Shown here: positions 1 through 64,000 of the stretch, in pieces
Layout: every line of letters begins with the position of its first letter
How positions within the stretch are numbered: position 1 is the stretch's first letter
From: Nakazawaea peltata
Taxonomy: Eukaryota; Ascomycota; Pichiomycetes; Alaninales; Pachysolenaceae
Assembly (NCBI GenBank): GCA_001599355.1
Contig: BCGQ01000002.1
Coordinates: 1,005,554-1,069,553, forward strand
Direction of reading: 5' to 3'
Length of the DNA stretch: 64,000 bases
Translations under genes and position numbers: made by a program
Notes under the pieces: model-generated
The model's input: the letters and a program-made list of their open reading frames with translations, nothing else
Told to the model about the DNA's origin: nothing
Database searches by the model: none

Positions 1-1028
1 CAAATAAACTGATGCTGCTGAAACTTTCAAGATCAAACTCTATGATGAATAACACATATTTCAACTCATCCCCAACTTCTTCTTCCAGACTTTCAGGATC
101 TCCTAACACTGGAGCATTATTTAGTATCACACCACCAAGTGATTCTCGTTTGGGTCCTTCCAGATTAACTCAGGAAGTACCAAGAGCTTCATTTTCCACC
201 GAGGATTTCACTCCGCCATCACTGACCCAAACTCAATCGCAGCCTCAAATTGCTATCCAACCCCCAAAATCTTCCTCCTTCTCCTACAATGCTACACCTA
301 CAGAATCCACACTGTTATTGCCTAAACCTCTGAAGAAGACGAAACATCACACCCCATTACAACATGCCAAGAACCTCATCACCGACCGGTCATTCTTATT
401 ACACTACCTCAACTTGAGTTTATTAGCTTCTATTGGTCAATTATACATCTTTTCTGTGGGATTCATCGTCCGTGCTTTATACGACAGTGAGACCGACCGT
501 GACCAATTGACCACGACAGCTGAGCTGTACCAAGCATTGCAAGTGTCAGTCCTCCTGTTCGGTTCCTTCGCTGGAAGATTGATCTCCGGGCCCCTGTCGG
601 ATATCCTCCATAAGAATTTCAAACTCCAACGGTTAGGCCTCATTTTGGTCTCCATTGCTCTCACGACTGCTGGCCAGGTCTCTACTTTAGCAATTGGAAG
701 TGTCAACTACATTGTGATCTCGTCGATCTTGATCGGATTCGGCTACGGCTCCATCTACGGAATCTACCCTCTGATTATTGCCGACCAATATGGATCCAAA
801 GGCTTCTCAACGTCATGGGGGTTGATTTGTACCGGGCCTTTGTTCGGATTGTACTTCTTGACCAAGGTTTTCGGACAGAACGTGGACCGGATGAGTGAAT
901 TCATAGGTGACAAGTATATGTGCATTGCCGGGAAGAGTTGTTACGATGAGATTTTCCGTATCAATATCGGACTTGGGGTTTTCATAGGTCTCCTTACGAT
1001 GGGACTCATTTATACAAACCGTAAATAA
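1..1028 (+). CDS. MFS transporter, nodulin-like / MCH1-YMR155W group (5' end outside window)
   Basis: This is the C-terminal part of a membrane transporter. The frame is open to the left edge, so the first ATG at position 12 is probably internal and the gene is partial. About the first 100 residues are a Ser/Thr/Pro-rich hydrophilic loop, as in the long central loop of fungal nodulin-like MFS proteins. About six hydrophobic segments follow, including one with GQLYIFSVGF and a glycine-rich one (ILIGFGYGSIYGIYP). A C-x6-C pair (CIAGKSC) lies in the last loop. By eye it resembles yeast YMR155W more than Mch1 itself. The substrate is unknown. It converges on OST3 with only 36 bp between stop codons. 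Confidence 0.75.
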   Translation, partial: NKLMLLKLSRSNSMMNNTYFNSSPTSSSRLSGSPNTGALFSITPPSDSRLGPSRLTQEVPRASFSTEDFTPPSLTQTQSQPQIAIQPPKSSSFSYNATPTESTLLLPKPLKKTKHHTPLQHAKNLITDRSFLLHYLNLSLLASIGQLYIFSVGFIVRALYDSETDRDQLTTTAELYQALQVSVLLFGSFAGRLISGPLSDILHKNFKLQRLGLILVSIALTTAGQVSTLAIGSVNYIVISSILIGFGYGSIYGIYPLIIADQYGSKGFSTSWGLICTGPLFGLYFLTKVFGQNVDRMSEFIGDKYMCIAGKSCYDEIFRINIGLGVFIGLLTMGLIYTNRK

Positions 1029-1064
1029 TAGAGAACATAATATTTATTGAATGGATGTGTAGAT

Positions 1065-2072
1065 CTAGAGAAGAGTAGTGAGATAAAATGGATATCCGTC
1101 GTTTTTGATATGGTAGAAAGCAATGATCAGACTGTATAATACAAATATAGCAGCATTGACGATGATCACGCTTACAAATTTGGTCTTTGGATCATCAAAT
1201 TTGCTAACTTTTGCAAGCAAAAACCACATGGCGACAAATAATCCAAAGTAAACCAGAGAAACCAAATGAGTCTCGGCACCTAATTGCTGTTGATGACCGG
1301 CAATGAAGTAATGCATTTGACCATTGGACTCTCTTGAATATGGAGTCTTTCTGATTTGGTTGAACATGATCCCAGCACAGAAGGAGAAAATAGTGAATAA
1401 AGCTAAGAAAGCATAGATAAATGTGGACTTGAATACCTTGTCAAATTTGGTGTAACATTTGTAAATAGTCACCACCAGCAAAGCCAAGAATGCGAATCTT
1501 TGGAAAATCTTCGAGTAATCGGTCGGTTCTCTCAATACAAACATATTAGGTGTAGCTGTCTTGATCTGAGAGAGGACAAATTGAGCTAAACTGGCATGAT
1601 GTTCTCCATTCATTAAAGTGTATTCCTCATATTTGGCGACATTCAGCTTGGATTTGGTCTTAGTTGGCGCATACAACAACACCTTAGGTACCGATTGTAA
1701 AGATAAGTCTTGGAAATACTGCTTATTGTCCCCAAAATCGGCAATTGCATACAAAATGTTAGGTGGTTTCTGGTCATCTTCGTCGGTAGAAGCCGGAATA
1801 AGAGTGCCACCGACATTCTCCGCATAAGAACTGGCAAATGTGGTGAAATGAGGGTAGAATTCAGTACATAAAGAGCATGCAATTCTCGATGAACTGGCCG
1901 TCAAGTACACAAGAACGTAATAATCTTCACGGTTCAGAAGGAACTGTTCATAATTTCTGTCGGTGATCTTCAAGATATTGTTGGAATTCACTTGTTTGGC
2001 CAATTCTACAGCGGTCAATGCATGCGATACCGCCCATAAAAATGCTGCTAAAAACACGCTACTGACTCTCAT
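1065..2072 (-). CDS. OST3: Oligosaccharyltransferase subunit Ost3 (thioredoxin-like)
   Basis: This is a subunit of the ER oligosaccharyltransferase complex that N-glycosylates proteins; Ost3/Ost6 hold substrate cysteines through a lumenal thioredoxin fold. The first ATG at 2072 gives 335 residues and a good signal peptide (MRVSSVFLAAFLWAVS). The frame is open further upstream only from a TTG. The lumenal domain carries a CxxC in ACSLC, aligned with GCSLC of yeast Ost3. Four membrane segments fill the C-terminal half, with a conserved MFNQIR motif after the second. Length matches Ost3 (about 350). MFNQIR and CSLC favour Ost3 over Ost6. It is divergent from RPC17. Confidence 0.9.
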   Translation of the reverse strand: MRVSSVFLAAFLWAVSHALTAVELAKQVNSNNILKITDRNYEQFLLNREDYYVLVYLTASSSRIACSLCTEFYPHFTTFASSYAENVGGTLIPASTDEDDQKPPNILYAIADFGDNKQYFQDLSLQSVPKVLLYAPTKTKSKLNVAKYEEYTLMNGEHHASLAQFVLSQIKTATPNMFVLREPTDYSKIFQRFAFLALLVVTIYKCYTKFDKVFKSTFIYAFLALFTIFSFCAGIMFNQIRKTPYSRESNGQMHYFIAGHQQQLGAETHLVSLVYFGLFVAMWFLLAKVSKFDDPKTKFVSVIIVNAAIFVLYSLIIAFYHIKNDGYPFYLTTLL

Positions 2073-2397
2073 ATCCTGTACACCTTTTGAATCTCCTTTA
2101 AAGCTCCTTTTCAACCCCTTTATGAAGAAAATACGTGGTTTTTCCAAGGATTTTTGGTGATGAGAGCAGTTTACGAATTAATATCAGGACACGACGGGGC
2201 TTTGATAGGATTGCCTAATTTGGCAATAGTGTGAAATACTTATTTAGGAAATGGGGAGTCGAAAAATTTTCTAGCCTGAGAAGAAGAGCGAGAAGAGCGT
2301 GAAGAGCAGGTGGTGGACGATTGGGATCAGCTAGGGAGCAGTTACGAGCGGTGAGTGACCAGTCAGGATCAACTAGTGAGCACTCCAGAACACAAAC
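2073..2397. promoter_or_regulatory. Divergent promoter OST3 / RPC17
   Basis: This 325-bp gap separates the two divergent ATGs. It contains GAAAAATTTT at 2261-2270, close to the RRPE element that drives ribosome-biogenesis genes in yeasts, about 130 bp upstream of RPC17. A purine-rich run (GAAGAGCG-type repeats) lies at about 2275-2310. Nothing else is recognised. Confidence 0.4.
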
Positions 2398-2889
2398 ATG
2401 AAGATCGAAGTCGCTAGAGACAAATTCCTCACCAACTTCGAGGTCTACGACCATCTTAAAGAAGTACAATCTCAGCATAAATGGAATTTTGATCCAGAAA
2501 CTAAAGCAGAGACTTCGGTGAAGAAATACAGACAGATGCATCTTGTGGAATTGGAACTGATCACACGAGACCTATTCTCATACCTCTCCAAGTCTGATAT
2601 CAAAAGAGAAACTCCAGAATCAATTAGAGGTTTAGTACTTCTGTTGGGGAAATTTGAGCTCGAGAAGATCGAATTATTACAAATATTGAACTTTGCTCCA
2701 CGGAATATGGTGTTATTGTATACGATTATTGAGGAATGTGACCAAAGATACTCGGAGGAACAATGCACGGAGATGTTGGAGTTGATTGCCAAGTATATCC
2801 CAGCAGATGAGCCTGAAGATGAGGGGGATGAGATGGATGTGACAAACGACCGTAGAGATGAGGATGGTGATTTGGATATTGCCGTGTAA
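2398..2889 (+). CDS. RPC17: RNA polymerase III subunit Rpc17 (C17)
   Basis: This is the stalk subunit of RNA polymerase III (CGRP-RCP/Rpb4 family) that pairs with Rpc25 and helps bind TFIIIB at tRNA and 5S genes in the nucleus. The protein is 163 aa, against 161 for yeast. The N-terminal helix (MKIEVARDKFLTNFEV) and the C-terminal HRDC-like segment with LLQILNFAPRNMV and IVEECD-like IIEECDQR match the family. It ends in a short acidic tail. The ATG at 2398 is the first in frame and fits the family start. The gene converges on CCT3 with 55 bp between stops. Confidence 0.93.
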   Translation: MKIEVARDKFLTNFEVYDHLKEVQSQHKWNFDPETKAETSVKKYRQMHLVELELITRDLFSYLSKSDIKRETPESIRGLVLLLGKFELEKIELLQILNFAPRNMVLLYTIIEECDQRYSEEQCTEMLELIAKYIPADEPEDEGDEMDVTNDRRDEDGDLDIAV

Positions 2890-2944
2890 TATATTTAAGA
2901 AGAATAGATTAATGATATATATAGCTATCTGTAGTTTGTGTGGA

Positions 2945-4644
2945 TCAGGCACCGCCTCTTCTGGCACCACTAACGATATCATCGACTCTTAATAACAAAC
3001 AAGCACTTTCAATAGCTGTCTTGATACTTTGTTGTTTGATGACTTCAGGTTCCCAAATTCCGTAGTCTTCCATATCGACTACCTTTCCGTTCTCTCCATC
3101 AATACCGAAAGTATGGTGACCTTCGGCATGTTTAGCTCTCAAACTACTTAAAACTCTGATTGGGTTTCCACCACAATTTTGAACTAAAGTTCTTGGAATC
3201 ACTTCAAACAGATCAGCAACCAGTTGATATGGCCATTGCAGAACACCTTCGATAGATTTCAGTTTCTCAGCAAGCTTAACGGAAACACACATCTCGGTGG
3301 CACCACCTCCAGGGGATAAAGATGGTTCAAACATGACATTTCTGGTGACAGCCATAGCGTCTTGTAAGTTTCTTTCAATTTCGTTCAAAATATCCTTAGA
3401 TGGACCTCTCAACAATACAGTACAAGCTTGAGGGTTTTGACATTTGGTGATAAAAGAGTAATATTCATCTCCAATCAACTCAACATTGAACAAACCACAA
3501 CGTGTACCGACATCAGATTCTTTCAAATCTTCAATTCTATTAACAATAGTAGCACCTGTGGCTCTAGCAATTCTGTTGGTATCGGATTTCTTTACTCTTC
3601 TCAAACAAGTAACACCTCCCTTCAAAAGATAATGCTGGGCTAAGTCACTTACACCTTTCTCGGTGATAACCAAGTCAGGTTTTTGTTCCAAAAGCAAATC
3701 ACAAATCATTTTAACTTGTTCTTCTTCGATTTGCAAGATTCTATTCCAATCGTTTTCATTTGTGATTTCAATATTTGTTTGAGATTCTCCCTTCTTATAT
3801 TCCAATGGACAATCCAACAATATGACTCTTGGGTTCTCGATACGTCTCTTCATCTTTGGATGGGTGACATCTTTGTTTAATAATACACCATCCAAGACTT
3901 CGGAATCGGTGATTTCACCTCCGGAAATCTTCTCAACTCTGACATATCTCTTGATATCAATCTCTTTATAGTCACCTTGTTTAATCATGACGGTCTTGAC
4001 GGCCTTCAAGGACAACTTACACATCATTTCAGACCATTTGCTGATATATTTAGTACCAATGGAAGCTTGAATCAACTTGATCATAGCCTCATCATTATCA
4101 ATATCAATAGGTTTGGATACTTGATGAATAATCTCCAAAGCATCACTCAACAGCTGCTTCAACAGCTGGATTATAATGACAGGATGTACGTTCTTTTCAA
4201 TGTATGGGAAGGTTTGCAGTAAGATCTCACCTGCTAAGATGATAACAGTAGTAGTTCCATCTCCAACTTCTTCGTCTTGTGTTCTACTCAATTCAATCAT
4301 GGATTTAGCAGCTGGATGAGCAACGTCGATCTCTCTTAAAATAGCATGGCCATCGTTGGTCAACACAATACCACCCATTGGATCCAACAACATCTTCAAC
4401 ATCAGTTTAGGACCCAAACATGTTCTGATGATATCAGCAACAGCCTTAGCGGCGGTGATATTGGCAATCTGGGCCTGACGACCTGATTGTCTTTCAGTGG
4501 AAGTATCTAATTAATTTGTTAGTAAATGAATGGAGAGTAGGAGAGGTGAATTCGGGGGAACGACCGGCCAAAATACATCGATTCTTCGGCGCTCATACAA
4601 TTCCCCAATTTTTACTTACTTAAATACACAACTGGTGCCTGCAT
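2945..4644 (-). CDS. CCT3: Chaperonin TRiC/CCT subunit gamma (spliced)
   Basis: This is the gamma subunit of the cytosolic TRiC/CCT chaperonin that folds actin and tubulin. Two exons are inferred. Exon 1 (4620-4644) encodes MQAPVVYL plus the first base of an Asn codon. Exon 2 (4506 down to 2945) continues N-TSTERQSGRQAQ, matching the yeast N-terminus. The product is 528 aa, against 534 in yeast. ATPase motifs are plain: GDGTTTV, the LDPMGG segment and GGGATEM. CTG codons occupy alanine positions, for example GPK[A]ML (4403-4405) and WPYQ[A]VAD[A]F (3221-3223, 3209-3211). The protein ends DDIVSGARRGGA. Starting at a codon near 4417 would lose the conserved N-terminus. Confidence 0.97.
4507..4619 (-). 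other. CCT3 spliceosomal intron (113 nt)
   Basis: The donor is GTAAGT (4619-4614), the branch point is TACTAAC, and the acceptor is TTAATTAG ending at 4507. The intron is phase 1: the split codon A|AT gives the Asn found in the yeast protein. The branch A lies only about 12 nt from the 3' splice site. Confidence 0.93.
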
Positions 4645-5063
4645 CTTCACTTCTCTATCCTTTTAACTATCACCCAAATGAATCGTCGCCTTCGTCTTTG
4701 GGTCTTTTTGATCCTCAACGCGCGTCGCCCTCGAAAAATTTTCAAAATGGGAGACTTGCACGACCTTTGGAATGCCAAATACAGTACCTTCCCTAATAGG
4801 AATTTTTGACCGTTACTCGATCTGTCAAAACTAACGCTTCCCGATTAGGATTTTAACGACAAAAAGGGGCGCACATGTTGCCCGAAGAAGGTTTATCAGT
4901 ACCCCGATAAGAGATAGGGTTTCCCCGAGGAGATCTGGAAAATATTTAAGGGACCGATAATCTGATTGTTTTGAATAGTGATCTAACTTATTATACAGTG
5001 TAGTGCCAATTGTCTATACAGAGTTATATCGCCGTTAATTTTCACTATCATTATTACTTTACT
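4645..5063. promoter_or_regulatory. Divergent promoter CCT3 / HAD gene
   Basis: On the CCT3 side there is an RRPE-like GAAAAATTTTC at about 4733-4743 and the recurrent GCACGACCTTT at 4758-4768. On the HAD side there are GATAAG at about 4905 and an AAATATTTAAG stretch at about 4940. Two imperfect copies of TTCCC(T/G)A(A/T)TAGGA lie at about 4790 and 4838. Confidence 0.45.
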
Positions 5064-5804
5064 ATGCCTTCTATCGTTTTTGATATTGTCGGAACCCTCA
5101 TCTCGTATGAGAGTGCCATTGTTGCCATTGATGAACAATTAGGTGACAAACTTAGAAAAGACGGAATCCAACCTCGCCTGTTGTTCTATTTCTGGTTATC
5201 AAGTTCCGAAAGAGATTACTCCTACTTATCTCAATCCAAACTTTACCAACCATTCATTAAGATTCTGGAGAGCACTTTCCACAGAGTCTTATTTTTCTCT
5301 GGTATCAAAGATCCAAAGGCTTACTGCAGTCCAGAGCAACTCCAAGCCATTATCGATGGGTTCTATGATTTGAGGGCTAGAGAAGAAACTGCCGAGGCTT
5401 TACGTTTGTTGAGAGAGTATGGGTTCAACACTTACTGTTTGACTGACGCTGGTGCCGAAAGAGTAGCCAACTACTTCATTAAGAGTGGTGTAGAGATGCC
5501 TCTGAAGGATATTATTTCTTGTGATTCTATTGGCCAAGGTAAACCAGAAGCAATTGCTTATCAAACCATTTCTAAGAGATTAGCTGAGGAAGACGATGAT
5601 GACAAATGGTTCTTTGCTGCTCACCTGTGGGATACTGCTGCTGCTAGACAAGGTAAATTCAGAACTGCTTGGTCCGATGTTCATGAATTTGAACCTTGTA
5701 CTGATGTCTTTGGTGAACCAGACGTTATTGGTGGGGGGTTGATCGATACTGTTAATAAGGTTATTGCTATGCACAAGCAATTGAAGGCTGCTAAGTCTGC
5801 TTAA
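5064..5804 (+). CDS. HAD-superfamily hydrolase, 2-haloacid-dehalogenase-like
   Basis: This is a cytosolic HAD-fold hydrolase of 246 aa. Motif I is FDIVGTL with the nucleophile Asp near residue 6. Motif II Thr is in TYCLTDAG, the motif III Lys is in GKPEA, and the final acidic motif is AAH[A]WDTAAA. In that last motif the bracketed residue is CTG at 5625-5627, and Ala is what fungal relatives carry. It resembles the fungal family annotated as type II haloacid dehalogenases, but the true substrate is unknown and could be a phosphate ester. The start is ATG 5064; the frame extends upstream only from a TTG. It converges on SSD1 (96 bp). Confidence 0.8.
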   Translation: MPSIVFDIVGTLISYESAIVAIDEQLGDKLRKDGIQPRLLFYFWLSSSERDYSYLSQSKLYQPFIKILESTFHRVLFFSGIKDPKAYCSPEQLQAIIDGFYDLRAREETAEALRLLREYGFNTYCLTDAGAERVANYFIKSGVEMPLKDIISCDSIGQGKPEAIAYQTISKRLAEEDDDDKWFFAAHLWDTAAARQGKFRTAWSDVHEFEPCTDVFGEPDVIGGGLIDTVNKVIAMHKQLKAAKSA

Positions 5805-5900
5805 AAAGTCTCTACAAAATTCTAGATAATCATTTTATTCATTTTTCAATATTTAATTAATAAAAGCAGAAACGAATAATAGTCATTAGGATTAATCATT

Positions 5901-8900
5901 TCAATTTTGAGCAAACGGATTCAATGCTCTGACTGTCAAACATGGCAACAGCATTCCAATTTCAGCTCTTAATAATATTGGAACTTTTTGTAATACCCTG
6001 ATCTCTTGGATATGATCTTCATTATTAACTCTTGTGATACAATTCTGTAAGTAAGATTTTAATAAATCGTCAGCACTTGAAGAATTGTTGGCGGAATCGT
6101 TAGAATTATTACCGATCTTTGGAGGACTGATATTGAATTGAGATAATTTGTCAACAAGCTCGTTTGAAATCATCTCGGTTTCAAGATTTTCTTGTTGTTT
6201 CACAACCTCAACTACAGGTGATCTATGCTTGTTCTTGATAGACAGTCTGTAAGACAAAGCGTCATTTTCATCATCTGGAATATAAGTAGCTGAATCGACA
6301 CCTTTTTGCCAATATAATTCCAAAATTTTGTTATTTTTATCGAATTCAGCCTTGGTCAAAGGTAATTGATCTCCGTGTACTCTCTTTTCGATACCCATTT
6401 CTGGGATCAAAACATCAAATGATGATTCATACACTTGTACTACAGTTCCCATAGTGAGTATTTGCCCAGTAGTCTTACTCATATCGTTGATCGATTGCGA
6501 TAATAATAAATGAATCAGTTGTTCTTGAGCCAGCTTTGCGCAATCTTTCTTGAAATTACAATAATCCAGAGTCATTTTCAATGACTCAATATCATCATTA
6601 TATTCATGGATCTTATCACTGAGAACAGCCTTCAACTGTCTGTGAACCAAAATATCGGCATATCTTCTCAATGGAGATGTGAAATGAGTGTACAAAGGCA
6701 AGTTGAACAAATAATGAGGGAATTGTTCAGGGTCACATTTACCAGAAATAACATACTTACCACGACTCATACATTTCATCAATAATGTTTCAGCTGATAA
6801 TCTTGTAGAAGCATCGTCGATCTTTAAAAGAGATCTTTGTAAACTGGCCGAAGTTGTAGTGTCCAAATGAACACCCAATTGAGATACCTTCTTATGGTAA
6901 GTCTCCAATTTCAGTAAGGTTGGAATCAGTTGCCTTCTTAATAATGCACGATCTCCTAATCTACTGAAAATCTTCTGAGCGATAGTGAAGTTCACCTTAT
7001 GGAAGATCTCGTTCAATAACAGATCTGAAGGACTTTCATCCAAGATATTCAATGACAATTTCACCCTCTCATCATCCAACAGATCGAAAAGAGGCAATGA
7101 TCTTGTGGTATCGAACTCATCTCCTCCTAATCTTTGTTTCCTGAACTCTTTTGAGATTAATTGTAATGATCTTATATAGTCAGTAGTAGCATTAGAGATT
7201 CCTGGAGCAGCCGATTCATTACGTACAACCGCATCAATCGCTTCATAAGTGACTTTCTGTTTAGGAACGATGATGGACTCACCGATCCAAATATCATCGA
7301 TTTCAAATGATGTAGTATCAATACTGAAAACAACACTGATCGCCAAATTATGAGAGTTTTCTTTGAAGGAGAACATATCGTTAACTCTATCAGGGAAAAG
7401 ATGGGTAGTTCTTTGAGGTAAGAAGACACTATGAGATCTCTTTTTCAGTTTCTTGTCAAGGGTAGATCCTTGTCTGACACCAGCTGTGACATCAGCAATA
7501 TGGACACCAAGCTCAATCTTTGAAGCAGACGAACTCTTAAGATGGAATGCATGGTCACTCAACTCACCACTTTGACTAGCACAGATGATATATTCAGACC
7601 CAAATACACGTCTATGTTGGGATCCCAGGATAAGCTCTTCCAACTTAGGTAAATCGCTGTATAACTTTTCCAACTCTTTAGAGCTTGAATTGTCCAATGG
7701 ATATTCATCACACAAGAAATTGTTATCTCTTAATATGGCATCAATCTCTGTGGAAGCATCTTCCATTGGACCCAATTGAGAGATCAAAGTACCAAATGGA
7801 TGCAAGGAGGTGATTGGCCATCTCTTAATACTTGCTACAAACAATTGGTCGCTGTATTTTTCATGGTTTTCAACGAAGTCTTTAGGAGCTTGTTCGGTTG
7901 GAATGGCAATTAAAGGAACTTTCTTATCGGTTGGTTTGAACCAAACAATCTTAGGTCTTCTTTGATGAGTATGAGAATTATGATCATTATCTCCATTATC
8001 CTTTTCTTTATCTTTGGATGCCTGTGAAGGTCTCAATAATCCTAAAGTACCGGAGAATAATTGGCCAGGAATTCTGTCAACCACTGCAACAACGTGACCA
8101 GCATATAAAGGTTTATATTCATCACTGATTTCTTCTTCCTCTACAAGCAACAAAGACTGGCCTTCAACTTCAACATCATCATTTTTCTTTTGAGTTGGAC
8201 GTTGTTTCAATGATCCCTTTCTTGTTAATCCACCTCCATTGTTATTCTTCTGGTCAGAGGAGTTATATGTGGTGGAAGCGTCATTGTGCAAGTCATCATT
8301 TGGTTTGGAAGGTTGAGAGTTGTCTTTACGTCTCTTCTTCTCTTCCTTTTCTCTCTTAGAAGACCATACCTCATCCACTACCAACAACTCTACAGCTACT
8401 AAATCACCTTCCAAAGCTCTATTACGGTCTTTGGAACCACAAATGAACACATCAGCATCGAGCAATCCATCGGTAGAGACATAAGCATCGGATCTGTTCT
8501 TTTTGTTCACTCTTAAAGTACCGGTAACTAAACGACCCTCGGCAATTAAAGCTGGCAAGGAAGACTGAGGCAAGTAAGGAGCAAACAAAGATTTTCTTTG
8601 AGATCCGCCTTGACCCAGAATACTACCTTGATGTTGATGACCTCCGTAATTAGCTAAAGAAGAGATGGAACCACCGAAAGATGATCTTCCCAGCCTATGA
8701 CCAGGGACAAAAGTAGAGTTTCCTGTGGATCCACCGGAAGAACTTGGTGGCTCCAACAATTGTGATTGGTAAGTAGAGTTAATGCTGTTGTTACTATTAC
8801 TTGGAGAAGGTCTTCTTCCCCAATTGTCGTTTCTCGATGAAGATCTGTAATGGCCAGACTGTCTACGCTCATGACCCTGTTGGAAATGAGGAGCAGGAGG

Positions 8901-10672
8901 CAGCATCATATCATTATTGTTACTGTTCCTTGGAGGGAACTGGTATGCATTACGTTGAGGAGACCTGTCGTTTGACGGGGTGGTACCACCAAAAGTCATC
9001 ATTGACCTTGATCTGCCATGAGAAGGCTGTCTCTTGAGTCCAGAATCTTGGTTATTAGCTGAGAGAGGAGGCGTTGGAGGGAACTTGAATGAAGGAGGAG
9101 GCATTGAAGATGTCTCTGAATCATTAGAAGGTGTGGTGTTCCCCATACGCAAGGGAGAGAATGAGGAGCGTTGAGACTGAGCAATTGCAGCAGCCTTTTT
9201 CAGCTCATTCAACCCTAAAGAATGTCTCCTTGTGTGCCCAAGAGCTTGATTATGCTGGAGAGGTGAGCTTGCATTTGTGAGCTCCGAATTATTAGTGGTA
9301 TTATTAGTATTGAATGCAGATGGTGAAGCCGATGATGCTTTGAAAGGAGGCAGAAGCGGCATTGAGAATGTGCCGATATTCGACTGTGTTCTCCGATGGA
9401 AGTTATTTTCAGATCCCAACTCGGACAAGTTACGAGGTGCTGGCAGTTGTTGTTGTTGTTGTAATGGAGATGGTGGTGGAAGATTGACCGAAGGCATCTG
9501 GAAATGACCAAAAGCACCTGAACTATTGCGATTATGCTGTGAAGATTGAGAAGACAATTGGATCTGTTGTGCCTGGTAGAATTGTTGTTGTTGCTGTTGC
9601 TGTAAGATTTGCTGCTGTTGAGCCTGGACCAGTTCCAATTGACGTTGTAAATTGAATTGTTCAACTATAAAACCGTTAGTATATGCCTCTATATGCAAGT
9701 TGTTTACCATGTCCAATTGGGGAAATAGAGTGCGATGGCTAAAAATAGCACGAAAAAATAGTGTGCCAAGAGGTCAAGTGCAGTGCGCGGAACATGAGCG
9801 AAAAATTGGAAGGGAGGATAAAGGGGGGGCTCCGCCTGCGGGAAAGCAGGTTTTTCGTTTGTTCGGCAGCAAGATGCAGATGGCTCCGGCTTAGAGGGAA
9901 GGGGGGTAAAGAGAGGTGATGATGTGTTGTGTGTGTAAACTGTTGTGGTGTGGTGTACTGTGCTATGCTGTGGGTTGAAATGGTTTGCTTTGAGACCTCC
10001 CCTGTACTGGTCTGTACTGCGCTACCGCCTGCTCCCTCACTTGTATTGACCCAACGCGCGTCAGGATTCGGATCGACCCGAAATGGGTCATATTGATCGT
10101 AATCGCCATCAGATTAGAGGGGCAATAAAAGTAGGGGGCACCAATGAGGGCTCTATGTGGGCGCTACTCTAGGCGCTATGTGGGCGCTATGTGGGCGTTA
10201 TCTCAGGATGTATTAAATCTTCATTGTATCATTGAATGATGTCTCACAGTATGTTCTCTCTAATATTTCTCTTCAGTATTCCACCTGTATTCTTTCTTCT
10301 AATGGTATCTTTAGCATGTGATAGTATGATGGTATAATCACATCGCTTAATCACTCAATCGCTTGATCACATGATCACCCCATCATCTCTCTATAATCCA
10401 ATCTCCCTATCTCTCTATCTCACTATTCCACCTATCCACCAATATCTTCCTATAATATACTTACTCATTAAACTGGTCAACTCACTAGGAGAACGTCTAT
10501 GAGCAATATGAATTGTCTTGGGCTTAGCTCCCCCAATGGTAGTCTTAGTCACTCCTGGACCCTCCTGAGCCTGAGATATAGAACCCCCAGCTTCATATCC
10601 AGAAGGATTCAAGAACTGATCAGGCTCTCCATTCGGGTTGCGCCCACCATAATTGTTCTTATTATAACTCAT
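5901..10672 (-). CDS. SSD1: RNase II-like mRNA-binding translational repressor Ssd1 (spliced)
   Basis: Ssd1 is a cytoplasmic RNA-binding protein that represses translation of wall-protein mRNAs and is controlled by the kinase Cbk1. Exon 1 (10465-10672) encodes 69 residues including HIAHRRSPSELTSLM. Exon 2 (9664 down to 5901) begins EQFNLQRQLE, as in yeast. The product is about 1323 aa. The N-terminal third is Gln/Ser/Asn-rich, with several HxRxxS Cbk1-type sites (HRRSPS, HRRTQS, HTRRHS, HERRQS, HGRSRS). Cold-shock domains follow (KSLFAPYLPQ onwards), then an RNB domain with LGVHIADV. The catalytic DxDDA-type acidic cluster is absent, as in yeast Ssd1, so it is a pseudonuclease. The end NPFAQN matches the family. 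Confidence 0.96.
9665..10464 (-). other. SSD1 intron (800 nt)
   Basis: The donor is GTAAGT (10464-10459), the branch point TACTAAC sits within the last 20 nt, and the acceptor is TTTATAG ending at 9665. Splicing joins SLM-(A|TT, Ile)-EQF. The intron is long for a yeast. It contains three copies of CTATGTGGGCG (10153-10163, 10176-10186, 10187-10197) and a G-rich patch. An ATG at 9710 is in frame with exon 2 through the acceptor. Confidence 0.9.
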
Positions 10673-11689
10673 GCTGGTACTGATGTATCTCTATAGAATT
10701 AAGGAGCGTTTGGGATAAAAATGAATGAACGACGATGTATCCCCATCCAAATGCAGTACCAATCGTTATCGTCCTCAATGGATTGGTTTCCGTATCTACA
10801 GTCTTGCCAACACTCGATGGCAATTAACCTTGCTTTGTTTCTCTCAATTTTTAGAAATGACCAGAAAATTTTTTCCCTTCAAAGAGTGTTTGAGTTTTAG
10901 TGAGGGATATTCTGCGCGGGAACGATGGGGTTGCTAGGGAGGGAAGGTAAAGGGGTAGGGTAGGGCTGTGAAAGAGTAGGAGGGGTAGATAGATGATAGT
11001 TGGAGGTAGGAGGTAGGAGATGAGGCATTGATAGGTCAATTGGAGACATCAGACTTACAACTTACAACTTCCAACATTGTGGCTAACTCAATTCATTTCA
11101 TTTCAATGGTATCTCTAGTCCTCTTAATCCCCCCCTAGCCATCTATTTAATACATTATTATGACGTAGTTGATAATTATCATATTCAATATTTATTGCGT
11201 AGCTTATTTGTGTTAGAGTGTATTGGTATAGAAAATTATATAACGACAAGATCGATGAGGGAAAGAGAAATTTTGATTTGACAAAGTTAGTGTGTGGATA
11301 TGTAATATTTGTGGGGGTGTGGAAGGGTGTAGGATGTTGTGTAGTATGCGTAAGGTACTATGGTGGTAAGATTTAGTTAGGGTAGTCTAGATAACTGTGG
11401 CTGTAGTTTAGAGAATGAGTCTAGAGACGTAGTATAGAGAGTACGTAATCCCTACTCACTACCTACTGACTACCCTCCGTGCATACTCCCTTCCCTCCCT
11501 ACTCACTACTCACTACTCACTACTCTCTCCCTACCCACCATCATACTCACTACTCACTCACTACTCACTCACTACTCACTCACTACTCACTCACTACTCA
11601 CTCACTACTCAATACCCACTACTCCCTTCCCTCCATACTCACTACACCCTACACTCTACACCCATATCATCTAATAAACATGAATTAAC
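10673..11689. other. Intergenic: SSD1 promoter and TIF5 3' region
   Basis: This 1-kb gap has no credible gene. The part near 10860 has GAAAATTTTTT. The segment 11455-11660 is C/A/T-rich simple sequence with an 11-nt tandem repeat. Open frames here are products of the low complexity. Confidence 0.5.
11551..11605. repeat. 11-nt tandem repeat, five perfect units
   Basis: The unit TACTCACTCAC repeats at 11551, 11562, 11573, 11584 and 11595. It is embedded in about 200 bp of degenerate CACT/ACTC sequence just past the TIF5 stop codon. Confidence 0.9.
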
Positions 11690-12886
11690 TTACTCACTAT
11701 CATCATCCTCTTCTTCAGCCTCTTGTAACCAAGTGATAAATGGCTTAGCGGCTCTTCTGATCTTCTTAACCAACTTCTTATCATCCAAATACTTAGTAGA
11801 TACTGTAGTACCCCATTTAGTGATAACTTCTTCACTAATCAAATCTTGATCATAAAGTACCATCAAAATCTTTGGAACCTTAGCAATCAAATCTGGGTAA
11901 CTAACACCAATTAATCTCTCAAGACCACCAAGTAACAGTTTCTCGTGCTTAGAAGAAGTGATCAACTTTCTCAACAAACCTTGATGAGCCTTAATTTGAG
12001 ACTCAATCTCTTCATCAAAGATACATTGCAGCAAGACAGTCAATACTTTAGCCTTGCTTACAATGGATAACTCGGTGAGCTTTTTATAAATTTCAACGTC
12101 ATTTGGCAACTCGGACTTATCTTCCTTGAATAACCATTCACCAAATTGTTCGATTTCATCGGCCTCACTACCAATGTTCAATCCTTCCAATTCTTTAGCT
12201 CTTTGCAGAATCAGTTCTTCAGACATATCTACGGCCCAGTCATCATCGTTGATAGGTTCCAGATCTGGTAACAGTTGCAGTTCAGCATTGAATTTTCTAG
12301 CTAACTCATCATCATCAGATAAGTTATCCTCAACAGTGGTATCAGCGGCACCAGCACCTCCGTTGTTTTGGTTGGCCAAATCACTAATGGTGACACCTCC
12401 ACCAACAACGTTGGCAGAAGCGGTGGCACTTCTCTTGGAAGATTTACCCTTGGCACTCAGAGGTGGGTTCTTGATGATATATGATGCTAACTTGTGTCTT
12501 GGGTCAATGGCAGTTCTCTTACCACAAGCTTTACAGTCTCTAGTAAGTGACTCATCCTTTCCGATCAAAATCTCGGTTTCAGGGTTCTTACAAGATCCAC
12601 ACAAGACAAACTTATTGATGAAACCATCCAAAATATCTTGCAACTTCAGAGAGTCATGTTGACCATTGACAAGGAATCTGTCTTCCTTGGTCTGAGCACC
12701 CAACTCAGATCCAAAATACTTCAACACATACGATGGAGGTCTGTTCAAAGCACGACTCACCTCAGCCAAGTTGACTACGGCGGTCTTGATACCGTTACCT
12801 CTACCTTCAATCTTGGATTGGATTGGAGGCATCTTGTAACGGTAGAACGGATCGGTGTTCTCACGGCAAATATTGATAGACGACAT
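11690..12886 (-). CDS. TIF5: Translation initiation factor eIF5
   Basis: This is the GTPase-activating protein for eIF2 in the 43S/48S initiation complex. The protein is 398 aa, against 405 in yeast. The start MSSINICRENTDPFYRYKM places the GAP arginine at about residue 16. The zinc ribbon has C96, C99, C118 and C121 (LCGSCKN, CKACGK). A charged linker contains WAVDMSEE, and the C-terminal W2/MIF4G-type HEAT domain ends RRAAKPFITWL with an acidic tail. Three CTGs fall at yeast alanines: HDS[A]KLQD (12647-12649), DMSEE[A] and VL[A]QC. The promoter carries GAAAAAATTTTC at 12961-12972, an RRPE-like site. Confidence 0.97.
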   Translation of the reverse strand: MSSINICRENTDPFYRYKMPPIQSKIEGRGNGIKTAVVNLAEVSRALNRPPSYVLKYFGSELGAQTKEDRFLVNGQHDSLKLQDILDGFINKFVLCGSCKNPETEILIGKDESLTRDCKACGKRTAIDPRHKLASYIIKNPPLSAKGKSSKRSATASANVVGGGVTISDLANQNNGGAGAADTTVEDNLSDDDELARKFNAELQLLPDLEPINDDDWAVDMSEELILQRAKELEGLNIGSEADEIEQFGEWLFKEDKSELPNDVEIYKKLTELSIVSKAKVLTVLLQCIFDEEIESQIKAHQGLLRKLITSSKHEKLLLGGLERLIGVSYPDLIAKVPKILMVLYDQDLISEEVITKWGTTVSTKYLDDKKLVKKIRRAAKPFITWLQEAEEEDDDSE

Positions 12887-13121
12887 CTTGGCGTTCTTAG
12901 ATATTGTATATTCAATCAGTCTCTTTCAAATCAATTCGAGCTCTTTTTGAAAAATGTATGGAAAAAATTTTCTTCGTGGGTGGCCATTTATTACTTGGAA
13001 GGGTAGTTACTGAGATAGGAAGGTAAACGTATATTTTCTGATATGGAAATTTGGGGGCGCTTCTACTGTGTATAGAATCTGCATTTTAATCTATTTATTC
13101 AAAGTCTAGTTAAACTGGATT

Positions 13122-14444
13122 TTAAGAGGCAAAACTGTTGGATACCAAGATTTGGGTGGTCTTTAAAGCCTCATATTTGATATCACTGTTTGTTGAATCC
13201 ATGAGACTCATTATAGAGTACTTTAAGTCGGCATTCTTCTCAAGGAATTTGATGGTTTCTGGTAAATGCTTAACGATCATTCCTAAGTCATGACAAATGA
13301 TGGTTTGGTTCAAAGCTTTTTGAGATTCGTCGGTTAATTCCAATGATAACATCTCAATTAATTGACGGAAAAGTTTGAAGTTATTGGCCTTGAACTTCTC
13401 CAGATTATCGATCCAGAATTCTTCAGACTTGTGTGGAGGAGACCAATTGAAGGCTTTCTTGGAGAATTCGATTTCATATTCATCAAATGTAGTCAAGCTT
13501 ACAACGGCTTCATTCAAGATCAGTAAGATTTGGTTCAAATCTTCTTTCAAGTCTTCGTCAGCCCATTTACGCTCATTCAATTTAGTGCAGATGTCCAATG
13601 CCTTCTCGTACAAGAACATTTTGATGATCGATTCGTTCTTTGGTACACGCAAGAAGTTCAACAAAATCAGCAACGATAAACGAGCGATCTTCTCTTTAAC
13701 ACTATCACGAGCAAAGCCTAACAATTTGCCAATAAGATCTTGATATAAAAGAGGTAATTTAGCTGCTGCCTCGGTGTTGAAAGTTAACAACCAAAGCAGA
13801 AGAAGACAGTTGTATTTGAGTTGAACATTGGATGAAATATCGAGAATGAAGAATAAACGATGGAGGTACTTTTGTTGAGCTGACCAGTAGAACTTTCTAT
13901 AATTCTTAACTGATAACAATTTCACCAACAATTGATATCCAAACAACTTGGTATCCATGTCACCAAGCTCGGTGTACTCATCGATCCGATCGAATAATTT
14001 TGTTACGACAGATTCATTTGCCTCACCGGACTCGACAGCCAAAATTGTCAATATATATGACAGTTGAAGACGACTGACTCTACTTGGAGCCAAGACAAGC
14101 TTGACAAATGTATCATATGGCAAAGACAGGTCAACCTTATTCAACTCTAATAAAGCCTTGATGATGTTATCTTCCTCCTCATACTCGTAAGTAGCGGCAA
14201 TCCAGTACAAAATCTTCTCAATTGCCTCCTGGGAAGTGCTATTTTTCAATACCGAAACAAATTTCCCAGCATAGACTGATGCATTCTTACTAATCTCCAG
14301 CAATTGATTGTCTATCGATTCTCCTTGTAAAGAACTGACAAAGTCAAGTTCCTGGGTGAACACTTTTCTGGACAGAATTGCCGTGTTGATACTCTTGTAA
14401 ACAGAGTATGACTCAACCATATACTTCTTTAACTCGGCAGACAT
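13122..14444 (-). CDS. VMA13: V-ATPase V1 subunit H
   Basis: This is the regulatory subunit H of the vacuolar proton ATPase. It activates holoenzyme ATPase activity and silences free V1. The protein is 440 aa, somewhat shorter than yeast (478). It is all-helical, with HEAT/armadillo-type repeats. The C-terminal domain has the recognisable FNWSPPHKSEEFW and FRQLIEMLSLEL segments and ends YEALKTTQILV. The start is the first ATG (14444). It is tandem with TIF5, 235 bp apart. No membrane segments are seen, as expected for a peripheral subunit. Confidence 0.93.
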   Translation of the reverse strand: MSAELKKYMVESYSVYKSINTAILSRKVFTQELDFVSSLQGESIDNQLLEISKNASVYAGKFVSVLKNSTSQEAIEKILYWIAATYEYEEEDNIIKALLELNKVDLSLPYDTFVKLVLAPSRVSRLQLSYILTILAVESGEANESVVTKLFDRIDEYTELGDMDTKLFGYQLLVKLLSVKNYRKFYWSAQQKYLHRLFFILDISSNVQLKYNCLLLLWLLTFNTEAAAKLPLLYQDLIGKLLGFARDSVKEKIARLSLLILLNFLRVPKNESIIKMFLYEKALDICTKLNERKWADEDLKEDLNQILLILNEAVVSLTTFDEYEIEFSKKAFNWSPPHKSEEFWIDNLEKFKANNFKLFRQLIEMLSLELTDESQKALNQTIICHDLGMIVKHLPETIKFLEKNADLKYSIMSLMDSTNSDIKYEALKTTQILVSNSFAS

Positions 14445-14930
14445 GACAATTAGATTGATTACCTCACAAAGACACCTCAGTCCAACAAGTTAACCGCCGT
14501 TAATTGTTAGTTTTGTTAATTTTTCTGAAGGTGCTGCCTATTTTTTGGCAGAAGAGAGTTCTCTATAATTTTCACACGTGTCAATAAGTTCTTATCAATG
14601 CTTAGCATATTATCATTTTTCAGCCCTACTTTGATGAGATCTACAGTTCAAGTTATATCAATATACATTCAGATTATACAAATAGCAATATGATGAAGAT
14701 CTGATCATTACATGACCTTATAGCGACGTCGTTTTTACTTTATGATGCTTTCTCTTTTCCTAATTTAACCAAACCAATAATACCAAAATATGCTCTCAAT
14801 ATGGGCTCATTATCCGTAAAACATAAATGGATCAAATCAAATGTAACCTCCCAGTTTTATATTCCCCCTTCTGATCTAAAAATTCATGAGATCCGATCTT
14901 CGATCGCGGTGATCTTGGATCGGTGGGCGT
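14445..14930. other. Intergenic: VMA13 promoter
   Basis: This 486-bp AT-rich gap lies upstream of VMA13 and downstream of the Ser/Gln-rich gene. It holds a TTATC motif and AT-rich sequence. I recognise no gene or RNA. Confidence 0.4.
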
Positions 14931-15794
14931 TTAGCCCCATACACTCATATCGGTACCCCAGATACTTGTGTTGTTTCCGTTGTTGTTTGAGCCGTTAGTG
15001 GACAAACGAGACGAGTCTGAGTCGCCAGCTTTGTTATTGACCGAGGTGTGTTCACCGAACGACATCATTGGTCCTGGAGTCACAGAGTTAAGATTGAAAT
15101 CTCCTGGCATGACATTAAAGCCGTTGTTAGTGGCTCCAGTTGCTGAGGCCGATCCTAACAAAGTACTGGATGATGAGGAAGACATCTGCCTTGAAGGACC
15201 ACCAAATGGATTGAACTTTGGTGATAACAAGTCGTCAAAGGCTGAAGTTTGACTCAACATAGTGTTTGCCCTGGATACTGTGGATGAAGAAGTACCAGTA
15301 CGTGCTAATGCTGCAGAGAAATCAGTATTGGAAGTTCCCGTAGTTGATGATGAAGAGATCGAAGATGAAGTCGATAAATTATTGAGCATCGTTTGTGGGA
15401 AACTGCCATTAACTCCTGTTGTCGCAGTAGTACTACTTGCTGTAGGATACAGGTACTGAGGTGACACCGACTCTCGTCTCGATAAGGACAGCTGTAATCT
15501 AAACAGTTGCTGTTGGGCTTGATTCTGTTGTTGTTGCTGTTGGTGATGACCGTACCCAGGTCTGAAATTTTGTTGGTGTCTCTGTGGATGGCTGTGATAA
15601 TTTTGCTGATTTTGTTGCTGGTGTTGAACATGCTGTTTATAGGCGTTTATCTTTCTTTCGATTTCATCAAACTGCTGGACAAACGGCGTTGTTGTGAGCT
15701 CCTTCTTGGATGAAGATGCAGACGAAACAGTAGGTAATATCGAAGGTGTCGAGACCGCCGAAGAAGCAGTCGAAGCAACGGATGAATCAGTCAT
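14931..15794 (-). CDS. Ser/Gln-rich low-complexity protein with Trp-Gly C-terminus
   Basis: This is an unrecognised 287-aa protein. Residues 1-35 are Ser/Ala/Thr-rich. A short predicted helix follows (VQQFDEIERKINAYKQ), then a Gln/His-rich stretch (residues about 57-97), then Ser/Thr/Asn-rich sequence. The extreme C-terminus repeats a small motif, SIWG and SVWG, separated by four residues. The ordered helix and the Trp-Gly tail look like short linear interaction motifs in an otherwise disordered protein, perhaps an mRNP component, but that is a guess. The start is ATG 15794. The upstream gap (15795-16141) has GCACGACC at 16110-16117. Confidence 0.7.
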   Translation of the reverse strand: MTDSSVASTASSAVSTPSILPTVSSASSSKKELTTTPFVQQFDEIERKINAYKQHVQHQQQNQQNYHSHPQRHQQNFRPGYGHHQQQQQQNQAQQQLFRLQLSLSRRESVSPQYLYPTASSTTATTGVNGSFPQTMLNNLSTSSSISSSSTTGTSNTDFSAALARTGTSSSTVSRANTMLSQTSAFDDLLSPKFNPFGGPSRQMSSSSSSTLLGSASATGATNNGFNVMPGDFNLNSVTPGPMMSFGEHTSVNNKAGDSDSSRLSTNGSNNNGNNTSIWGTDMSVWG

Positions 15795-16141
15795 TGGATC
15801 CTACTGTGGTTATGATGGTGGTGATGATAGTTGTTGTTGGCAGTAACCGTGGCTCATCCAAACTAATGACAATACGCTCTATGTTACAGGCTCCCCTAAT
15901 CGAAATTCAAATCACCTTCCAAACAACTCGTCTTCTTTATATCAAAATTCCAATCTAAAATAACCGCCCTAACCACTTTGTATACATAAAATTTTTTCGT
16001 TAGGTTGCCCGGCCCTGCAAGAGCCCTTAAAGGAGTTTTTCTTCGAGGGAGCGGTGGAGGAGCGGTTTGCTGAAAATTGTAAATTGCTCAGATGATTTTA
16101 GGTATCTACGCACGACCAAAATAGAATAATTTTACATACAT
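15795..16141. promoter_or_regulatory. Promoter of the Ser/Gln-rich gene
   Basis: This 347-bp gap contains the motif GCACGACC at 16110-16117, also seen in other promoters of this window, and an AAAATTTTTTCG stretch at about 15988. No gene was seen. Confidence 0.35.
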
Positions 16142-17728
16142 TTATTTAGTGAGTTGAGGATCTACGAACATGGATTGATCAGCAGCGACGGCAGCGGCCA
16201 GCACAGTTGCCGAGTTTGCTCCAGTTGAATCAGACAGTTGTTCAGCAGCATGTTGTTGAGCTTTCATGGCCACTGCTGTGATTTTCTCAATATCTGAGAG
16301 TTGATCCGACAGGGAAGAGTCAGTTCCATTATTTGGTTTGGATTGTCTTGTAATATTGGTGTCTAATAATTTCTTTAACAGGGGTGATCCACTTATAGTG
16401 ATAAGCTTTTTGATGAACTCTACCGAGATCATTTCATTGATATCTTTGTTCATATCGAATATTACTTCACTTAACAATACTTCTCCTTCTTCTTCATCTC
16501 TGTTGAATCCAAATTGTAAATTATAACAATTGATATCGGCTTCTGGAGTTTCGTCAAATTTGAAAGACATCTGTTTGGTGAATTTCTTAAAGACAGGGAA
16601 TTGAGTCAAGAATTTCTCTGGGCTGATACTTTTGATTTGTAAGTAGAACAAATTTGGAGATTTAGTCGACTTTAAAATCTTCAAAAATTCAGAAGATAGC
16701 AGACCAAGACCTTCTTGATCTGTTGTAGACGTTGAAACTTCTGCTGCTGCGGCCGCTGCGGCAGCTGCTGCAATATCCACAGATGATCCACCATTAGTTC
16801 CAGTAGCACCCAATTTTCTTCTCTTTTTTCCAGATTCATCCTTGATTTCCAAACCACTTTTCGAATTATTACCTTGCATTCTAGATTTCAGTTCGGCATC
16901 CGCATCCAAAGCTGAGGTTGGTAAAGTATTATTATCGATTAACTCCAGAGTAACCATTTTAATACAGTCAATTTCGTGGATAGTAGTATACTTGGAAGGA
17001 GGTAATCCTAACAATTTATCCATATCACCACCATCGTAATCCCAGAAACAATCTGTGTGATTAGACAGTTTGCATTGTTCATCTACAGTATATTTTTTAT
17101 TCAAATGAGCACCATCAGTGAGCTCGGTTGGTAAATTTGGTTGCGATGAATTATCTACCGTTACTGGTAAAGCAACAGTCTTATCATGATTATGCTCCAT
17201 AATGATAGGTTTTAATACCCATAACTTACGACGTTGTTTCAATTGGATTTCAGCTTTAAAAGGACATTGACATTTCTCAGATCTATGCAGAAGTGATGCA
17301 TTGAAAGAAGAGGTTCCTGGAGCTGATTCACCATCGGCACCAGAATTCAGATCTTCAGATTTTTGTTTACCTTCTGGTTCACCATTTGATCCCTTTTTAG
17401 CTCTAAACGTGCCATGTTTAGCACATAATAAAATAACCCTTCTCTTATCATTCTTGTTTATAACAATACGATAACCATGTCTCAAAGCATACAGTTTCAG
17501 AACCTCAATCAATAATCTCTTATCCCTGCAATACACCAATGGAGGAGGTGAGAAATCAGGCAGGCTGTAAAGGGGTGACTTTAAAATTTGATCATAATTA
17601 TTCAAAGTTTGGGTATGTTGACTGGTGAGAGAACTTGTCTCGGCATGATCTTCATTGACCGTCTTATAATTTGTCTTGAACGCCAGACGCGACGAAGGTG
17701 GTTGTATCCCCTTTGTGTTCGCAGACAT
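16142..17728 (-). CDS. FAR1/Aft-like WRKY-GCM1 zinc-finger protein
   Basis: This is probably a nuclear DNA-binding protein of 528 aa. At residues about 65-190 there is a split domain of the FAR1/Aft1 type: a YCRDKRLLIEVLKLYALRHG helix-strand region, VILLCAKHG, a Ser/Gly-rich insert, then CQCPFKAEIQ, a KLWVLKPI strand and EHNHD. This gives a C-C-H-H zinc set (Cys of LLCAKH, Cys of CPF, His-x-His of HNHD). A basic KKRRK patch and a poly-Ala tract (GCN codons, not CTG) follow. The C-terminal half is acidic and unrecognised. It is not clearly Aft1 itself, which lacks this C-terminal region, so iron regulation is only a possibility. It is divergent from RGI1. Confidence 0.75.
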   Translation of the reverse strand: MSANTKGIQPPSSRLAFKTNYKTVNEDHAETSSLTSQHTQTLNNYDQILKSPLYSLPDFSPPPLVYCRDKRLLIEVLKLYALRHGYRIVINKNDKRRVILLCAKHGTFRAKKGSNGEPEGKQKSEDLNSGADGESAPGTSSFNASLLHRSEKCQCPFKAEIQLKQRRKLWVLKPIIMEHNHDKTVALPVTVDNSSQPNLPTELTDGAHLNKKYTVDEQCKLSNHTDCFWDYDGGDMDKLLGLPPSKYTTIHEIDCIKMVTLELIDNNTLPTSALDADAELKSRMQGNNSKSGLEIKDESGKKRRKLGATGTNGGSSVDIAAAAAAAAAAEVSTSTTDQEGLGLLSSEFLKILKSTKSPNLFYLQIKSISPEKFLTQFPVFKKFTKQMSFKFDETPEADINCYNLQFGFNRDEEEGEVLLSEVIFDMNKDINEMISVEFIKKLITISGSPLLKKLLDTNITRQSKPNNGTDSSLSDQLSDIEKITAVAMKAQQHAAEQLSDSTGANSATVLAAAVAADQSMFVDPQLTK

Positions 17729-18480
17729 CTTAAACGCTATATATATTCTTAACCGCTATTTAGGGGCTGTTGGTATTATAGTAGGGCGATAAAATTGTTT
17801 ACTTTTTTTTAATAAAATTGGGAGCCCTAATTTTGGTCTGAAAGTAGGGTAATTTTATGTGGAGCAAAATATGAAATACTGATAAATTGCTGATGGGGTG
17901 ATGACGTTAAGGTTGAGGGGTAGGGGAGAAAGAGCATGGAGAGAATGGGAAGAGAATGAAACAAGACATAAACAAGAATGTGACATCAAATCTGATCCTT
18001 TGAGGGGATCGTAGTCATTTTTTAATCATGCGGCAACAACTTTACCTTATTTCCTCTCCCCCTTCTTTCGTTCTCCCCTCTCTGTTGATATGTTACCGCT
18101 TGTGATCTCTCTTTTCTTTTTTCTATTATTGTGTGTAATTTGACTAATAACCACCCAATCAAGAATTAGCAACCCCAGGTTTGACAAGTCATGAGGTTTA
18201 GGATTAATTAATTAAGTTTAATTGATTTGGGTCGGATGAGATTTTGAGTGGTTGGATATCTTGTGGCTGCAATTGAGTGTAGTTGTCATATATATAAGCT
18301 TATTTCCTCCTTATCTTTGGTAGTATGTATTCTACATATTCAGTGTATTAATTACACAGATCGTATACCCTGGTCAAATTTACTCTTGGTCAGATTTATT
18401 CTTAATCACACTTACCTTTAGGTCAGATTTTGTCCTTGGACACACTTATACCCAGGTCACAAGCTTGAAATACTGTAAAT
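17729..18480. promoter_or_regulatory. Divergent promoter, FAR1-like gene / RGI1
   Basis: This 752-bp gap carries a strong TATA box, TATATATAAG at 18289-18298, about 185 bp before the RGI1 ATG. That suits a highly inducible gene. From about 18370 to 18460 there are four imperfect copies of a TGGTCA(A/G)ATTTA-type element in the presumed leader. Confidence 0.5.
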
Positions 18481-19014
18481 ATGAGAAGAAAATCATCTTC
18501 AGCTTCTTCGATGACATCTGTTGAGTCAGAGAAATTATTATCCCTCTCACTGATGCCTTCGCGTACAAAAGAAAAACCACCATTAAAGACATTTGATGAC
18601 CTTTATGGCTTTGAACAATACTTGAAAGACGAAACTTGGGACAATGATTTCGACTTCCTTCATCTGAAGTTGACTTATTATCCACCTTTCGTTATCAATG
18701 GTTGTCATGGTGAGCTTGATAAGATCAAGCCAACTATGAATTGTCTTAACCGGAAGTTTGTCCGTAACCTCCATCATCATGTCGACAGACATTTAAAGCC
18801 GGAAATTAATGCCCTGAGTGGTGTCGAGTACAGTTTCTCGAAGCCAACTCAAGAATTCAAGGACGGCAGAATGGTTTGGCACTATGTTGATGAGTCTGAC
18901 CATGGTTTCCACGACGGAATTAGAAAGTGGGTCACCAAGATGGATGTTTATTCTAATAGCGGTGATGCCACTGTTGTCGTTGACTTTGAGACTTGTCCTC
19001 TCATCGAAGAATAA
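18481..19014 (+). CDS. RGI1: Respiratory growth-induced protein Rgi1
   Basis: Rgi1/Rgi2 are small yeast proteins induced on non-fermentable carbon and linked to energy metabolism; their biochemical role is unsettled. This copy is 177 aa and carries the family core FDDLYGFEQYL, NDFDFLHLKLTYYPPFV, KFVRNLHHHVDRHL and the terminal VVVDFETCP. The N-terminal 35 residues are Ser-rich and not conserved with S. cerevisiae. The start is the first ATG after a long leader with repeated elements and a good TATA box. Confidence 0.9.
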   Translation: MRRKSSSASSMTSVESEKLLSLSLMPSRTKEKPPLKTFDDLYGFEQYLKDETWDNDFDFLHLKLTYYPPFVINGCHGELDKIKPTMNCLNRKFVRNLHHHVDRHLKPEINALSGVEYSFSKPTQEFKDGRMVWHYVDESDHGFHDGIRKWVTKMDVYSNSGDATVVVDFETCPLIEE

Positions 19015-19208
19015 AGGGAAAAAAAAAGGGGGTAATTTTTTCCCTCTTCAATTAGACGCCCCTCTTAGCTTTTTCGCTATATATTTCTTATATACTTTTT
19101 TTATGCCGTACCAAATTATGCCCGACTTATGAATTACGAGACTAACGCCAATTGAAGATTGAACGAATATTATATTATTTACGTTATTGAACTGTAGAAA
19201 TAGCCATC

Positions 19209-19625
19209 ATGGAACCACCGAGTGAAATAGCTGAGCTTCGGCTTTATATCGCTACAGCTGAGCCTCAAAATACTCAAAGAGATCCAATAATTGAGATTAA
19301 ACAAGATAATTTGAAGATATTACAAGCACGAATTAATAAGATGATGCATAGGTATATTTGTGATAAGGAAACATGTGAAACACAGAAATGTGAATGCCGT
19401 AATGGGTATTTGGGTAGAATAAGACTTCTTTTCGAGAATGACCAAGTATTGGTAGCCAGCCAGACGGAAATCAATTCAGGTGTGCATCAATTTTCACCGC
19501 TGGAGGCAGATTCCGAAAATACTGAACCCACACTAGAGGGTCGCAAAAGGGATTTAGACTCAGATGAAAAATACCCAACCTCTCAAAGAAGGCTTACAAG
19601 ATCTAGATCAAAACAGATAACTTAA
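19209..19625 (+). CDS. Small hypothetical protein with Cys cluster
   Basis: This is an unrecognised 138-aa ORF starting with ATG 19209. It has a helical N-terminal half (ILQARINKMMHRYI). A Cys cluster at residues 51, 56, 61 and 63 (CDKETCETQKCEC) could bind metal. The acidic segment is followed by a basic tail RRLTRSRSKQ that could direct it to the nucleus. It sits 195 bp after RGI1 and converges on DIP5 with 20 bp between stops. The spacing and full-length open frame favour a real gene, but I know no homologue. Confidence 0.5.
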   Translation: MEPPSEIAELRLYIATAEPQNTQRDPIIEIKQDNLKILQARINKMMHRYICDKETCETQKCECRNGYLGRIRLLFENDQVLVASQTEINSGVHQFSPLEADSENTEPTLEGRKRDLDSDEKYPTSQRRLTRSRSKQIT

Positions 19626-19645
19626 ATATATTAAATAGCACATAA

Positions 19646-21373
19646 TCAGAATAACCAAGAGATCAAACTGTACCAGCTGAACTTCTTCTTCTCTCCAGAT
19701 TGAAGTTCCAGTTCCTTTTCTCTCATAAATTCTTCATCTTCAGCATCGAAAATATCCTTGTACAAGTACAAGTCAGCATCTTCAGGTCTAACTCTCTTGG
19801 ACTTAGTGAAGAATTTGTGTCCGAAATAGAAGATAACATAAGATGGCAAACCAATGTAACCTGTGATGAAAGTCTTGTAGTCGAAGGAATCACCGAGGAA
19901 GACAGTGAAGTTTTTGATGAAACAAACGAGAACGACAAATCCTAACAGAATATAAGCTGAATAAGGCAGGAATGGAGCTCTGTATTTCAAAGAAGCTCTG
20001 TCGACACCTTGCAGTTTTAACAGGTTGTAGAATGAGATATAGGTCAATAAAATGGAGAACCATGTCAATAAGCCAAAGATACTGACAACGTTAACGAAGT
20101 AGTTGAAGATCGAGGTGGACAGAGCAGATACGTTCATGTACAGCAAAAGACAGAACAGAGCAGAGAGCAGAACACCGTAGTATGGGACACCCATTTTGTT
20201 AGTCTTGGAGAAGAATTCCGGAGCAATTCCGTTAACTGACAAACCGTAAATAGTTCTAGATCCAATATACATATCAGAGTTGGAAGCACTGAAAATGAAG
20301 AGTAAGATACAAGCGTTCAAAATTTGAGGCAAGACATCGATACCAGCGTTAGAAATCAGAACGACAAATGGAGACAGCAGCAGGGAGGTAGACTTAGATG
20401 TAGCAAAGATCAACTCATCATCATTATAAGCAACACACATTCCCAACAACAAGGCACTAAGGACATAGAAGACGACGATACGGTAAAAAGTCAATTTAAT
20501 CAGCTTTGGAATAGCTTGTCTGGCATTTTTAACCTCACCAAAAGTGATACCAACCAATTCAGTACCCAAGAACAGGAAAACCAGGGTAACAAGGACAGAA
20601 ACAAAAGCGACAAACTTACCCACACTTTCATCTTCAATTCCTGTATAGGCATTGAACAGTCCTGGATTTTTCCAATATTGGAAACCAATTCTTTGGTGGT
20701 TTGGTCCACCACCCAAAGTGATGACCAATAACAAGATGATTAAACCACAGATTGTTAAAACCTTCAAAGAACTCAACCAAAACTCAAATTCACCAAAGAA
20801 TTTGATACCTAAGAAATTAATCAGAACAATCAGAACCAAGAAGACAGTAATCCAAACACCAGGATTGACTCTGTCTCTAGAGACCCAGTATTGCATAACT
20901 AAAGCACCCGCAGTCAATTGATTTGGAGTGACAATAAGATACTTAACCAAATAAGAATAACCGACAGCAAAACCGACACTTGGGTCACAATATCTTGTCA
21001 GATAACCAGCAAATCCATCTGGTAATGGAATATAAGTGGCCATCTCACCCAAACAACACATAACAACATAAACCAAAGAACCAACAAACAGATAACTGAT
21101 TAACATAGAGGCAGGACCAGCCTTAGCCAAGGCAGAACCAGATGAGATAATCAAACCAGTACCGATCAGACCACCAATACTTAACATGGTAACCTGTCTC
21201 AGTCCCAAATCTCTCTTCAAACGATGGTCCTCTCTCATAGCAATTGGTGTGGACTCAGCCGCACGGAGAGAGTACTCTCTAGTGTGCTGAGACAAGACCG
21301 GGTCTAAATCAATATTAGATGTGGCCTTTTGGCCTACTTCGTAACCGGATTTTTCAATTGAAGAATTCGACAT
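19646..21373 (-). CDS. DIP5: Acidic amino-acid permease (Dip5-type, YAT family)
   Basis: This is a plasma-membrane, proton-coupled uptake system for glutamate and aspartate in yeast. The protein is 575 aa with 12 predicted membrane segments after a hydrophilic N-terminal tail of about 55 residues. The match to Dip5 is close: SIGGLIGTGL at the start of TM1, QYWVSRDRVNPGVWIT, KFFGEFEFWLSSLKV, LGGGPNHQRIGFQYW, FNYFVNVVSIFG and DYKTFITGYIGLP. The C-terminal tail is acidic, as in permeases regulated by ubiquitination. The promoter has a facing pair of GATA sites (21565-21571, 21580-21586), which suggests nitrogen control. Confidence 0.9.
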   Translation of the reverse strand: MSNSSIEKSGYEVGQKATSNIDLDPVLSQHTREYSLRAAESTPIAMREDHRLKRDLGLRQVTMLSIGGLIGTGLIISSGSALAKAGPASMLISYLFVGSLVYVVMCCLGEMATYIPLPDGFAGYLTRYCDPSVGFAVGYSYLVKYLIVTPNQLTAGALVMQYWVSRDRVNPGVWITVFLVLIVLINFLGIKFFGEFEFWLSSLKVLTICGLIILLLVITLGGGPNHQRIGFQYWKNPGLFNAYTGIEDESVGKFVAFVSVLVTLVFLFLGTELVGITFGEVKNARQAIPKLIKLTFYRIVVFYVLSALLLGMCVAYNDDELIFATSKSTSLLLSPFVVLISNAGIDVLPQILNACILLFIFSASNSDMYIGSRTIYGLSVNGIAPEFFSKTNKMGVPYYGVLLSALFCLLLYMNVSALSTSIFNYFVNVVSIFGLLTWFSILLTYISFYNLLKLQGVDRASLKYRAPFLPYSAYILLGFVVLVCFIKNFTVFLGDSFDYKTFITGYIGLPSYVIFYFGHKFFTKSKRVRPEDADLYLYKDIFDAEDEEFMREKELELQSGEKKKFSWYSLISWLF

Positions 21374-22275
21374 TTCTTTACTGATTTAAGATACCCCCCA
21401 CCAAATTTAATAACAGGGGTAACGCCTTTTATTTATACTACCGATGCCGAGAGGCACAAAGAGGCCCCAGAGGGGTTCTATTTATTTTTTTCCGCTGTAT
21501 TGAATCCTTCCCCCCTCATCTCAAAGTTTAAAGGCTGTGAAAATTTTTCTTGGTATGCAAACGGTTATCAGAAAGCTTACTGATAACAGAATTGTTTGCT
21601 TGGGATCGGTGCTAGGTCAAGTGCTTCTTTCCGTTAAAGTAAATCCAAACGTGAGGCATTGTCTTCTTTATCACAGTATGCCAAGACTACATCCCTTTTT
21701 CTTTTTTTCTTCTGGAACAGAAAATAAGTACTCTAAATAGGAAGGTTAAAATGACACATACCTAAAAGGGAAGGCTAAAATGGCAGAGAGGGGGGAAGAA
21801 AATAAGGCTAGGAACGGTGAGCCACAGGGGTGAGCTACGATGAGAAGAGCGGGGGAATGCTAGAGCCGACTGGAAAGAGAATCGAATCAGAATGCGATAA
21901 TATACGGTTTATTTAAGATGCCAATCACGAGGCGATCTTTTGCAGGGCTGATACAGATCCGTTAACTGGTGAACGATAACGTAGTGCGAGCTAAGTCCTC
22001 TGCTTATTATCTATTTTTTTTTCACCAGCGTTTGTGCCAAGATCTAAAAATTCTTATGGGGAAGATTTTTCTTAGGGCATTTTCTGTTTTTTTATTTCTT
22101 TTGTTTAGATAAGTCGACATTGCTTACATTGCTAGATGGAGAAAGGAATCCCGGGAGAAATGAACAAAACCCGCCTTGGCTTCGCTGATAAAAGAATTTA
22201 GTTGGTGGCATTAATAAATTTATTGTTGTATTTGTAGCGAGGGGCTTATTGGGGTTAGACGAATCGAAAGAATAG
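21374..22275. promoter_or_regulatory. DIP5 promoter with inverted GATA pair
   Basis: This 902-bp gap contains TTATCAG (21565-21571) and CTGATAA (21580-21586), a 22-bp near-palindrome around AAAGCTTA and a typical Gln3/Gat1-type arrangement. Further GATAA cores occur at about 21896 and 21973. Nothing coding was recognised. Confidence 0.5.
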
Positions 22276-23784
22276 TCATGCATGCCAAACACTTGATATC
22301 TGGTTATAATAGGCCTTGAGATCTGGACTGAATTTAGTAAGATCACCTCCTTTGGCACAAAATTTGTATCCGATGCATTCATCTGTGTGTATCCAGACAC
22401 TTGGGATGATGCTGGCCTCAATTATCAATTGTTGTTTATAATAATCTTGTAATCTTTGTATGTCTCCATTGTATTGTACATTTAGAGTCTTGACTTTCAG
22501 GAGGTCCTTGTCCAGGTACATGTATTTTTTACAGTTTTGAAGTCCACCATTGGTCCATAATAATTCAGTTGAATTAGTATTCATATGACCCAATTGAGTT
22601 GCACAAATCTGACCTCCTTCCGATATCGGGCCGATGATCGACAGAGGAGTGCTATGTATTGAAAATTTAGATCCCATTATCACTTGTCCAAGCCAGAACA
22701 ATTCTTTATCACCGTAGAACATTGAACTTGTCTTGTACCAATATTGTAGCACTGTAGACACCAAAAGCCCCGATAAATGAGATGATTTTTTAAATACCAC
22801 TACTCCACTATCTACCAGGTGCTTTTCACGACGTCCAGCGAACATTTCAGCTGTATCCCTAGGCAATATATTTACAGTTTGTGAGAAGAATGGCGAGCTA
22901 GCGTCATTCGGAATATTCATAAGGTACTTCAATAATGAGATATCGGCTTTGGAAAGTTGCTCATCCGGTAATACCCGATCCCGAAATAGAACCATACCCG
23001 AGTCGAGGTATTCAGGTAATTGGAAGAATTGGCTTGGTTCGATGAACGGAACAACATCAATATCCATCAACACAACGTCTTCAAAAGAATTGAATATCAG
23101 TGCTAACCATTTATTTCCGAATCTTTGGAAAGTTGAGGAATACAGTGGCACTAAATAACGAGACACATCTATAAAAGATATCGATTGCAGCAGTGAATGA
23201 TCAAGAATGTATTGTTGAATGTCCTCTGTGAGCTCTCCCTTATGTATAATCTCGATAGGAAGTTGGTTTTTCACAAATTGAAGCACGTTGAGTAATTTTA
23301 GTAGCCATACAACTTGTCCTGGATGCATAGTAAGGGCTATACCTTGGCCCTTGCTTTGCTTCAGAAATGTATTCCAAAAACTGTTAGTAGCTGTAGTATT
23401 GGAGGCTATATCGAAAAATGGAAACAAATGCGACTCAATATCCTGGCTCATGTCCATTTCAAAGTCATTCTCCACATAGCAATTCAAAAAGATATTGATC
23501 TGCTTTAAAGTATCCCCCAATTTATCATTAGATTCGAATTTTTTGAAGTAATCGTGAATTTGGAAATTGGGAGTCAACTGGCCCAATTTATTGAAGTACA
23601 ACTGACATTTACGTGACAAGTCAAACTGGTCCACTAGAGGGTGCTCCAACTGTAACTGGCGGATGACATTCTGCAGAGGCAGAGCCTTTGTGGAGACGGA
23701 AAGTGTGTATAATAAGAAACAAGGTAGCACCAACAAGAAGGTGGCACTCAACAGCGCCGATTTTCTGAATAACCGGATCTTCAT
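22276..23784 (-). CDS. Alpha-1,3-mannosyltransferase, MNN1 family (GT71)
   Basis: This is a Golgi type II membrane glycosyltransferase of 502 aa. A short basic cytosolic tail (MKIRLFRKS) is followed by one membrane anchor (residues about 11-33) and a lumenal catalytic domain. The DxD metal site is in VLMDIDVVPF (about residue 240). Other family signs are YLDSGMVLFRDR, HLVDSGVVVF and DKELFWLGQ. MNN1/MNT2-type enzymes add terminal alpha-1,3-mannose to N- or O-glycans. I cannot say which paralogue this is. The last residues contain several Cys, likely disulphides. Confidence 0.85.
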   Translation of the reverse strand: MKIRLFRKSALLSATFLLVLPCFLLYTLSVSTKALPLQNVIRQLQLEHPLVDQFDLSRKCQLYFNKLGQLTPNFQIHDYFKKFESNDKLGDTLKQINIFLNCYVENDFEMDMSQDIESHLFPFFDIASNTTATNSFWNTFLKQSKGQGIALTMHPGQVVWLLKLLNVLQFVKNQLPIEIIHKGELTEDIQQYILDHSLLQSISFIDVSRYLVPLYSSTFQRFGNKWLALIFNSFEDVVLMDIDVVPFIEPSQFFQLPEYLDSGMVLFRDRVLPDEQLSKADISLLKYLMNIPNDASSPFFSQTVNILPRDTAEMFAGRREKHLVDSGVVVFKKSSHLSGLLVSTVLQYWYKTSSMFYGDKELFWLGQVIMGSKFSIHSTPLSIIGPISEGGQICATQLGHMNTNSTELLWTNGGLQNCKKYMYLDKDLLKVKTLNVQYNGDIQRLQDYYKQQLIIEASIIPSVWIHTDECIGYKFCAKGGDLTKFSPDLKAYYNQISSVWHA

Positions 23785-24183
23785 GCTTGTACTGCTCTGG
23801 TCTGCTTTTTATGCCACGAGGTTCCCTCACCTTTAAATACCTTGAGTAGATCCAAGCCCTTGGCGTTCCGCTTTGGGGATACCAAAAAAATCTCACTAGT
23901 ACGAGAGAAAAATAGTGCACTGCATGTGACCCCAAAAGATGCGCGTGCAACGGTGCTTTTCGTGTTTGTTTTAACGCGTGCGCGAAATTGGACGTGCAGC
24001 TGAGCAATAGGCGGAGAGATGCGCTGTGGGGGCCAATGATAAGGATCGGTCCGAATTGTTCTGGATTATTGTTGGGGCTTTGAGGCGCTGAAAAAGGTCA
24101 AAATCTACGAAAATGAATGGGCCGAATCGTTCAGAGCATTCTATCTATATTAAACAAGCAAACTGAATTGAATATTATATAAC
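23785..24183. other. Intergenic: promoter of the MNN1-family gene
   Basis: This 399-bp gap includes a GC-rich stretch with ACGCGTGCGCG at about 23970. No gene, TATA box or repeat was recognised. Confidence 0.3.
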
Positions 24184-25707
24184 CTACCAAGTGTAACGGA
24201 AAGTGTCCTCTTTTTCTTTGTCGGTCAAATCCAAACCGTCTTCTTCAATGTTGAAATCAGAAGTTGGTTTGCCGTACTTGCGGTCACGTCTTCTGTTTTC
24301 GATGATACAACCAATTCCGTAGATTAAGATAGCAGCAAAGGCGATCGAGATGAACAGTAAAATGGCATGGTATCCTGTAGGGTAAGTTGGGGCTTCGGTG
24401 GAGATGAAGAATTGAGGAGCGACAATGTTGGAGACACAGTACGAGATGAAGTTAACAGCATTGACGGTGGTCTTCTTGGTGTGACCAGCAGTGTTGGCCA
24501 TAGACAACAGGGTCATCGCAACGTAAGGACCCCAGTAGAAGTAGAAGAAGTAGTACAGTAAAAGCTTAGATGTTTTCATGGAAGAGTCCAATTTCATCAT
24601 CAAGACACAACAGACCAACGGACACATCAAGACAATCAGTACCCAGAAACATCTGAATCTCTTTGGTTCCAACAAAGTACCACTGGCAATTAACCAGGAA
24701 CTGAAAGTCATGAAAATACCTGTTGGCATACCCAACAAAATAGTACGGAAAGTCGAGTAACCTAAACCACTGACAATTTGAGCCAGGAAGGTGACAAGAG
24801 AACCGTTAGGAATGTTGATCGAGAACACAAATACCAGCATAACCCAGGTCTTCCAATCTAAAAGCAGCTCCTTGATTTGAGCCTTCTTGTAGACAGTGTT
24901 TCTAGTACCTGTTTTGTTTCCCTTGGTTCTGTCAATAGCAATGAACTTTTCTCTCTCGGTGAAGAAACGACAAGTCATTGGAGAATCCGGGATCAAATAG
25001 TACATGAAGAAAGTAACAAAGAAGGTGATAGCACCGAAGGTGAGGAACAATAATTTCCACTTGGCAATAGAAGCACTGGAGTGGCCGAGAGCGTACGATA
25101 AGACAGAAGTAATCAAAGAACTGAAACCGGAGAACCAAATAGCAGTTCTGAAAGGTTGTTCACTCTTCTTGTAAAACATAGAAGTAATGACAGTACTCAG
25201 AGGGAATAAGAAAGTCTCACCCATTCCCAACAAAAATCTCATAACAGCCAAACCAGCAAAATTGCTACCAGCAGCCATACACATCAAAACAATAGACCAA
25301 CACCAGAAGGAAATACAAAGACACTTGGCGACTGGGAACTTCTGAATAATAAAGTTGGCTGGCAGCTCCATCACTAAGTACCCAAAGTAGAAAATAGATC
25401 CCAACCAAGAGTACTGTTGCCCCACCAAGTTAGCATCAACCTTCATTCCATACAAAGCAGCATTAGAGATAACAATCTTATCCAGCGCAGCCAAAGTAAT
25501 CAGAATAGTCATGATTGGCATGAGAATCCAGTCGATCTTACGAAGCACCTTCTTCAGCTCTTCCTCTGTATAGTCCAGATGCTCTGGATGTTCCATCAAG
25601 AACTTGGCACCCAAGTCCAAGTTCTCCTCACCCAGAGACAATACCTTCTCACTCAACGAAGTGGCGGTAACTTTCATCGTAGTCTTTTCCTCGTCTATAC
25701 TAACCAT
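24184..25707 (-). CDS. MFS anion:cation symporter (Dal5/Tna1-type)
   Basis: This is a plasma-membrane MFS permease of the ACS family, which in fungi carries allantoate, nicotinate, pantothenate, biotin, sulfonates and small peptides. It has 507 aa from ATG 25707; the frame extends upstream only from a TTG. Twelve membrane segments are visible. Family marks are DWILMPIMT, LDKIVISNAALYGM, GQQYSWLGSIFYFGY, RFLLGMGETFLFP, FYKKSEQPFRTAIWFS and NTAGHTKKT. The substrate cannot be assigned. It shares an 1117-bp promoter with the divergent flavin oxidase. That promoter has ten GATA-type cores, so import of a nitrogen source is likely. Confidence 0.88.
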   Translation of the reverse strand: MVSIDEEKTTMKVTATSLSEKVLSLGEENLDLGAKFLMEHPEHLDYTEEELKKVLRKIDWILMPIMTILITLAALDKIVISNAALYGMKVDANLVGQQYSWLGSIFYFGYLVMELPANFIIQKFPVAKCLCISFWCWSIVLMCMAAGSNFAGLAVMRFLLGMGETFLFPLSTVITSMFYKKSEQPFRTAIWFSGFSSLITSVLSYALGHSSASIAKWKLLFLTFGAITFFVTFFMYYLIPDSPMTCRFFTEREKFIAIDRTKGNKTGTRNTVYKKAQIKELLLDWKTWVMLVFVFSINIPNGSLVTFLAQIVSGLGYSTFRTILLGMPTGIFMTFSSWLIASGTLLEPKRFRCFWVLIVLMCPLVCCVLMMKLDSSMKTSKLLLYYFFYFYWGPYVAMTLLSMANTAGHTKKTTVNAVNFISYCVSNIVAPQFFISTEAPTYPTGYHAILLFISIAFAAILIYGIGCIIENRRRDRKYGKPTSDFNIEEDGLDLTDKEKEDTFRYTW

Positions 25708-26824
25708 TCTTAGTCCTGTACGAATATCAGTAATGTTATACCTGATACATAATCTCACGCTGCCCGACAAAGAGGGGATACCGATCTACTTAAATAAAGA
25801 GTTGGTTTAAGTTAAAAAAAACTGCACCTTGCTGATTTCTTATCAAGCTGAAAAATATTGAAATTCTGTGTGACCTTTGGTCAAAGAAGGGCAAATTGGC
25901 GAGAGATGATGCTTGGAGCGGCACAGCTGGTTATCTGAATTATAGCTGCTGGATTTATGCCCCGGTTTTAGGGCAGGGCACAAACTTTTGCGTTTATCCT
26001 GGAGCGGGCCAGCGCATACGATTTCCCTCGCTAAGACGAGGCGCTCTTAAGGGTTCTTTTCCTTGTTAGGAGGGGCAGACTAGTCATTGGATAGTGAATT
26101 TGCGCGGAACTCGCTAAGCGCTCGATGAGGATGACCTTCGAGGAAAATATTAGGAAGGGGGAAAATATATCCGAAAAGGGGCTGTTTGAAAGGGGAGAGG
26201 AAAATACACTTTTAGTGAGGGGGATGAGGTATGACCTGGGAAAGGCATTGCAATAGGTATGAGTAATTATGAATAACAAGTAATTATACGAAGGTGAGAT
26301 TTAGATGTAGACGGCCATTCTAGATTAAAGTCCCGATGAAATCTCTTATCGTTGTCGCATACAACTTCCAACTTGCTGATCTTGCGCTTATCGTTCAAGC
26401 GATCAGTTGCAGTTGCAATTCCGATATCTTACTGATAAAAGCACATGATAACAGTTGAGCCCCTAATTCCAACGTAACAGACTCTATTGACCCTGTAAAC
26501 CCAGCTAAAGATCTTTGGAATTTGCCCTCTTCATTTATGGTCCAAGCCCTTCCAGCGGCTACACCTCCCTCGGTTAAAATTTCTCTCGGTGATAACTCAA
26601 CGATAACGGAAAAAAACAAATCTTTTTAGAGAAATCGGATGCGCCGAGCTCGTGTGTATAGCTGTGGATAGTGACTAGGGCAGTGAGAGAGTGGAGGTAC
26701 GAGCTTGATTGAAACTGGAACCGCGCTCGTACCACTGAACTCCCGAAAACAAGTGATAAAATAAATACAACTGTGTTTTTCATCATCTTTCTATATCTCA
26801 ACCAACGATATAGATCGAACTACA
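25708..26824. promoter_or_regulatory. Divergent promoter rich in GATA-factor sites
   Basis: Ten GATAA/TTATC cores are visible, starting at 25840, 25931, 25994, 26346, 26388, 26434, 26447, 26590, 26601 and 26755. Chance would give about two in a gap this long. They flank the ACS transporter and the flavin oxidase and suggest nitrogen catabolite regulation by Gln3/Gat1-type factors. Confidence 0.6.
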
Positions 26825-28126
26825 ATGCCTAAAACAGTACTCATCGTCGGAGCTGGTGTGATGGGTTTATCCACCGCCGTTCACTTGGCTGAAAAGGGTG
26901 GTTACCAAGTTACAGTCTTGGATCCTCATCCAGTACCTTCTTTGTGGTCTGCTTCTAATGATTATAACAAGATTATTAGATGTGAATACACCGACTTCAT
27001 TTACACTAAAATTGCTGTGGAAGCTGTGCACCAATGGAGAAGTGATCCGATCTTCAAGGGGATTTACAATGAGTCCGGAAGAATCTTGATCACCCCTGAG
27101 AGTCACCAAGGTAGAAAAGAGTTCGAACGTGTCTCAATTGAGAATTTGAGAAAGATCCCAGGTGAGGGTTTGAAGATCGAGTATATGAAAGGTGGTGACA
27201 GTTTGAGAGAGAAGTTTTCATGCTTGGAATTCAATACTGTTGCTCCAGGAACTGAACTGAAATGGAATCCTGAGGCTGGTTACGCCCATGCTGCTAACGC
27301 TTTAGAGCTGATGTACAAGAAACTGAGTAGTTTGGGTGTTAAATTCATCTTTGGTCTGGCTGGGTTCGCCCAAAAAGTTGAGGGAGACTACGTTGTCGCT
27401 AAGGATGGTTCCAAATATACTGCTGACCAAATCGTCATCAGTGCTGGTGCCTCTACTGGGTATATCGTCAATTTGGAGAACCAACAGAGTGCCACAGGTT
27501 TGTTCGTCAGCCATATCAAATTGACTCCAGCTGAATATGAAAAGTACAAGGACATGCCGATTATCTTTGACGCTGAGATGGGTTACTTTTTCCCTCCTGA
27601 TCCGGCTACCAGAATGATGAAGCTTGCATTACCTGGTTCTGGTGCGTCCCATATGGTGTCGGACCCTCATAATCCTTCACAACATACGTCGCTTCCTCGT
27701 TATAAGTCCGACAATCCTAAGGACACTATGCCTAAGGTTTCGGTATTACACTGTAAGCAGTTATTGGCCAAGTATATTCCTGAGTTACTGTATCACGAAT
27801 TACTTGATTCCAAGCTGTGTTGGATCGCAGATACTGCCGACTCTCACTTGATTGTCGATAAAATTCCAAATTCTGAGAAGATTTATGTTGCTACCGGAGA
27901 CAGTGGACATGCTTTCAAGTATTTACCAAATATCGGTAAATATATAGTTGCTAAGCTTGAAGGTACTTTGCTGGCTGAGTACGAAACTCCATGGAAATGG
28001 AGAGGAGGACTGGCTGCCTTCGATCCTACACAATGTGATTGGAGAGTTGTTACTGAGGCTTTAGATTTTGCTGATGTCGATTGGCTTGATGAAGCTTCTC
28101 TTAACTTACGTAAATCGAAACTTTGA
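26825..28126 (+). CDS. FAD amine oxidase, sarcosine / fructosyl-amino-acid oxidase type
   Basis: This flavoenzyme of the DAO/MSOX superfamily has 433 aa. It has an N-terminal Rossmann motif VGAGVMGLSTAVHLAEKG with a closing acidic residue (VTVLD). It has a CWIADT segment whose Cys332 corresponds to the residue that carries FAD covalently in MSOX and fructosyl-amine oxidases. The C-terminal flavin motif is GDSGHAFKYLPNIG. Such enzymes oxidise secondary amines (sarcosine, pipecolate, saccharopine or Amadori amino acids), releasing peroxide. The C-terminus RKSKL ends in SKL, a classic PTS1 peroxisomal signal. It is divergent from the transporter and followed by the oxoprolinase. Confidence 0.88.
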   Translation: MPKTVLIVGAGVMGLSTAVHLAEKGGYQVTVLDPHPVPSLWSASNDYNKIIRCEYTDFIYTKIAVEAVHQWRSDPIFKGIYNESGRILITPESHQGRKEFERVSIENLRKIPGEGLKIEYMKGGDSLREKFSCLEFNTVAPGTELKWNPEAGYAHAANALELMYKKLSSLGVKFIFGLAGFAQKVEGDYVVAKDGSKYTADQIVISAGASTGYIVNLENQQSATGLFVSHIKLTPAEYEKYKDMPIIFDAEMGYFFPPDPATRMMKLALPGSGASHMVSDPHNPSQHTSLPRYKSDNPKDTMPKVSVLHCKQLLAKYIPELLYHELLDSKLCWIADTADSHLIVDKIPNSEKIYVATGDSGHAFKYLPNIGKYIVAKLEGTLLAEYETPWKWRGGLAAFDPTQCDWRVVTEALDFADVDWLDEASLNLRKSKL

Positions 28127-28758
28127 ATGTATTTAGATAATAGATAGTATTTATTGATTAGTGGTAGATGTAGCTAGTTGAGAAACCGGGTTGTGAATTA
28201 AGAAAAGAGTACCATAAGAGAAGTGAGGTTTTCAGAAACCCAACATTCCATATTTTCTGATGTTCACTACTGCGGTTAGGCTTATCCAGTGCTAGATCTC
28301 GGAATACAATCCCCGTATCTCCACCGAATCAAAGGTAATATCTCAGCTAATAGCAATGCTTGGCCTTGGAATCTTACCCTCATTTGGGATACATCCCATC
28401 GCAGTTGGTAGAATGCCCTTTCTCCCTTTATCTCCACTAACCTCATCTCGTTTCCAGCGCATCCAACTGCCCTCTCCATTTCCCTCATCTCCCCTCATCT
28501 CGTCTCTAACCCCCAGCGCATCCAACTTCCCTCTTTCCTCTCCGCTGTTCCCCCGATAAGAAATCTGCCCCTCGTCATGCCCAACTTGCCAGGAAATCGT
28601 AACCGCGCACGCATCACTCACACTGAAAAAATATAAAATCTGCCCTTTGATGAATCGAGTATCGGAAGCGCCATTTCCACAGAGGGGTCCAGTTCAGGTA
28701 TATATAGCCACGCTCAGAAGCTAACTATACTCACTGGGTCAAACATACACATATCATC
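28127..28758. promoter_or_regulatory. Promoter of the oxoprolinase gene
   Basis: A TATA box TATATATAG lies at 28699-28707. GATAA/TTATC cores lie at about 28282, 28428 and 28555. A pyrimidine-rich block (28390-28550) holds a duplication: CAGCGCATCCAACT occurs at 28455-28468 and 28514-28527, each preceded by CTCATCTCG. Confidence 0.5.
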
Positions 28759-31700
28759 ATGACTGTCGAGGGTGGTATTAGAGTCTCCATCGATAGAGGT
28801 GGAACCTTCACCGATGTTCTTGCTATCATTCCAGGCCAAGAAGACTACGTCTTTAAGTTACTTTCGGTCGATCCTTCTAACTATAAGGATGCCAATATTG
28901 AGGGTATAAGAAGAGTTCTTGAGAAGCTGACAGGTGAGAAGATCCCAAGAGGTGTTCCTTTGGATACCAGTAAGATTGAGTCCATCCGTTTGGGTACCAC
29001 AGTTGCTACCAACGCTCTTTTAGAGCGCAAAGGTGAGAAATTTGCCCTTCTTATCACTGAAGGGTTCAAAGATCTTTTACATATTGGAGACCAATCGAGA
29101 CCTGATCTTTTCGACCTTAATATCCGTAAGCCAGAGCTGTTATATGACACAGTTATCGAGGTGGAAGAAAGAGTCACCTTGCCTCTGTATTCTGAAGATG
29201 CCAAGGGCTACACTGCTCAAGATTTAGTCGATGGTAAGGACTACGTCTTGGGAGCCACTAAAGAGGTGGTCCAGATCTTGAAACCTCTTAATAAAGAGAA
29301 GATCAAGCTGCAATTATTGGAATTAAAGGCTCAAGGTTACAGAAGTATTGCCGTCTGTCTTGTTCATGGTTACAATTTCCAAGAACATGAGAAACAGATT
29401 GGCCAGTTGGCCAATGAGATCGGGTTCAGAAACATCTCTTTGTCCCATGAGTTGCTTGCTATGATCAAGGTGGTCAACAGAGGTCAATCTACTTGTATCG
29501 ATGCCTATTTGACCCCTATTGTCAAGGATTATATCGATACTTTGCTCAGTGGATTCAAGCCTGGCTTTGAAGAACACACCAGAGTCGAGTTCATGATGTC
29601 CGACGGTGGTTTATGTCATTATGACAAGTTCACCGGGTTGAAACTGTTATTGTCTGGTCCAGCCGGTGGTGTTGTCGGTCATGCCCAAACTTGTTACGAT
29701 CCAGAAGAAGGAACTCATGCTATCGGATTTGATATGGGAGGTACTTCTACTGATGTGTCCAGATATGCTGGTAATTATGAGCATGTCTTCCAAACCATCA
29801 CTGCTGGTATCAAGATCGCTGCTCCTCAATTAGACATTAATACTGTCGCTGCCGGTGGTGGTTCTATCTTGACCTATAAGAATGGTATCTACAATGTCGG
29901 ACCTGAATCTGCTTCTGCTCATCCTGGTCCAGCTTGTTACAGAAAAGGTGGTCCTTTGACCGTCACCGATGCCAACTTGATGTGTGGTAGAATTTTACCT
30001 CAGTTCTTCCCTAAGATTTTTGGTCCTAATGAAGATATGCCTTTAGATGAGGAGATTGTCAAGAAGAAGTTCCAAGAATTACTGGACGAGATCAACCTGG
30101 ACCATCCAGATACCAAACCAAAGACTGCCTATGAGGTAGCTTTAGGTTTCTTGAATGTTGCTAATGTCGCCATGGCCAAGCCTATCACTCAATTGACCGA
30201 GAACAAAGGTTATGATGTCACCAAGCATAACTTGGCTTCTTTCGGAGGTGCTGGTGGTCAACATGCCAATGCTTTGGCCAAGGTTCTTAAGATGAAGAGA
30301 GTTGTTATTCATAAATATTCTTCTATTTTGTCTGCCTATGGTATTGCTCTTGCTGACGTTGTTCATGAGGCTCAAGAGCCAACTTCTGTAGCTTATTCTG
30401 CCTCCACCAAGGGAGATCTTTTGGTCAGTTGTAATAAATTGAAGGCCAAGGTTGCTCTGGAGTTGAAAGAACAAGGTATAGGTTCTGTAGACTATGAGAT
30501 CTTCTTCAATATGGGATATAAAGGTTCTGATTCTCGTTTAATGATTAGAGAAGACACCCAAGATTCCGGATTCGATTTCTTAGAAAAGTTCTATGAAGAT
30601 CACCAAAGAGAGTTCTCCTTCAATGATAAGACTAGAGACGTTATTGTCTCCGATATTAGAGTCAGAGGTAGTGGTAACTTGAATAAGATCACCGAACGTT
30701 CACCTTTCAAGGATCTTGCCGCTACCAAAGTGTTCCCAGCTAATGCCAAGGAACAATTGACCACTAAGATCTACTTTGAAGATGGTTCTCTCGATTCCAA
30801 GGTGTACTTCTTGAGTGACTTACCTGTAGGATCTGCTGTCCAAGGACCAGCTTTGATCTTGGATAATACTCAAACTATCTTAGTTGAGCCAAATTCCAAA
30901 CTTGTAGTATTACCTAAACATGTCATTATCGACTTAGAAGGTGAACAAGAGAAGAATATCTCGTTGACCCAAGTTGATCCAGTTCAATTGTCCATCTTCT
31001 CCCACAGATTCATGGCTATTGCCGAGTCTATGTGTACGACTTTGCAAAAGATCTCTGTTTCTGCTAATATCAAGGAGAGAATGGACTTCAGTTGTGCTTT
31101 GTTTGACGATGAAGGTAATTTAGTAGCCAATGCTCCAGCTGTTCCGGTCCATTTATCATCGATGTCGTTCGCTGTTAAGTACCAAATTGCTCATTGGAAG
31201 GGTGATATCAAGGAGGGAGATATTCTCGCTACTAACCATCCTAAGGCTATGGGTACTCACTTGCCAGATATCACTTTGATCTCTCCTGTCTTTATTGACG
31301 GAAAGATCACCTTCTATGTTGCTTCTAGACTGCATCATGCCGAGATCGGTGGTACTGTCTCTGGAAGTATGGACTCTAATGCTACTTCTCTTGACCAAGA
31401 AGGTGCTAAGTTCATTGCTTGGAAGGTTGTTCAGAAGGGAGTCTTTGATTACGCCGGTGTTGACAAATACTTCATTGAAGAACCACAACAATTTGAGGGT
31501 TCCTCTCCTTCTAGAAAGGTTAGTGACAATATTGCTGACTTGAAGCTGCAAATCGCCTCTAACCAGAAGGGTATTAACTTGTTGGCTGAAGTATTTAACG
31601 AGTATGGTACTGATATTGTATTGTTCTATATGAAACTGATCAAGGACACCTCTGAGCTGCTGGTTCGTAAATTCCTCAAGCAATTAGCTAAAGAGAACAA

Positions 31701-32694
31701 GCACCGCTTGCCTTTACATGCTGTAGACTTCATGGATGACGGAGCTAGAATTGAGATCTCCATCAGTATCGATGAAGAAACAGGTTCTGCTGTCTTTGAT
31801 TTCACCGGTACTGCTGATGAAACTTATAACTGTTTCAATGCTCCTCGTGCCATTACTCATGCTTGTATCACTTACTGTTTGAGATGTCATATCACCGATG
31901 GAGACTTGCCATTGAACGAGGGTGTCTTGGCTCCATTGACTGTTATTATTCCAGACGGTACTGTTTTGAACCCAAGTGAAACTGCTGCTGTCTCTGGTGG
32001 TAACGGTATCACATCTCAGAAGATCACCGACACCATCTTGAAGCTGTTTGGTACTGTCGCTGCCTCTTATGGTTGTATGAACTGTATTTGTTTCGGTCAA
32101 GGTGGTATTGACAAACACACTGGTGAGATGGTTCCAGGATTTGGTTTCTGTGAGACTATCGGTGGTGGATCTGGAGCTGGTCCAGGTTTCCATGGTTTCA
32201 GTGGTACTCAATGTCACATGACTAACACTTTGATGACCGACCCTGAAGTTTTGGAGCAAAGATATCCAGCTGTTTTGAAGCAATTCTCTGTCAGAGTCGG
32301 CTCTGGTGGTAAGGGTCAATGGAATGGTGGTGATGGTTTGATCAGAGAATTGGAATTCACTTCTCCTGTCCATGCTTCTGTCTTGACTCAAAGAAGAACT
32401 GTCAGTCCTTATGGTATCAACGGTGGTGGCGAAGGAGCCAAGGGTGAAAACAGATTGGGTAGAAAGGGTAAAGACGGTAAGATCTACTGGAAACATCTCG
32501 GTCCAACTGCTGAATTGGAATTGAACGTAGGTGATATCTTGAAAATCAGTACTGCTGGTGGTGGTGGTTGTGGTGCCGTTGGATCTCCAGCTATCCCACC
32601 TCTGTCGTTATCTTCGACTTCTCAATTCAAGCATGTTCCTATCGCCGGTGGAAGTGCTGCTCAATTCAAAGAATCATTGGATTCTTCTCAATAG
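28759..32694 (+). CDS. OXP1: ATP-dependent 5-oxoprolinase / hydantoinase (HyuA-HyuB fusion)
   Basis: This cytosolic enzyme hydrolyses 5-oxo-L-proline to glutamate using ATP. The same family includes ATP-dependent N-methylhydantoinases. It has 1311 aa, against 1286 in yeast Oxp1. The HyuA part starts RVSIDRGGTFTDV (residues 8-20) and contains SGPAGGVVG (about 299-307) and GFDMGGTSTDV (about 322-332). The HyuB part begins near residue 735 (LSIFSHRFMAIAESM) and runs to about 1270. CTG at 29644-29646 gives GLK[A]LLSGP, matching Ala in relatives. Its place among other nitrogen genes leaves open whether the natural substrate is oxoproline or another cyclic amide. Confidence 0.93.
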   Translation: MTVEGGIRVSIDRGGTFTDVLAIIPGQEDYVFKLLSVDPSNYKDANIEGIRRVLEKLTGEKIPRGVPLDTSKIESIRLGTTVATNALLERKGEKFALLITEGFKDLLHIGDQSRPDLFDLNIRKPELLYDTVIEVEERVTLPLYSEDAKGYTAQDLVDGKDYVLGATKEVVQILKPLNKEKIKLQLLELKAQGYRSIAVCLVHGYNFQEHEKQIGQLANEIGFRNISLSHELLAMIKVVNRGQSTCIDAYLTPIVKDYIDTLLSGFKPGFEEHTRVEFMMSDGGLCHYDKFTGLKLLLSGPAGGVVGHAQTCYDPEEGTHAIGFDMGGTSTDVSRYAGNYEHVFQTITAGIKIAAPQLDINTVAAGGGSILTYKNGIYNVGPESASAHPGPACYRKGGPLTVTDANLMCGRILPQFFPKIFGPNEDMPLDEEIVKKKFQELLDEINLDHPDTKPKTAYEVALGFLNVANVAMAKPITQLTENKGYDVTKHNLASFGGAGGQHANALAKVLKMKRVVIHKYSSILSAYGIALADVVHEAQEPTSVAYSASTKGDLLVSCNKLKAKVALELKEQGIGSVDYEIFFNMGYKGSDSRLMIREDTQDSGFDFLEKFYEDHQREFSFNDKTRDVIVSDIRVRGSGNLNKITERSPFKDLAATKVFPANAKEQLTTKIYFEDGSLDSKVYFLSDLPVGSAVQGPALILDNTQTILVEPNSKLVVLPKHVIIDLEGEQEKNISLTQVDPVQLSIFSHRFMAIAESMCTTLQKISVSANIKERMDFSCALFDDEGNLVANAPAVPVHLSSMSFAVKYQIAHWKGDIKEGDILATNHPKAMGTHLPDITLISPVFIDGKITFYVASRLHHAEIGGTVSGSMDSNATSLDQEGAKFIAWKVVQKGVFDYAGVDKYFIEEPQQFEGSSPSRKVSDNIADLKLQIASNQKGINLLAEVFNEYGTDIVLFYMKLIKDTSELLVRKFLKQLAKENKHRLPLHAVDFMDDGARIEISISIDEETGSAVFDFTGTADETYNCFNAPRAITHACITYCLRCHITDGDLPLNEGVLAPLTVIIPDGTVLNPSETAAVSGGNGITSQKITDTILKLFGTVAASYGCMNCICFGQGGIDKHTGEMVPGFGFCETIGGGSGAGPGFHGFSGTQCHMTNTLMTDPEVLEQRYPAVLKQFSVRVGSGGKGQWNGGDGLIRELEFTSPVHASVLTQRRTVSPYGINGGGEGAKGENRLGRKGKDGKIYWKHLGPTAELELNVGDILKISTAGGGGCGAVGSPAIPPLSLSSTSQFKHVPIAGGSAAQFKESLDSSQ

Positions 32695-32770
32695 TTAACT
32701 AATATTATTAATACTTATAATTAACCCCCTTGTAGATCTACTATTTCCTAATTAGGAAATTCGGAAAATA

Positions 32771-32781
32771 GATAAGATAAG
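32771..32781 (+). promoter_or_regulatory. Tandem GATAAG sites before the amidohydrolase
   Basis: GATAAGATAAG is two overlapping perfect GATA-factor sites, 67 bp before the ATG at 32848 and within the 153-bp gap after the oxoprolinase. Confidence 0.6.
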
Positions 32782-32847
32782 CGAGAAGATTTAAGCTTTT
32801 TAAGGTTTAGTTAGCCGACGGATCTGTCATTAAGAGTATTATATATA

Positions 32848-34200
32848 ATGAGTTGCCATTGTTGTGGAAGATTGGGGGAATTGAAGTTAGAGGAGTCCCC
32901 GACTGCCCCTGAGCCTTTTAAAGTTTACGCTTCGCATGTTTTCGACCCAATTGCCAAGGAGTTTGTTGAGGGTGTCATTTTGACCTGTGATCCTGCTAGT
33001 GGTTTAATTATTGAAGTTTCCCAAGGCAATGATCTTAAAGAAGTGACAATTGGTTCTGAAGATGTTGATTTAAGAGGAAAATATGTCCTTCCAGGTTTTG
33101 TTGATGCTCATACACATATTTTCTTGCATGCGTATACAGAGAGATCGGCCACCGAACAAATGAGAGACGAGTCTCCACTGGAACGTATCTTGAGAGCTGC
33201 GAATCATTGCAGAGCTCTGTTGTTGGCCGGGTATACCACGTATCGTGATTTGGGGTCAGAACTGTTACAAGATGCCGATGCCAATGTTAGAGATCTGATC
33301 AATAGAGGAATTATTCCAGGGCCAAGATTGTATGTAGCTACTGAGCTGCTTCTGTCTTCAGGATCATATGAGTTACGTACAGAAAATAGTATGGGTGGAT
33401 TGAAATTACCTAGAGCTAGTGAACCTTGTGATGGAGTTGACGAGATTAGAAAACTGGTAAGAAAGCGGATTGCCGCTGGAGCCGATTTGATCAAATTCTA
33501 TGCCGACTATAGAAAGAGAATGATGAGATTCCCTCCTCTGGTCCAACATCCATACAAAGGATCAGTGAAATTTCCTCCAAAAGATCCTAACCCTGCTGTA
33601 GTCCTTTTTGCTCAAGAGGAAATGCGTGAGATTGTCGAGGAAGCTAGAAGAAACAAGTGCATTGTTGCAGCTCATTGTGGAGAGAACGACAGTGTTGTCA
33701 TGGCAGCCAAAGCCGGAGTTCTTACTATCGAGCACGGATATAATGCTGATAAGCCAACTTTGGAACTGGTCAAGGAGAATGATTGTATCTTGGTCCCAAC
33801 TTTAGCTGTTGTGGAACAATTGCAGACTCCCGCCAAGTTGAAACAAACTCTCCTCACCACCAAGATGCTGTATGATCTTGGAATCAGGCTCGCCTGTGGT
33901 GGAGACACTGGAACTTTCTCGCATGGTGATAATATCAGAGAGCTGGAGTTGATGCTCGAACTGGGAGTTCCTCCAGAAGAAGTCTTATCTGCTCTTACCT
34001 ACAGAGGGTGGGAATCATGTGGTAGTGACTTGATCGGAAGGAGATTCGGATGGTTACTGGAAGGTTGTGCTGCTGATATAGTCGCAGTAGATTCAGATCC
34101 TACAGTGGACTTTAAAGTCATGAGAAATATCAAATTTGTTATGAAAGATGCAGAGATTTACAAGCAAGATGGGTTGCCTGTTTGTGAAAAGTTTATTTAG
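32848..34200 (+). CDS. Metal-dependent amidohydrolase (prolidase / imidazolonepropionase-like)
   Basis: This cytosolic amidohydrolase-superfamily protein has 450 aa. Its metal set is complete: H88 and H90 (VDAHTHIF), Lys216 (DLIKFYADYR), H276 (AAHCGE), H296 (IEHGYNAD) and Asp353 (GGDTGT). The motif IPGPRLYVATE followed by a small-residue loop fits the branch that hydrolyses Xaa-Pro-type dipeptides or cyclic amides. CTG codons in TE[A]L[A]SSGS fit Ala. The N-terminus has a CHCC cluster. It follows the oxoprolinase on the same strand with tandem GATAAG sites between them. Its stop codon overlaps that of AAR2. Confidence 0.85.
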   Translation: MSCHCCGRLGELKLEESPTAPEPFKVYASHVFDPIAKEFVEGVILTCDPASGLIIEVSQGNDLKEVTIGSEDVDLRGKYVLPGFVDAHTHIFLHAYTERSATEQMRDESPLERILRAANHCRALLLAGYTTYRDLGSELLQDADANVRDLINRGIIPGPRLYVATELLLSSGSYELRTENSMGGLKLPRASEPCDGVDEIRKLVRKRIAAGADLIKFYADYRKRMMRFPPLVQHPYKGSVKFPPKDPNPAVVLFAQEEMREIVEEARRNKCIVAAHCGENDSVVMAAKAGVLTIEHGYNADKPTLELVKENDCILVPTLAVVEQLQTPAKLKQTLLTTKMLYDLGIRLACGGDTGTFSHGDNIRELELMLELGVPPEEVLSALTYRGWESCGSDLIGRRFGWLLEGCAADIVAVDSDPTVDFKVMRNIKFVMKDAEIYKQDGLPVCEKFI

Positions 34201-35486
34201 TAGACGATAACGGGAGCATCCTCGTCATCTTCTTCAGAGAAACGATACTCATCGTCCTCCAGGGTTAATGAGATCATTAATTTGAATTTGGACTCGAATT
34301 TCTGAAAAATCTGTAGAATGATCTTTTGTAAAATCTTTAGTTCACTGGTAGGCTCAAGATTGTAGAAGACAAACGACTGGAACAGTTTGAGCAGTTTCAA
34401 GAACATCATATCATACAATTTAACGATTCCTTCACTCGAAGTTTCACTGTCATCATCCTCGTTCAGGACTAATTCAAGAGGGAGGTTGGTAAGCATAAGG
34501 TCAAATAGCGAGAAAAACTCTATATAAAATCTGGTTTTCAATGTCACCAGCTCGAAACTCATTAATAACAACATCAACATATCTAACCATTGCTCAGAAG
34601 AATTGTAGTTATTTAAAACCATTATATTAACAAAACAGATCTGGAACTCGGCGATGTACATGTCCTCGCTGACTAAAATCTTCTGAAGTAAATACTGAGT
34701 CTTGTCCATGGATTGGTTAGTTATGTCCTCAGTAGTAGGATTTTCCAGTACGACGGTATGTTTGAAGTCAATAACTGAGTAATTCAATTCACGATATTTT
34801 TCAGAATCCAAAGCCTTTAAAATGGGTTCTTCATTTGGATCTTTGCCCTGAGAAATGAACTTCTGGGTGATCTGAGATGCTAAATTTTGGTTCTCTTTCC
34901 TCGAAGCGTCCATTGAAGAGATTGTAACACTCACTAACTCGCCCCCATGGCTAGGAAATGCAGACTCAATTGCTTTGATAGATAACTTATTGGTAAGTAC
35001 GGACCAGTCCTTGCTAAGATATTTCTCTTGACCACTCAAAGCCTCGAAATTAAGCAAATACAGGTAATTATCATGAATTTCAGGTATCCATTTGGCTATA
35101 TTTAACGAGACTTCGTCGATATCTTTGACAGCTCCTACTGTCTCCCCATCGGCGGATCTTTTTTTGGCTCCAGTAGTGATGATCCCAGGTTTGTGATCAG
35201 CCAATTGAAGTTTATCGTCTATGACAATCACGTCAAATACATCATTTGATCCATTCCACACACAAACATAAACACATCCATCCCTCAGTTGTAAATAGAC
35301 ACCATGCCGTACCCCCAAACTCAAGTCTGAATAATGGAGAAAATGGATTCCCAGATCCACTAGTTTGAAGCCTTGGAAATTGGAGAGATTCTGGTCGAAA
35401 TTGAAGAAATTGAAGTCGACTCCCACATTTATCTGCTCGGCTGGAAGCCCCACAAAGTATATAGTAGCCTTTGGCGGGGTCGACAT
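34197..35486 (-). CDS. AAR2: U5 snRNP assembly factor Aar2
   Basis: Aar2 holds Prp8 in the cytoplasmic U5 snRNP precursor and is replaced by Brr2 on nuclear import. The gene has 429 aa from ATG 35486 (the frame extends further only from a TTG). It is longer than yeast Aar2 (355), partly from an acidic/Ser insert. The family pattern is recognisable: an N-terminal beta domain (ATIYFVGLP), LNYSVIDFK, and AEFQICFVNIMVLNNYNSSEQW. The C-terminus is acidic. It is convergent with the amidohydrolase, and the two stop codons share two bases. Confidence 0.85.
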   Translation of the reverse strand: MSTPPKATIYFVGLPAEQINVGVDFNFFNFDQNLSNFQGFKLVDLGIHFLHYSDLSLGVRHGVYLQLRDGCVYVCVWNGSNDVFDVIVIDDKLQLADHKPGIITTGAKKRSADGETVGAVKDIDEVSLNIAKWIPEIHDNYLYLLNFEALSGQEKYLSKDWSVLTNKLSIKAIESAFPSHGGELVSVTISSMDASRKENQNLASQITQKFISQGKDPNEEPILKALDSEKYRELNYSVIDFKHTVVLENPTTEDITNQSMDKTQYLLQKILVSEDMYIAEFQICFVNIMVLNNYNSSEQWLDMLMLLLMSFELVTLKTRFYIEFFSLFDLMLTNLPLELVLNEDDDSETSSEGIVKLYDMMFLKLLKLFQSFVFYNLEPTSELKILQKIILQIFQKFESKFKLMISLTLEDDEYRFSEEDDEDAPVIVY

Positions 35487-36540
35487 AGTTCTGACAGCTT
35501 CTTCAAGACCCTTCAAATCTTACAAATTTATTGTACATTTTAAGCTTAAGGTTAAAAGACCGTTTTTTCCAACGGAAGGGAAACTTTTTTCCTAATTTGG
35601 TAATATCTTGCGGTGAGACGGGGAGAAAGCCGTTGAATTTTTTAGTAGGAGATGAGCAGGTGAAAGATTGTTGATAGGGTTGATTAGGTCTATGGGATCG
35701 GGGAAGAGAAGCGGAGATCAAGAGGGAAAGATGCGCTGTGACTGCGAAATTGATAAGAAGGCGTAAGCGAGGCAAGTGTGGAGTAGCAAGGATGTGAATC
35801 TAGTTGATCATACCCATCTATTATACTGTGTATTTATTGTGGGGAAACAAAGTTTTGAGGTGGATTGTGTAGTGTGTAATGTGCTTCATGTTTACACGGT
35901 TTATGTCTCATCACTTTAGTATCCCCAAAATTAATACTCGTGCTCACTAATTGACTAACTCCATTTTAGTCGATCCAAATTTCCTACCAATTTGCATTTT
36001 ACAAACACAGAAATCGTAACCGCATCGATTACAGGAGAAATTTTTTCATTTGTTTTGGTGCATGCGAATGGGAAGGTATGGTGGTGGGTGAATTGGGCAG
36101 TAATTGGCAAATTTAAATCCTCAATGTACGTAGCTTATTCTCAGTCAAGTCTTAGTATCATCGTTTCGAAATATCTCCTCCATCCCTCCCAAACTCACTC
36201 TCATTCTCTCCATAACCCTCTAGAACTTTCCCTCATTTTGGGGGTAATCGAGATTTGAGGGGGTAAAAACAAAGGAAATTTCTTTTTTTTTCTCTTGTTT
36301 TATTCATCGGAAAAAGCCTACCTGCATAACCAGTTGAATGGGAAACAACTTACTTCATTCAGAGACGAATTCCTGTTCCCCATGCTTCGAGACCCATCTT
36401 TGAGACTAATTTTAGTAAATTCTGAAATGTACTCATCTCACGAAATTTTGAGTTTAAAAAAGCATAAATAAGCTTTATCCCTCTTTTCGCTCGAAGATAT
36501 TTGATTTCCACCAGTTGTGTTGAAATAAAGCATTATTGTG
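35487..36540. other. Intergenic: divergent AAR2 / MFS promoter
   Basis: This 1.05-kb gap has AGAAATTTTTTC at about 36040 and AT-rich sequence near 36270-36480. No convincing gene, repeat or regulatory array was seen. Confidence 0.3.
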
Positions 36541-37977
36541 ATGGGGTCCGCAGTTGGATTGAAAAACAATGTTGATGATATAGTAGAAGCTCCTAAGAGG
36601 CCGGAATTACTTGCCGAGAACTCCTCGTCCACTTTGACTCCTCTTCGTGATCTCGAGGACAAAAAAGATGGTGACGAGAATTATGATAATTTTGATGATG
36701 AAAAGACTATTTACGATTTTGATGAGGATGTCAGTGCTTCTAAAGAGGTTGAATATCCCGATGGTGGTTTGAGAGCTAATTTGGTGGTTTTTGGTGCATT
36801 CATAGGTTTGGTAGCCGATTTCGGATTCCTGAACTCGATTGGAACAGTTGAGTCGGAAGTAAGCACTACCATTCTCAAAGATACTTCATCTTCCACTATT
36901 TCGTGGATCTTTGCCGTTTTCATGCTGTTGATGTACGCTGGCAATGTCTTATGTGGTGGAATATTTGATAAATATGGTTATAAATGGCCAATGGTTGCCG
37001 GAACAACTTTGTTCTGTGGCTCATTGATCCTGACTCTGGAATGTACTACCGTCGGACAGTTTGTCGCAGTATTTGGAATTCTTGGAGGGCTCGGTTCTTC
37101 CTTATGCATGACCCCCTTGATTGGTGTAATTAGTCATTGGTTCTTAATTAACAGGGCTACTGCAACTGGTGTTGCAACTATGGGTGGATCTGTTGGTGGT
37201 ATTATTTTCCCAATGATGTTAAAACAATTGTTCCCAACTTTAGGTTTTAAATGGACCATGAGAATCTTGGGGTTAGTTTGTCTTGCATGTTTGAGTATTA
37301 GTATGTTTTTGATCCGCGACAGACGTCAAGAGATCTCTCTGGCCAATTCCAATGACACAGGTAAATCTATGTGGAAAAATATGTTCCAAATTAGTGCTTT
37401 GAAGGATAAGAAATTTCTTGGTTTGATTGGGGGGTTATTTTTGACTGAATTATCCTTGATGACGGTCTTGACTTATTTACTGTCTTACCTGATATCAAAG
37501 GGGGTGTCAGCTGGTAACGGAAATGTTCTTATTACCATCTATAACGCATCAGGAATTCCTCTGAGGTGGATTGCCGGAAGATGTTCAGACAAATTCGGAT
37601 GTTTTAATGTCATGGCGACTTCTTGTGTTGTAGTGGTGGTTTTGAATTTCGGAATCTGGTTCCCATTGGGAGACAATTGGTGGGCATTGTGTTTATACTC
37701 CCTGATGTACGGTATTTTCTCAAGTACAATTTTGACATTGAACCCAGTATGTTGTGCCCAGATCTGTGATATCAGAGATTTTGGTAAGAGATATTCTACA
37801 ATGTACTTCTTTGTTCTGTTTGGAAATTTGTTCGGTATCCCTCTGGCAGGTGCTATCATTTCAGATGCAGGATATGATATGCTTGTGATCTACGTTCTGT
37901 CATTGAGTCTGGCAGGTGCCATTGTTTGGGCTTTCACCAGATACTTGGTTGGAGGAACAAAACTTGCAAAGTGTTAA
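36541..37977 (+). CDS. MFS monocarboxylate-porter homologue (Mch2/Mch5/Esbp6 type)
   Basis: This is a 12-TM MFS protein of 478 aa, starting at the ATG 36541. A 75-residue acidic N-terminal tail leads to the family signature EYPDGGLRANLVVFGAF at the start of TM1. Other marks are GGIFDKYGYKWP, GLGSSLCMTPLIGVISHWF, RATATGVATMGGSVGG and the RWIAGRCSDKFG loop. In yeast, relatives include the riboflavin transporter Mch5 and proteins of unknown substrate that do not carry monocarboxylates. The substrate is unknown here. It lies next to the putative nitrogen block, but with a 1-kb gap and no clear shared sites. Confidence 0.87.
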   Translation: MGSAVGLKNNVDDIVEAPKRPELLAENSSSTLTPLRDLEDKKDGDENYDNFDDEKTIYDFDEDVSASKEVEYPDGGLRANLVVFGAFIGLVADFGFLNSIGTVESEVSTTILKDTSSSTISWIFAVFMLLMYAGNVLCGGIFDKYGYKWPMVAGTTLFCGSLILTLECTTVGQFVAVFGILGGLGSSLCMTPLIGVISHWFLINRATATGVATMGGSVGGIIFPMMLKQLFPTLGFKWTMRILGLVCLACLSISMFLIRDRRQEISLANSNDTGKSMWKNMFQISALKDKKFLGLIGGLFLTELSLMTVLTYLLSYLISKGVSAGNGNVLITIYNASGIPLRWIAGRCSDKFGCFNVMATSCVVVVVLNFGIWFPLGDNWWALCLYSLMYGIFSSTILTLNPVCCAQICDIRDFGKRYSTMYFFVLFGNLFGIPLAGAIISDAGYDMLVIYVLSLSLAGAIVWAFTRYLVGGTKLAKC

Positions 37978-38172
37978 ATAATAATAAATAATGACTACAA
38001 TTGAATGTTAAAAAAGATGCTCCCATTGTACATGAAAGGCTTTATTTAGAAATAAGTTATAAAAGGTAACGAAAGAAGTTATCAAGTCTATAATCATAAC
38101 ATTATTTCGAAATTATAGATGTCAAAAAGGTATAAATATGTTCTTTTGGATTTAAATTGATTGTGAAAGCTC

Positions 38173-38943
38173 TTACAACAACAGCATAGCGACGACGGCA
38201 ATGGCAGCGGCAGCAGAACCGGTAGACAAACCTAAGTTGACAGCACCACCAGTGGACTCAGAAGTAGAGACAGTGGAGTTGGAAGAGGAGTTGGAAGAGT
38301 TGGCAACAGCCTTACCCTCTCCAGAGACAGCAGCATAAGCGCTAGCTTGAACGTAGACAGTAGTGGTAGTAGCAGCCTTAGTCTTGTCGAATCTACCGGC
38401 CTTGTGAGTACCAGAAGAAGTAGAGGTAGTGGCAGCCTTAGTCTTGTCGAATCTACCATCCTTGTGGGTACCAGAAGAAGTAGAGGTGGTAGCAGCCTTG
38501 GTCTTGTCGAATCTACCATCCTTGTGAGTACCAGAAGAAGTAGAGGTGGTAGCAGCCTTGGTNNNNNNNNNNNNNNNNNNNNNNNNNNNNNNNNNNNNNN
38601 NNNNNNNNNNNNNNNNNNNNNNNNNNNNNNNNNNNNNNNNNNNNNNNNNNNNNNNNNNNNNNGAAGAAGTAGAGGTGGTAGCAGCCTTGGTCTTGTCGAA
38701 TCTACCATCCTTGTGAGTACCAGAAGAAGTAGAGGTGGTAGCAGCCTTGGTCTTGTCAAATCTACCATCCTTGTGAGTACCAGAAGAGGTGGAAGTAGTA
38801 GCTGGCTTAGTCTTGTCGAATCTACCGTCTACATGGGTGTTAGAGGTATCAGTACCAGTAACAGTGACGGTGTAAACGTTGTCAGCAGCCTTAACAGAAG
38901 AGGCAGCAATCAGCAAACCAATAGCCAAAGTAGAAAACTTCAT
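38173..38943 (-). CDS. GPI-type cell-wall protein with 20-residue tandem repeats (contains assembly gap)
   Basis: This is a secreted wall or surface protein. It has a signal peptide (MKFSTLAIGLLIAASSVKA). At least six recognisable 20-residue repeats have the unit DGRFDKTKAATTSTSSGTHK. A Ser/Asn-rich segment and a C-terminal hydrophobic tail (GSAAAAIAVVAM then three residues) follow, fitting a GPI signal. The start is ATG 38943. A run of 100 N (38563-38662) interrupts the repeat region, so length and copy number are unknown. The repeats are rich in Thr/Ser, as expected for O-mannosylation, with regularly spaced Lys/Arg/Asp. I do not recognise a named family; they are not the standard PIR repeat. 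Confidence 0.8.
   Translation of the reverse strand: MKFSTLAIGLLIAASSVKAADNVYTVTVTGTDTSNTHVDGRFDKTKPATTSTSSGTHKDGRFDKTKAATTSTSSGTHKDGRFDKTKAATTSTSXXXXXXXXXXXXXXXXXXXXXXXXXXXXXXXXXXTKAATTSTSSGTHKDGRFDKTKAATTSTSSGTHKDGRFDKTKAATTSTSSGTHKAGRFDKTKAATTTTVYVQASAYAAVSGEGKAVANSSNSSSNSTVSTSESTGGAVNLGLSTGSAAAAIAVVAMLLL
38375..38830 (-). repeat. 60-nt coding minisatellite, interrupted by assembly gap
   Basis: Near-identical 60-nt units encode the 20-residue repeats. Central units are almost perfect, and those at either end have diverged (for example AGRFDKTK and DGRFDKTKPA), the usual pattern of array turnover. Left and right phases show that the true gap should be 60k-29 nt (31, 91, 151...). Confidence 0.9.
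38563..38662. other. Assembly gap, 100 N
   Basis: Exactly 100 N in the middle of the minisatellite. This is a conventional placeholder for a gap of unknown size, caused by repeat collapse. Confidence 0.99.
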
Positions 38944-39701
38944 CTCAATAACCAATTAATCGTATTCAACACACTATCAGCGTCTCTTCTAATTCGAATA
39001 TAATTGCAATTTTTTACAGACAATCTTGGAAAAAAAAATATGGAGGAGGAACAAAAAGCGCTCAAAGAGGTTGGTTTTCTCCTCTTCGGGCGGTATAATA
39101 GGGGACAAGCAGGAAGAGTCGGCTCGATTGTTATTTTTTTCTGTTTTTTTCAAGGTGTAATTGCCTAATTCGGCATGGTAATTTGGGCAATTTGTAAATA
39201 AACGCATGAGACAATGTCCTTATCGGGGCAATCAGGGGCTGACAGGTTGCGGGTTTTTTTTAATTTTCTCGCAAAAGTCGGAAGCAGCAGAGCGAGGGCC
39301 AAAGCCGAGGAATTGGGTGTGCACGACCTAAATTGTCGTGGAGGAGATGGAGAAGACTGAGGCTTAGGGGGCTTTATGTCAGACGACGAAGCTTAGAGGT
39401 TATATGGTGATCCTGATGAGATTGCAATTACAAGTCTTCAGCATTGCTCTCTTCTACGTTCCGTCAAAAATACGTTTATTAATAGCAAGAGGAGAATACT
39501 CTTCCGAGTACATGAGAGGGAGAAATGACTATGATAAAAGAGTTAAAATATATAAGAGATGATAAAAAATGAGAGATGATAAGAGATGGTAAAGGGTAAA
39601 AGAGGTAAAGGTAAAAGAGATGATTAAAAAATGATAAAAAATGATAAAAGACAAAGACAAAAACATGACGTTAAATTAGATAAAAAATATTGGAGTCAAA
39701 A
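38944..39701. other. Intergenic: wall-protein promoter and SRP1 3' region
   Basis: GCACGACC lies at 39321-39328. From about 39530 to 39660 the sequence is a purine-rich, degenerate GATGATAAAAAAT-type repeat next to the SRP1 stop codon. No gene was seen. Confidence 0.4.
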
Positions 39702-41345
39702 TCAATTGAAATTAAAAGAGCCTTGGTTTTGATTGACACCAAAGCCAAATGTCTCTCCATTCAGATCTGGCAGCAAGCCACCCATCTCGTCGATATCTCC
39801 ATCTTCTTCACTGAAGTATCTCTCGACAATGCTGTACAGCTTCTCGTAAATCTTGTCATTCTCATTATTCTGACAGTTGTAGATTTTCTCCATACCTCCA
39901 GCTTCTTCGATGTATAATGCATTTTCGTTGATAGCTGCACCACGCAGTTCCTTGTCCATCTCACCCATCTTCAAGATGTTTTCTAACAGATCCAAGGTAA
40001 CTTCCATGATTTTAGGATCGGCAATATCCAAGATATCACATAATGGCTTGATACAACCTTGTTGTACTAAGTATCTGATTTGATCTGGTCTTGATAAACC
40101 ACCACTCGACAGGTTCGAGATGGCCCAACAGGCTTCTTTCTTGGTCTTGTAATCACCGACCAGTAACAATCTGATAACTGGTGGGATCAAATTACTGTCA
40201 ATAACAGCTTGGATTTGATCACTGTTACCAGCAGTAATGTTGGAAATGGTCCAACACAGTTCCTTTCTGATATTTTCCTTTGGAGAAGATAAGAGAGGTA
40301 ACAACAGAGGCAAGACACCGGAATTGATAACAATTTGAGTTTGCAAATCATTACCAGTGACGATATTACCAACGGCTCTTAACAGAGGAGTTTGAACCAA
40401 AGTAGAGCTATGGCCCAACAATTCAACCAATCTCTTTGGAATTCTCAGATCAACTACAGCTTGAATCAGTTCACCTGGTCCATCTGATAAATAAGAAATA
40501 GCCCAACAAGCGTCGATCAAAGTTTCCACATCGACAGAGTAAATCAACTTCAGTAAAGTTGGTAACAGAGCCTTGACAATATTCCAATCTGGTTGTGGGT
40601 TTTTACCTCTACAAAGGTTAGAAAGAGTCCAAGTGGCAGTTCTAACCAAGGAAGTTTTGGTGGCACTGAAAAGAGATAAAACTGGAGCCATGGCACCACA
40701 GTTCAAGACATAGTCTCTGTACATAGTGGAATCACCTGCAACGTTACCAAGGGCCCAAATCAGCTGTTCCTTGACTTCCATAGAGTTAGAATATAACAAC
40801 TCGACGAAAAGTGGTACGGCACCAGAGTCAACGACGATCTTGGTCTGATTAGAAGAACCGGATGCAATGTTTGTTAATGCCCAAGCCAGTTCCAATTGTA
40901 AAATCTCCTGTTGATCCTTCATTAAAGATACCAAGATTGGAACCACGCCACTTTGTATTACTAAATCGATTGGAGGGTTATGTTCACGGGACAAAACCTG
41001 TCTGAACTTGACGGTCAGCAGCAATTGAGACTCAAATTCCGAAGATTGAATTTGCTCCATCATTCTTGGCAATTCCTTCAACAATTGGTTGTAGAAAGAA
41101 GAATCGTCGTTCAAATCGGCTTCGTCATCGCTGTCCTCATCTGCCGCGGTAGCCAGGGAAGCTCCAGGTTGCAGGGAAAAGTTACGGCGCTTACTTAACA
41201 GCTTCTCATCTCTCTTCTGTTTACGTAACTCCACTTGTTGAGTCTCTCTTCTTCTTCTCAACTCCTCTTGCAGGAATCTATTCTTGTTCTTATAATTAGT
41301 CCTTCTGTACTCAGGAACAAATCTTTCAGTGGCGTCGGAGTCCAT
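39702..41345 (-). CDS. SRP1: Importin alpha (karyopherin Kap60/Srp1)
   Basis: This is the nuclear import adaptor that binds classical nuclear localisation signals and importin beta. It has 547 aa from ATG 41345 (542 in yeast); the frame extends upstream only from a GTG. The importin-beta-binding segment is at residues about 10-60 ([25 protein letters not shown]). Ten armadillo repeats follow with the NLS-binding Trp/Asn arrays ([51 protein letters not shown]). It ends [14 protein letters not shown]. At least eight CTGs align with yeast alanines, for example LE[A]AWALTN (40887-40889) and KEQ[A]IWALG (40761-40763). The promoter has GCACGACCTTTTGG. Confidence 0.98.
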
Positions 41346-41721
41346 CGCGCTAGCAATATTTTCTTCGAATACGCGTGTCTTGTGTCTGTCTTTAATAGAT
41401 CCAATCTCTAGATCAATGATCCAATCCACTCAACTCCTCTATTACTGTCCCTTACTGATCGAACTGTGATTGATTTCGCCTTCAACAAACAGCAGAGGAA
41501 AAAATTTTTTCTGTCAGCCTTGCTTGGGATGTGCACGACCTTTTGGTAGAGGGGGGGGGTTTATCCCCACAGTAAGCGCACAAAATCTGAGGGGCCATCC
41601 CCACCGGCTTATCGAATGATAATTGAAGGTACTACGGGGTATTTTAACTGGTGGAAGTATTGATTGATTATAGGTATTTGAGACTTACGTCTGAAGCATA
41701 CGAACTGGATTATCTCGAATC
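41346..41721. promoter_or_regulatory. Divergent promoter SRP1 / TMEM70-like gene
   Basis: This 376-bp gap contains AAAAAATTTTTT at about 41499-41510 (RRPE-like) and GCACGACC followed by TTTTGG at 41533-41546, near the middle. A run of ten or so G lies at about 41551-41560. Confidence 0.45.
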
Positions 41722-42480
41722 ATGCTCATGCTCAGGTCCCTCCATCTGTCTAGACAGTTACCTATTGTGGGGAAGTTGTCCCCTCTTAGTGTGATGCAGT
41801 CAAGACACCTTTTCTCAAAGAGCAAAAGTAGGAAGTCTGTACTGTCGGCTACTAATAACATGAACCTTGATATCTCGGACGATGAATTGAACCAAATCAG
41901 AGATCCTGCCACTTCGGATTCCCTGAAAATCCCATATTATACACTGGGTCTCAATTTAAGACCCAGATTCTTGTCGGCTCCAGACTATGTCAAGGCCCAT
42001 ACCCCCATGTACATTGGAGCTTATCTGAAGCAAATCAGTTTACTGAAACGTGTCTCTGTCATTTTCGGTCTCATTGGAATCTACCTGAGTAAGATCATGT
42101 TGGACATTGATTTCTTTCTCCCCGAGATGAGTTATCTCACTCTGCTGGTATCGCTGTTACCTTATCCTCTGATCCAGTTTTTCTCTAGTCCGTACGTTGT
42201 GCTGATTCACCGTGTCATTAACGACTCCAGAGAAGCTTTTTTGTTCACCAGATTAAATTATTCAGGGTACAAAACTGTTGATAATTTGGTTTATTTTGAC
42301 GACTTGAAATTGAACTCTTCAAAAACCCAATTTTGGTACAATTTAATTTCACCTGATCCTGATAATCAAATAGCTAGGAAGTATTTTGTTCATGATAATG
42401 CAGGTGGGATTAAAATGGATCGATTCTGGGGGATTGTAGAGAAACAGAGTGGTGTCAATAAAGGTAGAAACTATTGGTGA
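41722..42480 (+). CDS. Probable mitochondrial inner-membrane protein, TMEM70/TMEM223-like
   Basis: This is a 252-aa protein with a basic, hydroxylated N-terminus that looks like a mitochondrial presequence (MLMLRSLHLSRQ, then RHLFSKSKSRKS). A pair of membrane helices lies at residues about 112-170, and a soluble C-terminal domain ends MDRFWGIVEKQSGVNKGRNYW. The presequence plus helical hairpin plus beta-type tail is the TMEM70/TMEM223 layout. Yeast Mrx15 (YNR040W) is a possible equivalent, but I am not sure. Its role would be respiratory-chain biogenesis. Confidence 0.7.
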   Translation: MLMLRSLHLSRQLPIVGKLSPLSVMQSRHLFSKSKSRKSVLSATNNMNLDISDDELNQIRDPATSDSLKIPYYTLGLNLRPRFLSAPDYVKAHTPMYIGAYLKQISLLKRVSVIFGLIGIYLSKIMLDIDFFLPEMSYLTLLVSLLPYPLIQFFSSPYVVLIHRVINDSREAFLFTRLNYSGYKTVDNLVYFDDLKLNSSKTQFWYNLISPDPDNQIARKYFVHDNAGGIKMDRFWGIVEKQSGVNKGRNYW

Positions 42481-42755
42481 ATCTGTGTATATATTTATTT
42501 ATCTTGTTTAAATTTCATCTATTTATTTTAAGTATGCGCTTCCCCTCACTTCAATTAGAATTAATTGATCTCCCCCTTTATACCCCTTTGCCCCCCTTAA
42601 TATTGCATCAAATTCTTACCCCCTTGCCCCTTTTTAACTAGTGCGTATCGTATTGCCCTTTTTGGCAAAATGTGAAAAATCGACAAAATCAAATCTAACG
42701 ATCAAGAGAAGAGTGAGATAACAGCGTAAAGGAGTATCGTAAAGGAGTAGACACG

Positions 42756-43241
42756 ATGAAAGTAGTATTACAGAAGGTCAAGAACGCATCGGTTACTGTT
42801 GATAACCTGATAATCTCCCAGATTAATAAAGGTCTTCTCTTGTTGGTAGGAATCTCAACTGAAGATACCGAAGAAGATGTGGTCAAACTCTCATCCAAGA
42901 TCTTGAAGCTTCGTTGTTTCGAGGATTTACAAGAGGAACTGGGCACCAATACCAAATGGGTAGGTAAGCCTTGGAGTAAGAGTGTATGTGATATTCCGGG
43001 AGGTCAGATCTTGAGTGTCTCCCAATTCACCTTATATGGAACTGTAAAGAAAGGATCCAAGCCAGACTTCCACAAGCTGCAAAAAGGAGAGTTACTGAAA
43101 GTGTTGTACGATAAGTTTTTGGGTGAATTACGTAAGGGATTGGGAGATGATAATGTTAAAGACGGTCAATTCGGCCTGATGATGGATGTCAACTTGTGTA
43201 ATGATGGTCCAGTTACCTTGGTTTGGGATACTAAAGAATAG
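42756..43241 (+). CDS. DTD1: D-aminoacyl-tRNA deacylase
   Basis: This enzyme removes D-amino acids mischarged on tRNA, and also glycine from tRNA-Ala, acting as a chiral proofreader in the cytosol. It has 161 aa. The family motif SQFTLYG and the Gly-cisPro loop NDGPVTLVW are intact. The N-terminus MKVVLQKVKNASVTVD matches exactly. CTG at 43176-43178 lies in DGQFG[A]MMDV, where other DTDs have Ala. The gene lies 37 bp from the convergent USP gene. Confidence 0.95.
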   Translation: MKVVLQKVKNASVTVDNLIISQINKGLLLLVGISTEDTEEDVVKLSSKILKLRCFEDLQEELGTNTKWVGKPWSKSVCDIPGGQILSVSQFTLYGTVKKGSKPDFHKLQKGELLKVLYDKFLGELRKGLGDDNVKDGQFGLMMDVNLCNDGPVTLVWDTKE

Positions 43242-43278
43242 ATGATATGTTAGATTCTAGATTATATTATGTAAAGCT

Positions 43279-44787
43279 TTATGAATGTTTCTTCCAAAAT
43301 GGCGAGAGTGACCGAACCGGCGAGAACCCCCGAGATCTTGTAGGAACCAATGATGACCCTGAGATTTGAGGAGTCAATTGAGGTGATGGAGATGATGAGT
43401 TCAATGATTTTTTGAAGATGTTTCTTGAACGAGATCTGCTTCTTTCACCTTCTCCAGTGTGAACAGAGATATTTGATTGATCATCAGATGAAGGACTGAA
43501 CGACATCATGAGATTCTTGTAGTACTCGGTGTCTATAACGACGTCTTCATCGTCCTCATCTTCTTGACTCACCAACTCATCAAGACTTAAATTCAGTCTC
43601 TTAGACCGAGGTACTTTTTGGATACAACTCTTGCTTGATCCTCTTAGAAGCAAAGGTCTCAAAGTTGGTCTGACTACCACTACAGGGACTTCACTGTATT
43701 GCAAACAATATTTCGACATAGATTTTGGAGAAATGATATTCCTAAGACCTTTTTTAGGAACACCACTCGTACCAACGACCAACAAAGAAGGGTCATATTC
43801 TTTAATCAGAAGCATGATTTTCTTGCTCACTTTGGAAGATACCAGAGTCTCCAATAAGATGCTAATTTTCTTGTTTTGTGAATTAAAACTAAATATCTTG
43901 TTAAGAATTTGTTCAGTCTCGCGTGCATAGTCTGTAGAGTGTCGATTAAGCATGAATTCTTCTTTGTGAATCACCTTCAAACATACGATAGTGTCTCCAT
44001 CGTCCATCAATTCATCAATGACCCATTTCAACAGGGTTTCGGAGTATTCATGATCGTCATATCCGCAAAGGAAAGTTCTCGAGATCCTGGTGAATTTATA
44101 GTCCTTGTGTTTAGTTTTCACGATCATCTGAAGCTTATTAGCAGTCTCACTAGACAAAGTATTGAAAGCTATTCTTCTATCGTACATCGAATTTGAGGAA
44201 TCAGTATTGGAACGAGGAGTAGCTGAACGACTACCTAAAGGCGATTTCAAATTGGATTTTAATCTACTACCAGTCGGTGTCAAAGGAGAACTCTGTACAA
44301 GACTACTAGTTGTACTGGACAATACAGAGCCTTGTGCTGCATAGACAGGAGTAGGTTTGGCAATTTCATTGAGAGTCAAAGTAGATGTAGATTCCATCAA
44401 TCTCGATTCCACTAAAGATTCACCATCGACATCTTCTCTTGTAGTGTTATTGCTGTCATATAAAGTAGCGTTAAATCGTGTATTTCTAGTGGTCTCATCT
44501 TCCAAGATCAAGCTTGGGTCGAGATCCACTAAATCATCTATGCCAGGTGATTTGTCGTCTCCTGTCTCTGTTTCAACTTCACCTCCTACCACAGATTTCA
44601 CCAAAGCCACATCAACGGTACTCTTATCTTCTCCTTCTTCTGTCAGCTTATCTCCTAAAGGCGAAGGAGGAGAGCCGAAGGAAGCAGAGACTGGAGAAGG
44701 GGAAGGAGAACCGATTTGCTGTGCCAACTTCTGGCGTATGCTACTAGCTCCACCGACATTCTTGTCTGATGACAATATAGCGTCCAT
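43279..44787 (-). CDS. Universal stress protein (UspA)-domain protein
   Basis: This is a 502-aa protein from ATG 44787 (upstream only a TTG). The N-terminal 200 residues are Ser/Thr/Pro-rich and disordered, with SPSPSP runs. The UspA fold occupies residues about 220-390: YDRRIAFNTLSSE, FLCGYDDHEYSETLLKWVIDE, an adenine-type loop VVGTSGVPKKG and PVVVVRP. The G-x2-G-x9-G(S/T) nucleotide motif is only partly visible. The C-terminal 100 residues are again Ser/Arg-rich. Fungal USP proteins of this layout are widespread and mostly uncharacterised; a role in stress or signalling is inferred only. Confidence 0.85.
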   Translation of the reverse strand: MDAILSSDKNVGGASSIRQKLAQQIGSPSPSPVSASFGSPPSPLGDKLTEEGEDKSTVDVALVKSVVGGEVETETGDDKSPGIDDLVDLDPSLILEDETTRNTRFNATLYDSNNTTREDVDGESLVESRLMESTSTLTLNEIAKPTPVYAAQGSVLSSTTSSLVQSSPLTPTGSRLKSNLKSPLGSRSATPRSNTDSSNSMYDRRIAFNTLSSETANKLQMIVKTKHKDYKFTRISRTFLCGYDDHEYSETLLKWVIDELMDDGDTIVCLKVIHKEEFMLNRHSTDYARETEQILNKIFSFNSQNKKISILLETLVSSKVSKKIMLLIKEYDPSLLVVGTSGVPKKGLRNIISPKSMSKYCLQYSEVPVVVVRPTLRPLLLRGSSKSCIQKVPRSKRLNLSLDELVSQEDEDDEDVVIDTEYYKNLMMSFSPSSDDQSNISVHTGEGERSRSRSRNIFKKSLNSSSPSPQLTPQISGSSLVPTRSRGFSPVRSLSPFWKKHS

Positions 44788-45210
44788 TTCAACCTGATTG
44801 ATCAAGACTCTTAGACCCAATTCCTCTCTGTGACCTTTTCATCTCAGCTGTATCAAAAAAAAGACAGCCGCTCACTGCTGGAACCAAAAAGGAAAGCTCC
44901 GCTCTGTTTCCCAAGTTGGGCGTGTGACAAAGTCGTGTATCCTGCAACAGATAAAAACACTCACATAGTTTAATTTCGCGATAAGAGAAAGATGCGCGCA
45001 GATTGAGTTTCCAGATTTTGAGGTCAATCACCGAAATACAAGGGGGCTTTTTTTAAAGTATCTGTTAAATGAATGTAATTATATAATATATGAACTGAAA
45101 GGATCATGAATATAAAGCAATGGGTATGATGAAAAAATCCAAGTAGCGGAGCGAGATCTGTAAAATAAATAAAAACATGCAAAATCGTAGAAGCAAACAG
45201 TCTAGTAACC
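44788..45210. other. Intergenic between USP gene and I9 inhibitor
   Basis: This 423-bp gap forms the promoter of the USP gene and the 3' region of the inhibitor gene. It is AT-rich near 45050-45120. No gene or repeat was recognised. Confidence 0.3.
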
Positions 45211-45579
45211 CTAGTTTGTAGAAACAGGAGAATCCTTCTCGATAAAGAAAGGCCATTTGGCGTTATTCAAATTCTCAAGATTCAGAACTGGGGCCTTATC
45301 AGCTAATGTGAAACTGAACCCGGTGATAGTCAAAGAATATTCATAGGTGATGGAACCGCCGATGTCGATAATCTTATTCTTCACCAGTTGGATTCTCTCA
45401 AATGGAGTCTTGTTCCCAGATTCAAATACCAATATATATTTGCCTTGTTTCCCGAAATCTTTCTTCAAGCTTCCAGGAAGCCAACTACCGGAATTTTGGT
45501 TGGAGTTACCAACAGGGAGTGGCAACAGAATAGCGCAAAATAGCAACGAAAAGTATATGAACAACTGTGATAACTTCAT
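45211..45579 (-). CDS. Secreted/vacuolar I9-type protease inhibitor (Pbi2-like)
   Basis: This is a 122-aa protein starting at ATG 45579. Residues 1-26 form a clear signal peptide (MKLSQLFIYFSLLFCAILLP). The mature part resembles the I9 propeptide/Pbi2 fold: KYILVFESGN, a helix FERIQLVKNKIIDIGGSITYEY, then GFSFTLADKAPVLNL and a C-terminal IEKDSPVSTN comparable with VEEDKEVHTN of Pbi2. Pbi2 is a cytosolic/vacuolar inhibitor of proteinase B and lacks a signal peptide, so this secretory form is a paralogue or variant. It probably acts on a subtilisin-type protease in the secretory pathway. Confidence 0.75.
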   Translation of the reverse strand: MKLSQLFIYFSLLFCAILLPLPVGNSNQNSGSWLPGSLKKDFGKQGKYILVFESGNKTPFERIQLVKNKIIDIGGSITYEYSLTITGFSFTLADKAPVLNLENLNNAKWPFFIEKDSPVSTN

Positions 45580-47258
45580 TTGTGTTGTGGTGATGTGATG
45601 AGATGTGATGAGATGTGAATATGCCTGTAATGAGATATATATATAATGTGATTTCAAGCCTGTATTTTTTATTTGTTTACCCTCAACGTTTCGTGGTTCG
45701 TGCTAAAAAATAATTTTATATCCTAATTCAGCTTTGGTGTTCCACTTTTTCGAGATGAGAATATGTGGGAGAATTAGGCTTTAGAGCTTGACAAGATGCG
45801 TATCTAAGGTACCGTCTGAAAATGAATCAGATGTTGAATACAGAGTAGTATAGGAGCGAAAGATGTTCACTATATATATGGCGGCACGACAACTAATCTC
45901 TGTGGGGAAACGATATTGCTTAGAGTTACGCCAGTGTGACTTTATTGTTTAAATAAGTAGTCTAGTGTTTAGCGGCAAGCGAAAAGAGTTACTGATTGCT
46001 CTTGCTTGCAAATCCTGCAGGTCACAGGCGTGCTTTCGAGAAAAAATAAGCATGAAACAAGTACTCTGTGCAGTGCAAACAAAGGAAAAAGTACGAATTT
46101 CATGCCACTTGATGCGCACTCACCTGTTTTGGTTTTTCCCGGTTTACCATACTGCTTATAAAGCCTCATAATTCATAGCCTGGTTTTAACGTATGCACCA
46201 GTTTCTGCAAGCGTATTACGCTTGTGCGCTAGCCAGATTAGAGAGAGACTAAGGTAGTTGAGTGCTGTGTGGATAGGATTACGAAAGGTAAACATAGAAA
46301 GTTGATGATACCAAGGGTTTGTAGGTTCTCGCATTCCTTCCGTTGTTAACACGTAACTTGTTAGCCCACGGGTTTATTCAAGGATATTCTCGTAAACAAC
46401 TCTATTGAAACATACTGAACAATAAGCTCTGCGAAAGACAGTGACAAATTTCTTGTACTTTTTACTCTTTCGCTCCCTTTCCAATTTTTTTTTTTTTACC
46501 TTTTTCAAGCTGGCAGTTACAAACAGAGGATCTACGGTTATAGTTCGGTAAGGAAGGTGCTTAACAATAGTAAAAATTTCAGGTCATCCCGGCAATGCCC
46601 AAAACCTCAAAAGTATACGAGCTGAATATGAAATTTGTGACCCATCCTTCAACTTAAACCTCGGGAAAGTATCTTTTGTGACAAAGTTGCATCCTTCAGA
46701 TTAGTATTGCAGGTATAAGTAATCGTGTGGTCGGGCAACCTAATATTAGCAGCTCTAAACTTTACTTTGTTTCTCAATATTGCTCATCTTCTTTAATGTC
46801 GATCTAACTAGCAGATCTGTACCGAAATTAATGCTAGTACAAAATTATAACGCTCATCCATTTCTAGAATATATAAGATATATTCGGTAAGATTAGAGAA
46901 GGATCGGTGAGGTACCAAATAATTCTTGCATGAAATGGGGATAACCCTGATTTTCATAGATTTTCATTCGGCTTTTGTTCAACTCCAACAGCCATTCCCT
47001 TTCCTCTTCTTTCCTCTCCACCCCTCTATCCCGCTCCCTCTATTCCCCTCCCACTCCATCACTATCCCCCCTCTCCATTTCATTCCCTCTTCTTCTTTTT
47101 CCTTCCTCTTATTTTCCCTTACTTTTTCTCCCCCCCTTTTTCTCCTTTCTCCCTTTAAAATTCTCCCTCTCAAATTCTCCCTCAAATTCTCAGTCCCTCA
47201 TTTTTCACACACACGCCATTTTAAAAGCCTTCTAAAGTGTGGAAAAAAGGGGCTCACA
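45580..47258. promoter_or_regulatory. Long divergent intergenic region with pyrimidine tract
   Basis: At 1.68 kb this is the largest gap in the window. From about 46984 to 47210 the + strand is nearly all C/T (CCTC, TTCC and CTCC runs) and ends just before the FMO ATG. An open frame through it is a by-product. A T10-type run lies near 46490. No gene, tRNA or LTR was seen. Confidence 0.5.
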
Positions 47259-48770
47259 ATGACAGAAATGAAACAAATAAAGTCGGTCGCAATAATTGGC
47301 GGAGGTCCAAGCGGTATAGCCACATTATATGAGCTTCTAAATACGCTTGAAGATGGTTCTTCCACCGTTGGTCAAGACAATCCCTCTACAGGGTCATCAC
47401 CTGCCTTTGACAGGGTCGTGATGTTCGAAAGAAATGGCGCCGTAGGCGGTACCTGGTGTAAAACCGAATGTGGAAAGGAAATGAGAGGCCCAAATTTACC
47501 AAATGATCTTACAACGAACACATATGATAGACCCGAGAATTGTTTCCAACCTGTCCCGGTTCCTATCGATCTTACTGCCTCTCATACATATGAAGATCCC
47601 TTAATTAAGGCTAATGAGGAAAATTATGCCGACGATCTTTACCAGTGGAAAAGTACCGGTGTTTATGATGGGTTATTTACAAATATTCCATACAATTTGA
47701 TGACTTTTTCCTTCACTCCCGATCTTAAGTTGCCTGATCGTCCTATCCTTAAGACTTTACAACCATGGGAGGAAGTATCGGAGTATTTGGAGAGTATCGT
47801 CACTGATAATAATCTTGAGGATCATATAAGACTCAATTCTAATGTAGAACAGGTTACTAAACATAAGGAAAATGATAAATGGACCGTTACTGTTAGGGAA
47901 GGTTCAAATAAATGGTACACTGAACAATTTGATGGTGTAATAATCCTGAATGGACGGACATTACCTTACTTTCCAATAATAGAAGGGATCGAAGAGTACA
48001 AGAACGCAAATCCCGAGACTTTGATCCAGCATTGTAAAAATATCCATAAACCACATGAATTAAATCGTAGAAACAAGATCTTGTTTATTGGTTGCAGTGT
48101 TAGTACACTGGATCTTGTTCAATATTGCTTCCCTCGACCATCCAATGAACCTAGTGTGTTTATCTCCAGAAGATCTGCTTTGAATCAATATGACTGGGTC
48201 AATTATGCTACATATTCTTCAGGAATAATAGGTAAACCTGAAATTTCCAGATTTAACAAAGATGGGTCTGTAGAATTCACCGACGGAAGTATCGAAAAAG
48301 GATTCGACCATATCATCTACTGTACAGGATACCATCAATATTTCCCATTTTTGGATAAACTTGAGAAAGACACCTCTACAAACTACCATCAATTTTATGA
48401 TAATGTATTTAGTACTCTGGACCCATCTTTAGCTCTCGTTGGTACATTATATACGGCATTTTTCTTCAATAGAGCTGAAGCAAATGCTTCTGCCATCGCT
48501 GGAGTATGGTCAGGGTACAAACAACCACCTCAATCATTGGATATCACAAAGTCTATTCCCTCAGTATTTAAAGTATGGGACATCAGAGACAAGTACATGC
48601 AATATCTCTTAGATAAGTATGGTACGAAGAATAGAAAGAACCCTCTTGATTCCCCTTCAAGAATCGAAGCAATTAGAGATTATGCCGAAGGTTTCAGAAC
48701 TGTGGGACAGATCTTCTCAGATTTAAAACATGGTATCTACAAACATGATGATGTATTTAAAACAACTTAA
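47259..48770 (+). CDS. Flavin-containing monooxygenase
   Basis: This NADPH- and O2-dependent oxygenase of soft nucleophiles has 503 aa from ATG 47259. The frame is open upstream only through low-complexity pyrimidine DNA. The FAD site is VAIIGGGPSGIATLYELL. The second motif GGTWCKT follows. The NADP motif is LFIGCSVST[A]DLVQY, where CTG 48118-48120 gives Ala. A VIII-type motif GVII[A]NG (CTG 47946-47948) matches the ATG/ANG found in FMOs, and FDHIIYCTGYHQYFPFL is the terminal CTGY motif. In yeast Fmo1 generates oxidised glutathione for the ER. The substrate here is unknown. Its stop overlaps that of CSC1. Confidence 0.9.
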   Translation: MTEMKQIKSVAIIGGGPSGIATLYELLNTLEDGSSTVGQDNPSTGSSPAFDRVVMFERNGAVGGTWCKTECGKEMRGPNLPNDLTTNTYDRPENCFQPVPVPIDLTASHTYEDPLIKANEENYADDLYQWKSTGVYDGLFTNIPYNLMTFSFTPDLKLPDRPILKTLQPWEEVSEYLESIVTDNNLEDHIRLNSNVEQVTKHKENDKWTVTVREGSNKWYTEQFDGVIILNGRTLPYFPIIEGIEEYKNANPETLIQHCKNIHKPHELNRRNKILFIGCSVSTLDLVQYCFPRPSNEPSVFISRRSALNQYDWVNYATYSSGIIGKPEISRFNKDGSVEFTDGSIEKGFDHIIYCTGYHQYFPFLDKLEKDTSTNYHQFYDNVFSTLDPSLALVGTLYTAFFFNRAEANASAIAGVWSGYKQPPQSLDITKSIPSVFKVWDIRDKYMQYLLDKYGTKNRKNPLDSPSRIEAIRDYAEGFRTVGQIFSDLKHGIYKHDDVFKTT

Positions 48771-51208
48771 TCGTATTCAGCTTTAGTATTTTTCTTTCGT
48801 ATCACGTGAGTTCTAATAGACGAGTTCAATTGAGGCTCAATAACGTAGTCGACAATACTGATGTAGTCACCTTCGAATCCGACCCATGGACCATCCAATT
48901 GATCTTTAAGATACGGATAAACGTAGTCTTGGAATTGCTCTCTTTCTTCTTCTATAGTACTTCGTCTTTTACGAAGATGAGGAGCTCCTAGCAGGGAAAT
49001 TGGTTGAGGTGGAGCTTCTGAATGGGTACTCCAAATGGTATCATCTGGGTTCTGAGTGCTATTGGCGACAGCCACGTTGGAATCAAATATGGATTGTAAC
49101 AGGATATATTTCAATAACGGTTCGAATAATCTTTCGAACCATACCATCACCAGGATTGTCAGTAATAATAATGGAGCTAAACACAGTGCTAAGATATACA
49201 GTTGTTCAAGCAGAAGCGTCCCTAACATTGTCAACTCCAAGAAGACCAATCCAACACAAACACGACGGACAATAATGGGCCAGCATTTGCCCGTGGAGTG
49301 TCGGAGATGAATTGTAGAGTACATCAATTGGTACTTATAGACATAGTAACCAAGTAAGAAATAAACGAAACCTGAAGCGACAATCTTAGTAGAAATTACC
49401 GAGTAGATCAAAGTAATGATGAAAATCAACATATGTTGAGGTAAGATCATCCCGAAATCGAAAATGGATGGTTTGTATATCAAATCTCTCAAGGATCTTG
49501 GTGTCTGTGAACTTCTACGGAGTACTAAGTTCCAAAATAATAAACATAGCACATCCAATTGGATCAATTTGAAGGGGAACATTATAAGACCTTGTAATAA
49601 AATCAAATCGACATAAAATAAAGACAAGTTCTTGATAGAACTCAGTAAAAGATACAGAATCTTGGTTGTGTCTGTCAATAATGCCCAATAATTGGATAAA
49701 GTACCAAAGAGGGTGAATACCAAGAAGAAATTAAAGAAATTGTAGATGAAATTCTTCTTGATCACCGACAATTCGATATCTCCCTTCGAAGTAATACCTT
49801 CAAATTGAGTTAAATACGAAATCAAATATGGTAAGCAAACATTGATCAATGTCAAAAGATAAGTAGGCAAAAACCCAGTGATAATAGTACTCATCCATTT
49901 ATTGTTAATCAAGTAATCTCCGAATTCTGGCCAAATCTTGCGGATAGTTTTAACGTTAAGTAACTTGGCAATATAAGAGATTGGGAAAATCAATAACATC
50001 GACACGACAAGGATCAGGAACTGGATTAAATTTCTTTTCAAAATCTTGGACTTAACAGAAACCACAAAGTTCTCCCAATTGATATCTACAGGCGAAGGCA
50101 GAGTCTTCGTGATCAATTCCATCACATTAGACGAAAAGATCAGTTGAGCACACATCTGAGCTGATGCAACACTATCCATAGTGACAAAGGCTACACCTAT
50201 AGGTTTAAATTGATCCGGATTGGATTTTAATTCGGTAATTTCTTCGTCAATCTTGATCAATTGAATGATTTTACTTTGGAGTGTCTTGTCCTTCTTGATA
50301 TGAATGGGTAAAAGAGACGAATTTTCATCTATATTTGAGTACTCTATCTCACCATCTGGGTTCTTATTCAATAAAGCAGATGGGTTTCTCTCGAATATCT
50401 TAATTTTCAATCCATATTTCTTACAGTACAACAACTCTAACTCATCTAATAACCGTCTCCTCTTATCGAACTTCTTTTTTAGTAAAGTATAATCAAATAC
50501 AGTGTTCACTTTAACGACTTCTCCTACGGAAATCTCCTCTATATGTTGTTTAAGTCTATCTGGAGCCATGAGATGTTTGGGGATATGAGAGATCCTAATG
50601 GTGCGATCGGTGATGGAATTCTGGGATCCGAGGTAACTCTGACGAGTCTTAATGATGACATTAGTCATTTGAAGCATGAAATATACCACAAGACCAGTGA
50701 AAATATACGTGAATAAAGCATACACCCATAGATAAGATTCAGCCAATATTGAGTCATCATCATCATTAGAGCCATAATACACCTCAGAAAGCAGAGAAAG
50801 CGATATCCCATCTCTGTCGTACTTTCCAGTGGCATAGTATCGAATTGGACTCAAAATCAATATGGAAAGCAACGCTATTGTCCCCAATGTTTTGACACAT
50901 AACTTGAAGAAGCTCAAATACACAAAGTTATCTAAGCCGCTGTTGCTTAAAATCTCCGAATCGGTGATTCCGTGCAAAGTATTGATCCAACCGAAGAACG
51001 ACAGCGGCATAGGAGTGAGCTCATTCTTCATTCTGAACGACCTGATCTCGTATACTTGAGGAAGACGCGACCTTAAGAAGCAGAACATCCAGAAGATTAG
51101 GAGGCCAGTGAAGGAGCAAATGGCTATCTGGGCTTGGAAAACACGTTGAGTCTGGGCTCTAGGATCAAACCCTGGAAACGGGTCATCACCGTCATCATCA
51201 CCAAACAT
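48767..51208 (-). CDS. CSC1: OSCA/TMEM63-type calcium-permeable channel Csc1
   Basis: This is an integral membrane protein of 813 aa in the DUF221/OSCA family, of which yeast Csc1 is a hyperosmolarity-gated cation channel. About eleven membrane segments are visible: three before a long cytosolic domain (residues about 200-390, with RTIRISHIPKHL and an RRM-like FVTMDSVASAQ) and the pore block from about 400 to 690. The length (yeast Csc1 is 782 aa) favours Csc1 over the longer Rsn1 and Phm7. Its mRNA leader would contain a run of 11 C about 19 nt before the ATG. It is convergent with FMO. Confidence 0.85.
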   Translation of the reverse strand: MFGDDDGDDPFPGFDPRAQTQRVFQAQIAICSFTGLLIFWMFCFLRSRLPQVYEIRSFRMKNELTPMPLSFFGWINTLHGITDSEILSNSGLDNFVYLSFFKLCVKTLGTIALLSILILSPIRYYATGKYDRDGISLSLLSEVYYGSNDDDDSILAESYLWVYALFTYIFTGLVVYFMLQMTNVIIKTRQSYLGSQNSITDRTIRISHIPKHLMAPDRLKQHIEEISVGEVVKVNTVFDYTLLKKKFDKRRRLLDELELLYCKKYGLKIKIFERNPSALLNKNPDGEIEYSNIDENSSLLPIHIKKDKTLQSKIIQLIKIDEEITELKSNPDQFKPIGVAFVTMDSVASAQMCAQLIFSSNVMELITKTLPSPVDINWENFVVSVKSKILKRNLIQFLILVVSMLLIFPISYIAKLLNVKTIRKIWPEFGDYLINNKWMSTIITGFLPTYLLTLINVCLPYLISYLTQFEGITSKGDIELSVIKKNFIYNFFNFFLVFTLFGTLSNYWALLTDTTKILYLLLSSIKNLSLFYVDLILLQGLIMFPFKLIQLDVLCLLFWNLVLRRSSQTPRSLRDLIYKPSIFDFGMILPQHMLIFIITLIYSVISTKIVASGFVYFLLGYYVYKYQLMYSTIHLRHSTGKCWPIIVRRVCVGLVFLELTMLGTLLLEQLYILALCLAPLLLLTILVMVWFERLFEPLLKYILLQSIFDSNVAVANSTQNPDDTIWSTHSEAPPQPISLLGAPHLRKRRSTIEEEREQFQDYVYPYLKDQLDGPWVGFEGDYISIVDYVIEPQLNSSIRTHVIRKKNTKAEYD

Positions 51209-51628
51209 GATCGTGATATGATTGTTGGGGGGGGGGGAGAAGAGAGGGATAAATGGGTTTAAGCGCCATTAAATTGATAATTTGCTAATAAATTAGGGGT
51301 GATGGAGGGGTGATGGAGGGGTTACCGAGGGTGGGTTTACCGAGGGTGGGTTTACCGAGGGTGGGGTTACCGAGGGTGAGTTTACCGAGGGTGGGGTACC
51401 CAGTGCGGGGTACCGACGGTATCTAAGGTGGATACGGTGAGGGTACAAATATCTAGCTACAGATGCACAGAGCAAGCATATCAGACCAGGAGAATCAGAA
51501 CCAACCATGTAGAAGACCAATAGATGAATACTTATGCAAATTAAACTACTGATTAAGCTGGTCAACCTACAATACTTAAAGTCCATACCTTTATTACCAA
51601 TAAATCCCCTTCATTATTCAAATCAAAA
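51209..51628. promoter_or_regulatory. CSC1 promoter with G-rich minisatellite
   Basis: An 11-G run lies at 51227-51237. Five 15-nt units of ACCGAGGGTGGGTTT type start at 51324, 51339, 51354, 51369 and 51384, each with a GGGTGGG or GGGTGAG core. G-quadruplex formation is possible. The gap also holds the 3' region of NRP1. Confidence 0.6.
51324..51398. repeat. 15-nt G-rich tandem repeat, five units
   Basis: Units of ACCGAGGGTGGGTTT with one or two changes each; a degenerate sixth follows. Confidence 0.9.
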
Positions 51629-53557
51629 TTAATGTTGCAAGTTCGGGTTAGAATTATTAGTATTGGTACTACCCGAACTTGTTCTATACAAACTATTATT
51701 TAAACTAAAACTGTTTATCTGATTTAACATGAGATCTGGCAGTGACAGAATCGATTGTGATTGTACCGGACCTGTAGTTTGTACCAGATTATGTGATTGT
51801 TGCTGTTGTAATGGGTAAGGAACCGAAGACATGAATTGCGGTGTCATTACTCCAGTTGAAGCAGCAGTCATCGAAGTCGGAGTCGAACTCTGAGAGTATT
51901 GATACGATTGCAGTTGCTGTTGCAGTTGCTGTTGATCCATACTTTGCAGAGAAAACGATGAGGTCCCATAGAATGGCAGCAGCAGCAGCAGCAGTTGTAA
52001 ACTTCCTTGACTTCCATTATTAGACATCGAATAACCTCCCTGAGAATGGGTCATCAAAGAATGAAGTTGTTGATTACGACCACCATTACCTGTATTACCA
52101 CTGTTGGAACCAGATCTAGGACTTCCACACTTCAAGCAACAGATATTCTTTGCAAAATTATGATACATACATTGTTCACATTTCCAATCACCAGCTCTGA
52201 AAGGTACAGAAGATGAGTTACTTCTACCTCCAAGGTTTGGTTGTCCATTGTGATGATAGTTGCTGTTACTGTTATTATGGAGATGATTATTATGATGATT
52301 ATGATTGTGATGGTTATGATGATGATAGTCAGAAGAAGAGTTTCCTGGACCAAGCAGAAGATTGTTGGCACTACCATTTCCCTTTGGATACATAGATTCT
52401 TGAATTGCAGCAGCACTTGCTTGTGGGAATGAACATCTGAAACATGCGGTTCTTCTTTGGAAATTCGAAAATCCACACGAAGGACATGTCCAATCTCCAG
52501 GTCTTGGTCTATTTTTAGATGAAGGGAACGGAGTCAAGATTTCTTGCGATTTGTCCAAGACGCTCACAGAAGAAGGTTGGACTTCGATCACCTTTTCATT
52601 CAATGTTCTACTGTTCATGGATAATGAGTCAACAGCTTCATCATGAGTAGCAAATATAGCAAACCCGTTAGCAGTTGGCTTATTAGAACTGTTGTTACCG
52701 TTATAAGTTTCGTGGCTCTTTAAAGTCCAGAAAGCGATAGGTCTACCACCAAATTGGGTGAACCAACTTTCCAATTCTGATTGAGTAGTATCAATTGGAA
52801 GATTCGACATGTATAAAATCTTTGACTTCTCTTGGAAGAATTGCTTCAAATCCAAATGAGAATCATGTGGCTGTTTCAATATGGCTAAATTATATGGCAG
52901 TAACTTGACCAATTGTCTTAAGACCAGTAAGGTGATATTGACCTCATCAACGGCTCTCTTAGGAGAACTCAATTGGAATGGGACAGGCATTGAAGGAGAT
53001 GAAGGTTGGAAATTCGATAAATCAACCTCAAGTTGTAAAAGCATTTGGTTCACCGGAATATTACTTGGGTTTGTGATAGGAGATGAGCTTGAAGAGTAGT
53101 ATTCCGGATGAACAAATTCATGCCATCTCAAATATTCTTTCTTCAAATCAAAATAACGCGATAACTCCAAATAAGGTGGTAACATAATAGATCTTTCTCT
53201 TGATTCCTTTGGTAATTTCATTCTCAAATCCCAACTGTTCAAAGTGACAAAGGTAAAATCTAAATTCTTCTTGATCAAATTTTCCTGTAAGAACAGGTCC
53301 AATTTCAGAATGGCATCCTTCAAAGTGGAAGCAGTCTTGACATGGTCCCAAGTCAAAGATGTCAGATTTGTACAAAGTGGAGTGATAGGTGTGTTGATAG
53401 GTTTAACCAAGACTGAATCGGTGTGAGACTCTTCCAACGTAGAAGTGTCGACTAAACTCCACAGGATCTCGATGATCTCCGAGGAATCTCTTGGAACATA
53501 GACTCCATTGTCATCAGCAGTCGTGGAAATGTGCAAAGCGACGTAGAAATCCGACAT
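51629..53557 (-). CDS. NRP1: RNA-binding protein Nrp1 (RRM plus two RanBP2 zinc fingers)
   Basis: This is a cytoplasmic RNA-binding protein related to yeast stress-granule protein Nrp1. It has 642 aa. The N-terminal domain (residues 1-190) resembles an RNase T/exonuclease fold (MSDFYVALHISTTADDNG, FVTLNSWDLR). The RRM is at about 250-335 (ILYMSNLPIDTTQSELESWF). RanBP2-type zinc fingers lie at about 357-380 (GDWTCPSCGFSNFQRRTACF) and about 460-485 (GDWKCEQCMYHNFAKNICCL). A His/Asn-rich linker and a Gln-rich C-terminus are present. Five CTGs in a row (51977-51991) give a poly-Ala run under table 26. Confidence 0.92.
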   Translation of the reverse strand: MSDFYVALHISTTADDNGVYVPRDSSEIIEILWSLVDTSTLEESHTDSVLVKPINTPITPLCTNLTSLTWDHVKTASTLKDAILKLDLFLQENLIKKNLDFTFVTLNSWDLRMKLPKESRERSIMLPPYLELSRYFDLKKEYLRWHEFVHPEYYSSSSSPITNPSNIPVNQMLLQLEVDLSNFQPSSPSMPVPFQLSSPKRAVDEVNITLLVLRQLVKLLPYNLAILKQPHDSHLDLKQFFQEKSKILYMSNLPIDTTQSELESWFTQFGGRPIAFWTLKSHETYNGNNSSNKPTANGFAIFATHDEAVDSLSMNSRTLNEKVIEVQPSSVSVLDKSQEILTPFPSSKNRPRPGDWTCPSCGFSNFQRRTACFRCSFPQASAAAIQESMYPKGNGSANNLLLGPGNSSSDYHHHNHHNHNHHNNHLHNNSNSNYHHNGQPNLGGRSNSSSVPFRAGDWKCEQCMYHNFAKNICCLKCGSPRSGSNSGNTGNGGRNQQLHSLMTHSQGGYSMSNNGSQGSLQLLLLLLPFYGTSSFSLQSMDQQQLQQQLQSYQYSQSSTPTSMTAASTGVMTPQFMSSVPYPLQQQQSHNLVQTTGPVQSQSILSLPDLMLNQINSFSLNNSLYRTSSGSTNTNNSNPNLQH

Positions 53558-54224
53558 GATAATCCAATTAAAGACGTGAACACCAACAAACTAAAGAATC
53601 CTAGAAATAAAAACACCAACAACCGCTGAAAACCAATGAAAAATAATATACAAAACACAAAACCTCTTCAAATAGATCCAATACCCAACTCTTACTGATA
53701 CCGTGATTCCTTGTTACACTCAAATAATCCCCTTCTCTCGAATAATCACCACTTTAAAATCAAGATCTTCCTGAAGAATTTTTAGTCTCAACAAAAAACG
53801 TCGAAAGTGAAAAATAACAAGCGTTTGTTCCTTGGGGAAAAAGTCTTTTTTTTTAAGCGAGAGTATTAAGTTAGAAGAAGGGGGTGGAAAGTAGCTTGGG
53901 GGTGCGATTTTGGGGCTAGAGGGGTGGGAGGAGAATGGAAAGCAGGATAATAGAATCTTTGAGGGCTCAGTATTCTAAATCATGTCTTAAAATTCCCAAA
54001 TCTTCATTTCTCCTCCTTTTGACTAGACCCCTTCTTGCTCCCCCTTCTCCTATTTTGAGTATTATATTTACCGATGAGCGCGAGCAAAATACGAAATCTC
54101 GAGGCCCCTTCAAAACGGTAGTAGCGCATTTGAGAGTACTAATAGACAGGTCATCATCATTGGAAGAGAAGAGGGCTTGAAATTGTGAAGACAAGGGGTG
54201 AAATTTTGGCATTTCTGACTCATT
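53558..54224. other. Divergent promoter NRP1 / CLC gene
   Basis: This 667-bp gap is AT-rich, with a T9-type run near 53850. No repeat, gene or recognisable site cluster was seen. Confidence 0.3.
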
Positions 54225-56561
54225 ATGGAACTACCCATCTTAGATTATAAGCAAAGAGTGGGAAATAGTTCGGGAATTCCTCGTCCACTGCCCGATTTCG
54301 GCGACGATCCCGATGGTACTAAAACTTATCGAAAGAGGTACCTGAATAAATCGAATATTGATTGGACTTATGAATATGAATTGGATGAATTGAATTTGGC
54401 GCGGGCGTTACAATTGAACAGCCTTCCATTTTGGAGGAAAATTATCTATAGAAACAGCGTTTCAATGCTGCTTCTCTTGGTAGGTCTCATCATTGGACCC
54501 GTGGCTATTGTGATCGATGTACTTTCAAGGAATTTGAACGATATCAAATATGGGTTATGTATTCCTTCGGATGGGAATTTCCGTTTCGTTTCGAGTGTGC
54601 AATGTGGTGAAGACGACTGGAAATTATGGTCTACCATAATATTTGGCTCTGTAGTCCAGGACAAGGAATCTCTTTTCCATTACTTCAACAATTACCTAAT
54701 CTATATAATATTCTCGGTCTTATTTGCATATTTGGCTACTCTATTGGTCAAAAGACAACCTTATACTAAATACAGTGGTATTTCTGAGTTGAAGATCATT
54801 TTATCTGGATTCATCTTGAGACATTTTTTGAATTTCCAGATCTTGATTCATAAACTGATTGGTTTGATTTTGGTGATTGGCTCTGGTATTTGGGTCGGCA
54901 AGGAAGGTCCAATGTGTCATATTTCTGCATGTATAGCAGAATTGATCATTCAGCTCTTCCCTAGACTCAGTGCCAATGAAGCTTGGAAAAGAGAAGTCAT
55001 CACTCTGTCTACTCTGGCTGGTATAAGTGTAGCTTTCAATGCTCCAGTAGGTGGTGTATTGTTCTGTCTCGAGCAAGTGAGAACTTATTTCCCTGTAGAT
55101 CGATTAATGTGGAATTCATTTGTATGTGCTACTGTTCTGGTTATGATGTTACAAATGGTTCATCCATTTGCCAATTTGATCTATGGCCAGATCTTCACGG
55201 TTACCAATGATTCTCAAAATTGGTTAAATTACGAAATTATACCCTTCATGTTACTCGGAGTTATTGGAGGTTATTTCGGTATTATATTCAACAAATTAAA
55301 TGCCAAGTTTGCCGAAGTCAGAAATGTCGTCATCAATAAATCGATGAAGACAAAGATTTTGGAAGTCGTAGTATTGGCTTTTGTCACCCTGTTGATATCT
55401 TATCCATTTGTGATCACTAGAGTACCTTTAACAGAGTTAATTTCTGTACTTTTTTCAGATTGCAAACAATTGGGTAAAGGAAAAGAAGGTAACAATGCTA
55501 GCGATCTGATTCTTGAGGCTTTGTGTTATGAGACTGATAAGTTCCCATGGGGTGTAATCTCATTGCTTTTCTTCCTGTCGATCCAAGGATTCGCTCTTGC
55601 CCTGTATAGTTATGGTACATTTATTCCGGGAGGTGTATTGATGCCTTCTTTATCGATCGGTGCTATTATTGGTAGATTCATGGGTACGTTAATAGAGTAC
55701 TTACAATTCCAATTCCCGACATTATCGATTTTCCAAAGTTGTTCGTTGAATTCATATAACTGTATTACTCCAGGTTCTTATGCTGTTGTTGGAGCTGCTT
55801 CTTTCTTATCGGGTGTTACTAAAATGAGTGTTTCTGTCGTTGTGATATTGTTCGAATTAACTGGAGCCTTGAATTATGTTATCCCAATCATGATCGGTGT
55901 TATGCTCTCTAGATTTATTTCGGATTTAGGAAGCGATAAATCTTGCTATGAAATATGGTTACAGTTACAAAATTTACCTTATTTGAGACCTGGACTTGAT
56001 GAAGAATTGAAAAAACCGTTATTGTCAATGATCACCGCAAGTTCATGTATGAGACCTAATCTGGAAGTAGTATGCATTTACGATGAAGAGATTACCGATA
56101 TCCTGTCATTAAAGCATTTTGTCGACAGATACACTTTCGAAGGGTTCCCTGTATTAAATAATAGAAATGACAAGCACTTGATCGGATGGTGTTCTAGACA
56201 TGAATTGCTGTTATTGCTTTTGGATTTCGAAGATCTGGAATCCCTGCCATCGGTAATTATGTCATTCCAGAGTCATGGGGTCTTAAATAAGATCCTCTCC
56301 AACAGTGATTATTTCATCGTATCTTCTAACCTTTCCATTCTTACATTATATGCGATGTTCGATAAGTTGTCATTGAAGTTACTGTTCTTTATGAAACCTG
56401 ATGAGCGTTTGATTTTCGAGAGCCTTATGACTAAAAAGGATTTAATTATGTTGACAGAATTAGATGAGCATAAGTTGATGGAATTGTCAAATCAGCGTCC
56501 ACATCAACCGGGAGAATCTCAAGAAATGGAACAATTTTTGATCGATGATGAAGAGATGTAA
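54225..56561 (+). CDS. CLC-family chloride transporter/channel lacking the proton glutamate
   Basis: This is a 778-aa CLC protein with the two-fold membrane domain (residues about 75-590) and two C-terminal CBS domains. The anion-path motifs are YSGISELK, VGKEGPMCH with gating Glu227, GGVLFCLEQ and FIPGGVLMPS. The residue 57 positions after the gating Glu is Gln284 (CAA, 55074-55076). In exchangers such as ClC-5 and Gef1 that position is the proton glutamate. CTGs at 55005-55007 and 55014-55016 give IT[A]ST[A]AGISVAF, close to the alanine-rich helix of relatives. It is related to yeast Gef1 but may be another CLC paralogue. It is probably in an endomembrane or the plasma membrane. Confidence 0.9.
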   Translation: MELPILDYKQRVGNSSGIPRPLPDFGDDPDGTKTYRKRYLNKSNIDWTYEYELDELNLARALQLNSLPFWRKIIYRNSVSMLLLLVGLIIGPVAIVIDVLSRNLNDIKYGLCIPSDGNFRFVSSVQCGEDDWKLWSTIIFGSVVQDKESLFHYFNNYLIYIIFSVLFAYLATLLVKRQPYTKYSGISELKIILSGFILRHFLNFQILIHKLIGLILVIGSGIWVGKEGPMCHISACIAELIIQLFPRLSANEAWKREVITLSTLAGISVAFNAPVGGVLFCLEQVRTYFPVDRLMWNSFVCATVLVMMLQMVHPFANLIYGQIFTVTNDSQNWLNYEIIPFMLLGVIGGYFGIIFNKLNAKFAEVRNVVINKSMKTKILEVVVLAFVTLLISYPFVITRVPLTELISVLFSDCKQLGKGKEGNNASDLILEALCYETDKFPWGVISLLFFLSIQGFALALYSYGTFIPGGVLMPSLSIGAIIGRFMGTLIEYLQFQFPTLSIFQSCSLNSYNCITPGSYAVVGAASFLSGVTKMSVSVVVILFELTGALNYVIPIMIGVMLSRFISDLGSDKSCYEIWLQLQNLPYLRPGLDEELKKPLLSMITASSCMRPNLEVVCIYDEEITDILSLKHFVDRYTFEGFPVLNNRNDKHLIGWCSRHELLLLLLDFEDLESLPSVIMSFQSHGVLNKILSNSDYFIVSSNLSILTLYAMFDKLSLKLLFFMKPDERLIFESLMTKKDLIMLTELDEHKLMELSNQRPHQPGESQEMEQFLIDDEEM

Positions 56562-56841
56562 GATAATGGATGGATTTATAAGAAGATGGGTGTATAGGAC
56601 GAATGTGTAAGAAGAATGTAAGCGTTTATAAATGATTGGAAGAGTCTGTAGGTGATGAGTCGGTCTCTACTCTCCCATTGTTCCCCTTCTCTACCTCTTC
56701 ACCCCCCTTCTTCACCCCCCAAATTGGGGGTTATTGGTACGCGCACGACCTTTCATATCTTGCTCACCCTCAAGAAACCAGCTTAATTTAACGATAAGAG
56801 TTCACCATTAGGAAGAGCGGGTATCAAAGAAGAGGCTAAAA
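56562..56841. promoter_or_regulatory. PMP47 promoter
   Basis: GCACGACCTTT at 56743-56753 lies about 90 bp before the ATG. C-rich runs (CCCCCC) occur at about 56702-56720. Confidence 0.4.
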
Positions 56842-57789
56842 ATGAGTGAAGAAGTTCCCAATTGGATCCATGCTATGAGTGGAGCGTCTGGAGGAATTTT
56901 ATCCATCCTGTTAACGTATCCATTGATCACATTATCTACGCGTGCTCAGGCCAATTCGAATGAGAAGGAGCAGAAGGGTGAAAACAATCAGGAGAAGGCA
57001 AAGAATGGCGAGAACGACGAGATCGACAAGAAAAATGCCATAAATAAGTACCTGCAATTACCATCCTCTATCAAACACCTCTACTCAGGCCTAGAAAGTG
57101 CCCTCTTAGGTATCGGGCTCACCAATTTCGTCTACTATTACTTCTATGAGATGACTAAAAAAATGATGCTCTTAAAGACGAAGAAGAAGAGTTTAAATAC
57201 GATCCAATCGATGATAATCGGTTGTATTGCAGGTAGTATAACTGTAATTCTGACCAATCCCTTGTGGGTTGTCAATACTAGACTGACGGTCATGCACAAA
57301 CAACATAAAGATTTGAACACATTACAAATTTTACTTGCTATTTTGAAAGAACCTCGTGGATTAGCTCAATTATTCAATGGTGTATTACCTCTGTTGGTGT
57401 TGGTTTTGAATCCTATCATTCAATATTCGTTCTTTGAGCAGTGTAAGAACTTCATAGTTAAGAAGAAGGGTAAATTATCGGCCTGGGATCTGTTTTATCT
57501 CGGAGCTTTGGGTAAATTGATAGCTACTGGGTCCACATATCCATATATTACGTTGAAAAGTAGGATGCATTTACAGAAAGAAGGTGCTAAGAAATCTATG
57601 TACCAGTTAACCAAGAATATCTTTCATACTGAAGGTTTACAAGGTTTCTATAATGGGATTGGTATGAAATTAACCCAATCGATATTGACTCTGCTGTTTT
57701 TATTCTACTTTAAAGAGAGATTAGTCGGGGTAAACTATGGGATGTACAAATTATTGAGGAGATTGAAACTGAAAAATGCATCATATTAA
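56842..57789 (+). CDS. PMP47: Peroxisomal carrier Pmp47 (adenine nucleotide / ATP transporter)
   Basis: This is a member of the SLC25 carrier family, 315 aa, with three repeats and six membrane helices. It resembles Candida boidinii Pmp47 and human SLC25A17, which bring ATP and cofactors into peroxisomes for fatty-acid activation. Signature loops: LLTYPLITLSTRAQ in repeat 1 with a Lys/Glu-rich insert, LTNPLWVVNTRLTV in repeat 2, and GSTYPYITLKSRM in repeat 3. VLNPIIQYSFFEQ matches the SLC25A17 branch. CTG in SILT[A]LFLFYF fits Ala. It overlaps convergent ORT1 by nine bases. Confidence 0.85.
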   Translation: MSEEVPNWIHAMSGASGGILSILLTYPLITLSTRAQANSNEKEQKGENNQEKAKNGENDEIDKKNAINKYLQLPSSIKHLYSGLESALLGIGLTNFVYYYFYEMTKKMMLLKTKKKSLNTIQSMIIGCIAGSITVILTNPLWVVNTRLTVMHKQHKDLNTLQILLAILKEPRGLAQLFNGVLPLLVLVLNPIIQYSFFEQCKNFIVKKKGKLSAWDLFYLGALGKLIATGSTYPYITLKSRMHLQKEGAKKSMYQLTKNIFHTEGLQGFYNGIGMKLTQSILTLLFLFYFKERLVGVNYGMYKLLRRLKLKNASY

Positions 57790-58683
57790 ATATTGTTTCA
57801 TGGTCTCATATAAATAAAACACAAAAGCATTGGATGGGATCAGTCTCATTACAGTCACTCCACAGCCAGTGTAGAATCGGGATATCCCACCAGATTTATA
57901 TATTTGTGCGGCAATTTGAGCATATGTGGAGTCTGTGTTTGACGTCTGCATGACAGATTTCACCGTATCAACGGGGAAGAATGATAAGTTGTATGCGATT
58001 CCCAGCAGAGCTCCAGAACAAAGCAATTGGATAGATGACACTTGGGTATTTTTATTCTTCTTTTTAAATCCCAGTAATGCAAATTCGTATGTTCCGAACC
58101 AGAACATTGTTCCTCCTGTTTCTCTTATCAATGTAGATGACTGTCCTTTCCAGAAATTGGCAACACCAGGTGTCTTCCCACCTCTTCTATAGATCTGTTT
58201 CAGTAATTCGACTATCGAGGAATGAGTGGTGGAATGTGAACCCAAATTATTGACCTGCATTTGACATTTGATCAATTCCACCGGGGTCAACACAAAACTA
58301 GTCACGGCTCCACTAATACCTCCCGCCACCACTTTCCATCTGAGTTCTAACTCCTCCGATAAAGGTTGGTTCAATATATGTTTAGAGATGAGGATCTTGG
58401 AGAGATCGTAGGTCCAAAATAATGATGCAAACTCCAACAGCAGACCTGCCATTGGAGAACTCAATCCTTTATAGAATCCCGACATAAACCCTTCATTGAT
58501 CCATGTCTGTCTTATGCAATCACTGGTGTTCTTGAATAATGGCACTGGAAGAGACTGAGAATATTGTAGTCTGACTTTGATAGTGTCGAATGGGAACTCT
58601 ATAACTTTACCTAGCGCACCTGAAACCGAGCCTAGAAAGATCTCTCTCGCACTCTCTTCCAAATAAGAGACTTCTTTCTCCAT
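57781..58683 (-). CDS. ORT1: Mitochondrial ornithine transporter
   Basis: This inner-membrane SLC25 carrier exports ornithine for arginine synthesis (yeast Ort1/Arg11). It has 300 aa. Its carrier signatures are GKVIEFPFDTIKVRLQ, LTPVELIKCQMQV and FFPVDTVKSVMQT, the first and third nearly identical to yeast Ort1. Two adjacent CTGs (58438-58443) give MAG[AA]LEFA, where yeast has VGACLENA. The start is ATG 58683. The upstream gap is shared with divergent RPP2. Confidence 0.93.
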   Translation of the reverse strand: MEKEVSYLEESAREIFLGSVSGALGKVIEFPFDTIKVRLQYSQSLPVPLFKNTSDCIRQTWINEGFMSGFYKGLSSPMAGLLLEFASLFWTYDLSKILISKHILNQPLSEELELRWKVVAGGISGAVTSFVLTPVELIKCQMQVNNLGSHSTTHSSIVELLKQIYRRGGKTPGVANFWKGQSSTLIRETGGTMFWFGTYEFALLGFKKKNKNTQVSSIQLLCSGALLGIAYNLSFFPVDTVKSVMQTSNTDSTYAQIAAQIYKSGGISRFYTGCGVTVMRLIPSNAFVFYLYETMKQYLI

Positions 58684-59122
58684 TACCAGATATTTATGCC
58701 TTGTCCAATCCCATCTCTTCCAAGTCTCGACCAGATTGAAAAATGCTTAAGCGCGATGACTCGACTACTTGATTGGGATATTGGGATATGGTACACTACA
58801 ACATATGATGGCAGATATTTTTCTGATCAGTACGTGTCAATAAGGTCCAGAATAATATTTACGCGCAATCTATGCGTAAACTCCAGAACACCACTCACCC
58901 CAACCCTTAAAGGGCAAATCTCCCAAAATTTCCATCTCATAACACACAATATCAAGGGCAATATGCCCAAACTAAGGGCACACCCAAAAATGAAAAATTT
59001 TTTCACTTTCATCGAGAAAATTTCCTCATAAAAAAAATTTGCCAGTTCATTTATTGAATTGTTAATTGTTCAAGGAATAGTCTGTCTATATTTTGACTTA
59101 AAAGTGATTATCCAGTTTAAAA
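58684..59122. promoter_or_regulatory. Divergent promoter ORT1 / RPP2
   Basis: A perfect RRPE, TGAAAAATTTTTT, lies at 58991-59003, 120 bp before the RPP2 ATG. ACCCCAACCCTTAAAGGG at about 58896-58913 could be a second ribosomal-protein element. Confidence 0.5.
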
Positions 59123-59449
59123 ATGAAATACTTAGCTGCTTACTTATTGTTGACCGAAGGTGGTGTTGAGCCAACCAAGGAACAAATCTCCACTTTGTTG
59201 TCCTCTGTCGGTGTCGAAGTTGAGGAATCCAGAATAGAGTCCTTGTTGTCCGAGTTGGAAGGTAAGACCGTTGACGAGTTGATCGCCGAGGGTAACACCA
59301 AGTTGGCTTCTGTTCCAACTGGTGGTGCTGCCGCTGCTTCTGGTTCTTCTGCTTCTGCCGGTGCCGCTGCCGCTGAAGAGGAGGCCGCTGCTGAGGAAGA
59401 GGCTGCTGAAGAATCCGATGCCGACATGGGTTTCGGTTTGTTCGACTAA
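59123..59449 (+). CDS. RPP2: Ribosomal stalk protein P2
   Basis: This is an acidic phosphoprotein of the 60S stalk that recruits translation GTPases. It has 108 aa. The dimerisation domain [14 protein letters not shown] is typical of P2 rather than P1. A long Ala/Glu hinge leads to the universal tail [11 protein letters not shown]. Leucines here use TTG only and alanines GCT/GCC, the optimal codons of a highly expressed gene; CTG is absent. I cannot tell P2A from P2B. Confidence 0.96.
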
Positions 59450-59608
59450 ACAGCTTAATTCATCTAGCATCACTTCTTAAAACAAACTTAATCAGATGGA
59501 GCACTAAGCAAAAATTACTTTACTATTAATTTAGACGGGTTTTATAAATATTAGGGAATAAACTCCATTCATTGATTTCAAAATTTATGCTAGATTTCGT
59601 AGACTTCG

Positions 59609-60307
59609 TTAGATGTTGTGTCCGATCTTTTCTATTAAGATCCTGGTCTTGTTGATTTGTTCGATGATTCTTGGGTTGGAACTGAGGACAAGGTTCTTTT
59701 GAATTAGTTCAGGATCTAAACTCTCCTTGATATCTTTGAGGAACTGGTTATATTGTTCGAGCCTGGAATTGAATAATTGATACAGTTTGATATTCTCAAG
59801 TAGACTAGAAGTCAAATATTCGTATTTTTGGAGAATCTCATCCACATCTTGATCCATTTCTTGTTCCAGATTTGCTTGTTGTTCTTTGAAAAGAGTATGA
59901 AGATCTCCAACAGACGGTAATTCTTCCACTAATTGTAGCAATTCCGATTCCTTTTTCTCAAATAATGTAAATTGATGCTTATTCTGATTCCCTTTCGTAG
60001 TAACATCTCTCATTCTGAACGGGATTAAAAGCATATTCAACTCCAACAAATTCTTATACTGTTGAATAGCGCGACTTCTTAACAGATTTAACGTCTGCAA
60101 TGCTATCAAATGGATCAGTTGTTTGTTATAAACCCTCTTCAACTTCTTACTCCGTTGCACGTTGACTTTGACAAGTAACTTATCGACCATCGCAGGTTTA
60201 AGATCATACTTTGAGATCACATCTTCAAGTGGTTCATCTAATATTAAAGGTCGCACTATTTTATTAGCTTGAGTGTCTATGATATTCCGAATTTGATTAT
60301 ATGACAT
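59609..60307 (-). CDS. Coiled-coil protein, unidentified
   Basis: This is a 232-aa, almost wholly helical protein with heptad-like leucines, from SKKLKRVYNKQLIHLIALQTLNL to the C-terminal NPRIIEQINKTRILIEKIG. There are no membrane segments or signal peptide. Size and composition are like small kinetochore or tethering-complex subunits (Mis12- or Ctf19-complex types), but no motif proves this. The first ATG is 60307. It is convergent with RPP2 (159 bp). Confidence 0.7.
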   Translation of the reverse strand: MSYNQIRNIIDTQANKIVRPLILDEPLEDVISKYDLKPAMVDKLLVKVNVQRSKKLKRVYNKQLIHLIALQTLNLLRSRAIQQYKNLLELNMLLIPFRMRDVTTKGNQNKHQFTLFEKKESELLQLVEELPSVGDLHTLFKEQQANLEQEMDQDVDEILQKYEYLTSSLLENIKLYQLFNSRLEQYNQFLKDIKESLDPELIQKNLVLSSNPRIIEQINKTRILIEKIGHNI

Positions 60308-61358
60308 AGTTGATGGGGCGCTGATATGAGTATAGTGATCTGTGGGTGACTTTCAGTGAATTGTATGACCTCAATAGTATTTGCGTACCGCCGTTCAAGC
60401 GTTATCTGTAACCCCTCCGTGTCTTCGCCTTTGTTTATAAATATGATCGCGTCTCGTAGCACAATACGAATATCACAAGTGAGCAATGTACGAAAAAAGC
60501 AAATTTGCTGCCGCAACCTCGCATTTGATTTAAAATTTTAAAATTTTCACATTTAATTTTTAAGAGCCATTTCAGAACGAAATTATAGATGTTGATGGAG
60601 TATTGAAGGATGAATAAAGTGGGAAATAGTATATTTTTGATCTGTCCGATGTTATTGATCGCGACAGATTTGATTGCATCGAGTTATTCACGTCCAAATA
60701 ATTTGGTACTGTTGAAGAATTTGAATAAGAAATCGAGACATCATCAGAGGCGGAAGGCTGAGGAGATGCCTGTTTTTAGTTGGAAACGTCAATGATCTGA
60801 ATGCGGGCATAAGGATTGGGATAGATAGCATAATAAATGATACCATATAGAAGATGTAGAAGTACTAGGTGGGACTGGCCTGAAGAGGGTGTGAATACTA
60901 CGTAGAAACTGCAGAGACTGTAGAGACTACTTAGAGACTGGTTTAGGGGGTAAAATATGGGGTGACTGGAGATGAAGGAGCTAATAATTAAGGTAGAAGT
61001 ATATGAGTGTAGAATATAGGAGTTGCTTACAACTGATCAGACCATATTAAGGAATAGATGATACGTGTGGATACATATGGATACATATCTATCTTATCCC
61101 GTCCATCCATCCATCCAGCCACCATCTACCCACCCACTTTCCTATCCACCTTCCCCCATTCCCCTATTGACCCCCGTTAACCCCTTTTCTCGGCCGTAAA
61201 AAGTAAGCTCACCTCAGCAAATTACTAATCCTCATATACTTCCCGATTTGGAATTTACCGTACACGACCCCATCTCCTTTTTGTAAACAAACATCTATAA
61301 AAGTTCATAAAAGTTCATATACCTCAACTGTATCCAAAGATACCGTCACTACAACACC
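60308..61358. other. Divergent intergenic region, coiled-coil gene / BUB2
   Basis: This 1.05-kb region has AAAATTTTAAAATTTT at about 60533 and CATC/CCAC simple repeats at about 61096-61140. It has ACACGACC at 61262-61269, 90 bp before BUB2. It holds one weak small ORF, listed separately. Confidence 0.4.
60610..60795 (+). CDS. Possible small membrane ORF (61 aa)
   Basis: The ATG at 60610 opens 61 codons with one hydrophobic stretch (SIFLICPMLLIATDLIA) and a basic tail (KKSRHHQRRK). This is the shape of small mitochondrial or ER tail proteins. I recognise no family, and the ORF may be chance. It stands alone in a 1-kb gap. Confidence 0.25.
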   Translation: MNKVGNSIFLICPMLLIATDLIASSYSRPNNLVLLKNLNKKSRHHQRRKAEEMPVFSWKRQ

Positions 61359-62330
61359 ATGGATAAAAGACTCTCACATAAGCTGTCAGCTCTAACAACG
61401 AGTAAACGTGGCCGAAAGAAAGATCACATGGAGCAGTTCTTATCTGCTCCTCAAATGCTCCTTAAACCTTCACTCTCTCAACTACGATACATGATCTTAG
61501 TTGAAGGTTTGAACGAATCAATTACCGACGCAGGTTCCGTCCACCCCTACAGAATTTATATATGGTCTATACTACTTCGCGCACCCCCAATGGAAACAGA
61601 CGAATACCTTTTATTAGTCGAGCGCGGCAAGTCCAAGCTGTACGACAAAATTATTAATGACACTTTTAGAACTCTCACTACTGATAAGGAATTCCAAGGG
61701 CGGATACCTGAGAGTAGTTTGATTCGTGTACTAACGGCATATTCATGGTCAATTAAGAACCCTTCGTTATCACCTTACGTTCAGGGTATGAATGTATTGT
61801 TATCGCCTATATTGTACTCTCTGAAGAGTGAGCCCGAACTGTTCAAGATATTCCATCGGTTATTGACTTTCAATATCCCACAATACGTGACACCCACGCT
61901 TAAGGGAGTTCATAATGGGTTGAAATTACTTGATTTATGCCTTGAGACTATTGATCTGAAGCTTTTCCGTGTACTTAACTCGAAATATTTGAAATCAGAG
62001 ATCTATGGTTTTGCCAGTGTACTAACATTGTCGGCATGTACTCCACCATTGACAGAGGTGATCAAATTATGGGACTTTCTTTTCAGTTATGGGTGCCATA
62101 TGAATATTTTATTTGTTATTCTGCAATTAATATTGATCAGAACTTCTTTGATAGAGAGTCTGCAACCAATGACATTGCTTAGGAACTTTCCTCCATTGAA
62201 TGCTAGGGAGATAATAAAGTTGAGTGTAAGCTTTTTGACCAAATTACCAGAAGAATTATATGATTTATTAGTTAGACATACATATGAAGATATAGAACAG
62301 GATTTGGAGAGGTATTATGCCAAAAGATGA
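61359..62330 (+). CDS. BUB2: Mitotic exit checkpoint GAP Bub2 (TBC domain)
   Basis: Bub2 with Bfa1 forms the GAP for Tem1 at the spindle pole and blocks mitotic exit when the spindle is misplaced. It has 323 aa, against 306 in yeast. The TBC domain covers residues about 45-300: KPSLSQLRYMILVEGL, the IxxDxxR-type INDTFRTL with the catalytic Arg, the YVQGMNVLLSP motif with the Gln finger, LTLSACTPPLTEVIKLWDFLFSYG and MNILFVILQ. It is convergent with MUD2 (38 bp). Confidence 0.93.
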   Translation: MDKRLSHKLSALTTSKRGRKKDHMEQFLSAPQMLLKPSLSQLRYMILVEGLNESITDAGSVHPYRIYIWSILLRAPPMETDEYLLLVERGKSKLYDKIINDTFRTLTTDKEFQGRIPESSLIRVLTAYSWSIKNPSLSPYVQGMNVLLSPILYSLKSEPELFKIFHRLLTFNIPQYVTPTLKGVHNGLKLLDLCLETIDLKLFRVLNSKYLKSEIYGFASVLTLSACTPPLTEVIKLWDFLFSYGCHMNILFVILQLILIRTSLIESLQPMTLLRNFPPLNAREIIKLSVSFLTKLPEELYDLLVRHTYEDIEQDLERYYAKR

Positions 62331-62368
62331 TTGAAATTACCAGCTAAAGAATATTTAAATAGATATTT

Positions 62369-63987
62369 TTATAAGAGATAATCAAGGTTACCGGCTATCG
62401 CGGTGATGACAGCACGCTCACGGAATTTATAACCTGATAATGACAGCAGCAGTTTCAGAGCATCTTCAGAAGATTCAAATTCCACATAAACACGCCCTCC
62501 TACTGACCCTTGAGCAATTTCAACACCACGAACATTACCGAAATTCAGACATTGTTGACGGAATTCAGATTTAAGCTCTTCAATCACCTCTTCTGGTGCC
62601 TTGAAATCCTTTGAATCAAGACAATTCAAAAGTAAAAGTACATTAGAAGATTGGAACGAAGTTCCAATCTTCCCCTCAACTGCATCGACAAGATTTTTAT
62701 ATGTGATACTGAAATCTTGTTTATAAATGGACTCCGTTAAATTGAAACATACCACTTTATTGTCATCCAACGGTTTATCGTGGAGCTTAGTGAGAATTGA
62801 TAAATCTGTTGAGTCTAAAATGGCTATTCCAGTACTCTCATTCGTGATAGAATTCACAAGTAATTTAAAAGAAGTTATCAGTACATCTCCAGCTTCAGTA
62901 TTGATCCATTTTTCAACCTCTTGTCCAGATTTTGAAGATGGGATATTGGTGACTGCTATAGTACTTGGTTGGTTGGAGACAATGTATGTTGCCGGTCTTT
63001 CAAGATCAAGAACAAGCTCTGATAATGCTGGAATAGATTTCCCTTTGAGCAGATATGTAATAGTAGTGACTTCAGGAGTAATAAATTTAAGAACTAAAGT
63101 ATTTTCACCCACTTTAGTATGACTTGTTATAGCAGAAGTAGACTGTCCTGTAAGAACATCTTCAAGAGTGATAATAAAGTTATTGAGATACTGAACAATG
63201 GCATCTTCAGTCAGTAATGAGAAATCTATCTTACGTAAGATCAATGTACGTGCCAGAACTGAACTGGAAGGTTTCAATTTCAGCTCCATTTCTGGATTAG
63301 CAACAGCAGCAGCTTCGGCTTCTAACTCTTCGAGATTTTTACCTTCTAAAAGAGCTAATAATTTACCATAATCGAGATCTACTCTACGAGCACCCACTTT
63401 TTGGAAAAGTCCTATCAGTTTCAGATCTTCGGCCTTTAACTTTTCATAGTTTTTTGGGGGTAAGTCCCATTTTGATTTGGACTTGATTTGTTCAGATACT
63501 TCTTTCAAAGTAGGGACGGTAGATAAATCGACTCCTGCGGCGAAATCGACAAAAGTCGATCTCTCACGGTTACGAGATTGTGATTTATAGTGCTGATCTC
63601 TGAATCTGTCTCTGTCCCTATAATCTCTACTATCTCTATCTCTACCATCTCTACCATCTCTTCTATAGTCTCTAGGGCCTCTAGAGTTATAGTCTCTATA
63701 CCCCCTGGAGTCCCTACTATCTCTGAAATCTCGATCTCTGAAATCTCTGTCTCTGTAGTCTCGATCTCTAGAATCCCTTACATCTCTAGACTCCCTTCCA
63801 TCTCTGTAGTCTCTCCCCTCCCTTCCATCTCTATATGGAATCCTCCGATCATTTCTCCCTCCTCTTGGGCCTTGAGGTGTATCTAAATTGTTAGTAAATC
63901 CACTCCGAAAAAGCTCAAATACCAGACTAGAGCCACCCAATCTGCTTCCAATCCAATATCAGCACATTTATACTCACTTCTATCCAT
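62369..63987 (-). CDS. MUD2: U2AF65-like splicing factor Mud2 (spliced)
   Basis: This commitment-complex factor works with BBP/Msl5 at the branch point. Exon 1 (63978-63987) encodes MDR plus the first base of Asn. Exon 2 (63882 down to 62369) continues N-TPQGPRGGRN. The product is about 507 aa. Residues about 15-105 are an Arg/Asp repeat (RD, RDxRD, RDSRD) in place of a classic RS domain. Divergent RRMs follow (ARTLILRKIDFS and STIAVTNIPSS). The C-terminal UHM is recognisable from GRVYVEFESSEDALKLLLSL and SGYKFRERAVITA. Without exon 1 the frame has no ATG, which supports the spliced model. Confidence 0.9.
63883..63977 (-). other. MUD2 intron (95 nt)
   Basis: The donor is GTGAGT (63977-63972), the branch point is TACTAAC and the acceptor is AATTTAG. 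It is phase 1, with split codon A|AT. The branch A is only eight or so nucleotides from the 3' splice site. Confidence 0.88.
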
Positions 63988-64000
63988 TGCTGTTCTCTTC

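Follow-up and report, generated by a model that had tools for sequence, protein, structure and literature searches.

The decoding of CUG as alanine is already established as the nuclear code of the order Alaninales (PMC5951914). It is known from Pachysolen and its relatives, as our preliminary description of the present DNA had rightly stated, and is hence not a new code. In the published account, the tRNA(CAG) of CUG-Ala yeasts derives from a mutated tRNA-Ala, and alanyl-tRNA synthetase has no need for particular anticodon bases. PMC5951914 also describes CUG as relatively rare in code-changed clades, where it is found preferentially outside conserved positions.

The window, by which we mean the whole analysed stretch of 64,000 nucleotides, is best read as nuclear DNA of a CUG-Ala budding yeast (Alaninales, near Pachysolen), in which CUG stands for alanine and is read by a tRNA encoded outside the window; we assign to this reading a probability of about 97%. 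Tallies were made for 33 of the 37 listed ORFs, the remaining four overlapping or nesting in tallied ones. Each of the 33 has at least two CTG codons, so that the standard code yields a wrong protein for all of them, as had been predicted for every gene. Six positions proposed earlier as alanine-reading codons, three in SRP1 and three in CCT3, are indeed CTG codons, and a CTG is found at each place marked in the motifs named from TIF5 (three), DTD1, ORT1, CLC, HAD, FMO (two) and SSD1. The genes concerned are listed below with the Pfam scores obtained under different translations of CUG.

39702..41345, minus strand: SRP1 (importin alpha), with 22 CTG codons, among them those at 40887-40889, 40761-40763 and 40383-40385.
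28759..32694, plus strand: 5-oxoprolinase (OXP1-like), 15 CTG codons; alanine commonest in 11 of 15 columns.
19646..21373, minus strand: amino-acid permease (DIP5-like), 23 CTG codons; alanine commonest in 15 of 23 columns; AA_permease 431.2 bits with alanine, 416.7 with serine, 408.3 with leucine.
2945..4405, minus strand: 3' exon of CCT3 (chaperonin gamma subunit), CTG at 4403-4405, 3221-3223, 3209-3211 and other places; 528.4 bits with alanine, 510.9 with leucine.
11690..12886, minus strand: TIF5 (eIF5), 9 CTG codons, including 12647-12649, 12212-12214 and 12029-12031; 122.2 bits with alanine, 120.5 with leucine.
42756..43241, plus strand: DTD1 (D-aminoacyl-tRNA deacylase), CTG at 43176-43178; 178.4 bits with alanine, 166.4 with leucine.
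54225..56561, plus strand: CLC chloride channel, CTG at 55014-55016; 245.1 bits with alanine, 230.8 with leucine.
57781..58683, minus strand: mitochondrial carrier (ORT1-like), an adjacent CTG pair, the first at 58441-58443; 194.9 bits with alanine, 189.5 with leucine.
5901..9710, minus strand: SSD1-like RNB protein, 18 CTG codons, including 6516-6518; RNB 230.6 bits with alanine, 227.0 with leucine.
46935..48770, plus strand: FMO-like monooxygenase, CTG at 47946-47948 and 48108-48110; 61.5 bits with alanine, 59.2 with leucine.
5064..5804, plus strand: HAD hydrolase, CTG at 5625-5627; slightly in favour of leucine (31.6 bits, against 31.2 with alanine) and counted against the alanine reading.

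The CTG examples of the preliminary description were hand-picked, which lends some credit to the view that the standard code applies, with CUG as leucine, and that the alanine columns were a biased choice. All CTG codons of three proteins were therefore tested. Every CTG codon was masked in SRP1, the 5-oxoprolinase and the DIP5-like permease, and each protein was aligned to 120 homologues, giving 59 usable codons out of 60 (one SRP1 codon was left out for low occupancy). Alanine is far ahead of the other 19 residues at these columns, with a log-likelihood of +91.8 against -35.2 for serine, -77.9 for threonine and -96.0 for leucine, which bears out the proposed assignment. It ranks first in 44 of the 59 columns (18 of 21 in SRP1), with leucine first in 3, serine in 2 and others in 10; a predominance of conserved leucine or serine, which would have spoken against alanine, is thus not seen. 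Among the 29 columns conserved to at least 70%, 27 are alanine, one is valine and one glutamine. None is leucine or serine, and the earlier statement that CTG avoids invariant positions of these two residues holds in the three proteins. The columns preferring leucine or serine are weakly conserved, reaching 65% and 60% at best. As a control, the same procedure recovered the standard amino acid for 54 of 55 other codons, the exception being ACG, with a single column.

Outside these three proteins, CTG columns were judged by Pfam scores, together with solved structures for CCT3. Twenty-eight window proteins were scored with both alanine and leucine: alanine scored higher in 23, one was a tie, and the net difference was +153.7 bits for alanine. 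Leucine outscored alanine in the remaining four, the HAD hydrolase and three MFS transporters, and the preference of these membrane proteins can be held in favour of the standard code. Against the best solved chain for CCT3 (5gw4_g, which we take to be an S. cerevisiae chain), the seven CTG codons within 2945-4402 align with alanine six times and glutamine once. Comparable alignments to the best solved chain were made for two genes on other contigs. Eight CTG sites could be aligned in a D-2-hydroxyglutarate dehydrogenase-like gene (contig C10), four of them with alanine, and three in a mitochondrial SerRS-like gene (contig C4), two of them with alanine; leucine or serine occurs at none in either. 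Of 98 columns with 80% or more alanine, CTG occupies 26; of 119 with 80% or more leucine, it occupies none. The column tally and this count of conserved leucine columns already refute the standard code, whose probability is negligible.

A serine reading of CUG, like that of the Ser1 (Candida) or Ser2 (Ascoidea/Saccharomycopsis) clades, finds some echo in the same data, serine being the runner-up residue at CTG columns. It holds the same rank at GCT columns (-53.8), because serine and alanine exchange easily. At CTG columns serine falls 127 log units below alanine and occupies none of the 29 well-conserved positions. Nine proteins were also scored by Pfam with serine; one preferred it and eight preferred alanine, for a net +64.3 bits. 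The tRNA(CAG) described below is a class I molecule devoid of the long variable arm of tRNA-Ser, and neither well-conserved serine at CTG columns of the three proteins nor, by the pattern searches described below, a class II tRNA-Ser(CAG) was found. The serine reading is already refuted by the column tally and is, in our estimation, extremely improbable.

On the position of this yeast among its relatives, the nearest named species among the matches listed is Pachysolen tannophilus for SRP1, with 84% identity (next named Babjeviella, 79%), and P. tannophilus again, narrowly, for OXP1, with 75% (next named Priceomyces, 74%). Since several Ser1-clade yeasts are nearly as close in OXP1 (72-74%), the placement near Pachysolen rests mainly on SRP1 and on the code. 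The SRP1 of P. tannophilus carries alanine at 18 of the 21 CTG sites of the window gene. P. tannophilus is absent from the best 120 homologues of the permease, and the top identities among the listed homologues are 84% for SRP1, 85% for OXP1 and 74% for the permease.

A tRNA gene with a CAG anticodon and a G3:U70 pair, which the preliminary description had pointed to as a check on the code, exists in the same assembly, where one copy was found.

G000:C4:81426-81498, outside the window, same genome: tRNA(CAG) gene, class I, with G3:U70 and A73.

The gene was detected by a sequence pattern and by ARAGORN, and scores 50.9 bits against the whole Rfam tRNA model with permissive filters. The default Rfam scan missed it, presumably because of speed filters, and was rejected as a complete list of tRNAs; the genome tRNA list, based on 63 scored candidates out of 608, is incomplete and also lacks this gene. 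Folding the tRNA alone was uninformative (z of 0.15, compared with -0.27 for Ala(AGC) and -0.46 for Val(UAC) of the same genome). Alanyl-tRNA synthetase knows its tRNAs by the acceptor-stem G3:U70 pair and A73. By these elements the enzyme would recognise tRNA(CAG), whose anticodon would read CUG; the gene and its identity elements suggest a tRNA that is expressed and charged with alanine, and very probably the decoder of CUG. No class II (leucine- or serine-type) tRNA with a CAG anticodon was found by a D-arm pattern that recovered tRNA-Leu TAG, AAG and TAA as positive controls, and none was present among the anticodon-loop pattern sites, all 31 of which were fetched and scanned. In agreement with a loss of the ancestral tRNA-Leu(CAG), this gene was detected by neither pattern search, which a gene combining an unusual D-arm with a long intron could escape.

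It could still be argued that CUG is ambiguous, mainly alanine with a measurable share of leucine. The tRNA(CAG) carries A73, A35 and G37, all three of the yeast leucine determinants named in PMC8629427. A tRNA-Leu(UAG) gene (L049) is present and may wobble to CUG, so that a low level of leucine, through this wobble or through mischarging, would be compatible with the DNA evidence. TEF1 contains no CTG, its 33 unmasked alanine codons being all GCT or GCC, as would fit a slower or less accurate codon; the single tRNA(CAG) gene nevertheless explains this avoidance well enough, and near-invariant alanine sites commonly carry CTG. PMC8645108, for its part, gives more than 99% alanine in P. tannophilus and considers an earlier estimate of 10% leucine mistaken. 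A measurable leucine share seems very improbable to us, and CUG is best regarded as alanine.

The ancestry of tRNA(CAG) is a separate matter. BLAST against the genome returned only the gene itself, so the nearest paralogue was judged from aligned tRNAs. Over 55 compared core positions, tRNA(CAG) matches Val(UAC) at 41, Ala(AGC) and Glu at 38 each and Ala(UGC) at 32, and its D-stem and G31:C39 pair are the same as in Val(UAC). Gapped pairwise alignment was uninformative, with 55 matches to Leu(AAG), 52 to Val(UAC) and 51 to Glu and Ala. Trees grouping tRNA(CAG) with the alanine tRNAs obtained a p-AU of 0.008 and a p-SH of 0.08 on 59 core sites; in three further data sets the p-AU was 0.15, 0.19 and 0.10. 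By its sequence, the body of the molecule fits a valine tRNA no worse than an alanine one, and the published derivation from a mutated alanine tRNA is therefore less than certain in this case. A descent from valine tRNA, in place of an anticodon mutation of an alanine tRNA, is conceivable, though we hold it to be rather unlikely. Valyl-tRNA synthetase depends on C36. One anticodon change in a tRNA-Val(CAC) would have produced CAG and removed C36, and a new G3:U70 pair would have handed the tRNA to alanyl-tRNA synthetase. A tRNA-Val(CAC) gene was not found in the genome by two patterns, and GTG makes up 16% of valine codons. If a valine origin were true, the accepted route, an anticodon change alone with an anticodon-blind synthetase, would need to be joined by a second one, a switch of acceptor-stem identity.

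Raw sequence is enough to recover the code, and translation table 26 is required for the genes of this genome. What goes beyond the published code is the fit of the tRNA(CAG) body and the weight of CUG, which amounts to about 30% of alanine codons with one tRNA(CAG) gene found. In contrast with the code-changed clades of PMC5951914, CUG is here placed at many near-invariant sites, and its heavy use at conserved alanine positions shows that the reassignment has become fully established.

As in Pachysolen, Nakazawaea and Peterozyma, whose CUG-Ala code is NCBI translation table 26, CUG is alanine here, a tRNA combines a CAG anticodon with the marks of alanine, and tRNA-Leu(CAG) was not detected in our searches. 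The yeast differs from P. tannophilus NRRL Y-2460 itself, with which it shares the 84% and 75% identity given above for SRP1 and OXP1. With the CUG-Ser codes of Ser1 (Candida) and Ser2 (Ascoidea, Saccharomycopsis) it has in common the codon concerned and a new tRNA with a CAG anticodon; G37 of tRNA(CAG) is also common to the Ser1 species analysed in PMC5951914, except Babjeviella. Unlike these codes, which rely on serine tRNAs, the present one has a class I tRNA with the alanine G3:U70 pair, and its CTG columns are alanine.

The preliminary description had read CUG as alanine on the basis of CTG codons lying where relatives carry that residue. A direct check confirmed that its six coordinates are all CTG on the minus strand, and every other motif it listed was found with CTG at the marked residue. 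Because that list had been picked by eye, the test was extended to all CTG codons in three proteins encoded by the window, namely SRP1 (importin alpha), an OXP1-like 5-oxoprolinase and a DIP5-like amino-acid permease. With CTG masked as X, each protein was aligned to the 120 best homologues listed when 5.8 billion database proteins were searched, and 59 of the 60 CTG codons fell in usable columns (occupancy of at least 70%). Over these 59 columns the log-likelihood was +91.8 for alanine, -35.2 for serine, -77.9 for threonine, -90.7 for valine, -94.2 for glutamine and -96.0 for leucine, the remaining residues scoring lower, so that the earlier placement of CTG at alanine positions was borne out. 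An identical procedure recovered the standard residue for 54 of the 55 other codons, the exception being ACG, which occurred once. The most frequent residue was alanine in 44 of the CTG columns, leucine in three, serine in two and others in ten; among the 29 conserved to at least 70%, 27 were alanine, one valine and one glutamine. Conversely, the genome carries CTG at 26 of 98 columns with at least 80% alanine and at none of 119 with at least 80% leucine.

Protein families and solved structures provided further comparisons. When 28 window proteins were translated both ways and scored against the first-listed Pfam family of each, alanine was better than leucine in 23, leucine in four (three MFS transporters and the HAD hydrolase) and one was tied, with a net 153.7 bits toward alanine. 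The comparison covered 28 of the 33 ORFs, leaving aside three without a Pfam family as well as SRP1 and the last ORF. Against serine, alanine was better in eight of nine proteins (net +64.3 bits). Read by eye, the CTG sites of CCT3 correspond to alanine at six of seven positions and glutamine at one in the best solved chain, 5gw4_g, which we take to be from S. cerevisiae, and to four alanines, two serines and one glutamate in the more distant 9unw_H. Two genes from other contigs, likewise read by eye against their best solved chains, are in agreement: a D-2-hydroxyglutarate dehydrogenase-like gene with nine CTG codons, one unaligned, has alanine at four of eight aligned sites in 6lpn_A (glutamate at two, cysteine and aspartate at one each), and a mitochondrial SerRS-like gene with seven, four unaligned, has alanine at two of three in 7tzb_A (methionine at the other). 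Neither leucine nor serine stands at any of these 11 aligned sites.

A tRNA with anticodon CAG and a G3:U70 pair had also been predicted. The window itself yielded no tRNA gene. Across the full assembly (11.6 Mb in 11 contigs), 16 places match a class I CAG-loop pattern with T at position 32 and five with C, close to the 11 and 7 of backward controls, and ARAGORN called exactly one of these 21 places a CAG tRNA:

G000:C4:81426-81498, tRNA(CAG) gene of the same assembly, found by class I loop pattern and ARAGORN

This gene, found as a single copy, scores 50.9 bits against the whole Rfam tRNA model, below the 60.4 bits of Ala(AGC) and the 59.8 bits of Val(UAC) in the same genome. Its acceptor stem is GGGCUUA/UUAGUCC with A73, giving G3:U70 as its third pair, the hallmark of alanine tRNAs; the anticodon loop is UUCAGGU, with G37. 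A T run lies downstream, and motifs that we take to be the A-box and B-box are visible. The ARAGORN label, tRNA-Leu, follows the anticodon alone and is an annotation error of the kind to be expected. The adjoining gene (L093:2-631, minus strand), presumably an exo-1,3-beta-glucanase, has 10 CTG in 210 codons.

A competing CAG tRNA of class II was sought throughout the assembly. The NAG D-arm pattern matched ten places, none with a CAG anticodon: two Leu(TAA), one Leu(TAG), one Leu(AAG), five serine genes picked up through neighbouring letters, and one chance match. Class II CAG-loop patterns matched 23 and 8 places, no excess over backward controls (24 and 30), and none of the 31, all fetched, is a CAG tRNA, in searches that could miss a gene combining an unusual D-arm with a long intron. 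One of the 31 is a tRNA, called Leu or Val by ARAGORN, which from its GAA loop we read as a probable tRNA-Phe with an intron.

The 33 ORFs tallied, four overlapping or nested ones of the 37 listed being omitted, contain 326 CTG in 15,422 codons (21.1 per thousand), with at least two in each. One of them, the FMO-like ORF, opens with an extended F/P/S-rich tract of low complexity (46935-47200), so that the genuine start, or the boundary of a 5' exon, probably lies further downstream. If an ORF containing a stretch of Ns is left out, CTG makes up 324 of 1,088 alanine codons in the window (30%); it makes up 28.9% in 72 long open frames, some of which may not be genes, from 85 other loci not picked for CTG runs. 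In both samples CUG thus ranks second among alanine codons, after GCT. The 33 alanine codons of TEF1, present as two near-identical copies on contigs C1 and C10 (loci L117 and L119; a few codons masked), are 21 GCT, 12 GCC and no CTG, as expected if a single tRNA gene makes CUG slow, in this one gene. Six GCN-reading tRNA-Ala genes were found (four AGC, two UGC), all on contig C9; Ala(CGC) was not seen among the tRNA genes found. Genome-wide, there are 54 forward and 45 reverse (CTG)5 matches, each overlapping match being counted separately, compared with 2 and 0 in a backward control; they would encode poly-Ala or poly-Gln according to the coding strand.

The ancestry of tRNA(CAG) is the sole point here that a specialist may wish to pursue. 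It was compared with 16 tRNAs, part of the full set of this genome, among them:

G000:C7:714835-714908 (locus L066), Val(UAC) tRNA gene

Of 55 core positions (D arm, anticodon arm minus anticodon, variable loop and T arm), tRNA(CAG) shares 41 with Val(UAC), 38 each with Ala(AGC) and with Glu, and 32 with Ala(UGC). In the acceptor stem, which says little about descent because AlaRS identity constrains it, 11 of 15 positions agree with each of the two Ala tRNAs and 9 with Val(UAC). Overall, agreement is 50 of 70 positions for Val(UAC) and 49 for Ala(AGC). Trees of tRNA(CAG) with 14 of the 16, two being dropped, place it beside Val(UAC) with support 75 (all sites) and 84 (core), and 69 with four S. 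cerevisiae tRNAs entered by hand; on one strand per stem it lies beside Val(UAC) and Glu, weakly (45). Trees constrained to group it with the alanine tRNAs are worse by 13.0 log units for all sites (p-AU 0.15), by 18.8 for the 59 core sites (p-AU 0.008, p-SH 0.08), by 8.9 for one strand (p-AU 0.19) and by 15.2 when the S. cerevisiae set is included (p-AU 0.10); as paired stem sites are interdependent, the lone low value, 0.008, is too small. Grouping with Glu was never rejected in the three data sets tested (p-AU 0.29, 0.49 and 0.65). On these comparisons the case in this genome is not clear, and a valine-tRNA origin would be a bold but unproved proposal. As for valine itself, the searches recovered five places with the sequence of Val(AAC) and a single gene for Val(UAC); neither anticodon nor D-arm patterns revealed a Val(CAC) in the assembly, so that Val(UAC) would have to read GUG, which accounts for 147 of 905 valine codons in the window (16%).

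Both the observation and the interpretation of the preliminary description were right. NCBI taxonomy places Nakazawaea within the family Pachysolenaceae, order Alaninales. The best named match to SRP1 is from Pachysolen tannophilus (84%, the next at 79%), whose stored sequence has alanine at 18 of 21 usable CTG sites. For 5-oxoprolinase it leads narrowly at 75%, several Ser1-clade yeasts reaching 72-74%, and it is absent from the best 120 permease homologues listed. Database protein P0242, 74% identical to the window permease, has leucine at 3 of 23 columns with at least 80% alanine, as would be expected of a CUG-Ala yeast gene translated by the standard code; P0122, 85% identical to the OXP1-like protein, has leucine at none of 44. 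The CUG-Ala code is already known from Pachysolen, Nakazawaea and Peterozyma, where comparison of sequences and, in selected species, mass spectrometry established it (PMC5951914), and the present case is a well-supported further genome having it.
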